Virus record (IMG/VR): IMGVR_UViG_3300049259_000073 | Coordinates: 1 to 36,341 of that record | DNA: 36,341 nt | Direction: 5' to 3' (one strand) | Origin: a virus | Shown here: piece after piece, positions 1 through 36,341 of the stretch | Layout: every line of letters begins with the position of its first letter | Position numbering within the stretch: the first letter of the stretch is position 1 | Translations under genes and position numbers: made by a program | The notes under the pieces: generated by a model | What the model was told of the DNA's origin: nothing | The model's database searches: none | What the model saw: the letters and a program-made list of their open reading frames with translations, nothing else

Positions 1-371
1 CCGTGAACGGTGCCGTGGGCGTTGCCGTGAACGTTGCCGTGGGCGATGCCGTGAACGATGCCGTGCGCGTTGCCGTGGGCGATGCCGTGAACGATGCCGT
101 GGGCGATGCCGTGAACGATGCCGTGGGCGGTGCCGTGCGCGTTGCCGTGGGCGTTGCCGTGAACGGTGCCGTGGGCGATGCCGTGAACGGTGCCGTGGGC
201 GTTGCCGTGCGCGATGCCGTGGACGATGCCGTGAACGATGCCGTGGGCGGTGCCGTGCGCGTTGCCGTGGGCGTTGCCGTGAACGGTGCCGTGGGCGTTG
301 CCGTGCGCGATGCCGTGGACGTTGCCGTGAACGATGCCGTGGGCGGTGCCGTGGGCGGTGCCATGGACGTT
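1..371 (+). repeat. 12-bp coding tandem repeat array, left part
   Basis: After an 11-base partial unit there are 30 consecutive 12-bp units of form GCCGTG-nnC-GnT, each coding Ala-Val-x-x. Codon 3 is AAC, GGC, CGC or GAC and codon 4 is GAT, GGT or GTT. The other nine bases are invariant except in the last unit (GCCATG). By my hand count, codon 3 is G 13, N 9, R 5, D 3, and codon 4 is D 12, V 11, G 7. Units 10-19 (120-239) and 20-27 (240-335) are a block duplication in which the second copy lacks two units. Confidence 0.98.
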
Positions 372-1049
372 GCCGTAAAAAAAACGATCAGAGAGTCGTG
401 GTGGCGTCTCATGGGCGGCCAGTTCTGGGTCGGATGGTGGTGGGGGCCTGCGTACGCCTCTTTCATGACCGACGTCGCCGGGCTGGAACTGGAACCCAAA
501 ATCGCCACGGCAGCCAAAGCAAACCGCGACACGTGCGAATCGGCGTGCTGGTGGTGGCCGCACAAAGAATTCGTCATGGTCTGCGAGCGGCCGACGTTCA
601 TCGGCCGTGACGATCGCGGTCGGTTGCACGCCGACGGTCGCATGTCGATCGAGTGGCCCGACGGATGGGGGCTGTATCACTGGCACGGCGTCCGCGTCCC
701 TGCGCACGTCATCACCGCGCCAGCGACCATCACCGTCGCCGAGATCGAGGCCGAGCAGAACGCGGAGACTCGGCGCGTGATGGTCGAGCGGTACGGCCAG
801 GCGCGCTACCTGGTCGATTCGGGCGCCAAGCAGGTACATCGCGACTCTGTCGGTGTGCTCTATCGCAAGGAGATCCCAGGCGACGAGCCGCTGGTCATGG
901 TCAAGGTGCGCAACAGCACGCCCGAGCCTGACGGCACCGTGAAGGACTACTTCCTGCGCGTGCCGCCGCAGATCGAAACGGCGCGCGCCGGCGTGGCGTG
1001 GACGTTCGGGCTGGGCGCGAAGGACTACAGGCCGGAGGCAGAGACATGA
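1..1049 (+). CDS. DUF6745-type repeat protein, C-terminal part (5' end off the window)
   Basis: The frame is open from the left edge (first full codon at base 3) and is the C-terminal portion of the gene that runs off the right edge at 35821-36341. About 120 residues of A-V-x-x tetrads are followed by a Trp-rich globular domain of about 220 residues. Its landmarks (WWWPH, CERP, DDRGRLH, WPDGWGLYHWHGVRVP, then RYG-x-YL and PGDEPLVMVKV-NSTPEPDG, ending FGL-x-x-x-YRPE) match my memory of the DUF6745 family, which is common in actinobacterial and phage genomes. No catalytic residues or function are known to me. Its stop overlaps the next start (ATGA). An internal ATG at 363 could start a repeat-free form. 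I am confident in the gene and fairly confident in the family; the function is unknown. Confidence 0.85.
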   Translation, partial: VNGAVGVAVNVAVGDAVNDAVRVAVGDAVNDAVGDAVNDAVGGAVRVAVGVAVNGAVGDAVNGAVGVAVRDAVDDAVNDAVGGAVRVAVGVAVNGAVGVAVRDAVDVAVNDAVGGAVGGAMDVAVKKTIRESWWRLMGGQFWVGWWWGPAYASFMTDVAGLELEPKIATAAKANRDTCESACWWWPHKEFVMVCERPTFIGRDDRGRLHADGRMSIEWPDGWGLYHWHGVRVPAHVITAPATITVAEIEAEQNAETRRVMVERYGQARYLVDSGAKQVHRDSVGVLYRKEIPGDEPLVMVKVRNSTPEPDGTVKDYFLRVPPQIETARAGVAWTFGLGAKDYRPEAET

Positions 1050-1177
1050 ACTGCCGCTGCGTGTTCTGCCGCTTCCCGACATCGCCGAATGACCGGCTGC
1101 GCGTCGGGGCGGCCGTGGCGCACGCCGCCTGCGTGATGGCGGCGCAACTCAAACAGGAGGTGACCCGTGGACGTTAG
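1046..1177 (+). CDS. small Cys-rich protein (43 aa)
   Basis: A 43-residue ORF starts at the ATG overlapping the DUF6745 stop (ATGA) and ends 11 bases inside the next gene. The N-terminus has a C-x-C-x-x-C cluster (residues 3, 5, 8), with a further Cys about residue 29, so a small zinc site is possible. The overlaps on both sides and the continuous coding organisation argue that it is translated. I recognise no family. The 3' end contains the AGGAGG ribosome-binding site of the next gene, so part of its sequence is constrained for that purpose. Confidence 0.55.
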   Translation: MNCRCVFCRFPTSPNDRLRVGAAVAHAACVMAAQLKQEVTRGR

Positions 1178-1571
1178 GGCGCTGTTCGACAAGGAATTCC
1201 TGTACCACTACGACCTTCAGGGCGCGGATCGCGTCGTGACCATCGCCAAAGTGGTGCAGGGCACTCTCACGAACAAGACGAAGAAGACGAAGAAGCCCGT
1301 CGTCTACTTCAAGGGCAAAGAGAAGGGCCTGGCGCTGAACATCACCAACGTCAAGGCCATCGGCGGGATGTACGGCTATAAAGTCGAGGACTGGATCGAC
1401 AAGCGCATCACGCTGTACCCGACGACGTGCCAGTTCGGCAGCGACACGGTGGAGTGCATCCGCGTGCGGCCGACGAAGCCCGGCGCCAAGGCGGTCGAGA
1501 TGCCACCAGACCCGCCGGCACCAGAAGAGCGCGAGGCGGGCGACGACGACGACGAAGGAGCCATCAAATGA
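1167..1571 (+). CDS. conserved phage protein, OB-fold-like, beside the exonuclease
   Basis: This 134-residue protein starts at GTG, six bases after a perfect AGGAGG at 1155-1160. The core reads as alternating beta strands (VVTIAKVVQG, VVYFKGKEKGLALN, KRITLYPTTCQFG, VECIRVRP). The pattern 'YFKGKEKGLALN...A..YG...W..KRITLYP' is one I know from small phage proteins next to RecB-like exonucleases; their role is unassigned, and single-stranded DNA or nuclease partnership is only a guess. The tail is acidic (GDDDDEG), as in many ssDNA-binding proteins, which is suggestive but weak. It overlaps the exonuclease gene by ATGA and is probably translated with it. Confidence 0.85.
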   Translation: MDVRALFDKEFLYHYDLQGADRVVTIAKVVQGTLTNKTKKTKKPVVYFKGKEKGLALNITNVKAIGGMYGYKVEDWIDKRITLYPTTCQFGSDTVECIRVRPTKPGAKAVEMPPDPPAPEEREAGDDDDEGAIK

Positions 1572-2332
1572 GCATCGAACTGGTGAAGACCGTCCTGGAC
1601 CCGCTGCATTTCTCGCGGCTCAAGCTCATCGCCCGCAGCGCCGCTCACTACCGGGGCGCGACTGTGGAAGAGACGTACGCGATGGAGCGCGGCACGGCTG
1701 TCCACCGCATGCTGCTGACCAAGGACCGTGTCATCGGCTACCCCGGTCCGCAGCGCCGCGGAAAAGAGTGGGACGCGTTCGAGGACGCCAACTCCGACGC
1801 CGTGATCTTGACGGCGAAGGAGTTCGACAAGGCGGCGGCCATGGTAGAATCGGTGCGCCGCTGCCCTGAAGCGATGCGCCTGCTCCAGGGCGACCAGGAG
1901 CGCACCATCGGCTGGGCATTCGGCGATCGGTGCTGCGAGGGCACGCCCGACACGGTTGGCAACGGCTTCGTCACCGAGCTGAAGGCCACCAGGTGCAGCG
2001 AGCCGGGGAAGTTCGCCTGGCAAGCGCGGTCGATGGCCTACCATGCGCAGCTGGCCTGGTACATGGACGGCTGCCAGGCCGGCAAGATCGCGACGCCCGA
2101 ACAGGCGTACTGCGTGGCGGTCGAGTCGACGGCACCGTTTCCTGTGACGGTCTTCCAGCTCACGCCGCGCATGCTGGACGAGGGGCGGCGGCTGTATCGA
2201 CTCTGGTTCGAACGGCTGATGACCTATGAGGCGGTGAACGAATGGCCCGCGTACGCCCAGGGCGTGGTGGCGCTGGACGTGCCCGAAGACGAACCCGAGC
2301 TTGACTGGTCGGGCGTGGAAGACGCCGCGTGA
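1568..2332 (+). CDS. RecE/RecB-type exonuclease (PDDEXK, DUF3799-like)
   Basis: This 254-residue protein has the PDDEXK exonuclease layout of the exodeoxyribonuclease VIII/RecE C-terminal domain family. An N-terminal R-G-T-A-V-H motif (41-46) is followed by GTPD with D128, then TELKAT with E137 and K139, and a YHAQLAWY motif with Q161. These are the expected metal-binding and catalytic residues, so it should resect double-stranded DNA ends for recombination. Such enzymes normally act with an annealing protein; no obvious RecT or ERF is present, so the preceding small protein may fill that role (inference). The start ATG is preceded by AAGGAG. The longer reading from 1427 lies in the previous gene and is not used. 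Confidence 0.88.
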   Translation: MSIELVKTVLDPLHFSRLKLIARSAAHYRGATVEETYAMERGTAVHRMLLTKDRVIGYPGPQRRGKEWDAFEDANSDAVILTAKEFDKAAAMVESVRRCPEAMRLLQGDQERTIGWAFGDRCCEGTPDTVGNGFVTELKATRCSEPGKFAWQARSMAYHAQLAWYMDGCQAGKIATPEQAYCVAVESTAPFPVTVFQLTPRMLDEGRRLYRLWFERLMTYEAVNEWPAYAQGVVALDVPEDEPELDWSGVEDAA

Positions 2333-2469
2333 TCTGCAAGCGCTGCAAACGGCCCCAGTGGACGTCGCATCACTGGGGCTGCGTGAAGGACTGCGTGTGC
2401 GGCGGCAAGCGGAACCACTTCCTCTGCCACGACTTCAGGCCGGCGCCGGCCGAAGCTGCCCCGCCGTGA
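2329..2469 (+). CDS. small zinc-ribbon protein (46 aa)
   Basis: A 46-residue ORF starts at GTG overlapping the exonuclease stop (GTGA). Cysteines fall as C-x-x-C (3, 6), C (18), C-x-C (22, 24) and C (33), with several histidines (14, 15, 30, 34), a pattern that could hold one or two zinc ions. The next gene begins in a GTGA overlap at its end. This frame explains the DNA better than the longer overlapping frame from 2301. It is probably a nucleic-acid or protein-interaction module; no family is recognised. Confidence 0.65.
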   Translation: MICKRCKRPQWTSHHWGCVKDCVCGGKRNHFLCHDFRPAPAEAAPP

Positions 2470-2675
2470 AGCGCGTAACCGCCACCGTCATCGTCGCGCC
2501 TGACCCGCGCGCACCGGGCACCCGCCAGGACGTGTTGACCACCGCCGTCATCGACGGCCGCATCTGGCGGCGGTGGGACCACGACGGTGAGTGGGTGGAC
2601 ATCACACCGGTTTCGATACCGGCAGTGAAACCCGCTGGCACTGCGGTGAAACCGTCCTCGCGTCGTCGTCGGTAG
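2466..2675 (+). CDS. hypothetical protein (69 aa)
   Basis: A 69-residue product starts at GTG overlapping the previous stop. It opens with a beta-strand-like segment (VTATVIVAP), has a Trp-rich centre (RIWRRWDHDGEWVDITPV) and ends in basic residues (four arginines). I chose GTG 2466 over the earlier 2301 start because the earlier frame crosses the exonuclease and zinc-ribbon genes. No family is recognised. It is the last gene of the recombination operon; 116 bases without a recognisable gene follow. Confidence 0.55.
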   Translation: MKRVTATVIVAPDPRAPGTRQDVLTTAVIDGRIWRRWDHDGEWVDITPVSIPAVKPAGTAVKPSSRRRR

Positions 2676-2791
2676 GCCAGATCCAGCGCGAGATTCGAAT
2701 CCAAAACCGTATCGCGCCTTGCACTTTGTTGTAGCCAGAACAGCGTCAGAAGCCTGACGATGGCCGGTCGCGAATACGTGGCAACCCTGAG

Positions 2792-2938
2792 ATGGACGAC
2801 GACGAAATCATAGTCCGTGCGCTCGACATTCTTCGCCGCCGGCTGGCTGAGCGGGACGCGCGGATCGCTGCCCTAGAAGCGGAGGTCGCTGCGCTGAAGG
2901 CCAAGATCCAGGCGGCAGAGGAAGCCGACAAGCCATGA
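2792..2938 (+). CDS. short coiled-coil protein before integrase (48 aa)
   Basis: A 48-residue ORF is joined to the integrase by an ATGATG overlap. After an acidic start (MDDDE) it is one continuous amphipathic helix rich in Ala, Glu, Lys, Arg and Leu, with heptad spacing (RLAERDARIAALEAEVAALK), predicting a coiled coil. Translational coupling suggests it controls or partners the integrase. It lacks the winged-helix or HTH look of most excisionases, so I would not call it one. The 116 bases before it contain no gene. Confidence 0.6.
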   Translation: MDDDEIIVRALDILRRRLAERDARIAALEAEVAALKAKIQAAEEADKP

Positions 2939-4014
2939 TGGAGGCGGCCGAGATCCTTGCCCGCGTCGCAGAACTCATTCAGGAGCGATCCGCGACGCCA
3001 GCCCGGCCGACCATCACCATGCGCGGGCTGCTGGAGCGGTGGGCGGATACCCATCGCCGCCTGTCGTCCTTCGCCTGCGACCATGCCCGCGGCCTGTTCG
3101 TCCTGGCCTGGGCGCCCACGGAAGGCCCCTACGCCGGCGTCCCGCTTGGCGACCGCGACCCGGCCACGCTGACCCCCGAGGACGTCGACCTTTACCGGTC
3201 CTGGCGCTACGGCAAGGAGACCAGGCGCAAGAGGCCGCCGACGCCGGCCACGGTCAACCGGGAGGTGATGATGCTCAAGCGCCCGCTGAACCATGCGGTA
3301 AAGCGCAGGACGATCACCTTCAACCCGATCGAGGGCATGGAAGACGAGGACGAAGACGAAGCGCGGGCGGTGATCATCGAGGAGGACGGCTTTCAGGCGA
3401 TCTTGCGTTCCTTCGGCGCTGACCGGCGCATGCGGGCGCTGACCACCATGGGCTACGACAGCGGAATGCGGAAGACGGAACTGCTGCTGGCCCGCTGGTC
3501 ATGGATGGACCATGCGCGCGGCTACGTGCACGTCCCTGGCGCCGTGGCGAAGAACGGGCAGGCGCGCATCACCGACCTCACGGCGCGCGCCTGGCGCGAG
3601 ATGAGCTACCTCCCGCGGCACATTGGGACCGATCTCGTCTTCCCGAACCCGGACAGCGGCGATCCCTACGGCGGCCGGTGGATCCACCAGCTCTTCATCG
3701 ACGGCGTTGACGCCAGCGGCGTGGTGGGGCGCGACGGGAACAGGCCGCGCCTCCATGACCTGCGGCGGTCCTTCATCACGCTCATGAGCCGTCGAGGCGT
3801 GTCCGACTCGCTGATCATGGCGAAGAGCGGCCACCTCGATCACAAGGTGTTCAAGCGCTATCGGATCGTCTCTGACAAGGACCTCCAGCAATCGAAGGCC
3901 GACATGGAGCGCGGGCGCCAGGCGGACATCGCGGCGCTTGACAAGGGACCTCAAGGATCGACGTTCAGTGCCTCACCTGAACATACATTTCACGCAGAAA
4001 AAGGTGGGGCTTAG
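2935..4014 (+). CDS. int: tyrosine recombinase / phage integrase
   Basis: This 359-residue integrase has a core-binding domain (about 30-135) and a catalytic domain (about 145-320). All catalytic residues are visible: R179 (GMRKTE), K206 in the beta hairpin (AKNGQ), H274 and R277 (LHDLRR), H300 (SGHLDH) and nucleophile Y309 (KRYRIV). It reads toward a tRNA-derived attP about 230 bases downstream, the usual geometry for a phage that integrates into a tRNA gene. An alternative start lies one codon further (ATGATG). An acidic run (EDEDEDE, about 136-142) sits in the inter-domain linker. Confidence 0.95.
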   Translation: MMEAAEILARVAELIQERSATPARPTITMRGLLERWADTHRRLSSFACDHARGLFVLAWAPTEGPYAGVPLGDRDPATLTPEDVDLYRSWRYGKETRRKRPPTPATVNREVMMLKRPLNHAVKRRTITFNPIEGMEDEDEDEARAVIIEEDGFQAILRSFGADRRMRALTTMGYDSGMRKTELLLARWSWMDHARGYVHVPGAVAKNGQARITDLTARAWREMSYLPRHIGTDLVFPNPDSGDPYGGRWIHQLFIDGVDASGVVGRDGNRPRLHDLRRSFITLMSRRGVSDSLIMAKSGHLDHKVFKRYRIVSDKDLQQSKADMERGRQADIAALDKGPQGSTFSASPEHTFHAEKGGA

Positions 4015-4061
4015 CAACTTTTCCTGGACGCGCAAGTCGGGGTGTGGCTTTAATCTCGGTG

Positions 4062-4128
4062 CGCCAATGCCGAACCTGATTCGCTACTCCGTGGCCTCTC
4101 CCGCAAGTACCAGCGAGGGGCATTGGCG
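4062..4128. repeat. inverted repeat between integrase and attP core
   Basis: CGCCAATGCC (4062-4071) and GGCATTGGCG (4119-4128) form a perfect 10-bp inverted repeat with 47 bases between the arms. It lies in the gene-poor stretch 4015-4187, between the integrase stop and the attP core. Integrases of this type bind paired arm sites flanking the core, so these are candidate arm-type sites. A long-loop RNA hairpin is the alternative. Confidence 0.5.
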
Positions 4129-4187
4129 TGCACCGCGTGACGTGCGCGGCGAGGGGGGCCAGGGAGTAGCAGAACAAGGGGATTCCC

Positions 4188-4538
4188 ATGAAGCGATCGA
4201 TCGTTTCGGGAATCTGCGAGTCGCCTGCGACGCAAGTCAACGGCAACGGTTTCGTAAACCGTAGGTCCGGGTTTCGACTACCCGCACCGGCTCCAGGTTC
4301 CAAAAATAGTGTAACCAAAGGCGAATCGGCGAAAGTCTCGCCGCTGGAGGCCGGCTACCTGGCCGCCCTGGCGGCGGGCCGGCAGCCCGTCGATTCCATC
4401 AACTTCGGCGCCGTCGATCTGGCCGTGCGCGCCGAGATCAAGCGCTACCAGGAGTTGCCGCGCCGGCAGCGGGCCGACCGGGATCGGCTCGCTGCGGTGC
4501 TCACACCGTTCATGCGGTACGCGGCGGTGTCCCAATGA
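4188..4538 (+). CDS. hypothetical protein whose 5' part contains attP
   Basis: A 116-residue ORF has ATG at 4188 after AAGGGG (7-base spacing). Residues 20-36 are encoded by the tRNA-derived attP core. The C-terminal 65 residues look like a real helical protein (PLEAGYLAALAAGRQPVDS, then a basic helix RRQRADRDRLAAVL). Its stop overlaps the next ATG. There is no good alternative start after the core until GTG 4421, so the reading frame probably does run through attP. If so, integration would detach the first 20 codons and alter the gene. No family or HTH is recognised. The C-terminal frame is likely real; the N-terminus is uncertain. Confidence 0.6.
   Translation: MKRSIVSGICESPATQVNGNGFVNRRSGFRLPAPAPGSKNSVTKGESAKVSPLEAGYLAALAAGRQPVDSINFGAVDLAVRAEIKRYQELPRRQRADRDRLAAVLTPFMRYAAVSQ
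4246..4295 (+). other. attP: attP core: 3' half of a tRNA-Thr(CGU)
   Basis: Fifty bases reproduce the 3' part of a tRNA. The anticodon stem is ACGGT/ACCGT around loop TTCGTAA (anticodon CGT, Thr), followed by variable loop AGGTC, T-stem CGGGT/ACCCG around TTCGACT, acceptor strand CACCGGC, discriminator T and CCA. The sequence upstream does not supply the matching 5' acceptor strand (GCCGGTG) or a D-arm, so this is not a working tRNA. A 3' tRNA fragment next to an integrase is the classic attP that restores the host tRNA on integration. Confidence 0.88.
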
Positions 4539-4765
4539 CCCGCGACGCACGTTTCGTGGCCTCCGTGGTCGCCGCCGGCTGTACCCAGGCGCAGGCCGAC
4601 CGGGCGCTGGTGATCTCGCAGCGCATCGGGTCCAGCCTCAAGGCGCAGCTCGGCCGGGTGCGGTCCAAGGCGGCGCGCCAGCGCGTGCAAGCCATCTCCA
4701 ACGCGCTGCTGACGGCGCAGATCACGGACCTGATCGCGGACACGCCGGCGGCGGTGGTGAACTGA
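4535..4765 (+). CDS. hypothetical helical protein (76 aa)
   Basis: A 76-residue protein starts in an ATGA overlap and ends in a TGATG overlap. It is predicted almost wholly helical and mildly basic (KAARQRVQAISNALLTAQITDLIAD). One cysteine and no aromatic core give no clue to fold. No family is recognised. It lies in a tight series with the attP-spanning ORF and a membrane protein, which in a lysogen would be the first genes after the host tRNA. Confidence 0.7.
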   Translation: MTRDARFVASVVAAGCTQAQADRALVISQRIGSSLKAQLGRVRSKAARQRVQAISNALLTAQITDLIADTPAAVVN

Positions 4766-4977
4766 TGGCCGCCACCGAAAAAGCGGCGCAAGGCATCACC
4801 TTCCCCGGCGCGCTGTTCATCGCGTTCCTGGTCCTGAAGCTGACCCACGTCATCGCCTGGTCCTGGTGGTGGGTCACGGCACCGCTGTGGGGCGTCCCCG
4901 TGGTGGCGCTCGCCTTTGTGGCGGGTGCGCTGATCGTCGCGGGCATCGTCGCCGTCGTTTCGCTGGTGCGCTCGTGA
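4765..4977 (+). CDS. small membrane protein, two TM segments
   Basis: This 70-residue protein has two hydrophobic segments, at about residues 12-38 (FPGALFIAFLVLKLTHVIAW, then SWWWVTAPLWG) and 45-66. The 'LKL...I.WSWWWV.APLW' signature recurs in small phage membrane proteins, some of which automatic pipelines call transmembrane Fragile-X-F-like. Function is unknown; inner-membrane placement is inferred. It overlaps the neighbours on both sides, so it is part of the early operon rather than a lysis cassette. Confidence 0.8.
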   Translation: MAATEKAAQGITFPGALFIAFLVLKLTHVIAWSWWWVTAPLWGVPVVALAFVAGALIVAGIVAVVSLVRS

Positions 4978-6137
4978 AGTGGCTGGGCTACGTCCGCAAG
5001 TCGGTCAAGTCGCTGCACCTCCCCGGCGAGATCGGCAAGCGCCAGAAGCAGCAGCACGTCATCGATCTGGCCGCCGACATTCGCGAGCTGGGCGAAGAGC
5101 CCATCAACGCACCGGTGTTCGACAAGGCGGGTCAGATCATCGCCGGGCGCGACCGCATGGCGGCGCTGCTACTCAACAAGGCGAAGCGCTGCTGGATCCG
5201 CGTCGCCGACGCCACCGAGCAGGAACGCAGCGATCTGGAGGTGTCAGAGAACCTCTACCGGCGCGTCGACAACCGGCAGGAAATGATTGCCCGCCGCGTT
5301 CGCCGCGTGGTCGAACAGATCGCGGCGACGCGCAAGGACAAGAGGACAAATGTCCCGCTGGGCACGGCGCGGCAAATCAAGTCGCAGGCACTGAAGAAGG
5401 TCGCACGCGAGGCGGGGATCACGCCCGCGGCGGTGCGCAAGGCCGAGCAGCGTGAGCGCGCCAAAGATAAGGGGGAAATAGCGGGTTCGAGTCCCGCCCT
5501 CACCGGCGACGGTGAACGAGGAGAATCTGGCAAACTCTCCCCCGCTTCTCTCGCACCACCGGCGCCGCCGTGCCCCGTCGACGCGTTCGGCGTGGAGACG
5601 TCCCCGGCGTTTCGGTCGCGCATGTCCGAGATCCAGGGCGTGCTGGAGATGATCAACCGGCACCTGATCAACGCGCAGACCGAGCTGGTGAAGCTCAAGG
5701 CGATGGAGTTCCCGGGCGCCCTGTGGCAGCGGCTCAAGGCCGACATCCACAGCGCCGCATACAACGTGCGGGCGGCCAAGCCGGCGCTGGTGTGCCTGTA
5801 CTGCCGCGATCCCGACGGCACGGCGCTGCTGCGCGACCACTGCAACGGGTGTAGCAAGCTCGGCTACCTCACCGAGGAGCAGCGCGCGATGGTGCCGCGC
5901 GAGCTGGTGACCAAGGGCGCGGCGCCGGTCACGGCCGCGCCGGCTGAGGGGCGCCGGTATTACGCCGGCAGCCACGCCGCCGGCCTGGATCGCGCCGAGC
6001 AGGCGGCGCGCAAGGCGACCCTGCGGATCGAGGACGGGGCCGGCAACCCAATCGACGTCACGAAGGAGGACCCGCCGTCGTTGCCGCTGCCGCTGGAGCC
6101 ATTCGATGACACCGAGGCGGACGAGGAAACGTTCTGA
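4974..6137 (+). CDS. ParB-like N-terminal domain protein with zinc ribbon
   Basis: This 387-residue protein starts at GTG 4974, overlapping the previous stop. The first 90 residues match a ParB/Srx-type domain (HVIDLAADIRELGEEPINAPV, then AGRDRMAAL with G58-R59-D60-R61). An HTH-like region follows (about 130-160, AREAGITPAAVRKAEQRE). Residues 168-200 are a Gly/Ser/Pro linker containing tRNA-like DNA. A C-terminal zinc ribbon follows (C274, C277, C290, C293). Phage ParB-like proteins range from DNA binders to nucleases or CTP-dependent clamps, so the biochemical role is open. Plasmid-style partition is unlikely because there is no ParA and the phage integrates. Confidence 0.85.
   Translation: MKWLGYVRKSVKSLHLPGEIGKRQKQQHVIDLAADIRELGEEPINAPVFDKAGQIIAGRDRMAALLLNKAKRCWIRVADATEQERSDLEVSENLYRRVDNRQEMIARRVRRVVEQIAATRKDKRTNVPLGTARQIKSQALKKVAREAGITPAAVRKAEQRERAKDKGEIAGSSPALTGDGERGESGKLSPASLAPPAPPCPVDAFGVETSPAFRSRMSEIQGVLEMINRHLINAQTELVKLKAMEFPGALWQRLKADIHSAAYNVRAAKPALVCLYCRDPDGTALLRDHCNGCSKLGYLTEEQRAMVPRELVTKGAAPVTAAPAEGRRYYAGSHAAGLDRAEQAARKATLRIEDGAGNPIDVTKEDPPSLPLPLEPFDDTEADEETF
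5481..5505 (+). other. tRNA-Ser-like T-arm and acceptor fragment within the parB-like gene
   Basis: T-stem GCGGG/CCCGC closes loop TTCGAGT, followed by CCTCACC and G, matching the 3' end of many bacterial tRNA-Ser genes. GCG stands in place of CCA. It is translated in frame as A-G-S-S-P-A-L-T in a variable linker. There is no 5' half, so it is not a tRNA gene. It could be a relic of an old attachment site or of recombination with a tRNA locus. Confidence 0.5.
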
Positions 6138-6637
6138 TGCTCCGTCTCTTGCCGTGGGCGGTGAAGCACGCTCTTCCGTTCATTGAACAAACCCATCGGC
6201 GCTTGCCTGACCGGCAGGGCGCCATGTGGGCAGTCCGCGTGGTGCATTGCATGGATCTGGAGGCTGCGCAGACGATCGGCGTGGCGGTAGTCGGGCGCGC
6301 GGCGCGGTTGCTCCACCAGGACTTTGCCACCCTCGAGGTCCTGCGCGTGTCAGTCATTGAGGGGAACCGCAACGCCTGCTCAATGTTGTATGGCGCATGT
6401 TCGCGGATGGCGCGCGCAGCTGGCGCCGACAATTTAGTTACCTACCTGCACGGCGATGAGCACGGGGCGAGTCTGCGGGCGTCAGGCTGGGTGCCAGATG
6501 GCATGACCGACGGTGGCCAATGGGACCGCTCAAGCCGACCGCGGAGAGCGGTCGCCGATGCGTTGCCCAAGCAGCGATGGTGGGCAGCGTGGAGCCATCG
6601 CGCCCGGCTAACGCATCCAGAGGCGCCCAATGCCTGA
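6137..6637 (+). CDS. XF1762-like GNAT-fold acetyltransferase
   Basis: This 166-residue protein starts in a TGATG overlap with the parB-like gene. The pattern HR.LP....A.WAV.V......IGVAVVGRPxAR-like, LEVLRVSV.EG..NACSMLYGA..RMARAAG, VTYLH.DE.GASLRASGW and the final W.R.SRPRR matches the phage/Xylella XF1762 family, usually described as GNAT-type N-acetyltransferases. The N-AC-SMLYGA-x-x-R-x-A segment is the likely acetyl-CoA loop. The substrate is unknown. It sits just before the helicase, whose start it overlaps by 8 bases. Confidence 0.78.
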   Translation: MLRLLPWAVKHALPFIEQTHRRLPDRQGAMWAVRVVHCMDLEAAQTIGVAVVGRAARLLHQDFATLEVLRVSVIEGNRNACSMLYGACSRMARAAGADNLVTYLHGDEHGASLRASGWVPDGMTDGGQWDRSSRPRRAVADALPKQRWWAAWSHRARLTHPEAPNA

Positions 6638-8348
6638 GGCGCTGCTACTGCCCGGCTTCGGCGGACACGCGCGCATGGTGCCGTCGTTCGCGCCGGCGCC
6701 GGCGATCGTCCCGCTGGCGTCGCCGCTGGCCGGTCTGCGACCGTACCAGATCGACGCGGTGGAGGCGATCCGCGCCCACCTGGCTGCCCAGCGCTCAACG
6801 CTGCTGGTGATGGCCACCGGCCTGGGCAAGACGCAGGTATTCGGCGCGGTGACGGCGGGGTGGCCCAAGCCGGGGCGTGTGCTGGTGATCGCCCACCGCG
6901 AAGAACTGCTGGACCAGGCCCGCAAGCGGCTGATGGCCATGACTGGCGAGTACGTGGATCTTGAGCAGGCCGAGTTCCGGGCCAGCGGGGCCCGCATCGT
7001 GGTGGGCAGCGTGCAGACGCTGAGCCGGCCGAAGCGGTTGGAGCGGTTCCCGCAGGACGCCTTCGAGCTGGTGATCGTCGACGAGGCGCACCACGCCGTG
7101 GCGTCGACGTACAAGCGCGTCCTGGACTGGTTCGAACACGCCCGCGTCCTGGGCGTCACGGCCACGCCCGACCGGCAGGACGAAAAAGCGATGGGCCAGG
7201 TCTTCGAGACGGTGGCCTACAAGAGGGAGATCGAGGACGGGATCCGCGACGGCTTCCTCTGCCCCATCCGCGTCACGCAGGTGCAGGTGGACGCGATCGA
7301 TCTGGCGGCGGTGCGCACCACGGCGGGCGATCTGAACCAAGGCGACCTCGACGCGGTGATGTCCGTCGAGGAGGTCCTGCACGGCGTCGTCAAGCCCACC
7401 ATGGAGCTGGCCGGCGACCGGCGAACCATCGTGTTCACCACCAGCGTGGCCAACGCACACCGGATGGCCGAAATCTTCGGCCGCTACCGCAACGGCTGCG
7501 CGCGTGCCGTCGACGGAGAGACGCCGACCGATATTCGGCGCGGCACTCTCGCGGCCCACAAGCGCGGTGACTTTCAATTTCTCGTCAACGTCGGTGTTTT
7601 AACGGAGGGCTATGACGATCCAGGCGTCGCGTGTGTTGCGATGGCGCGGCCAACAAAAAGCCGGGCGCTCTATGCCCAGTGTGCGGGGCGCGGCCTTCGT
7701 ATCCATCCCGGCAAGGTTGATTGCCTGCTGCTCGACTTTGCTGGGAATAGCGGAAGACATCGGCTTGTCTCTGCCCTCGACATCCTCGCCGGCAAATACA
7801 GCGACGATGAAGTCAAGGCGGCCAAAGAGATCGCCGAAAAGACGCCCGGCATCGACGCGCAAGAAGCGCTCGAAAAGGCCAAGGCCGACTTAGCCGAGAA
7901 GCAGCGCAAGGAGGCTGAGCGCGAGGCGGCGCGCCGGGCGGCGGTGAAGGCCAAGAAGGTCGCTTACACCGCGCGCAACGTCGACCCGTTCGCGGTCATG
8001 GGTGTGGCCGATCCTGAGGCGGCCCGCGGCGACTGGAACGCGGCACCGGCCGATGCGGCACAGATGATGAAGCTGGAGAAGTGGTACGGCAAAGACGTTC
8101 CACGCGACTGCACGTCGTCGCAGGCTGAGAAGCTGATTCGCGCGTTCAAGGCTCGCATGGCGAAGGGACTGTGCACGTACAAGCACACGAAGGCCCTGTC
8201 GCGGCACGGCTACGACACTTCGCGGATGACCTTCGACACGGCCAGCGCGCTGATGACCGCGATCAGCGCGAATGGATATCAGCGCCTGGACCGCGCCACG
8301 TCGGACGCGATCCTGCACCGCGAGTTCGAACCGGGGTGGGACGGATGA
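6630..8348 (+). CDS. SF2 DEAH helicase
   Basis: This 572-residue helicase has motif I MATGLGKT (61-68), motif II VDEAHH (150-155), motif III TATP (177-180) and a C-terminal RecA-like domain ending in motif VI (QCAGRGLRIHPGK). It resembles the RecQ/RadD/UvrB-like SF2 enzymes found in phage replication modules. After the core there is a highly charged helix (about 410-460) and a C-terminal domain (KWYGKDVP, SSQAEKLI) that I do not recognise. It is the only helicase in the window and is likely to act in replication or recombination. AGAGG lies 8 bases before the ATG. Confidence 0.93.
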   Translation: MPEALLLPGFGGHARMVPSFAPAPAIVPLASPLAGLRPYQIDAVEAIRAHLAAQRSTLLVMATGLGKTQVFGAVTAGWPKPGRVLVIAHREELLDQARKRLMAMTGEYVDLEQAEFRASGARIVVGSVQTLSRPKRLERFPQDAFELVIVDEAHHAVASTYKRVLDWFEHARVLGVTATPDRQDEKAMGQVFETVAYKREIEDGIRDGFLCPIRVTQVQVDAIDLAAVRTTAGDLNQGDLDAVMSVEEVLHGVVKPTMELAGDRRTIVFTTSVANAHRMAEIFGRYRNGCARAVDGETPTDIRRGTLAAHKRGDFQFLVNVGVLTEGYDDPGVACVAMARPTKSRALYAQCAGRGLRIHPGKVDCLLLDFAGNSGRHRLVSALDILAGKYSDDEVKAAKEIAEKTPGIDAQEALEKAKADLAEKQRKEAEREAARRAAVKAKKVAYTARNVDPFAVMGVADPEAARGDWNAAPADAAQMMKLEKWYGKDVPRDCTSSQAEKLIRAFKARMAKGLCTYKHTKALSRHGYDTSRMTFDTASALMTAISANGYQRLDRATSDAILHREFEPGWDG

Positions 8349-8449
8349 AATACGCCGTTTGCTTCGTGCTCGCGGCGCTTGCCGGCTGGGGCTTTGGCGA
8401 CCTGCTGCGCATTCTCGGGCGCGAGATCGGGAGGCGACTGTGGCTGTAG
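8345..8449 (+). CDS. 34-aa small membrane protein
   Basis: A 34-residue ORF lies in an ATGA overlap with the helicase. It has one N-terminal hydrophobic segment (YAVCFVLAALAGWGFGDLL) followed by a basic tail (RREIGRR-like). Its last codons contain the GGGAGG ribosome-binding site of the next gene. The overlaps on both sides suggest it is translated. Function unknown. Confidence 0.5.
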   Translation: MKYAVCFVLAALAGWGFGDLLRILGREIGRRLWL

Positions 8450-8730
8450 CGTTCGCCATGCCCATCACGGTCGCCCGCGATACCGAGCGCATCAAGGGCG
8501 CGCGCTTCGCCGAACTGTGGCACTGGCTCGCGGGCCTGGGCGTCTGTCAGTCATGCAGCCTCGCCTTCGCATTGGCCGCCGTGGAGCGCGAGCTGGGCGA
8601 CTCGACGTGGAGGGCGTACGCGACACCATGCACGCACGTGGTGCGGTCGCCGCGTGGTGTCGCGATGACGTGCAAGGAGGCCGCGACGCTGCACTGGGCG
8701 GGGCGTCCGGTGCGAACGGAGGACGCGTGA
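8440..8730 (+). CDS. hypothetical protein (96 aa)
   Basis: This protein starts at GTG 8440, five bases after GGGAGG (8429-8434), which decides the start over ATG 8458. Cysteines at about 36, 39, 64 and 78, in a Trp-containing, mildly basic protein, could hold a metal. No family is recognised. It ends in a GTGA overlap with the next gene, whose own GGAGG lies within this gene. Confidence 0.7.
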   Translation: MAVAFAMPITVARDTERIKGARFAELWHWLAGLGVCQSCSLAFALAAVERELGDSTWRAYATPCTHVVRSPRGVAMTCKEAATLHWAGRPVRTEDA

Positions 8731-8927
8731 AGCCGCTGACCTACGAGGAAATCGAGCTCGCCCTGCGCAACCCCCGACCGGCGTTCGTTCGGATGACGGA
8801 GCGAGAGTGGCCGTACCAGCGCAAACCGCACGGCTGCGACTGCGGACGCTGCGAGGTGGGGCCTAACATGCTGGTCATTCGCTGCGCAGGTACGGCGGCG
8901 CGGCAGACCGAGGACGTCGCGGGATGA
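8727..8927 (+). CDS. small Cys-cluster protein (66 aa)
   Basis: A 66-residue product starts at GTG 8727 after GGAGG. The centre holds GCDCGRCEVG, giving C-x-C-x-x-C, with a further Cys about 15 residues on; a small zinc or metal site is likely. The N-terminal 'LTYEEIELALRNPRPAFVRMTEREWPYQR' part is acidic-helical, then aromatic. No family is recognised. Confidence 0.65.
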   Translation: MKPLTYEEIELALRNPRPAFVRMTEREWPYQRKPHGCDCGRCEVGPNMLVIRCAGTAARQTEDVAG

Positions 8928-9127
8928 CCGCCGGCGAGCGCATGCGCCGCAGCTACGCCGACCGCAAGGCAACGGGTCGCTGCGTGCAGCCAGGGTGCGA
9001 CGAGAAGCCGGCCAGCGGCGTGCGCTGCAAGGGCTGCAACGAGTACATCACGTTCCTTCACCGCAACCGCCGCGTCTCGGACCGGATCGGAAGCCAACGA
9101 GAAGGGGAGCCACCGGGGGGCGAATGA
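8924..9127 (+). CDS. small zinc-finger protein (67 aa)
   Basis: A 67-residue protein lies in an ATGA overlap with the gene before. A basic N-terminus (MRRSYADRKATGR) leads into C-x-x-x-x-C (CVQPGC) and, after 10 residues, C-x-x-C (CKGC). A basic tail follows (HRNRRVSDR). The arrangement suits a nucleic-acid-binding zinc finger of the kind found alongside phage replication genes. It is not a complete HNH nuclease. Confidence 0.7.
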   Translation: MTAGERMRRSYADRKATGRCVQPGCDEKPASGVRCKGCNEYITFLHRNRRVSDRIGSQREGEPPGGE

Positions 9128-9345
9128 ATAGCGCTAGCCGCCAAGGCGCCCGGCAGTGGCTGGGCAACGCCTCTCGGATGACCGCTCGGGGCTTGGGTCG
9201 TCTGGCGAACGCTGCGCCGCTCTCGCATATAGCTCGGACGTCGCGAGGCACACGCCACCGGCAACCGAGCGCAGAAAGGACCACCGCTCCCGGACCGGGA
9301 GATCGCCCCGGGTGTATCAACCGCATGACGCGAGAGGACCCATGA
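9124..9345 (+). CDS. doubtful ORF (73 aa)
   Basis: An open frame fits exactly between its neighbours with ATGA overlaps at both ends. The product is Arg/Ser/Gly/Pro-rich, low in hydrophobic core residues, and includes a run (TSRGTRHRQPSAERTTAPGP) that looks like translated non-coding DNA. The stretch 9128-9341 could instead be a spacer or a structured RNA. I saw no tRNA in it. I list it because of the exact overlaps, with low confidence. Confidence 0.35.
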   Translation: MNSASRQGARQWLGNASRMTARGLGRLANAAPLSHIARTSRGTRHRQPSAERTTAPGPGDRPGCINRMTREDP

Positions 9346-9614
9346 ACCGAACCGGTCTCACCAAAGAAGCCCTGCGCCGCCTCATCTGGCGGGCGAAGGT
9401 CACGGAAGCAATCGACGCGCACTGGGCGGTGACGTCGGTGCTCGCTGACCGCGTGCGCTGCGGCGACGTGGCGGTGTATGCCGCCGAGCAACTGGACGTG
9501 TCGAACAGTTGGCGGCACCGGCGCGAGTGTCGCCAGGCCGTGGCTGACCTGGGCTGCAAGCGCGTGTCACGACTCGACGGGACGCCGTTCTATCTGGGGA
9601 TGCGGCGCCGATGA
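9342..9614 (+). CDS. hypothetical protein, possible HTH (90 aa)
   Basis: A 90-residue basic protein starts at an ATG in an ATGA overlap and ends in an ATGA overlap. The N-terminal half is helical (LTKEALRRLIWRAKVTEAIDAHWAVTSVLADRV). The second half (VAVYAAEQLDVSNSWRHRRECRQAVADLG) could hold a helix-turn-helix. It lies directly before the presumed small terminase, so a DNA-binding role in packaging or late control is possible but unproven. Confidence 0.7.
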   Translation: MNRTGLTKEALRRLIWRAKVTEAIDAHWAVTSVLADRVRCGDVAVYAAEQLDVSNSWRHRRECRQAVADLGCKRVSRLDGTPFYLGMRRR

Positions 9615-10147
9615 AGCGCCCGTCCGCCGCCCTGGTCGCCCACTGGTACGCCGAGGCCGCAGCCAGTGGCTTCCACGACCTGGAGACGGGCGACAAGCTG
9701 TCGAACCGCGGGACCCCGACGCGGACCGGCGTCATCGAGCAAGCGGCGTACTACGAGAAGATGGCAGCGGCGGAACCGACGCGGCTGGCAGCTCTGCCGC
9801 CCATGGCCGCGCGCATCTGGGCGCTACACGTCGCGAAGGTCCCGATACGCGGCATCGCCTCCCGGTTGCGCCATTCGTTGCGTGGGCGCGCTGGTGGGCG
9901 GTTTGAGAGGGTGCGCAAAAGCATCATCGAGACCCGGCGAGCGCTGCTCGGTAATCAGGCGCGCGAGAGTGAGCAAGTGGACGAAAGGGAGCAATGCGAA
10001 ACAGCAAAGCCGTTGCGAATGTTGCGAAGCCTGGACCTGGACACGCAGACGCTGGTCGAGTTGATAGCGCTGCTGAGCGGTCAGACTCGGCGGAAGCGCT
10101 GCTCACCGACCTCATCAAGCTCGTCAGGACCGACGTGGACCACCTGA
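9611..10147 (+). CDS. putative small terminase, N-terminal reading frame
   Basis: This frame (178 aa to its stop) gives a helical protein with an HTH-like stretch (AARIWALHVAKVPIRGIASRLRH, then a basic helix). It sits a few genes before the large terminase, as expected for a small terminase. The last 25 residues (TRRKRCSPTSSSSSGPTWTT) look out of frame. Third-position G+C is high up to about 10080 and then falls, while the frame of the next ORF becomes GC3-rich. The true product may therefore continue into 9994-10380 through a -1 frameshift. The assignment rests on position and HTH look only. Confidence 0.55.
   Translation: MKRPSAALVAHWYAEAAASGFHDLETGDKLSNRGTPTRTGVIEQAAYYEKMAAAEPTRLAALPPMAARIWALHVAKVPIRGIASRLRHSLRGRAGGRFERVRKSIIETRRALLGNQARESEQVDEREQCETAKPLRMLRSLDLDTQTLVELIALLSGQTRRKRCSPTSSSSSGPTWTT
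9951..9964 (+). promoter_or_regulatory. GTAATC element, copy 1
   Basis: GTAATCAGGCGCGC is identical to three other copies in the late region. This copy lies inside the putative small terminase gene, 43 bases before ATG 9994. It is the only one not 20-22 bases from a start codon, so its role is the least certain of the six. Confidence 0.5.
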
Positions 10148-10380
10148 TTCTCGACGTGGCCGCCAAGAAGCGGCTGCTGTATCCCGACGAGGCCCGCGTG
10201 ATTGCCGGCTACCTGCGGACGCTGTCCGATCACGTGAAGAGCACGAAGCCCAAGGGCGGCAGCGGTGAGGACATGGAGGAGGCCGAGTTGATTGAGGAGG
10301 CGTTAAAGCACCCGAGACTGCGCGAGGCCATGACGGCAGCGATGCAACGAAACACGACGTTTGGAGGAGGGGACGAATGA
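9994..10380 (+). CDS. putative small terminase, C-terminal frame (or separate gene)
   Basis: This open frame starts at ATG 9994 after AAGGGAG (only 2-3 bases spacing) and overlaps the previous gene by 154 bases. The first 30 codons are poor in G/C at position 3, unlike the rest. From about residue 30 (SAEALLTDLIKLVRTDVDHLILDVAAKKRLLYPDEA) it looks like genuine helical protein ending in an acidic region and a flexible tail. Either it is a separate gene with a poor start, or its real N-terminus is the upstream frame. It ends in ATGA with a 21-codon ORF. Confidence 0.6.
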   Translation: MRNSKAVANVAKPGPGHADAGRVDSAAERSDSAEALLTDLIKLVRTDVDHLILDVAAKKRLLYPDEARVIAGYLRTLSDHVKSTKPKGGSGEDMEEAELIEEALKHPRLREAMTAAMQRNTTFGGGDE

Positions 10381-10442
10381 AGAAGACGATCGCACACATG
10401 GAGAAGCTACTGGCGATTGCGCAGAGCGGCGACAGTGAGTGA
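10377..10442 (+). CDS. 21-aa micro-ORF with strong RBS
   Basis: A 21-residue ORF (MKKTIAHMEKLLAIAQ, then SGDSE) starts nine bases after GGAGGAGG, the strongest ribosome-binding site in this stretch. It overlaps both neighbours: its start with the stop before it, and its end with GTG 10435. The product is a single amphipathic helix. It may be a real micro-protein or a translational coupler feeding ribosomes to the next gene. Confidence 0.45.
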   Translation: MKKTIAHMEKLLAIAQSGDSE

Positions 10443-10788
10443 TCTCGCGGTGGTCCGCTACAAAGAGGTGCGGCTGGCGCGCCCGATCGAAGTCTTTCGC
10501 AAGCAGGTGTTCGGCTGGATCGACGTCGACGGCGTGCCCACCATCAACGGCCTGCAAATCATCGCCGCGGTGGACGGCGGCGGGGCGAACCTGGTGCTCA
10601 TCCCCTGGGCGCGCATCGAGTATTGCGTGCGCGGCCTGGACCCGGTGGCCGAGGCCAAGGTGGACGTGGTTGCGGGGATGCTAGCCCCGGCGGTACCGAC
10701 TGCAGACGGTGGTGAAGCCGTCGAGGTGTCCGAGGCGGTGATGAGTGACATCCGGTCGCAGGTGGCGAAGAAGGGGAAGCGACGATGA
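10435..10788 (+). CDS. hypothetical protein (117 aa)
   Basis: This protein starts at GTG 10435 inside the micro-ORF (TTG 10417 is an alternative). The first 70 residues are beta-rich (VRYKEVRLARPIEVF, VFGWIDVDGVPTINGLQIIAAV, NLVLIPWARIEYCVRG), suggesting a small barrel or sandwich. The C-terminal third is acidic, ending in a basic KKGKRR tail. No family is recognised. It belongs to the run of small genes leading into the terminase. Confidence 0.7.
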   Translation: MSDLAVVRYKEVRLARPIEVFRKQVFGWIDVDGVPTINGLQIIAAVDGGGANLVLIPWARIEYCVRGLDPVAEAKVDVVAGMLAPAVPTADGGEAVEVSEAVMSDIRSQVAKKGKRR

Positions 10789-11090
10789 TCGGCCCGATGC
10801 ATGAGGCGCCCGACCCGCTGGATGCGATGCGGTCGGCGCTGGACGCGGCCGAGAAGAGCGGCTACGCACGCGGGACGGCCTTCATTGCCGACCTTGGCCC
10901 GAGCGCATCGAACTATCGCGCCGGCATCGTTCGAAAGAAGACGCTGCAGTTAGAGAAAGACCTGGCCCTGGCACTGAAGGAGAACGCGGAGAAGGACAGC
11001 GAAATCCGCAGGCTCAAGACTGAGCTGGCGTTCGCCTCGGGCCGCGTGAAGAAGGCCATGCGTGAACTGGAAGGGGCGTGTGACCTGTGA
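10785..11090 (+). CDS. coiled-coil hypothetical protein (101 aa)
   Basis: A 101-residue protein starts in an ATGA overlap. Residues 50-95 form a long charged amphipathic helix (TLQLEKDLALALKENAEKD, then SEIRRLKTELAFASGRVKK), predicting a coiled coil. The N-terminal half (DPLDAMRSALDAAEKSGYARGTAFIADLG) is also helical. No family is recognised. It ends in a GTGA overlap. Confidence 0.7.
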   Translation: MIGPMHEAPDPLDAMRSALDAAEKSGYARGTAFIADLGPSASNYRAGIVRKKTLQLEKDLALALKENAEKDSEIRRLKTELAFASGRVKKAMRELEGACDL

Positions 11091-11425
11091 AACCCAAACC
11101 CGTCCCCGCCCTCGACTACAAGCTGCTGACCACGAAGCCGAAGGACGAAAGCACGCCCGAGATGATGGCTCGTCTGCTGGCAGTGCGGGCGCCGGTCCGC
11201 GCCCTGTGCAAGTCACCGCACCTGGCGGCGCTGGTCGATTGCCTGGTCATGCAGAAGGCGACGGCGGTGAGCGTGTGGCGACCCGGCAACAAAGGGAAAC
11301 CCGACGCGGAGTTCCGCCTGCTGATGGTGGACGAAACGACGTACGCCGAAGTCCTGGAGTACCTGCGCGCCGCCAGGGCGACACGGGAGGCAACGCCGGC
11401 CGACTTTGGTGCGGGCGACGCGTGA
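11087..11425 (+). CDS. hypothetical protein (112 aa)
   Basis: A 112-residue protein starts at GTG 11087 (GTGA overlap) and ends in a GTGA overlap with the large terminase. It is a mixed helix/strand protein (MMARLLAVRAPVRALCKSP, then AEFRLLMVDETTYAEVLEYLR). No family is recognised. The position immediately before terL is where small terminases often lie, so it is a second, weaker small-terminase candidate. Confidence 0.7.
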   Translation: MKPKPVPALDYKLLTTKPKDESTPEMMARLLAVRAPVRALCKSPHLAALVDCLVMQKATAVSVWRPGNKGKPDAEFRLLMVDETTYAEVLEYLRAARATREATPADFGAGDA

Positions 11426-12891
11426 AGCCCAGTCCCGCGCGTGCGCTGGCGTCGCTGGTTAGCCGCGCGCGGTTGGGTTCGTTCACGCTCGAAGACTTCT
11501 GCGGCGGCCACACCCCACAGCTCGGCTTCACCAAGGACCGCTCGCCCTACATCCACGTAATGTGTGCGCGCCAGAGTGGCAAGACCCAGGGCGACGGCGG
11601 CATCATGTTAGACAACGGCCTGAACGCGCCGGGCAGTACGAACCTGTTTCTTGGGCTCAACGGCACGGCGGTGCGCACGTCGGTGTGGGAACCGGTCTGG
11701 AAGAGCCACCTGTTTCACCGCTACCACCTGCCCGACTGGCACAACGAGACGCGCATGCTGACCGCGTTCCCAAACGGGGCGCGCGTGCTGTTTGCCGGCA
11801 CCGACGACATGCGCCACGTCAAGAGCTACCTCGGTAACCGACTGGCGAACGGCGTGGTCATCATCGACGAGGCCCAGGACCAGAGCGACGCCGTCCTGCG
11901 GTACATCCTGACGGTCCTGCTGCCGCCGATGTTGACCAGCACGAGCCGCGTGATTCTCTCCGGCGTGCTGCCCGACGTGCCCGCGGGCTACTTCTACGAG
12001 TTGGCGGCGCCGGGCGGCAACGGCTGGAGTCACCACGAATGGGGACGGGCCGCCAACGTGCACACGCCGAACGCCATGGCCGAGTTGGCCGAGTACATGC
12101 GGCTGCACAACCTGGCCGAGAGTGACCCGCAGATTCAGCGCGACTGGTATATGCGAAGGGCGTGGGACATGAACGCAACGGCCTACCGGTACGAGACGCA
12201 GCGGAACGGCTACCTACCCACGCGGCCAGCCTGGGCCGACGACGTCACGCCCGACAGCGGGCGCGTCATCGCGGCGGTCCCGCACGACGGCATCGACCGG
12301 TTCACGGTGGCCATCGACCCCGGCAGCGCCGACCGCAGCGCCGTCGAGGTGTGGGGCTGGGGTGACACGACCGAGGAGATTCAGCACGTCTTCGACTGGT
12401 CCAGCGAGCGCAACGCCCGGCTGAGCTGGAGCCAGATTGCGAAGGTGCTCAAGGTCATTCAGGACAACTTCGACCCCGAGTGCTGGTTCTACGACGCCGG
12501 CAGCTCGAAGAACGAGCTGGACACGTTCCAGGCCGACTATGGCATCCCGGTGATCAAGGCGGCCAACAAGGGCGACCTACCCGGCCAGGTGCGCCGCGTG
12601 AACGACGTGCTCCAGCAGGGGCGAGCCAAGGTGATGATCGGCTCGAAGCTGGAGGAGGATTACCTGAAGGCCCGCTGGGACACAGAGGCGCGCAGCCGTG
12701 GCCAATGGAAGTGGGCACCGCAGTGGCACCCCGACCCCAGCGAGGCGGCTCGGTATGCGCTGGCCGGCTACTTCAACAGCTTCCAACCGGCAGGATTGTC
12801 GCTGTCCGAAGGCGAGCGCATCGCCCAGGCGCAGCGGTTCCCGAAGCGCAGCGAGTTCGACGACCTTGGCGACATGTGGACGGAGGACTGA
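11422..12891 (+). CDS. terL: terminase large subunit
   Basis: This 489-residue packaging ATPase/nuclease has Walker A CARQSGKT (48-55) and Walker B VVIIDE (145-150), with the catalytic E150. A coupling-motif region follows (VILSGVLPD). The RNase H-like nuclease domain has acidic residues D299 (AIDPGS), D358 (FYDAGS) and D438 (HPDPSEAARYA). GTG 11422 is chosen because the longer frame from 11062 lies inside earlier genes. It converts ATP hydrolysis into DNA translocation into the procapsid and cuts the DNA. The packaging type (cos or pac) cannot be read here. Confidence 0.95.
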   Translation: MKPSPARALASLVSRARLGSFTLEDFCGGHTPQLGFTKDRSPYIHVMCARQSGKTQGDGGIMLDNGLNAPGSTNLFLGLNGTAVRTSVWEPVWKSHLFHRYHLPDWHNETRMLTAFPNGARVLFAGTDDMRHVKSYLGNRLANGVVIIDEAQDQSDAVLRYILTVLLPPMLTSTSRVILSGVLPDVPAGYFYELAAPGGNGWSHHEWGRAANVHTPNAMAELAEYMRLHNLAESDPQIQRDWYMRRAWDMNATAYRYETQRNGYLPTRPAWADDVTPDSGRVIAAVPHDGIDRFTVAIDPGSADRSAVEVWGWGDTTEEIQHVFDWSSERNARLSWSQIAKVLKVIQDNFDPECWFYDAGSSKNELDTFQADYGIPVIKAANKGDLPGQVRRVNDVLQQGRAKVMIGSKLEEDYLKARWDTEARSRGQWKWAPQWHPDPSEAARYALAGYFNSFQPAGLSLSEGERIAQAQRFPKRSEFDDLGDMWTED

Positions 12892-12892
12892 C

Positions 12893-12913
12893 GTAATCGC
12901 CCGCGCCTTGGCG
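12893..12913 (+). promoter_or_regulatory. GTAATC element, copy 2 (GCCC variant)
   Basis: The 21 bases starting GTAATCGCCCGCGCC are identical to 20475-20495. The element begins two bases after the terminase stop, and its first base is 20 nt before GTG 12913. No Shine-Dalgarno lies in the usual window of that GTG. Confidence 0.55.
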
Positions 12914-13152
12914 TGGACGACCCAAGGCAACTCGCCCAACTCATAAAGCTTCTGCGCAAGAATGGCGTCAGAAGGTACCAAAATGGCTCGTTTTTAGTTG
13001 AGTTTGGCGATGGCTCGCTGCCGCCCCGCTCCCGCGGCAAGGCCGACCTTGACCCGCTCGACGAGGACCCGAAGGACGCGGCACACGCCGAGGAAGAGGA
13101 CCTGTCCGTAGACGGTGACGGCGTGCCTGCGGCGATGCGGCCGGTGATGTGA
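12913..13152 (+). CDS. small acidic hypothetical protein (79 aa)
   Basis: A 79-residue protein starts at GTG 12913. The N-terminal 30 residues form a basic helix plus strand (LAQLIKLLRKNGVRRYQNGSFLVEF), followed by a strongly acidic, probably disordered tail (DLDPLDEDPKD, then EEEDLSVDGDG). It lies between terminase and portal and ends in a TGATG overlap with the portal. Its start has a GTAATC element instead of an obvious ribosome-binding site. It could be a minor head or assembly factor. Confidence 0.65.
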   Translation: MDDPRQLAQLIKLLRKNGVRRYQNGSFLVEFGDGSLPPRSRGKADLDPLDEDPKDAAHAEEEDLSVDGDGVPAAMRPVM

Positions 13153-15056
13153 TGGCCAACGACGTCACTACGAATCGTTGGTGGGATGAGACGTCGCTGC
13201 TCGGCGGCGAGACGAAGGCGCGCGCCCTGGTCAACGTCTGCAAGGCCATCAGCATGAACCCCATCGTGGTGCGCGACCGCCAGTGTGACCTGCGCATGGC
13301 GCGGCTCTACGAGAACGACGCCAGCATCAGCAGCCTGTACCAATGGGGCGGCGCGACGGTGTCAGTCCGCCAGCCGGACGACGGCTACGGCGCCCAGCCC
13401 TGGAACGAACTGCGGGCCTGCGCCGAGGCAGCGGCTGCCCAGGTGGCTGGCAAGAAGCCACGCACCAAGTTCATCACCAGCGGCGGCGACTTCAAGGAGC
13501 GCGAGAAGGCCGACCTGCTGACGCAGTTCACCGACGCGATCCGCGCCGAGACTGGCCTCAGTGACATCGCCCAGGACGCCTTCGTTGACGCCGAGGTGTT
13601 CAAGTACGGCGTCGTCCAGTGCTATGCCGACCGCGACCGCGTGGCGTATCAGCGCGTGCTGGCCGGCGAAATTCTGGTGGACCCGTCGGAGGGCATGTTC
13701 GGCAAGCCGCGCAGCATCCACCGCCGCCGGCCGGGCGACAAGGACCTGGTTATCGCCCAGTTCGTCGACGGCAACGACAAGCTGACAAAGGCGCAGAAGG
13801 TCAAGCTCGAGAATCAGATCGACAAGGCGCGGGCCATCGAGGGCAGCCGGGGAACGGCGGCGTCTCGCATGATCTGGGTCTACGAGGGTTGGCACCTGCC
13901 GACGCACGAGGGGGCCGACGACGGGCGCCATGTGCTGGCGGTGGACGGCGTCGACGACGCGCTGATTGACGACCCGCACAAGCGCCAGCGCTTCCCGCTG
14001 CTGTTCTTCCGGTGGTCCAAGGCGCTGACGGGGTTCGGCGGCAGGTCGCTGGCCGAGATCGCCAGCTACACGCAGCTCGAAATCCGCCGGTTGCTGGAGA
14101 AGATTGCGCGCGGCGAGCGGCTCATCTGCGTTCCGCACTTGGCGCTCAAGCGCGGCTCCAAGATTCAGAAGAACATCAACAACGACATCGGCTCTTACAT
14201 CGAGTACACCGACACCCCGCCGGGGTTCGTCGTGCCGGGCGCGTTCGCCCCCGAAGTGTACGCGCAGCTTGAGCGCCACTGCGTCAAGGTCTGGGAGTTG
14301 GCTGGCGTGTCAAAGACCTTCGGCACGGGCCAGAAGCCCGCCGGTGTTATCAGCGGCCCCGGACAGCGAGAGACGCAGGACATTGCGTCCGCCCGCTTCA
14401 CGCTGGTTCAGCAGCGCTGGGACCAATTCAACGTCGACCTTGACCGCGCCGGCATCGACTGTGCCGTTGACATCTACGGCGAGAAGAAGAGCTACGAAGT
14501 GTCGGCGAACGACACGAAGCTCCTGCGCAAAATCGACTGGAACCAGATCAAGCTGGACGAAAACCAGTACGTCATGCTGCCCTACCCCACGTCGCTGCTG
14601 CCGACCACGCCCGGAGCGAAGGTGGAGACGGCGAAGGACATGATGGCCAGTGGCCTGTGGGACCGAACGGAAGCCAAGCTGGCCCTGGGCGATCTCGACA
14701 TCAAGGGCGCGACGGACCTGGACCTGGGGCCGCGCCGCGACCTGGAGCGCATGCTCGACGGCATGCTGCGCGACGCGAAGTACGAGCCGCCTGAGCCGTG
14801 GATGGACATGGACCTGGCGCGCGCGTTGACGCAGAAATACCTGGGCATGGGCCGCGCCGATAAGGCGCCGCCGAAGAACCTCGACTTGCTGCACCGGTTC
14901 CTAGACGACCTGGGCGAGATGACCGCGCCCCCGCCGGCCGCACCGATCGTTCCCGGTGGCGTTGACCCAACGCTGGTGCAGGCGCAGACGGCGCTGGCCG
15001 GAGCGCGAGCGTCGGCCATCGGGCCGGGGCAGCCGGTCATGCCGATCGGGGGGTGA
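13152..15056 (+). CDS. portal protein (podovirus-type)
   Basis: A 634-residue protein lies directly after terminase and before scaffold and capsid, the expected place and size for a podovirus portal. It is mixed alpha/beta. A long central helix region (LAEIASYTQLEIRRLLEKIARGE-like) precedes the 'FGTGQKPAGVISGPGQRET' loop, which may be the tunnel-loop area. The C-terminus is Pro/Ala-rich. ATG 13152 (TGATG overlap) is preferred to the adjacent GTG 13149. The dodecameric portal is the DNA gate and tail attachment site. The assignment is by context and architecture, not by a diagnostic motif. Confidence 0.82.
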   Translation: MANDVTTNRWWDETSLLGGETKARALVNVCKAISMNPIVVRDRQCDLRMARLYENDASISSLYQWGGATVSVRQPDDGYGAQPWNELRACAEAAAAQVAGKKPRTKFITSGGDFKEREKADLLTQFTDAIRAETGLSDIAQDAFVDAEVFKYGVVQCYADRDRVAYQRVLAGEILVDPSEGMFGKPRSIHRRRPGDKDLVIAQFVDGNDKLTKAQKVKLENQIDKARAIEGSRGTAASRMIWVYEGWHLPTHEGADDGRHVLAVDGVDDALIDDPHKRQRFPLLFFRWSKALTGFGGRSLAEIASYTQLEIRRLLEKIARGERLICVPHLALKRGSKIQKNINNDIGSYIEYTDTPPGFVVPGAFAPEVYAQLERHCVKVWELAGVSKTFGTGQKPAGVISGPGQRETQDIASARFTLVQQRWDQFNVDLDRAGIDCAVDIYGEKKSYEVSANDTKLLRKIDWNQIKLDENQYVMLPYPTSLLPTTPGAKVETAKDMMASGLWDRTEAKLALGDLDIKGATDLDLGPRRDLERMLDGMLRDAKYEPPEPWMDMDLARALTQKYLGMGRADKAPPKNLDLLHRFLDDLGEMTAPPPAAPIVPGGVDPTLVQAQTALAGARASAIGPGQPVMPIGG

Positions 15057-15119
15057 TCGCGAACGGCATTCCCGAATCGAGGCCGAACGGATCGCTAGGG
15101 GTGAGCCCGCGCGCAAACG

Positions 15120-15133
15120 GTAATCAGGCGCGC
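15120..15133 (+). promoter_or_regulatory. GTAATC element, copy 3
   Basis: GTAATCAGGCGCGC lies at the 3' end of the 85-base gap after the portal gene. Its first base is 22 nt before ATG 15142 of the scaffold gene. The leader has no clear Shine-Dalgarno. The rest of the gap (15057-15119) holds no gene. Confidence 0.55.
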
Positions 15134-15141
15134 TCGGGTGC

Positions 15142-16170
15142 ATGGCTGATGAACCCACTGCGTCGCCCGACACTGCGCCCGTAACCGCCGCCGAAACGCC
15201 GGCCCCCGCTGCTGCGCCCGCCAAGGCTGCGCCGCCGCTGGACCGCGTTGCCGCGTTCCTGGCCAAGCAGGGCGAAGACGCGCCGGCTGAAGGCGACGAA
15301 GAGAAGACGCCGACGCCGGCCGAACTCGACGCCAAGGACGCAAAAGAGGGCGGCGACGCCGAGAAGCCGGCCGAAGATCCCGGCGAGAAGGTACCCGACC
15401 TGGCTGCCCAGCGCCGCTCGTTCGCCGCCCTGTCGCGGCAGCAGAAAGAGCTCAAGCGCCAAGAGGCCGCCCTGGGCGACGTGCGCACCAAGGCGCAGCA
15501 GTTTGACCAGCTCGGCGCCCAATGGGAGGCCGACCCGGTTGCCGTCATCGCGCAGCTGATGCGCATGCCCGGCCAGCGCGAGTTGGCGGTCAACAAGTTT
15601 CTCGAAGGCTACATCGCCCGCGGTGGCGCTGGTGGCCCGAAGGAGCCCGGCGACGCAGAGCGCATCGCGGCCCTGGAGAAGAGGCTTCAGGACGGCGAAC
15701 AGGCGCGCATGACCGCCGAGCGCGAGCGCGTGATCGAGGGCAACAAGTCCCAGATGCGCCAGATGGTTACCGCCGCCGGCGACCGCTTCGACCTGCTCAA
15801 CGCCTATGGCCTGCACGATCAGGTGTGGGACAACATGGTCGCGTACTACGCCGCCAACCAGGCCGAAATCGAGGCCCGCGGCATCTCGCTGGACCCGTTG
15901 CAGTTCGCCGAGAAGATCGAAAAGGAGCTGGAAGCCGAGGCCCAACGGGTCGCCGCTCGCTCGAAGAAGATTCAGTTTGGTCGCAGCACCCCGACCGATA
16001 AACAGGGCGCGCCCGCTGGCATTCCGAGAGTCGCAGCGCCAGCAGCGACGGCAAGAACACTGACCAACAGTCAAGTGTCGACCGGGCCAGCGCCGAAAGT
16101 AAACGGCGCACCGAGAGAGACACTGGAGCAGCGCCAAGCGCGCGTGCGCCGGGAAATGAATCTCTCGTAA
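15142..16170 (+). CDS. scaffolding-like protein
   Basis: A 342-residue protein lies between portal and capsid. The Ala/Pro/Glu-rich disordered N-terminus (about 1-95) is followed by charged helices and coiled coil (AAQRRSFAALSRQQKELKRQ, then AERIAALEKRLQDGEQARM). A conserved-looking helical segment (NAYGLHDQVWDNMVAYYAAN) precedes a basic C-terminus (ETLEQRQARVRREMNLS). High charge, low aromatic content, a basic C-terminal helix and position are typical of podovirus scaffolds, which template procapsid assembly and exit during maturation. Confidence 0.8.
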   Translation: MADEPTASPDTAPVTAAETPAPAAAPAKAAPPLDRVAAFLAKQGEDAPAEGDEEKTPTPAELDAKDAKEGGDAEKPAEDPGEKVPDLAAQRRSFAALSRQQKELKRQEAALGDVRTKAQQFDQLGAQWEADPVAVIAQLMRMPGQRELAVNKFLEGYIARGGAGGPKEPGDAERIAALEKRLQDGEQARMTAERERVIEGNKSQMRQMVTAAGDRFDLLNAYGLHDQVWDNMVAYYAANQAEIEARGISLDPLQFAEKIEKELEAEAQRVAARSKKIQFGRSTPTDKQGAPAGIPRVAAPAATARTLTNSQVSTGPAPKVNGAPRETLEQRQARVRREMNLS

Positions 16171-16197
16171 GTCCGCGTCGGCCAGCAAGGGGCCGTC

Positions 16198-17451
16198 ATG
16201 GCAACTGGAACGAATCTCTCGACCGCGTCCGACTATCTGAAGATCACCTACGACCCCGACATGGTGCTGAACACCATCTCGGCGGAAGAGGACAAGCTCC
16301 TGGGCCTCGTCAAACGCGACGAGACCGGCAGCGGCAACACCATCAACTTCACGATGCTCATCGGCGATGCCCCCGGCACGTCCGCTGACTTCCTCACCGC
16401 GCAGGCCACCGGACAGTCGAAGTCGTCTGTGCCGGCGCAATTCGCCGTCCCGTTCACCGATGTGTACTCCATCGGCAGCGTGGCCGGCACCATCATCCGC
16501 CGCTCTCGCAACAACAAGGGCGCGTGGATCGAGGCGCTGGACAACGAAGTGCAGTCGCTGCTCCGCGGCGCTGTCTTCAACCAGGGTGTTCACTTCGTCG
16601 GCGACGGCTTTGGCGCCCGTGGCCAGGTCTCCTCTCCCGGTGCTTCGCAGACGCTGACCCTGGTCGTTCCCAGCGACGTCTACAAGTACCAGGTCGGCAT
16701 GACCTTGCAGGCGTCGTCCAGCAACGCCGGTGCAGTTCTTCGCTCGGGCGGCCCCGCCGTCCTGGTGATCGACGGCATCGACGAGGACGCTGGAACCCTG
16801 CACGTCACGCAGAACGTGACCACGGGCATCACGGACATCGTCAACAACGACTTCCTGTTCGTGAAGGGCGACCGGCAGAACTCTGCCACCCCCGTGCGAC
16901 AGGTGATGGCGGGGTTGCTGGCCTGGCTGCCGACGGTGAAACCGTCCGGTGGTGAGTCCTTCATGGGCAAGGACCGCTCGCTGAACAGCCGCATGTACGG
17001 CCGAATCGTCGACGGCACGGTCGGTCCGCTGCAACAGAACCTGATCAAGGCGGCGCAAAAGCTCGTCTCGTTCAGCGGCGGGAAAGACCTGATCATCGTC
17101 CTTTCCCCGATGAACCACGCGTCTCTGGCCATCGCGCTCCAGACGCAGGTTCGTTACACCGAGTTGAAGGGGCGTGCCGAGACCGGGTTCCGCGAGATGA
17201 CTGTCAACGTCAGCGGCACCGACGTGCCGATCATGGCGTCGCGGTTCATCAACGACAAGGTGGCCTTCGTCCTGTCGATGAACACCTGGAAGATCGTCAG
17301 CTGCGGCCCGTCGCCGACGCTGAACGACTACGGCACCGGTGAGGTGCTCGTGAACATGACCAGTGACGACGGCATCGAGATCCGCGTCGTCTGCACCGAG
17401 AACGCGATCTGCAAGAAGCCGAGCGCGAACGCCGTGGTCAACCTGCCGTAA
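16198..17451 (+). CDS. major capsid protein
   Basis: A 417-residue protein directly follows the scaffold, with AAGGGG seven bases before the ATG. Composition is balanced and beta-rich, with the long N-terminal region typical of coat proteins. The segments KLLGLVKRDETGSGNTINF, SIGSVAGTIIRRSRNNKGA and DLIIVLSPMNHASLAIA, and the late VAFVLSMNTWKIVSCG hairpin, suit an HK97-fold podovirus coat, but I cannot name the subfamily. Gene order (portal, scaffold, coat, adaptors) supports it. A strong stem-loop follows, which could help raise its expression. Confidence 0.88.
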   Translation: MATGTNLSTASDYLKITYDPDMVLNTISAEEDKLLGLVKRDETGSGNTINFTMLIGDAPGTSADFLTAQATGQSKSSVPAQFAVPFTDVYSIGSVAGTIIRRSRNNKGAWIEALDNEVQSLLRGAVFNQGVHFVGDGFGARGQVSSPGASQTLTLVVPSDVYKYQVGMTLQASSSNAGAVLRSGGPAVLVIDGIDEDAGTLHVTQNVTTGITDIVNNDFLFVKGDRQNSATPVRQVMAGLLAWLPTVKPSGGESFMGKDRSLNSRMYGRIVDGTVGPLQQNLIKAAQKLVSFSGGKDLIIVLSPMNHASLAIALQTQVRYTELKGRAETGFREMTVNVSGTDVPIMASRFINDKVAFVLSMNTWKIVSCGPSPTLNDYGTGEVLVNMTSDDGIEIRVVCTENAICKKPSANAVVNLP

Positions 17452-17460
17452 CCAATCTGT

Positions 17461-17494
17461 CTCAGCCGGGGCCAGAGCATCGGCCTCGGCTGAG
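17461..17494 (+). terminator. strong stem-loop after the capsid gene
   Basis: CTCAGCCGGGGCC and GGCCTCGGCTGAG can pair over 13 positions with one mismatch around the 8-base loop AGAGCATC. It starts nine bases after the capsid stop. No T-run follows, so full intrinsic termination is doubtful. A partial terminator or an RNA stabiliser/processing site that sets the capsid-to-downstream ratio fits better. Confidence 0.5.
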
Positions 17495-17517
17495 CAGTCC
17501 AACAAAGGACACTTTCA

Positions 17518-17907
17518 ATGGCAAACACAGATTGGCTGATGTATCAGGACGGCGCTTTCTCGCGGTCACAGTCCCGCGTCTACCATGGGTCGTTCACCAT
17601 CGGCGCCGCCGGTGCGGTGTCGGCCCAGGACATCCCCGGCGTCACTGTCGCGAAAGCGGCGGCGGCTGGGCAGTACACGCTGACCGCCAACAAGGCGTAC
17701 GCGAAGCTGAACGGTCATGCGCAGATGGTCGGCCCGGCGGTGGCAACGCCGTTCCCGACGACCACCGGCTCTGACCCGCAATGGCGCGGGCCGGCGCTGA
17801 CGACCCAGGTGCTGACGTTGCAGTTCAAGCGCACGGACACCCAGGCCGACGCTGACGCCGCATCGGGGACGCTCTGCTTCGTCACCATGATCGGATCGGA
17901 CGGGTAA
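17518..17907 (+). CDS. capsid decoration-like protein (129 aa)
   Basis: A 129-residue beta-rich protein starts at an ATG nine bases after AAAGGA. Short alternating strands rich in Thr, Ala and Gly (SRVYHGSFTIGAAGAVSAQD, TLTANKAYAKLNGHAQMVG) and the position right after the major capsid gene suggest a head decoration or head-stabilising protein. No specific family is recognised. Confidence 0.65.
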   Translation: MANTDWLMYQDGAFSRSQSRVYHGSFTIGAAGAVSAQDIPGVTVAKAAAAGQYTLTANKAYAKLNGHAQMVGPAVATPFPTTTGSDPQWRGPALTTQVLTLQFKRTDTQADADAASGTLCFVTMIGSDG

Positions 17908-17911
17908 GACG

Positions 17912-18181
17912 ATGCACAAGGGGTTCAAGATCAGCATCGTCGACAAGATGCCGCCCCCGTCTGACCTGGGCAGCTCCAGGCGGCGCGGGGGCAGCTACGG
18001 CGACGACAGCGAGGGGGGCGACGATCCGGATGCTGGTGACGACCAGGCCGAGCGCGACGCGCCCGACCGGGACGCCAAGATCAGCGCCGTGGCGGACTTC
18101 TTCTCGATGGGGAAGAAGGGCGACAATGAAGGTGCTCTCAGCGCCCTCGAAGACCTGATGGACATGTGCTCGCGAGGGTGA
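17912..18181 (+). CDS. acidic hypothetical structural-region protein (89 aa)
   Basis: The first 58 residues of this 89-residue protein are disordered and rich in Asp, Gly and Arg (SSRRRGGSYGDDSEGGDDPD). The last 30 residues form a helix pair (ISAVADFFSMGKKGDNEGAL, then SALEDLMDMC). It starts four bases after the previous stop. No family is recognised; it may be an assembly factor or a virion linker. Confidence 0.65.
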   Translation: MHKGFKISIVDKMPPPSDLGSSRRRGGSYGDDSEGGDDPDAGDDQAERDAPDRDAKISAVADFFSMGKKGDNEGALSALEDLMDMCSRG

Positions 18182-18184
18182 GCC

Positions 18185-18880
18185 GTGTCCACAGGAACCA
18201 GTCTCATCGCCGGGGCGGCCGAGCTGGCCGACCTCGGCGGTTATACAGCCGGAGGAGGCAACAACTTCCTCGGCAACTCGATTTGGCGCGTCTGGGTGCA
18301 GGAGGCCACTGAGGAACTGTACCAGCTGATCCTCGCCCAGGGCGGCGAAGAGATGCTGGCCATTCCGCAGAGCTTCACCATCACGTCGGGCAACAGCGTC
18401 GCGCTGGCGAAGACAGAGACCGGCGACGGTCCTGCCAACGCGGCCTTCCGTCAGCTGATCGCTCTCACGCGCGACCCCGGCACGCCGCAGCGGCGCACCG
18501 TCCACCCGTTCGAATTCGCCGAGCGTGATTCGCAGTGGATGGAGCCGCGTTATCGACTGATGGGGCACACGCTGTTCATCGAGCCCGAAGAGCAGGCGGT
18601 GGGCACCTACCAGCTGACCTATCTGGGCGGCCCCACGAACTGGCTCGTAATCGGCGACGACGGCGACCCGCTGTCTCCTCCCGGCCTGGAGCCGTGGAAA
18701 GAGTTCATCATGATCAGCGCCGCGATCAAGGCGCTGGCCACGAACGAGAAGACTTCGACGGCCGAGCTGGAGGCGCGGCTGGCGGCCATTGTCGAGGAGA
18801 TCGAGACGCACGCCGGGTCGATGGACCGCGGCGAACCGGGCGGCGTCACCGACGCCAGCGATGACGGGACCTGGTACTGA
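18185..18880 (+). CDS. head-to-tail adaptor, paralog 1
   Basis: A 231-residue protein starts at GTG 18185. The N-terminal helical half (IWRVWVQEATEELYQLILAQ) is followed by a beta-rich part (RDPGTPQRRTVHPFEF, then YRLMGHTLFIEPEEQAVGTY) and a C-terminal helix pair. Placement after the capsid block and this fold suit a gp4-like tail-accessory or connector protein bridging portal and nozzle. It shares a clear pattern with the next gene. It ends in a one-base overlap with the next ATG. Confidence 0.72.
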   Translation: MSTGTSLIAGAAELADLGGYTAGGGNNFLGNSIWRVWVQEATEELYQLILAQGGEEMLAIPQSFTITSGNSVALAKTETGDGPANAAFRQLIALTRDPGTPQRRTVHPFEFAERDSQWMEPRYRLMGHTLFIEPEEQAVGTYQLTYLGGPTNWLVIGDDGDPLSPPGLEPWKEFIMISAAIKALATNEKTSTAELEARLAAIVEEIETHAGSMDRGEPGGVTDASDDGTWY

Positions 18881-19524
18881 TGCTGTTCAGCGACCTCATC
18901 GCGAACGCCCAGCAGCTGGCCAACATGGTCAACAACAGCTTCGTCGACCCGCTGGCCTGGCTCAACTGGAGCGACCTCGCTCAGCAGGAGCTGTATCGCA
19001 CGGTGGTCAGCGCTTACAAGGACCACTGGTACGCGACGTCCGACGTCGTGGTGGTCAATGTGACCGCCACCGCCACCATGCCCGGCCTGCCCGGCGCCAA
19101 GCTGCTGGGCGTGAGCAAGGACCCCGGCACGCCGCTGCGCCAGACCATCCGCCGGTTCGAGCAGGGCAACCGCGACGGGCGCAGTGTGGTGATCAAGTAC
19201 CGGCCCCAGGGCACCACCATCCAGTTCGAGCCGATCGAAAACTGCGCCGGGAATTACCGGCTCTACTACCAGTCGCCGCCGGCGGCGCCGGTCAACCCCG
19301 GCTCGACGTTCGACCCGGTGCTCGAGCAGTGGGACGAATACGTCTCGGTGGCGATGGCCATGAAGGCGCTGACCAAGGCAGAGAAGCCCCTGGCGGGCCT
19401 GGACGTGCGCCTGAAGCTGCTCAAGGCCGCCGTGGTGCAGATGGCCACCATCCGCGACGTCTCGCAGCCTGGGCGCGTTGCCGACGTCGACGACAAGCCC
19501 GCGCGCCGTCTGTGGCGCCGGTGA
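18880..19524 (+). CDS. head-to-tail adaptor, paralog 2
   Basis: This 214-residue protein shows the same layout as the previous gene: N-terminal helices (WLNWSDLAQQELYRTVVSAY), then KDPGTPLRQTIRRFEQGNRDG and TIQFEPIENCAGNYRLYYQS, then a helix pair. The shared skeleton '-K/R-DPGTP-x-R-x-T-x-x-x-F-E ... F-I/E-P-E ... G-x-Y-x-L-x-Y' shows tandem paralogs. One copy may bind the portal and the other the nozzle (inference). It ends in GTGA. Confidence 0.72.
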   Translation: MLFSDLIANAQQLANMVNNSFVDPLAWLNWSDLAQQELYRTVVSAYKDHWYATSDVVVVNVTATATMPGLPGAKLLGVSKDPGTPLRQTIRRFEQGNRDGRSVVIKYRPQGTTIQFEPIENCAGNYRLYYQSPPAAPVNPGSTFDPVLEQWDEYVSVAMAMKALTKAEKPLAGLDVRLKLLKAAVVQMATIRDVSQPGRVADVDDKPARRLWRR

Positions 19525-19892
19525 TCAGCTACCCGCGCACCGGCGACGAAGCCACCGACCGGGCCCTGGACGCCATCGCGGCCCAGGCGTCAGCGCTGCC
19601 TGGCGCGGCCGGCGTAATTTCCGGGTCGTTCACCTTCACGCCCGCGGTCGTCCCCGCCACCAGCTCAGCTACCTACACGGTTGCGGCCGCAAGTGGCGAC
19701 GTGGCCGTGGTCGGCCTGCGCCCCGGTCAGCCGGTGTACGTGACGTGGCCGAGCGCGCCGCCGCCGGGGGTCATGCTCGACTGCTGGTGCGACGCCGCCG
19801 ACACGCTCAAGGTGCGGTTCTCCAACTTCACCGGCGCGGCCCTCACGCCGCCGGCCGGGGCGTACGCCTTCTACGGGACGCCCAGGAAGTAG
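19521..19892 (+). CDS. beta-rich neck/tail protein (123 aa)
   Basis: A 123-residue product starts at GTG 19521 in a GTGA overlap. A short helical start (DEATDRALDAIAAQAS) is followed by about 90 residues of beta sandwich-like sequence (SGSFTFTPAVVPATSSATYT, VYVTWPSAPPPGVMLD, FSNFTGAALTPPAGAY). It resembles small neck or tail-accessory proteins with Ig-like folds. No family is recognised. A leftward gene begins its stop eight bases further on. Confidence 0.7.
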   Translation: MISYPRTGDEATDRALDAIAAQASALPGAAGVISGSFTFTPAVVPATSSATYTVAAASGDVAVVGLRPGQPVYVTWPSAPPPGVMLDCWCDAADTLKVRFSNFTGAALTPPAGAYAFYGTPRK

Positions 19893-19899
19893 GCGAACG

Positions 19900-20418
19900 C
19901 TACGGCGACGGATGGACGCGCGCCCATTCGGCGCGGTCGGCATCGTCGAGGGCCGGGGCGGTCGATCCGCTGTACCAAAACATCAGCGCGTTTTCGTCGG
20001 TCACATGCTGAAGGCCGAAGACGTGACCAAGCTCGTGGGCGGCGACGTGCTCAAGCAGCGTGACGTCAGTCAGGCACGCGCCCCAGAGCACGACTTCACC
20101 GTCCGGGGTTCCGCGGCCAACGACCGGAACTTCCGCCTGCGGGCCGACCGGGCAGGCCTGGGGCCAATTGGTGAACCGAACCTGCGCGGCGCCCTGGCGA
20201 ATGGTGCAATCCACGCCGTAGTCGGCCCAGACGGAGCAGGCGCGCGCGATCGCGTCAGCGGGCAGGCCGTCGGCGACTGAAATCCCAGACGGCAGAGCGG
20301 CCGGCGTCACGGCTTCTGCCGGCGCGACGACCTGGGACGGCGTGCCCGACGGGCCCGCTTCGTCCTCAGTGCCACCGCACCCCACCAGCAACAGCGCCGC
20401 CACCAGTAACGTCCTCAT
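19900..20418 (-). CDS. lipoprotein metzincin metalloprotease (probable moron)
   Basis: A 172-residue protein on the minus strand has a signal peptide with lipobox LVGC (C14), giving a lipidated N-terminus. A Thr/Pro/Ala linker (17-45) and a small protease domain follow. The zinc motif HELGHVFGLQH (128-138) is a full HExxHxxGxxH and is followed by a Met-turn candidate (NALMFWY, M146), both marks of metzincins such as matrixin-like M10 enzymes. It should be exported and anchored in an envelope membrane of the host. It sits antisense inside the virion operon, a typical lysogenic-conversion placement. ATG 20418 is chosen because it puts the hydrophobic segment at the N-terminus. Confidence 0.88.
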   Translation of the reverse strand: MRTLLVAALLLVGCGGTEDEAGPSGTPSQVVAPAEAVTPAALPSGISVADGLPADAIARACSVWADYGVDCTIRQGAAQVRFTNWPQACPVGPQAEVPVVGRGTPDGEVVLWGACLTDVTLLEHVAAHELGHVFGLQHVTDENALMFWYSGSTAPALDDADRAEWARVHPSP

Positions 20419-20429
20419 GTCCGCAGTCT

Positions 20430-20463
20430 GCGCCCAGGGGCCACCAGGCCGCAAGCTGGGCGC
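20430..20463. promoter_or_regulatory. inverted repeat in the divergent region
   Basis: GCGCCCAG and CTGGGCGC pair perfectly over 8 bp with 18 bases between. They lie in the 77-base gap between the leftward lipoprotein start (20418) and the rightward tail gene (20496). The gap must hold the lipoprotein promoter. The repeat could be an operator or a leader hairpin for that gene. Confidence 0.4.
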
Positions 20464-20474
20464 CCGTTCAGGTC

Positions 20475-20495
20475 GTAATCGCCCGCGCCTTGGCG
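20475..20495 (+). promoter_or_regulatory. GTAATC element, copy 5 (GCCC variant)
   Basis: Identical over 21 bases to 12893-12913. The first base is 21 nt before ATG 20496. It follows the antisense lipoprotein gene, so rightward expression must resume or pass through here. There is no Shine-Dalgarno in the usual window. Confidence 0.55.
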
Positions 20496-23474
20496 ATGGC
20501 CCTCCAGCCCCAGCCCGTCGTTGTGCCGGTCGGCGGCGGCATCGCCAACGACACGGCCGACAAGCTGCTGCCCAACGGCAAGCTGCTGCTGCTCGAAAAC
20601 AGCTACGTCAACCAGACCGGGAAGCTTCAGAAGCGGCCTGGCTCGGTGGCGATGCCCACCGCGATCGCCCCCAGCGGCGCGCTGGCGAACATCTGGCGCC
20701 TGATCACCCACAAAGATGCCCTTGTCGCCCTGTCAAAGACGGCCGGCATTTTCGCGGGTGGCGCGCCGTCCTATCGCTGGTCGCCAGCCGCGTCAGCGTG
20801 GGCGCCCGCGACCGTCGAAGGACTGGGCGGCAGCGTGTCGAAGCGGGCCACCACCGCACTGTCGCTGCGCAAGCTGCCCTATGCCGGCGCCGGGTTCAAG
20901 ACACACGACCCGGACATGGCCGTCTCTGGCAATTACATCGCCCTGTCTTTCAACGATGGCGGCAGCACCGGGTCGGCCTACGAATTCATCATCGACCGAA
21001 CGACGGGCAAGGTCATCTACAAGAACATCGTCTCTGGCAGCCGGCAGCGTGTCCTGCTGGTCAATGGGGCGTTTGTGTTCACGTGGGTAAACTGGGCCGA
21101 CAACAAGGTCTATTTCGATAAATGGACCGTGGCGAACCTGGCCACGGTCGGAACGCCGACGCAGACATCGGTAGCCGCCAGCGCCCACACGACCAATCCA
21201 TTCCTGGACGCAATGGCAACGGGAGCCGACACGATCGCGGTGGCGTACCAAAGAGCTGACAATACCGTCCACGGCATCCAATACACAGTCAGCACGGGCG
21301 TCGCCAGCGCAACGTTTCAATATCGCGACAGCGCGGTGGCGACCATCGCCGCTTCACAGTGTCTCGGCTGGGCCGCGCAGATTTTCGCGACGTCGCCGGT
21401 CCTGGTGGTTGCCGACGCGACAGCTGGTGTAAAGGGACATATTTTTGCCAGCGGGGTAGCCTCTCCGGCTACGACGTCAGCGGTAATAGACGCCGGCGCC
21501 ACAGCCAGCGTCAGAAACATCACCGGCGTGACAGTCTCGGCGGCTAATTACAACGTCTTTTACGAGGTCACCGCATCACCGACTTATTCAACGTCCATCA
21601 AGGTCGGTAAGAACATCGGCGGCGTCGTCACCTTGGCAGTCTGGCAGCGCTCTGTCGGCCTTCGTTCTCGCCCCATCGCTGGCCCCGACGGCGCGACCTA
21701 CCTGGTCGGCGGCTACAACTCGACGACCCAGCCGTCATTTTTCTTGTTTCGCGCCGACGTGGACCCGACTGCAAACACTCTCAACCCGCCATCGGCGCGA
21801 ATCCTCACTTGGCAGGCCGAGGGACAGACCACCAGGGCCGGCGCCCTTGTCTCGGTCGTGTCTGTCACCGGCGGGTTGGCAGTGTCCCTGCCGATCAAGA
21901 CCCGGATTGAGTCGAGCGGTGGGACAGGGGTGTACTTCGACACCGGGGCGGCGCTCATGCAAATCGGATTCGACGATGTGACCCTGGGGCGCCACCGCGA
22001 GTCCGCCGACGTCACCTACGTACCAGGCGCGATGCTCATGGCCTTCGATGGTGACGAGTACACCGAGGCGAACCAGCACGTTTACCCAGAGGGGCTGACC
22101 GCGGCGTCCATCGCTGCCGGCGGCGCCCTGGTGGTCGGCGGCGTGTATAATTACAAAGCCGTTTACCGCTGGTTTGACTTCCAGGGGCGCCTCCATCGGT
22201 CGACCCCGTCGGATGCGGTTCAGCTCACGCTGGCTGCGGCCAGCGACACCGCTCAGGTCGTGGTCCCCAACGATCGTCTATCGTCGGTCCAAGACAACCG
22301 CCTACAGGTTGAGCTGTATCGAACCATCAACGGCGGGACGGCTTATTTTCGTGTTGCGACCACGGGCGGGGTCGTTTCCAGCGACACTGTTACATTCAGC
22401 GACGGCGTCTCTGACACTAATTTGCAGTCGGGCGAGCTTCTTTACACGTCGGGCGGTGTTCTTCCATCTCAGCCAGCCCCCGCGCTGTTCGCGATCGAGC
22501 AGTTCGATCAGCGCCTGGTGGGCATCGACGCTGAGAACCGCTCCCTGATTCGCATGACGTCGCAGTTCGTCGACGGCGTGGCACCCGCCTGGAATGAGAA
22601 TCTGACCATCCGCCTCAACACCCAATGGGGCGATGCGACGGGCGTCGTGGCGATGGACGACAAGCTGCTCATCTTCTTTCGCAACGCGATTTACTACATC
22701 AGCGGCGCCGGGCCGAACGCGTCGGGCCTGGGCACGTACAATAGTCCCGCGCTCATCGCCAGCGGCACCGGGTGCGCCGAGAATCAGTCGAACTCGATTA
22801 TCTACACCGGCCGCAGCGTGATGTTCCTGGCGGACGTGGGCATCCAGGAGATCAGCCGGGGCCTGGCCATCACGGACAAGGGCATGCCGGTGCAGAAGTA
22901 CACCGACGCGGGCGTAGTGGTGACCGCGGCGATCCAGCACCCGAAGGTCAGCCAGATCCGCTGGTACACCACGGGCGGAACGACGCTGGTCTACGACTAC
23001 CTGCACGAGGTGTGGAGCGTCTTCACCGGACAGGCGTCGGTCACGGCGGCGATGTGGGCGCAAACACCCGTCTACGCCAACACCAACATCGTCCTTGCCG
23101 AAGCGGCGGGCGTCTTCACCGAAAACGCCGTCGCGTACGCGCAGAAGATCACATCGCCCGACCTGGCGCTGGCGGGGCTGGACAACTTCTTTCGCCTGTA
23201 CGCCCTGCACGGCGTCGGGGAGTGGTTGTCCGCCCACACGCTGGCCATCACGCTGGTGTACGACTATGACGCGGCCAACCCGGTCAACGTCACCGTCACG
23301 CCCAACAACCTGTGGGAGTGGGCTTACGAAAACGCCCGCAAGTGCACGACGGTGCGCGTGACGCTGTCGGACGGGGCGTGTACCGGGGCGGGTTTTTCGA
23401 TCGAGGCGCTGGCGTTTGAGATCGGGGTCAAGCCGGGCCTGCGGCGGTTCAGCGACGACAAGCGGGCCCAGTAA
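20496..23474 (+). CDS. tail nozzle / tail tubular B-like protein
   Basis: This 992-residue protein is almost all beta, with many repeated blade-like segments. Examples are FDQRLVGIDAENRSLIRMTS, GVVAMDDKLLIFFRNAIYYI, SIIYTGRSVMFLADVGIQEI and VSQIRWYTTGGTTLVYDYLH. The pattern suits a beta-propeller nozzle like T7 gp12 or P22 gp10. It would close the short tail and contact the receptor. The position after the adaptors supports this. ATG 20496 is preferred to TTG 20490 because it keeps the 20-22 nt spacing from the GTAATC element. Its stop lies within the next GTAATC copy. Confidence 0.82.
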   Translation: MALQPQPVVVPVGGGIANDTADKLLPNGKLLLLENSYVNQTGKLQKRPGSVAMPTAIAPSGALANIWRLITHKDALVALSKTAGIFAGGAPSYRWSPAASAWAPATVEGLGGSVSKRATTALSLRKLPYAGAGFKTHDPDMAVSGNYIALSFNDGGSTGSAYEFIIDRTTGKVIYKNIVSGSRQRVLLVNGAFVFTWVNWADNKVYFDKWTVANLATVGTPTQTSVAASAHTTNPFLDAMATGADTIAVAYQRADNTVHGIQYTVSTGVASATFQYRDSAVATIAASQCLGWAAQIFATSPVLVVADATAGVKGHIFASGVASPATTSAVIDAGATASVRNITGVTVSAANYNVFYEVTASPTYSTSIKVGKNIGGVVTLAVWQRSVGLRSRPIAGPDGATYLVGGYNSTTQPSFFLFRADVDPTANTLNPPSARILTWQAEGQTTRAGALVSVVSVTGGLAVSLPIKTRIESSGGTGVYFDTGAALMQIGFDDVTLGRHRESADVTYVPGAMLMAFDGDEYTEANQHVYPEGLTAASIAAGGALVVGGVYNYKAVYRWFDFQGRLHRSTPSDAVQLTLAAASDTAQVVVPNDRLSSVQDNRLQVELYRTINGGTAYFRVATTGGVVSSDTVTFSDGVSDTNLQSGELLYTSGGVLPSQPAPALFAIEQFDQRLVGIDAENRSLIRMTSQFVDGVAPAWNENLTIRLNTQWGDATGVVAMDDKLLIFFRNAIYYISGAGPNASGLGTYNSPALIASGTGCAENQSNSIIYTGRSVMFLADVGIQEISRGLAITDKGMPVQKYTDAGVVVTAAIQHPKVSQIRWYTTGGTTLVYDYLHEVWSVFTGQASVTAAMWAQTPVYANTNIVLAEAAGVFTENAVAYAQKITSPDLALAGLDNFFRLYALHGVGEWLSAHTLAITLVYDYDAANPVNVTVTPNNLWEWAYENARKCTTVRVTLSDGACTGAGFSIEALAFEIGVKPGLRRFSDDKRAQ

Positions 23475-23484
23475 TCAGGCGCGC
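23471..23484 (+). promoter_or_regulatory. GTAATC element, copy 6
   Basis: GTAATCAGGCGCGC overlaps the nozzle stop codon (TAA 23472-23474). Its first base is 22 nt before ATG 23493. The sequence up to the start has no Shine-Dalgarno. Confidence 0.55.
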
Positions 23485-23492
23485 GATGACAG

Positions 23493-25607
23493 ATGGCCGT
23501 CTATCAACAGTCCTGGACCATCAAGGGGCCGCAGGATTACGTCGACGTGGTCGGCAAGGACGGCCACATATACCGGGTTCCGTCAGGACATGGGGCCGAC
23601 GTCCAGCAGGAGGCCGACAACCCCAAGAACCCGACGGGCGTGCCAATCAAGGACCTGGGCGTTGCGCCAGCCGGCAAGACGAGGACGAACCCCGATGGGT
23701 CAACGTGGACATGGAATGGGCAGTCATGGGATCAAACATCGCCACCGACCAGGCCAGCCGTGAGTGAACCGGCGCCCGCCCCGGCTCCCAATCTGCCACC
23801 CGGCTCCACAAGGCCAAACTCCGACGGATCGTCCTGGGTCTGGGATGGCAAATCGTGGGCGCTCAAGGGAGCAGATCCCAACAGCCCGTTCGCGTCGCCC
23901 GCAGCGCCAGCAGCGCCGACCACGCCCGCCCCCGGATGGAGCGCCGGGACCTGGGCCGGTCCGCCGCCCGCGCCTGCCGCGCCCGCTGTTCCAGGGGAGC
24001 CAGCCCCGACCACATGGGTCGGACAGCCAAATTACAACCTCAGCCCCCAGTCCGTTGCGGGACTGAAGGGCGGCGCCGCGCCGATGCCCGCGCCTGGGGC
24101 GTTCCCGTCGCCGACCTACACGCCCGCGCCGCCCGACCCGTCGACCATGCCGATCAACTTCGGCGGCGCACAGCCGACCTTCGACGGCGTGAACCAGCAG
24201 GCCAGCGACGTCACGGCAGGTCTCCGCGCCCAACTCGCCGGCTTGGCCCCGCGGGCAGCCCCGCAGGCTGGCGCGCCACCCCCCGCCCAAACCACGCTGG
24301 CCGACGCCGGCACCCTCCAGCGGGCCGGCGACATCAGCGCCGCCCAGGCCGGTGGTACGCAGCTTCAGCGCGTCGGCAACATCACGGCGGCCAGCGCCGC
24401 CCCGACGTCCCTGGCCCGCGTGGATCCCATCACCGGCGCCACCATCGACCAGGGCGCCTCGAACGAGACCCGCGCCCAACAGGAAACGTCCCTAGCCGGC
24501 CTGCGCGCCGCCGCCACCGGCGCCGTTCCCAGCGCCGCCGAGCTCCAGCTTCGCCAGACGACCGACCGCAACATCAAGAACCAGTACGCCCTGGCCGCCG
24601 CCCTCCAGGGCCGCAGCGCTGGCGGCGCCCTCAAGCAGGCCAGCGACGCCACCGGCGATCTCGACGCCCAGGCAGCGGCGGACGCCGCCGTGTTGCGCGC
24701 CAAGGAGCAGAGCGACGCTCGCAACGCCGAATCCGCCGCCCTGTCGGGCGTGCGCGGCCAGGACATCGGCGTTGCGACGTCGCAAGCCGGCCTCACCCAG
24801 GGCGCCCAGGTGCAGAACCAAAACACCGGCGTCCAACAGAACACCACCGCCGCCAATCTTCAGCAGAACAATCAGCAGTTCAACGCCGGGCTCAAGCAGG
24901 CCGCCGACATCACGAACCAGGGCGTCGGCGTCACGCAGAACGCGACCCAGTTCAACGCGGACACCGACCTGTCGAAGTTCAACGCCGGACTGCGCCAGGG
25001 CGCGGACATCCAGAACCAGAACACCGCGGCGGGCGAGAACAAGACGCAGTACCAGGGCAACCTCGACGTCTCGACGACGAACGCGAACAACGCGACCGGC
25101 GTGTCGAAGTTCAACTCCTCCCAGGCGCAGGCGCTGGCCATCCAGAACACGGAAAACCAGCTCAAGCAGACCCAACTCGATGACACCCAGAAGCAGGTCG
25201 TCATGAACGCGATGCTCGTCGCCCAGGGCCAGCAGATCCAGGGCGTGACGAACGCGGGGGCGTATCAGAACACCGTCGCCGGCCTGAGGATCTCGCAGCA
25301 GCTCGCGAACCAGGCGAAGACGGCGGCAGAGCTTCAGTTCGCCAACGGCTTGATCGGGACGTTCATGGGCGCCATCGCCGCATACGCCGCAGCCATGCAG
25401 AGCGGCGGCGCCAACGCGCCGGTGACGATCCCAGGTGTGTCGCCTGGCACGACCAGCAGCGGCGGCACCCCCGCCAGCACGCTTTATCCGCAGGGCGGCG
25501 GCGTCGGCGGGACCGATCGCGGCGGCGGCCAGACCACTGACCAGAACACGGACGAACAGGGCAATCCCATCGGGGAGACCCCCACCGGCCAGGGCGGCGA
25601 CCAGTGA
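23493..25607 (+). CDS. putative ejection (internal virion) protein 1
   Basis: Residues 1-150 of this 704-residue protein hold two copies of an aromatic motif of form P/S-D-G-S-x-W-x-W-x-G-x-S-W (about 66-79 and 109-122) in Pro-rich linkers. The middle is Ala/Gln/Asn-rich, with repeated 'A-G-L-x-Q-x-A-D-I-x-N-Q' and 'L-Q-R-x-G-x-I' units predicting long helices. A hydrophobic segment near the C-terminus (LIGTFMGAIAAYAAAM) and a Gly/Thr-rich tail follow. Low complexity, helix content and place after the nozzle match podovirus ejection proteins, which form a channel across the host envelope. The assignment is by context. Confidence 0.65.
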   Translation: MAVYQQSWTIKGPQDYVDVVGKDGHIYRVPSGHGADVQQEADNPKNPTGVPIKDLGVAPAGKTRTNPDGSTWTWNGQSWDQTSPPTRPAVSEPAPAPAPNLPPGSTRPNSDGSSWVWDGKSWALKGADPNSPFASPAAPAAPTTPAPGWSAGTWAGPPPAPAAPAVPGEPAPTTWVGQPNYNLSPQSVAGLKGGAAPMPAPGAFPSPTYTPAPPDPSTMPINFGGAQPTFDGVNQQASDVTAGLRAQLAGLAPRAAPQAGAPPPAQTTLADAGTLQRAGDISAAQAGGTQLQRVGNITAASAAPTSLARVDPITGATIDQGASNETRAQQETSLAGLRAAATGAVPSAAELQLRQTTDRNIKNQYALAAALQGRSAGGALKQASDATGDLDAQAAADAAVLRAKEQSDARNAESAALSGVRGQDIGVATSQAGLTQGAQVQNQNTGVQQNTTAANLQQNNQQFNAGLKQAADITNQGVGVTQNATQFNADTDLSKFNAGLRQGADIQNQNTAAGENKTQYQGNLDVSTTNANNATGVSKFNSSQAQALAIQNTENQLKQTQLDDTQKQVVMNAMLVAQGQQIQGVTNAGAYQNTVAGLRISQQLANQAKTAAELQFANGLIGTFMGAIAAYAAAMQSGGANAPVTIPGVSPGTTSSGGTPASTLYPQGGGVGGTDRGGGQTTDQNTDEQGNPIGETPTGQGGDQ

Positions 25608-27196
25608 GCGCGCCCGGCGTCGACTTCAGCGACCCGGCGTTCGACCCGACCGCCTTGCGCCGGCGCAACCTGGCGCTCGCCAGCGGCATCATCTCGCCGC
25701 CAGGAGCGCCCATGCCGGGCTCGCCCAGCGCCCAGGACATCGCCACCGACCAGGCCGCCGAGGCTGGCGCGCAGCCTGCCCCCGCCGCCGCCCCGACGCC
25801 CGCCGACCTCGTGGTGATGCTCAAGGACAAGGGCACCCGCGCCGCCCTGTCCAGCAACAGCAGCACGACCACCAAGGTTTCGAAGGAGTCGAAGGCGGCC
25901 GGCGCGGCCGAAGTTGCCGCAATTGCGGCCGAGAAGCCGATCGCCGACCAGCAGCAGGAGATCGGAGAGGACAACGCCCAGGCGCGCCAGGACGCTGCCA
26001 ACGGCGACGTGCTGGCCATCCAGCAGCAGCAGCGCGACCAGGCCGCCCTGGCCGCCGTCCATGATGAGATCCGCGCCAAGAAACAGGCAGCGCTTGACGA
26101 CGCCATCCAGGCGCACGCAGCCGCCACGCCCGGCGACTTTTGGGCCAGCCAGCCCGACGGGGCGCAGGTCCATGGCGCGATCGCCGTGGCGCTGGGGCAG
26201 CTCGGCGCGGGCCTCCAGTCGATGGGCGGCGGCAACGGCCACAACGCGGCGCTGGACATCCTGAACCGCCGCCAGGACCAGTTTTACGCGCTTCAGAAAG
26301 AGAAGCTGGACCACACCAAGGACAACGTGCTGATGGCCCGCGCTGGCGTGAAGGACGCCGACGAAGCGCGCCAGATCGCGCAGACCACGCTGGGCGCGAA
26401 GTACATTCTCGGCCTGGAGGCCACGAAGGCGCAGCTTGCGCAAGGGCTGGCCGCCCAGGGCAAGAGCCAAGCCGAGGTCGATGCGGCGCTGAAGAAGGCC
26501 GGGCTTGACGAGAAGATCGCGGCGCTGAGGGTCCAGCTGACCACGCCGACGAACACGCAGGTCACCAGCAGCTTCAACGGCACGGCGGCGCTTGGCGCGC
26601 TCGACGGCGCCGTGAAGGCGGGCCAGGCCAAGGCGAAAGCCGGCGGCAGCCTCGATTTCTTCGACCCGGAGACGGGAGAGAAGCTTGGATCGGCGCGCAC
26701 CACGCGCGACCTGGGCGTGGCATCGAAGACGCTGGAGGCGACGAACGTCGTCAAGGGTGACGTCAAGAACCTGCGCGACTTCTACGCCGCCAACCAAGGC
26801 CGCATCTTTTCCCCGGAAAAACGAGAGACGTTAGAGTCGTTGCGCAACACTCTGACGGGCCACATCCTCACGATGAACAACCAGAGCGGCAGCGACTTCA
26901 AGATCAAATTCGACGCCGGGATGGTGCCCCACGCGGGCGACATTTTGCAGATGAACCAGAACGCCACGCCGAAGCTGGACATCCTCGACAACGAGATCGC
27001 CCACATCCGCGACACGACGCTGCGGGCCCGCGGGATCACCGGCTCGCCGTCCGAAAGCTCCGCCGTCGGCAACCCCACCGGCGCGCCGGCATCGACCGCG
27101 GCCAGCGGACCACCTCCAGGCTCTCAGCGCGGCACGTACCGCGGCAAGGCCGGGTATCTCACCGCGGACGGTGTCTTTCACGCCGACGGGGAATAG
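25604..27196 (+). CDS. putative ejection (internal virion) protein 2
   Basis: This 530-residue protein starts at GTG 25604 in a GTGA overlap. It is Ala/Gln-rich with long helices (DQQQEIGEDNAQARQDAANG, RQDQFYALQKEKLDHTKDNV, KKAGLDEKIAALRVQL). A Gly-rich hydrophobic stretch (IAVALGQLGAGLQSMGGGNG) is a possible membrane-interacting part. A more globular region about 370-470 and a short C-terminal domain (RGTYRGKAGYLTADGVFHAD) complete it. The order and composition resemble the internal core proteins of P22/T7-like phages. No enzymatic motif is seen. Confidence 0.68.
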   Translation: MSAPGVDFSDPAFDPTALRRRNLALASGIISPPGAPMPGSPSAQDIATDQAAEAGAQPAPAAAPTPADLVVMLKDKGTRAALSSNSSTTTKVSKESKAAGAAEVAAIAAEKPIADQQQEIGEDNAQARQDAANGDVLAIQQQQRDQAALAAVHDEIRAKKQAALDDAIQAHAAATPGDFWASQPDGAQVHGAIAVALGQLGAGLQSMGGGNGHNAALDILNRRQDQFYALQKEKLDHTKDNVLMARAGVKDADEARQIAQTTLGAKYILGLEATKAQLAQGLAAQGKSQAEVDAALKKAGLDEKIAALRVQLTTPTNTQVTSSFNGTAALGALDGAVKAGQAKAKAGGSLDFFDPETGEKLGSARTTRDLGVASKTLEATNVVKGDVKNLRDFYAANQGRIFSPEKRETLESLRNTLTGHILTMNNQSGSDFKIKFDAGMVPHAGDILQMNQNATPKLDILDNEIAHIRDTTLRARGITGSPSESSAVGNPTGAPASTAASGPPPGSQRGTYRGKAGYLTADGVFHADGE

Positions 27197-28936
27197 ATGG
27201 CCGGCGGCATCAAGCTCAGCCCCGACGAACTGAAGCAGTTCCAGCCGGCGACCACAGGGGTGAGGCTCTCGCCCGCCGAGATGGCCGAGTTCAAGCCGGA
27301 GCCGGGTGCCGGCGAGTCAGCCGGCCGCGGGGTGCTCCAGGGCGCATCGCTTGGCTTTGGCGACGAGGTGGCGGCCGGCGTCGATACGCTGGTGTCCAAG
27401 ATTCCCGGCGTGCGCGCGGTGGCCAACGCGATCCAGGGTGAGAACCACGGCGGCGCGCTGCCGCTGGACAACCCCGATCTGACGTACCAGCAGCGCCGCG
27501 ATGCCTACCGGGCCAAGAACGCCGAGGCCCAGCAGGCCAACCCCGTCGCCTACGGGGCGGGCGAGGTCGGCGGGGCGCTGGCCACCAGCTTCGTTCCCGG
27601 CGTGGCGCCAGCGCGCGGCGCGGGCCTCGCGGCGATGGCTGGCAAGGCGGCTCTTGTCGGCGGCGCGAACGCCCTGGGCAGCAGCGAAGCCGACCTGACG
27701 AAAGGCGAGTTCGGTCAGGCGGCGATCGACACGGGCACAGGCGCGGCGATCAGCGGCGTGACGGCCGGTGCGCTGGGTGCGGCCGGCAAGGCGCTCACCG
27801 GCGGCGCCGAGAAGCGCGCCACGAAAGCGCTGGTGCAGCGCACGCTCACGAACGAGGGCGAGACAGGCGGCACGGGCGGCAAGATTCTGCGCAAGGTGAA
27901 CACGCTGGCCGACGGCAAGGTGGAAGCGGCCGCGCAGCGGGCGGCGGGCGTTGCGGAGGAGAACGTCCAGCCGGCGCCGCTGTTGGATCTCTATGCCGAC
28001 AAGGCCAACCGTCCGATCTTCGCCCGCAAGACGGGCACCGCCATCGCCCACGCCGAAACGCGCCTGGGCGAGCTGGGCGAGGAGAACGCGCAGCACTACC
28101 AGCAGATCGAAAAGGCCGTCGGGTCGGTGCGCCTGGGCGACGTCACCGACCAGCTAGGCCAGAAGATCGAGCAGCTCCGCGCCGACCCAAGCGGCGGCAA
28201 GGAGATGGTGATTAAGGGGCTGGCGGCCATCAAGCAGGAGATCGAAGAGAACGTCGGCTCCGCGGGCGAGGCTGGCGGCGCGTTCAACCCCGACAAGACG
28301 ATCAGCTGGGAGGCCATGCGCCACCGGGTCACGAACGCCCAGGCGACGGCGGGCGCCGGACTGGGCCAGCTTTCGCCGTCGACGGCGGTCAAGGCGGCCC
28401 GCGAGGCCAGCCAGACCATGAAGCAGATCCTGGACGAGCATCTCCAGGTGGCGGCCGACATCGACCCCGGACTGTCGAAGGCCGTCGACGCGATCCGCGC
28501 CAACAACAAGCAGATCTACGGCATCGCCACCATCAAGGAGGCGCTCGCCGCTCGCGCCGAGAAGGAGGCCGGCGGGTCGAAGAACCTCACGAGCATCCTC
28601 CAGCACAGCGCTGCCGCCAGCGTGGGCGCCGCGGTGGGCCTGGGCGCGCACAGCGCTGGCCTGGGGCTCGCGATCCCGGTGGCGGCCTACGTCGCCCCCC
28701 GCGCCGCGAACGCCGCCAACATCGCCCTGGCGCAGCTCGTGCGCGCCGCCGGCAACGGGTCGGTGACGGCGCAGCTGATTCAGCAAGCGATCGAGGCCGG
28801 CGTGCCGCGCGCTGGCGCAATCGCCGCCGCTGGCCTTGCCAATGGCAACCCCACCGGCGCGCCGGCGCCCACGCCGATCCCACCCGCCCCGCCGCCGCTT
28901 CAGCCGCCGCTAGGCATGCCGCTGGCCGGGCGTTAG
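27197..28936 (+). CDS. putative ejection (internal virion) protein 3
   Basis: A 579-residue protein starts at the ATG immediately after the previous stop. The N-terminus (LSPDELKQFQPATTGVRLSP) is followed by GRGVLQGASLGFGDEVAAGV and Gly/Ala-rich hydrophobic helices (about 115-195), then charged helices (about 230-440). A second Gly/Ala hydrophobic region (AAASVGAAVGLGAHSAGLGL) and a Pro-rich tail complete it. The 'QGASLGFGDE' signature is frequent in large phage structural proteins that carry membrane-active parts. Its 3' end overlaps the end of the leftward next gene by 27 bases. Confidence 0.68.
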   Translation: MAGGIKLSPDELKQFQPATTGVRLSPAEMAEFKPEPGAGESAGRGVLQGASLGFGDEVAAGVDTLVSKIPGVRAVANAIQGENHGGALPLDNPDLTYQQRRDAYRAKNAEAQQANPVAYGAGEVGGALATSFVPGVAPARGAGLAAMAGKAALVGGANALGSSEADLTKGEFGQAAIDTGTGAAISGVTAGALGAAGKALTGGAEKRATKALVQRTLTNEGETGGTGGKILRKVNTLADGKVEAAAQRAAGVAEENVQPAPLLDLYADKANRPIFARKTGTAIAHAETRLGELGEENAQHYQQIEKAVGSVRLGDVTDQLGQKIEQLRADPSGGKEMVIKGLAAIKQEIEENVGSAGEAGGAFNPDKTISWEAMRHRVTNAQATAGAGLGQLSPSTAVKAAREASQTMKQILDEHLQVAADIDPGLSKAVDAIRANNKQIYGIATIKEALAARAEKEAGGSKNLTSILQHSAAASVGAAVGLGAHSAGLGLAIPVAAYVAPRAANAANIALAQLVRAAGNGSVTAQLIQQAIEAGVPRAGAIAAAGLANGNPTGAPAPTPIPPAPPPLQPPLGMPLAGR

Positions 28937-29683
28937 CAGCTTGTCCGTGTCGGGACGTGCCCCCGGCGTCGGGCCGCCCTGCTGCTCCTGCTTCTGCTGG
29001 TAGCCCTTCTGGTATTGCGCCAGCTGGAGCGGGCTCGATGTGTCCTGGCCCAACAGCAGCTTCAACCCCTGCTCCTTGCGCCTGGGCAGTTGCCAGTTCG
29101 CGCCGCGCCCCGATTTGATGTTGGCCAGCACTTCGGGCACCACGTCGCCAAGCAGGCCGTAAAGCTGCGGGTACAGCTGCTGAAACGACCGCACCTGGCC
29201 GCGCGATAGGCAGCCCTCGTTCAGGTCGCGCAGCACCAGCAGCGGGTCGTCGGCCACCTGGTAGACGCGGCGAAAGGCCGCCAGGTCCTGGGCGCTGGGC
29301 TGCACTGGCACCGGGCCCGCCGCCGTGGCGCGCTCGCTTTTGGGCATCAGCGGCTTCAGGTATTCGATGATTCGGGACGCCACGTCGACGGCGCCTCTGG
29401 CCAGCGTTGGATCGCCAATGCCGGCGTGGATCGCGTCGCTCTGGCCGATCGAACCGCTGCCCAGCAGCAGTTTCTTGACCGCCTTGAAGTCGAAAGGCGG
29501 CAAGTCCTCGGGCTCGTCGTGGTCGGCGCTGGTGAGGTACCGCCGCATGAGGTCGCTGACCTTCTTCGGCAGCCGGGCGGCGTCGTCCAGGACGTAGCGC
29601 CACGTGCGGGCGCTGGCGTCTAGGAACTTCTCGATTCCGAGGGTGGTGACGACGAGTTCGGGGGTCGGCGGGGCGGGGTCCAT
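28910..29683 (-). CDS. putative virion-associated protein encoded antisense
   Basis: A 257-residue protein on the minus strand starts at ATG 29683; longer starts upstream would run into the divergent gene. It is helical and well formed (LGIEKFLDASARTWRYVLDD, AFRRVYQVADDPLLVLRDLN, VRSFQQLYPQLYGLLGDVVP), ending in a Gln-rich tail (QYQKGYQQKQEQQ). Proteins with this 'VYPQLY...LLG' pattern occur beside ejection proteins in related phages as I remember them, but there in the same orientation. No function is known. Its 3' end overlaps the converging gene by 27 bases. Confidence 0.72.
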   Translation of the reverse strand: MDPAPPTPELVVTTLGIEKFLDASARTWRYVLDDAARLPKKVSDLMRRYLTSADHDEPEDLPPFDFKAVKKLLLGSGSIGQSDAIHAGIGDPTLARGAVDVASRIIEYLKPLMPKSERATAAGPVPVQPSAQDLAAFRRVYQVADDPLLVLRDLNEGCLSRGQVRSFQQLYPQLYGLLGDVVPEVLANIKSGRGANWQLPRRKEQGLKLLLGQDTSSPLQLAQYQKGYQQKQEQQGGPTPGARPDTDKLLTPGQRHA

Positions 29684-29702
29684 CACCCTGGCGCGGCCGA
29701 TT

Positions 29703-29716
29703 GTAATCAGGCGCGC
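29703..29716 (+). promoter_or_regulatory. GTAATC element, copy 7 position (sixth copy in all)
   Basis: GTAATCAGGCGCGC is followed by GATGG, as at 23471. It lies in the divergent gap between the leftward gene start (29683) and the rightward ATG 29723, which is 20 nt from its first base. It marks the restart of rightward genes after an antisense gene, as at 20475. Although labelled by order along the map, only six copies exist. Confidence 0.55.
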
Positions 29717-29722
29717 GATGGC

Positions 29723-30097
29723 ATGCGGGACGACATCTTTTCGGCACCACTGCCAGCGGCCCCCGGCTCGGGCGCCGCCATCACACTTTTCGACAGTGCT
29801 TCGCTGGTGGCGGGGTTCGGTCCGCAGACCCGCAAAATCATCGCCAACATCCGGACGTCGCACATCTCGGGCGCTGGCGGCCTGGAATTTCAGGTGACAT
29901 GGGACGGCGGCCTGACCTGGAATGACATCGTGTCTTACACGGTGCCTGCGCTGACCGCCGGCGTGCCGTTTTCGTCCTACGAGGTCGCCGCGAATGGGTT
30001 GCCGCGCTGGCGCATTCAGTACACGAACAGCTCCAACGTACTGACGACCTGGCAGGGGAATATCGAGGCCATCTTCGACGAACGGGCGGCTTCCTGA
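29723..30097 (+). CDS. tail-tip structural protein (124 aa)
   Basis: A 124-residue beta-rich protein (KIIANIRTSHISGAGGLEFQ, VTWDGGLTWNDIVSYTVPAL, WRIQYTNSSNVLTTWQGNIE) looks like a small beta-sandwich. ATG 29723 is preferred to ATG 29718, which is in another frame. Placement before the fibre and esterase genes suggests a distal tail or fibre-connector part. It ends in a one-base overlap with the next ATG. Confidence 0.65.
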   Translation: MRDDIFSAPLPAAPGSGAAITLFDSASLVAGFGPQTRKIIANIRTSHISGAGGLEFQVTWDGGLTWNDIVSYTVPALTAGVPFSSYEVAANGLPRWRIQYTNSSNVLTTWQGNIEAIFDERAAS

Positions 30098-30780
30098 TGC
30101 CCGGCACGGCGGCGCTCAACAAATTTCCGCCCGCGCCCAGCGTCGGCTGGGCGGCGAAACAGTTCGCCCATGCGCAGTCGATTCTCGGTAATCAGATCGA
30201 CGACTACGCCACCGCCCTCGATTTCATCAGCCCCGGCGGCTACACGCTGATCGGGGCCATGGCCCGGCAAAACAAGGGCAAAGGCCGAGTCATCTCAACC
30301 GGCGCTGGCAACGCACAGGCCGTACTCGGAGCCGCCGACACCGTCTCGATCCTCGACAATCCACTCACCGAGGCCTGGTACATCTCGGGCAAGATCGCGG
30401 TTGCTATCTCTCCGAGCGCGACTGCGTTTATCGACATCGTCAAGCTCAATGGCGTGTCCACGGGGACGGTTGGCCTCCGGCTGGACGGCAGCGTCTCTCA
30501 GACCAAATTCAAAATCTACACCATCAACGGCGGCGCCGCGGTGACGGCCAACTTCGCGGCGTCTGTCGGCGTGGAGATCCAACTTGGCGTCGACTTCACT
30601 GGCGCGCTTGCCTACGACCCGCAGGTCGGTCAACTCACGGCGTACATCGACCAAGTGCTCCAGGCGACTCTGACAAACCTGTCGCAAATGCCATCGACAA
30701 TAGCCAACGTGCAACACTTTCAATTCAACCAAACGGGCGTCGCGGAGTGCGATGATTTATTCATCGCCTTCAAACGGTGA
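30097..30780 (+). CDS. tail fibre/spike-like protein, lectin-like
   Basis: A 227-residue protein has a short N-terminal helix region and about 150 residues of beta sandwich-like sequence (AWYISGKIAVAISPSATAFI, VGLRLDGSVSQTKFKIYTIN, VEIQLGVDFTGALAYDPQVG), ending VAECDDLFIAFKR. The layout suits a concanavalin-like glycan-binding fold in a fibre or spike. It lies directly before the SGNH esterase, so the pair may recognise and trim a surface polysaccharide (inference). Confidence 0.6.
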   Translation: MPGTAALNKFPPAPSVGWAAKQFAHAQSILGNQIDDYATALDFISPGGYTLIGAMARQNKGKGRVISTGAGNAQAVLGAADTVSILDNPLTEAWYISGKIAVAISPSATAFIDIVKLNGVSTGTVGLRLDGSVSQTKFKIYTINGGAAVTANFAASVGVEIQLGVDFTGALAYDPQVGQLTAYIDQVLQATLTNLSQMPSTIANVQHFQFNQTGVAECDDLFIAFKR

Positions 30781-30783
30781 TGC

Positions 30784-31521
30784 GTGTCAGTTGGGTTTTG
30801 TAAGTCATTTGCTGGAACGGTCAGGCCGTTCGCTAGGTTTACGTATCCCACTGCCAAGCTGTCGATACCGGCATCGGCTCACGTGGTCCTCGAAGGCGAC
30901 AGCATCACCGAGGGCCTGGTTGATTGGTCACTGGCGATCCGGCAGGCGTCGGACGCTCACTATGCGGTGAATAAGCCGACCTTCGTGAACTACGGGACGT
31001 CGGGCTACAACGTCACCGACATCGACACGCGGATCGCCAACGACATCGTGGTCGAAGGCGCGGCGTCTTTGTGGATCATCCGCATCGGCATCAACGACGT
31101 CTTCCACGGCACCACGGAGGCCACGTTCAATACGCGGATCGCCAGCATCGCCGCTAAAATCATTGCGGGCGGCGTGACGCCCGGGAACGTCCTTTTCGTT
31201 GACAACCTGGTGCTGGGTGAGCGGCCGATCGATGGCACCAACAGCGGGATCACCTTCGGCGGTGGCACCAGCAACGACGCCGGGATCCTGACCTTCAACC
31301 GGCGTCTGCAGAACATGTGCGCCCGCAACGGGTTTCTCTTCGCCGAGACGCGCGACAAGTTCTGGCGGCCCTGGGAGACGGCCAACAACACGGCGAACCC
31401 GCCCGTCGGGGATGGGATTTTTACCGCCCCTTTTGGGACTATCGGCGTACATCCATCGGTGCCGCTCGGCCGCGACTTGCTCGGGAACTGGGTCCTCAGC
31501 AACTACGTGGCGTTCTCGTGA
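30784..31521 (+). CDS. SGNH/GDSL-type esterase-like tail protein
   Basis: A 245-residue protein starts at GTG 30784. Block I is LEGDSITEG with nucleophile S40, block II is NYGTSGYN (G71) and block III is GINDV (N104). Block V has the histidine (GVHPS, H223), but the residue three before it, usually the catalytic Asp, is Ile (I220). The fold would act on O-acetylated or ester-linked surface glycans, a common job of phage tail enzymes. With the Asp lost it may work as a Ser-His dyad, use another acid, or be a binding-only relic. Confidence 0.8.
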   Translation: MSVGFCKSFAGTVRPFARFTYPTAKLSIPASAHVVLEGDSITEGLVDWSLAIRQASDAHYAVNKPTFVNYGTSGYNVTDIDTRIANDIVVEGAASLWIIRIGINDVFHGTTEATFNTRIASIAAKIIAGGVTPGNVLFVDNLVLGERPIDGTNSGITFGGGTSNDAGILTFNRRLQNMCARNGFLFAETRDKFWRPWETANNTANPPVGDGIFTAPFGTIGVHPSVPLGRDLLGNWVLSNYVAFS

Positions 31522-31730
31522 ACAGCTACATTCATGAGCTGCGCACCCTAGTCCTTGTCGTCGTCGGCGGCGCCATGACGATCATCGGGTCAAAGATGCA
31601 CGACGACGTCACGCGCTCCCTGGGCGTTGGCATCGTCATGGGCGCCCTGGGTCTCACTATGCCCGGCCGCGATTCACAGTCCCGCACCCGTACCACGGAC
31701 GAACCATCCGAAAGGAAGCAAAGTGGATGA
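31518..31730 (+). CDS. holin-like small membrane protein
   Basis: A 70-residue product starts at GTG 31518 (GTGA overlap). It has two short hydrophobic segments (LVLVVVGGAMTIIG at about 10-24 and LGVGIVMGALGLTMPG at about 35-50) and a charged hydrophilic tail (SRTRTTDEPSERKQ). This is a usual holin layout, and the next gene is a cell-wall peptidase. Holins time lysis by opening the inner membrane. Identification is by topology and neighbour only. Its 3' end contains the AAAGGAAG of the next gene. Confidence 0.65.
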   Translation: MNSYIHELRTLVLVVVGGAMTIIGSKMHDDVTRSLGVGIVMGALGLTMPGRDSQSRTRTTDEPSERKQSG

Positions 31731-32427
31731 GCGCCATAACGCTGGAAATGCCGACGGTATCACTGGAGCCGAACTCGCCGCCCTCTTCCAGCCTCTTCGC
31801 GGTTTTGTCACCACACTTGAGCAGATTGCAGCGGTCTACGACCGACTTGGCCCAGGCGCTCGCCGCCGTCTTCTCGGGGACGTGTACGACTTGCTGCGCG
31901 AGCACGCCGACGCTGGTCACGCCAGCGCACGAACCATCAACGAACACCGACGAGCCGACCACGAGCGCCTGATGCTGAACAGCCGCCACTTCGCCTACGG
32001 CGAATTCACGTCCCACGACGGCGCCAGTTACCCGCCCGAGTGGATTGACGAGCGCCTCCAGCCCCTGTGCGAGATGCTCGACGCAATCCGTGACCTCTGG
32101 GGCGGCCCGCTGGTCGTGGTCAGCGGCTACCGGTCGCCCGCGTATAACGAACGCCTGCGCGCGCGCAGCAGCGGCGTGGCAGAGCATTCCCAGCATCCCC
32201 AGGGCCGGGCCGCCGACATTGCGCCGGTGCCGGCAACGCGCGAGAGCGTGGCCAGGCTGGCGGCCATCGTCGACGGCATGATCGGTAGGGGCCAGCTACC
32301 GCAGCTCGGCGGATTCGGGCGCTATCCACTGTGGGTGCATGTAGATGTCAGACCGCGCCCCGTTGACGGACATATCGCGAGATGGGACGGACAGGGCTTT
32401 GGAAGCGAACCAACCTATCGCTGCTGA
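31723..32427 (+). CDS. M15-family peptidase endolysin
   Basis: A 234-residue protein starts at GTG 31723, four bases after AAAGGAAG (31711-31718), which fixes the start. An N-terminal helical part (about 1-85) precedes an M15A/VanY-like zinc peptidase domain: SGYRSPAYN (134-142), SQHPQGRAADI with H158 and D165, and WVHVDVR with H206. These three zinc ligands are the hallmark of the family, which cuts D-Ala or other peptide bonds in peptidoglycan stems. It pairs with the holin-like gene before it. No spanin gene is obvious. Confidence 0.9.
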   Translation: MDERHNAGNADGITGAELAALFQPLRGFVTTLEQIAAVYDRLGPGARRRLLGDVYDLLREHADAGHASARTINEHRRADHERLMLNSRHFAYGEFTSHDGASYPPEWIDERLQPLCEMLDAIRDLWGGPLVVVSGYRSPAYNERLRARSSGVAEHSQHPQGRAADIAPVPATRESVARLAAIVDGMIGRGQLPQLGGFGRYPLWVHVDVRPRPVDGHIARWDGQGFGSEPTYRC

Positions 32428-32590
32428 CGACGCCGAAACCGTCGCCCGCTGCCAGGACTGCGGCGAGCGCGCAATCAAGGGCGGCCCGCTCATCCCCGAC
32501 GAAGAGATGGTGCGGCGACGCTGGGACGTATGCGCGTTCGGCGACGGCTGGAGCTGGTGCTGCAAGGCGAAGCGGTTCAAGCGCCGGTGA
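32345..32590 (+). CDS. small Cys-rich protein overlapping the endolysin (81 aa)
   Basis: An 81-residue frame starts at ATG 32345, overlapping the endolysin by 83 bases; TTG 32399 would reduce this to 29. Cysteines fall as C-x-x-C (36, 39), C (63) and CC (72, 73), with aromatic residues between (RRRWDVCAFGDGWSWCC) and a basic tail (KAKRFKRR). A zinc ribbon is likely. Its end overlaps the end of a leftward gene by 14 bases. Function unknown; the start is uncertain. Confidence 0.6.
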   Translation: MSDRAPLTDISRDGTDRALEANQPIAADDAETVARCQDCGERAIKGGPLIPDEEMVRRRWDVCAFGDGWSWCCKAKRFKRR

Positions 32591-32885
32591 ACGCACCCAG
32601 CCGGATGAGGGTTTCTGTCTCGGCGTCGAACTCGGCCCACGCATCCTTTGGGATGTAGCGATCTGCGACGATAGAGATGTTCGCGAAGCACAGCGAGGCG
32701 AAGCCGCGCCAGCTTCCAGCGGTGGCGACGTCCTTGGCGGCCTTTGCACAATGGCGCCAGCGGTCGGGCGACACAAACAGAACCGTCGACCGTGGCGCCA
32801 CGGTCGACAGCGTCTTCGGCAAAGCCGCCGCCATCGCGCCGAGGCCGGCGATGCGGAACAGTTGGCGACGGGAGATGGGTGTCAT
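32577..32885 (-). CDS. small secreted protein with Tat signal (102 aa)
   Basis: A 102-residue protein on the minus strand has an N-terminus SRRQLFRIAGLGAMAAALPK: a twin-arginine motif followed by a moderate hydrophobic stretch, the mark of Tat-exported proteins. The mature part (about 75 residues) has two Cys, several Trp and a mixed charge pattern (RWRHCAKAAKDVATAG, WRGFASLCFANISIV). No family is recognised. It is the last gene of the leftward operon. Export in folded form suggests an envelope or periplasmic role in the lysogen. Confidence 0.72.
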   Translation of the reverse strand: MTPISRRQLFRIAGLGAMAAALPKTLSTVAPRSTVLFVSPDRWRHCAKAAKDVATAGSWRGFASLCFANISIVADRYIPKDAWAEFDAETETLIRLGAFTGA

Positions 32886-33061
32886 GGCCGAACCTCCCAG
32901 CGCACGACCTCCCAGGAATTATCGTCGAGACTATCCCGTTCGGCCTCCGCGCTTTCTGCGGTCGCATGGATAGAGTGAATCTCGGCGGGCTCATAGTTGC
33001 CATACTGCAAGACATAGACGAAGGCCTTGCCGTCAAGGTCGGCGGGATCGTCTCTACTCAT
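32882..33061 (-). CDS. DUF7336-like small protein (59 aa)
   Basis: A 59-residue ORF is tied to both neighbours by ATGA overlaps. The sequence pattern 'AFVYVLQYGNYE...IHSIHATAESAEAERD...WEVVRWEV' fits the small alpha/beta proteins usually annotated as DUF7336 (strand, 'Y-G-x-Y', helix 'T-x-E-x-A-E', strand), widespread in phages. The function is unknown to me; the family name is from memory and should be treated as tentative. Confidence 0.68.
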   Translation of the reverse strand: MSRDDPADLDGKAFVYVLQYGNYEPAEIHSIHATAESAEAERDSLDDNSWEVVRWEVRP

Positions 33062-33324
33062 CGCGGAAACCTCGCCAGCAACGCCGCGAGCTTGCAGCGA
33101 TATTCGTGCGGCTCACTCATGTCATTGGGCGAACCGCAAATCGGGCAGCGCGAAAATGGTGCCTCCGGTTGGCGGATGTGCTCAAGTTCCCGCAGCAACT
33201 CCAGCATCTCGGCCTTGTCCTTCTCGGTCCGGGCGAGCAGGGACGTCATGAATCGATCGCCTGGGTAGCGCTCGCCCGGACCGCAATCAAATCCCGGCCC
33301 CGGCTGGGCATCGTCGTCTTTCAT
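33058..33324 (-). CDS. zinc-ribbon protein (88 aa)
   Basis: An 88-residue protein on the minus strand has a central charged helix (ARTEKDKAEMLELLRELEHI) followed by CPICG and, 16 residues later, a single Cys (EYRCKLAALL). With His residues nearby this could bind one zinc. It overlaps the next gene (ATGA). A 50-base gap separates it from the gene before. No family is recognised. Confidence 0.68.
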   Translation of the reverse strand: MKDDDAQPGPGFDCGPGERYPGDRFMTSLLARTEKDKAEMLELLRELEHIRQPEAPFSRCPICGSPNDMSEPHEYRCKLAALLARFPR

Positions 33325-33374
33325 CGCGCCTCCATCCTAGCAGCTTCGTCAGCAGCGCAGCAGCGGCAAGCGGG

Positions 33375-33593
33375 TCATGGCTTCAGACCCTTGCAGCGCG
33401 GACACCAGTCTTTGCGCATGTCGCCGCTCAGGTCAGCAGTCCACCGCGGCGCTTTCTTGCGATCCAAAAACCACACGAATGGACGACCAAGGGCTGAGTA
33501 CACGGGCCTGGAGATTCCACAACCGTCACAGACCAGCGCCGGCTCTCGCTCGAACACACCCAGGCCAGGGCCAATCCCGCAGAGGTAGCTCAC
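33375..33593 (-). CDS. zinc-ribbon protein (72 aa)
   Basis: A 72-residue protein starts at GTG 33593 in a GTGA overlap with the RusA gene. C-x-x-C at about 22-25 (CDGC) and C-x-x-C near the C-terminus (CPRC) frame a basic aromatic stretch (RPFVWFLDRKKAPRW), a classic four-Cys ribbon. It is a probable nucleic-acid or protein-binding partner in the operon. The longer upstream frame would lie within rusA and is rejected. Confidence 0.7.
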   Translation of the reverse strand: MSYLCGIGPGLGVFEREPALVCDGCGISRPVYSALGRPFVWFLDRKKAPRWTADLSGDMRKDWCPRCKGLKP

Positions 33594-33979
33594 GTCCGCA
33601 CCCCGGCCGCCGCAATCTCCACGCGCACGCCGGGCTTGTCCTTGCTGACCGCAAACGTGTCGGTCCACGACTGGATCTCGTGTGACCCGTCGTCGGACAG
33701 TACGCCCGCCTTGACGAGCCCATCCAGTATCAGCTTGCGGCCCCCGGCGGCGACGTTGTCGGGGTCACGGCGGCGGTTCTTCTCGACCCATAGGAACCCG
33801 ATGCGCACCGGCGTTTCCATCGGCTTCAGGTGTGCCGCCTTGGCGTGCGCCCACACCGACTGCGTCCAGTCGGCTTTCATGCGTGAGTAGGCATTGCCGC
33901 GCCCGTGGCCTGACTTGGCGGCGGCGATCAGCTGGTTGAAGTCGGGCATGGCGCCATCGATCCAAAAGGACTGTGTCAT
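33590..33979 (-). CDS. rusA: RusA-family Holliday junction resolvase
   Basis: A 129-residue protein on the minus strand starts at ATG 33979 (TGATG overlap). The signature KNRRRDPDN (catalytic D72 and D74), then RKLILDGLVKAGVLSDDG with K91 and D96/D97, and the final strand VRVEIA, match RusA. It cuts four-way DNA junctions, resolving recombination or replication intermediates before packaging. It is unusual to find it in a leftward operon with a Tat protein rather than beside the exonuclease. Confidence 0.9.
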   Translation of the reverse strand: MTQSFWIDGAMPDFNQLIAAAKSGHGRGNAYSRMKADWTQSVWAHAKAAHLKPMETPVRIGFLWVEKNRRRDPDNVAAGGRKLILDGLVKAGVLSDDGSHEIQSWTDTFAVSKDKPGVRVEIAAAGVRT

Positions 33980-34146
33980 CAGCCGACCGCACACAGCGCG
34001 AGCGCCAGGGCAATCGTACCGGCGATCATCCACCACAGAATGCGGCCCTGCGCGGCCTGCTTGGCCCACTGGCGATTAAGGAACGCCTGGTAGGAGCGCG
34101 TTCGACGCTTGCGATGACGGTAACTGCCGCGCGCCCATCGGCCCAT
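33979..34146 (-). CDS. small basic single-pass membrane protein (55 aa)
   Basis: A 55-residue ORF has a very basic N-terminal half (MGRWARGSYRHRKRRTRSYQ) and one C-terminal TM helix (ILWWMIAGTIALALALCAVG). Positive residues before the TM predict a cytoplasmic N-terminus. It is the first gene of the leftward operon, and only 17 bases separate it from the rightward regulator. Function unknown. Confidence 0.62.
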   Translation of the reverse strand: MGRWARGSYRHRKRRTRSYQAFLNRQWAKQAAQGRILWWMIAGTIALALALCAVG

Positions 34147-34154
34147 GTTATGAC
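34145..34154 (+). promoter_or_regulatory. imperfect operator-like site between divergent genes
   Basis: ATGTTATGAC matches the operator unit ATGTTGGGAC at 8 of 10 positions. It lies at the start of the leftward operon, in the 17-base gap before the regulator gene. It may let the same regulator control both directions. The match is short and could be chance. Confidence 0.3.
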
Positions 34155-34163
34155 GCTCCCCGC

Positions 34164-34625
34164 ATGGACAAACTCGCCCGCATCGCGCAGCTCAAAGCCG
34201 AAATCGCCGAGCGCCAAGCCGAGTTGTTGCGCCTGGCGCGCGAGTACGCCGCCGAGCTAGCGGGGCTGCGGGGCGATGAGCGATTGCAATTCATCAGCGG
34301 TGATGGTACCAATGTTCCAACACCGATGGAAGTGCAAAACACCATTCCGCCGAGCCGCGCCGCGAAAATCTCAGCCGCGAAATCGGCCCGCCGCAAGCGT
34401 GATTTGCCCTTCCAGAAGGCTCTCCAGCTCGCCGGCAAGAGCGTCAAGGAATGGGCTGACGAGCAGAAAAACCCGCCGCTGGACGATGAGCGCGCGCGGT
34501 CCTGGATGAAAAAACCAGGGCGCAGCGGGCGTGCCATTCCCCGCGCCTGGGCCGACCGAATCGCCAAGGAATTCCCCAGCGTTCCCGCCGTAGACGAGTC
34601 CTGGCCTAACGGCATCAAGGACTAG
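34164..34625 (+). CDS. putative DNA-binding regulator (phage repressor/Cro-like)
   Basis: A 153-residue protein has an N-terminal coiled coil (about 1-40, LARIAQLKAEIAERQAELLR) for oligomerisation and a basic linker. The C-terminal domain (about 80-150: FQKALQLAGKSVKEWADEQK, SWMKKPGRSGRAIPRAWADR, IAKEFPSVPA, SWPNGI) matches the HTH layout of small phage Cro/YdaS-like regulators, which share 'P-x-x-W-A-x-x-I-A-x-E-F' and end WPNGI. It stands divergent from the leftward operon and before the operator array at 34645-34700, its likely target. Whether it keeps lysogeny or promotes lysis is unknown. Confidence 0.72.
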   Translation: MDKLARIAQLKAEIAERQAELLRLAREYAAELAGLRGDERLQFISGDGTNVPTPMEVQNTIPPSRAAKISAAKSARRKRDLPFQKALQLAGKSVKEWADEQKNPPLDDERARSWMKKPGRSGRAIPRAWADRIAKEFPSVPAVDESWPNGIKD

Positions 34626-34644
34626 CCGGCGCGCTTTTTATGCG

Positions 34645-34700
34645 ATGTTGGGACGATTGCGCTTGCGTGAGTCCCAACATCCGGCGTAGTGTTGGGACAT
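34645..34700 (+). promoter_or_regulatory. three-site operator array
   Basis: ATGTTGGGAC (34645-34654) and GTCCCAACAT (34671-34680) form a perfect 10-bp inverted repeat. GTTGGGACAT (34691-34700) is a third copy that overlaps the start codon of the next gene (ATG 34699). The array fills the 73-base gap after the regulator gene. It has the look of a repressor operator controlling the rightward early genes. Confidence 0.75.
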
Positions 34701-35064
34701 GACGAACGAAGCTGACCGCCTCGGAATGTACGAAGCCATTCCCGACGCCTGTGAAAACTGCCAGGGCGAAATCGAGACGCCGCTGGCCGACGAAACGGAC
34801 CCCGGCATCGTGTATTGCTCGCCCGAGTGCCGCGCCGAGTTCGTGGCGGCGGCAGAGCGGGTGCGCGAAGTCCTCCTGGAAGGCCTTGAGCGCGCCAAAC
34901 GCAAGAAGGCGGCGGAACAATCGATTTGCGCGCACTGTGGTGAACGTCCAGCGACCTGCATCGGTCGTTACGAGAGCATGCGGAAGGACGAACCCGCCTG
35001 CGACGAATGTTGCGGCCACGCCTGCGAAGACGGGCACTGCGAGCCGGTCGTCGGTGGCAAGTGA
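34699..35064 (+). CDS. Cys-rich zinc protein (121 aa)
   Basis: A 121-residue protein has two Cys clusters. The first is C-x-x-C (18, 21) with C-x-x-x-C (40, 44). The second is CAHCG, a single Cys, then CDECCGHACEDGHC near the C-terminus. A charged helix (EFVAAAERVREVLLEGLERA) joins them. The start codon overlaps the third operator site, so it is the first gene under that control. No family is recognised. It ends in a GTGA overlap. Confidence 0.75.
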   Translation: MTNEADRLGMYEAIPDACENCQGEIETPLADETDPGIVYCSPECRAEFVAAAERVREVLLEGLERAKRKKAAEQSICAHCGERPATCIGRYESMRKDEPACDECCGHACEDGHCEPVVGGK

Positions 35065-35420
35065 AAATCCCGCCGCCGATTACCGACGTCGTCGAGCCGC
35101 TGGGGCCGGAGGCCAGGGCGATGCTGGAGGCGCGCATTCCGCCAGACGCCGAGTGTGACTACTGCGGGCACGCTCGGCGGAAGCACCACGACGGGCGTGC
35201 CTACTGCCTGTCGATGACATGCGACTGTAGATATTTTGCAGCCAAGCAGCCATCCCCGCGCCCGGTCGTGGTGAGCCTGCTGCGCGACGTGGCGGCGGGC
35301 ATTCGGGTGCTGCGCGACCGGGACGGCGTCGAAATCACCGAGGCGCAGGTGATGGAGCGGGCGAACAACATCGTGGCCGGGCTGGAAGGCAACTACCACA
35401 TCACAGGAACGGGAGAGTGA
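35061..35420 (+). CDS. Cys-containing hypothetical protein (119 aa)
   Basis: A 119-residue product starts at GTG 35061 (GTGA overlap). Residues 30-58 carry C-x-x-C (CDYC), two His (KHHDGR), C, then C-x-C (CDC), a likely zinc site like those of small treble-clef folds. The C-terminal half is helical with a regular core (VVVSLLRDVAAGIRVLRD, ITEAQVMERANNIVAGLE). No family is recognised. GGGAGAG for the next gene lies at its end. Confidence 0.72.
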   Translation: MKIPPPITDVVEPLGPEARAMLEARIPPDAECDYCGHARRKHHDGRAYCLSMTCDCRYFAAKQPSPRPVVVSLLRDVAAGIRVLRDRDGVEITEAQVMERANNIVAGLEGNYHITGTGE

Positions 35421-35422
35421 CC

Positions 35423-35818
35423 ATGACCAAACGAAAGGCACCGAAAATGAAGCTGTACCGACAGGGCGACGTCTGTATCATTGCGACCGGTGACAGAGAC
35501 GTCGCGTCTCTCAAGCCGGTGCCGCGCGACTCTGGCCGCATCGTGCTGGCCTACGGGGAGGTGACGGGCCACGCGCACGCCATCCCATCGCCGCACGCGT
35601 CGCTGTACCTCGACGACGCGACTGTGACAGCGCCCGACGTCATGGGCATGATCTCGCGTCTGGGCGGCGGCCTCATCCCGGATCGCGTCTTGAAGGCGGA
35701 CGCGCCGGTGCGACTGCTGCACGAGGAGCACGCGCCGATCGATCTGCCGGCGGGCAGCTACATCGTGCGGATCCAGCGGGAATACTCGCCCACCGAACTG
35801 CGCAACGTGGCGGACTAG
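35423..35818 (+). CDS. conserved companion of the DUF6745 gene (131 aa)
   Basis: A 131-residue protein starts at ATG 35423 after GGGAGAG, overlooking GTG 35417. The pattern LYRQGDV, then GRIVLAYGEVTGHAHAI, RLLHEEHAPIDLPAGSYIV and QREYSP-x-x-LRNVAD is one I associate with proteins encoded directly beside DUF6745 genes in actinobacteria and phages. It is beta-rich, with paired His (HAHAI, HEEHAP) that might bind metal. Only two bases separate it from the DUF6745 start, so the two are probably co-translated and act together. Function unknown. Confidence 0.8.
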   Translation: MTKRKAPKMKLYRQGDVCIIATGDRDVASLKPVPRDSGRIVLAYGEVTGHAHAIPSPHASLYLDDATVTAPDVMGMISRLGGGLIPDRVLKADAPVRLLHEEHAPIDLPAGSYIVRIQREYSPTELRNVAD

Positions 35819-35820
35819 TC

Positions 35821-36341
35821 ATGGCAAAGCGAATCGACAAGCTGACGCCGGAGCAGACGGCCCGCATGCCCGAATGGCGGGACAAGTGGATCGCGATCGG
35901 CCTCTCGACGGAGCGGGCCGATCGCCCGAAATTCGAGCAGGGCGCTCGCGATGCGTATCGCGCGACGGGACTCGCCGAGCCGAAGCGCGTCGTGTGGACG
36001 ACGTCGCCGATGGCGCTGGCACTCGCGGCGCCGACGGCAGCGCTGATACTGGCCATCCGAGATCGCGGTGCCGTGAACGATGCCGTGCGCGTTGCCGTGG
36101 GCGATGCCGTGAACGATGCCGTGCGCGGTGCCGTGGGCGTTGCCGTGCGCGGTGCCGTGAACGATGCCGTGGGCGGTGCCGTGAACGGTGCCGTGGGCGT
36201 TGCCGTGAACGGTGCCGTGAACGGTGCCGTGCGCGGTGCCGTGAACGATGCCGTGGGCGATGCCGTGAACGGTGCCGTGGGCGTTGCCGTGAACGATGCC
36301 GTGAACGGTGCCGTGCGCGGTGCCGTGCGCGGTGCCGTGGG
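35821..36341 (+). CDS. DUF6745-type repeat protein, N-terminal part (3' end off the window)
   Basis: It starts at ATG 35821 and is open at the right edge. The first 80 residues (KLTPEQTARMPEWRDKWIAI, GLSTERADRP, YRATGL, VVWTTSPMALALA) match the N-terminal domain I know from DUF6745 proteins. From residue 84 onward the protein is A-V-x-x tetrads to the edge. Phase and frame fit the left-edge ORF (1-1049) if 5 + 12n bases are missing, so these are two ends of one gene of at least about 520 residues. Confidence 0.88.
   Translation, partial: MAKRIDKLTPEQTARMPEWRDKWIAIGLSTERADRPKFEQGARDAYRATGLAEPKRVVWTTSPMALALAAPTAALILAIRDRGAVNDAVRVAVGDAVNDAVRGAVGVAVRGAVNDAVGGAVNGAVGVAVNGAVNGAVRGAVNDAVGDAVNGAVGVAVNDAVNGAVRGAVRGAV
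36070..36341 (+). repeat. 12-bp coding tandem repeat array, right part
   Basis: Twenty-two complete units of GCCGTG-nnC-GnT plus 8 bases of a 23rd reach the window edge. By hand count codon 3 is N 10, G 6, R 6, with no D; codon 4 is G 11, D 7, V 4. All other positions are invariant, including every third codon base. With the left part there are at least 52 complete units, ignoring whatever was lost at the junction. Confidence 0.98.

Follow-up and report, generated by a model that had tools for sequence, protein, structure and literature searches.

The window analysed here is the whole stretch of DNA, 36,341 bp in length, which is an IMG/VR virus record and derives from an uncultured virus of bacteria. 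Pfam and PHROGs scans of the main genes identify a terminase, and a GDSL lipase-like protein and an M15 peptidase are also encoded. Further genes with an assigned product are as follows.

1568-2332, PDDEXK nuclease related to exonuclease VIII
2935-4014, integrase
6137-6637, Mom-like protein (DNA modification), found here in what is probably an SU10-type temperate virus
6630-8348, DNA helicase
16198-17451, SU10-type capsid protein
18880-19524, SU10-type adaptor
19900-20454, minus strand, leftward gene whose product has a signal/lipobox-like N terminus and a matrixin (Peptidase_M10) match; an antisense insert amid rightward virion genes

The terminase, the SU10-type capsid and adaptor, the integrase, and ends that seem to close on each other point to a phage that is probably temperate and podovirus-like, its particle being of a distant SU10 type. 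A 12-nt tandem array of one kind, encoding a protein repeat of the AVNGAVGDAV type, lies at each end of the record (1-376 and 36065-36341); the genome may therefore be near complete, and it probably closes within one repeat gene. The frame is not kept when reading across the end junction, and repeat units are possibly missing or collapsed. The leftward matrixin gene looks moron-like. Near the right end, at 34647-34698, GTTGGGAC occurs three times (two plus, one minus) between the next gene and an open reading frame (34164-34625) that has no family match and whose helix-turn-helix likeness is judged by eye. This stretch resembles an early operator or immunity region; it has no relation to the GTAATC element, the subject of what follows.

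That element is short, begins with GTAATC, and is found at seven places in the genome.

9951-9964, plus strand, GTAATCAGGCGCGC; off-pattern, within the open frame 9611-10147 and 43 nt before ATG 9994
12893-12913, plus strand, GTAATCGCCCGCGCCTTGGCG; 20 nt before GTG 12913 of a 79-aa gene in the terminase-portal interval, with a weak Shine-Dalgarno (SD) site
15120-15133, plus strand, GTAATCAGGCGCGC; 22 nt before ATG 15142 of a scaffold-like gene, which is followed by the capsid gene
20475-20495, plus strand, GTAATCGCCCGCGCCTTGGCG; in a divergent gap, 21 nt before ATG 20496 of a tail-like gene (992 aa)
23471-23484, plus strand, GTAATCAGGCGCGC; 22 nt before ATG 23493
29691-29704, minus strand, core copy ACAATCGGCCGCGC; back-to-back with the next copy and 21 nt before ATG 29683, where a leftward gene starts
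29703-29716, plus strand, GTAATCAGGCGCGC; 20 nt before ATG 29723

The six plus-strand copies lie exactly where the first-pass annotation had placed them, and the variant at 12893 and 20475 does have 21 identical bases in common. The copies at 23471 and 29703 agree at 20 of 21 positions. Counted genome-wide on both strands, GTAATCNNSCGCGC occurs six times, always on the plus strand, against an expectation for both strands of 0.013-0.023 (Markov models of order 1-3). If every gapped word of the same shape is considered, six copies of some word are not rare in a GC-rich genome, so the weight falls on position; the significance lies in the expectation for this particular AT-containing word together with its placement. 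The core, AATCNNSCGCGC, has exactly seven copies, namely the six plus the one on the minus strand. The conserved block is GTAATCRSSCGCGC, followed in most copies by NNNGGY, and to the left of GTAATC nothing is conserved across the copies. The 15120 copy is preceded on the plus strand, at a distance of 19 nt, by a weak partial copy, GTGAGCCCGCGCGC (15101-15114).

Where do the copies lie relative to genes? Six of the seven core copies are found 20-22 nt before a start codon, each in the sense of its gene, the leftward gene included; for the starts at 12913, 15142, 20496, 23493, and 29723, the distances are the 20, 22, 21, 22, and 20 nt that had been claimed. Measured from the end of the 14-mer, the start codon follows after 6-8 nt (7 nt for the leftward gene at 29683). 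With about 40 starts in a partly hand-curated gene list, four or more of the seven core copies would by chance lie 20-22 nt ahead of a start with a probability of 3e-10, and six with a probability of 1e-16. The weaker figure, 3e-10, is preferred because only four of the seven pairings rest on an automatic coding-potential gene call (with one start called 3 nt upstream), the others having been read by hand. The leftward gene (29683-28910) has a good coding signal.

The exception is the 9951 copy, which has no start codon at 20-22 nt and is surrounded by weak coding signal. ATG 9994 has its own GGGAG, but little coding support. Across 9611-10380, the coding signal, which is in frame 2 from 9611, passes into frame 1 (at about 10100-10380) without an evident new start, which suggests one gene with a frameshift, due to a sequence error or programmed, and with the 9951 copy inside it.

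The genes that follow the element stand at the heads of blocks. The block from 12913 runs to the portal gene, that from 15142 (scaffold-like) to 19892 and includes the capsid gene, and that from 20496 is the tail gene. Further blocks run from 23493 to 28936 (internal virion proteins), from 29723 onward (distal genes), and leftward from 29683 to 28910. Most of the genes inside the blocks overlap the preceding gene or carry SDs. As the annotation had observed, the 20475 and 29703 copies occupy points where rightward genes resume past leftward ones. At the second of these, the 39-bp gap between the divergent starts 29683 and 29723 (29684-29722) is filled by two back-to-back copies that share 2 bp. 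Packing is equally tight elsewhere: the TAA of the 23471 copy doubles as the stop codon of the preceding gene, and the 12893 copy begins one base after the upstream stop. The element probably switches virion-gene blocks on together.

All five starts said to lack an SD are indeed without a usable one, and so is the sixth, at 29683. Over the -17 to -5 region, the anti-SD duplex energies of the six element genes are weak, at +1.9, -2.5, +1.9, -2.5, -2.5, and -1.7 kcal/mol, compared with a median near -5.5 kcal/mol for the 34 other starts (Mann-Whitney p = 0.0018). A GGGTG is present before 15142 and 29683, too near the start to serve as an SD. Is this simply what happens to starts with similar gaps? 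Six gap-matched starts without the element score from -5.5 to -11.6 kcal/mol, i.e., all have SDs, and the missing SD therefore tracks the element. The companion claim, that neighboring genes without the element have an AGGAGG-type site, was right as to the presence of an SD, but the sites are partial (AAGGGG, AAAGGA, and AAAGGAAG) and not the full AGGAGG.

What kind of signal might this be? The annotation had offered a late promoter, an activator site, or an unusual translation-start signal. A start-linked cis element of some kind is well supported by the copy number, orientation, fixed spacing, missing SDs, and block-head sites, but the sequence picks none of the three. A sigma70-type promoter is disfavored on four grounds: no -35/-10 hexamers 16-18 nt apart occur in 9700-29650; the upstream flanks of the copies have no conserved box or partner element; the DNA at -12..+2 of element starts has a higher stability than that of the other starts (p = 0.004); and the Pfam/PHROGs scans of the main genes detect no phage RNA polymerase or sigma factor. 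We also weighed a T7-like promoter (TAAT at -17, G at +1) but gave it up, as no RNA polymerase gene was seen. A ParB-like protein has a Sigma70_r4 match that is only sub-threshold (E 0.034); as a candidate binding factor, it gave an AlphaFold model of pLDDT 43, which was set aside. The largest frames without a family assignment are genes of the virion blocks.

The reading we tentatively prefer, while giving it somewhat less than an even chance, is that the element is a start-associated sequence that acts at the RNA level in translation initiation, in place of the SD. The steps would be as follows. (i) The element would be transcribed into the mRNA leader, at about -22 to -7 from the start codon of the first gene in each virion-gene block. 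(ii) A trans-acting factor, either a late phage protein or a host RNA-binding protein, or else the ribosome, would recognize GUAAUCNNSCGCGC. (iii) Recognition would permit initiation at the start codon 6-8 nt past the element, doing the job of the missing SD. (iv) Later genes in each block would be reached via translational coupling or their own SDs, and the result would be a coordinated output of virion-gene blocks. A more specific version is doubtful: the lead genes of virion blocks on either strand would have a dedicated non-SD start signal in common, a phage factor would read it, and particle proteins would be made only while that factor is present.

Several observations argue for a role in translation. 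The element keeps the sense orientation even at the leftward gene, and its 6-8 nt to the start is an SD-like distance. All six of its genes are without a usable SD, while the gap-matched genes all have one. It can begin at or 1 nt past an upstream stop (23471 and 12893) with no conserved DNA upstream, and the stable DNA at -12..+2 and the want of a promoter partner box suit a role other than that of a promoter. Five of the seven copies have a weak CGC-N4-GYG hairpin after them, but it fails at 23471, is short at 29703, and is also found in 7.6% of all CGCGC; its 5' paired bases are invariant across the copies, which gives no covariation support. Rfam 15 structured RNAs yield zero matches above the gathering score. 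Against a translation signal stands the 9951 copy, with no start at 20-22 nt, and the 39-nt divergent gap would require both transcripts to begin within the opposite gene. Nor is local mRNA structure at the element starts low (mean of -12.2 versus -10.2 kcal/mol), unlike that of typical open SD-less starts. Pairing to Escherichia coli 16S rRNA, which may not be that of the host, is not above that of shuffles, and the searches turned up no RNA-binding factor and, in the collections covered, no relative.

There are precedents for such a signal in cluster K mycobacteriophages and phage Mu. The start-associated sequence (SAS) of cluster K phages is 13 bp long and has 11-19 copies, which share one orientation and precede starts by 3-7 bp (Pope et al. 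2011, PMC3203893, which also mentions the stoperators of cluster A mycobacteriophages). A role in translation was proposed for it, without proof (PMC3203893), and later papers still describe it so (PMC11373665, PMC12699233). The element resembles the SAS in being a short asymmetric repeat (12-14 bp here) with multiple copies, nearly all in one orientation, and in lying a few nucleotides ahead of start codons, in some cases with an overlap of the upstream stop. However, the SAS consensus, GGGATAGGAGCCC, holds an AGGAG SD core, whereas this element has none and its genes are without SDs; GTAATCNNSCGCGC does not match that consensus, AGGAG included, within two mismatches. SAS copies are mostly in non-structural genes and those of this element in the structural/virion half, the two sequences are unrelated, and the SAS is carried by cluster K phages, while the first 25 kb of the window match no GenBank phage DNA. 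The element is, on these sequence comparisons, SAS-like in placement and not an SAS member. In phage Mu, Com activates mom translation via a start-proximal RNA hairpin (PMC6483171). A start-proximal RNA structure and a phage protein are likewise the mechanism proposed here, and this virus too has a Mom-like gene. Mu has a single target gene, however, the Com motif GAGNNCC is absent from the element, and no Com homologue is seen in this virus. The SAS has been known since 2011, and because it contains an SD core, what it does is not easily told apart from ordinary ribosome binding. The start-associated repeat of this virus occupies the place of a missing SD; it does so on either strand and for the lead gene of every virion block, and this placement makes the predictions of a leader element and of a leaderless promoter easy to test.

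A leaderless promoter is the close rival: it too explains both the spacing and the missing SD, and the sequence alone does not decide between it and a translation signal. The element would in that case be a late promoter whose specificity is unusual; RNA synthesis would begin at the start codon or 1-3 nt ahead of it, and the mRNAs, being leaderless or nearly so, would need no SD. We regard this as possible, though some way from an even chance. Block heads are natural sites for a promoter, particularly at 20475 and 29703, where transcription has to turn rightward again past leftward genes, and the 39-nt divergent gap, which contains just two opposed copies, would become a two-way promoter at 29691-29716. 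The 9951 copy would also make sense, being followed by an ATG (9994) with its own SD, as an ordinary leader would need; that ATG, as mentioned, has little coding support. Leaderless 5' ends are not predicted to be highly structured. On the other hand, the would-be melting zone, CGCGCNNNGGYR, is more GC-stable than other starts, there is no -35 or -10 partner box, and no RNA polymerase or sigma factor is found among the scanned proteins. A parallel exists in phage 7-11 (phiEco32-like), whose late promoters, GTAAtg-(16)-aCTA, are read by a phage sigma factor (PMC8948821). The likeness consists of the GTAA beginning, several copies upstream of late blocks, and the SU10-type capsid and adaptor of this virus. 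Yet the downstream aCTA box is absent, with no CTA 16 nt past GTAATC in any copy, and no phage sigma factor was found. The geometry differs as well: with the element 20-22 nt from the start codon, that of 7-11 would place transcription starts inside genes.

A quite improbable alternative is that the element is an operator for a DNA-binding repressor or activator at block heads. Cluster A stoperators, which are 13-bp asymmetric sites at gene junctions of temperate phages, would be the model. An asymmetric site of 12-14 bp at the gene junctions of an integrase-bearing phage fits well enough, the two copies at 29691-29716 make up an inverted repeat, though an imperfect one (GCGCGGCCGATT-GT-AATCAGGCGCGC), and a copy within an open frame, as at 9951, suits a DNA site. 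Stoperators, however, are not known to lie at a constant distance from starts or to take the place of SDs, while this element is start-spaced and its genes lack a usable SD. An operator by itself leaves the 20-22 nt spacing and the missing SDs unexplained, and the lysogeny-like region at 34647-34698 has a different repeated site. Very improbable, lastly, are neutral or recombination-linker repeats, i.e., junction homology from module shuffling with no regulatory role: the near-identity within the 12893/20475 and 23471/29703 pairs would allow recent copying, but in all copies the similarity goes no further left than GTAATC and gives out near the start codon to the right, the inverted copy has the usual spacing to the gene it precedes, and SD loss at all six starts would be unexpected.

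Does the element occur in other viruses? A near-DNA search of GenBank phages with positions 1-25000 gave no match, and tblastn gave none with the capsid, portal, 27197 gene, and tail gene; with the terminase, it found two Synechococcus phages at 24.6%. Scans that are sensitive to close relatives only detected no relatives in IMG/VR (capsid, terminase, portal, tail, and adaptor), GTDB genomes (integrase and capsid), or plasmids (terminase). The 21-mer has no match in other IMG/VR viruses, and among the matches listed, no other virus searched has repeated copies of the element. GTAATCAGGCGCGC itself occurs in at least 119 IMG/VR stretches, each time as a single copy among the matches listed. A correctly spaced ATGR accompanies the element in 36 stretches, with two or fewer core matches per record, and most of these ATGs open very short frames. 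Because the occurrences elsewhere in IMG/VR are scattered and single-copy, they look like chance.
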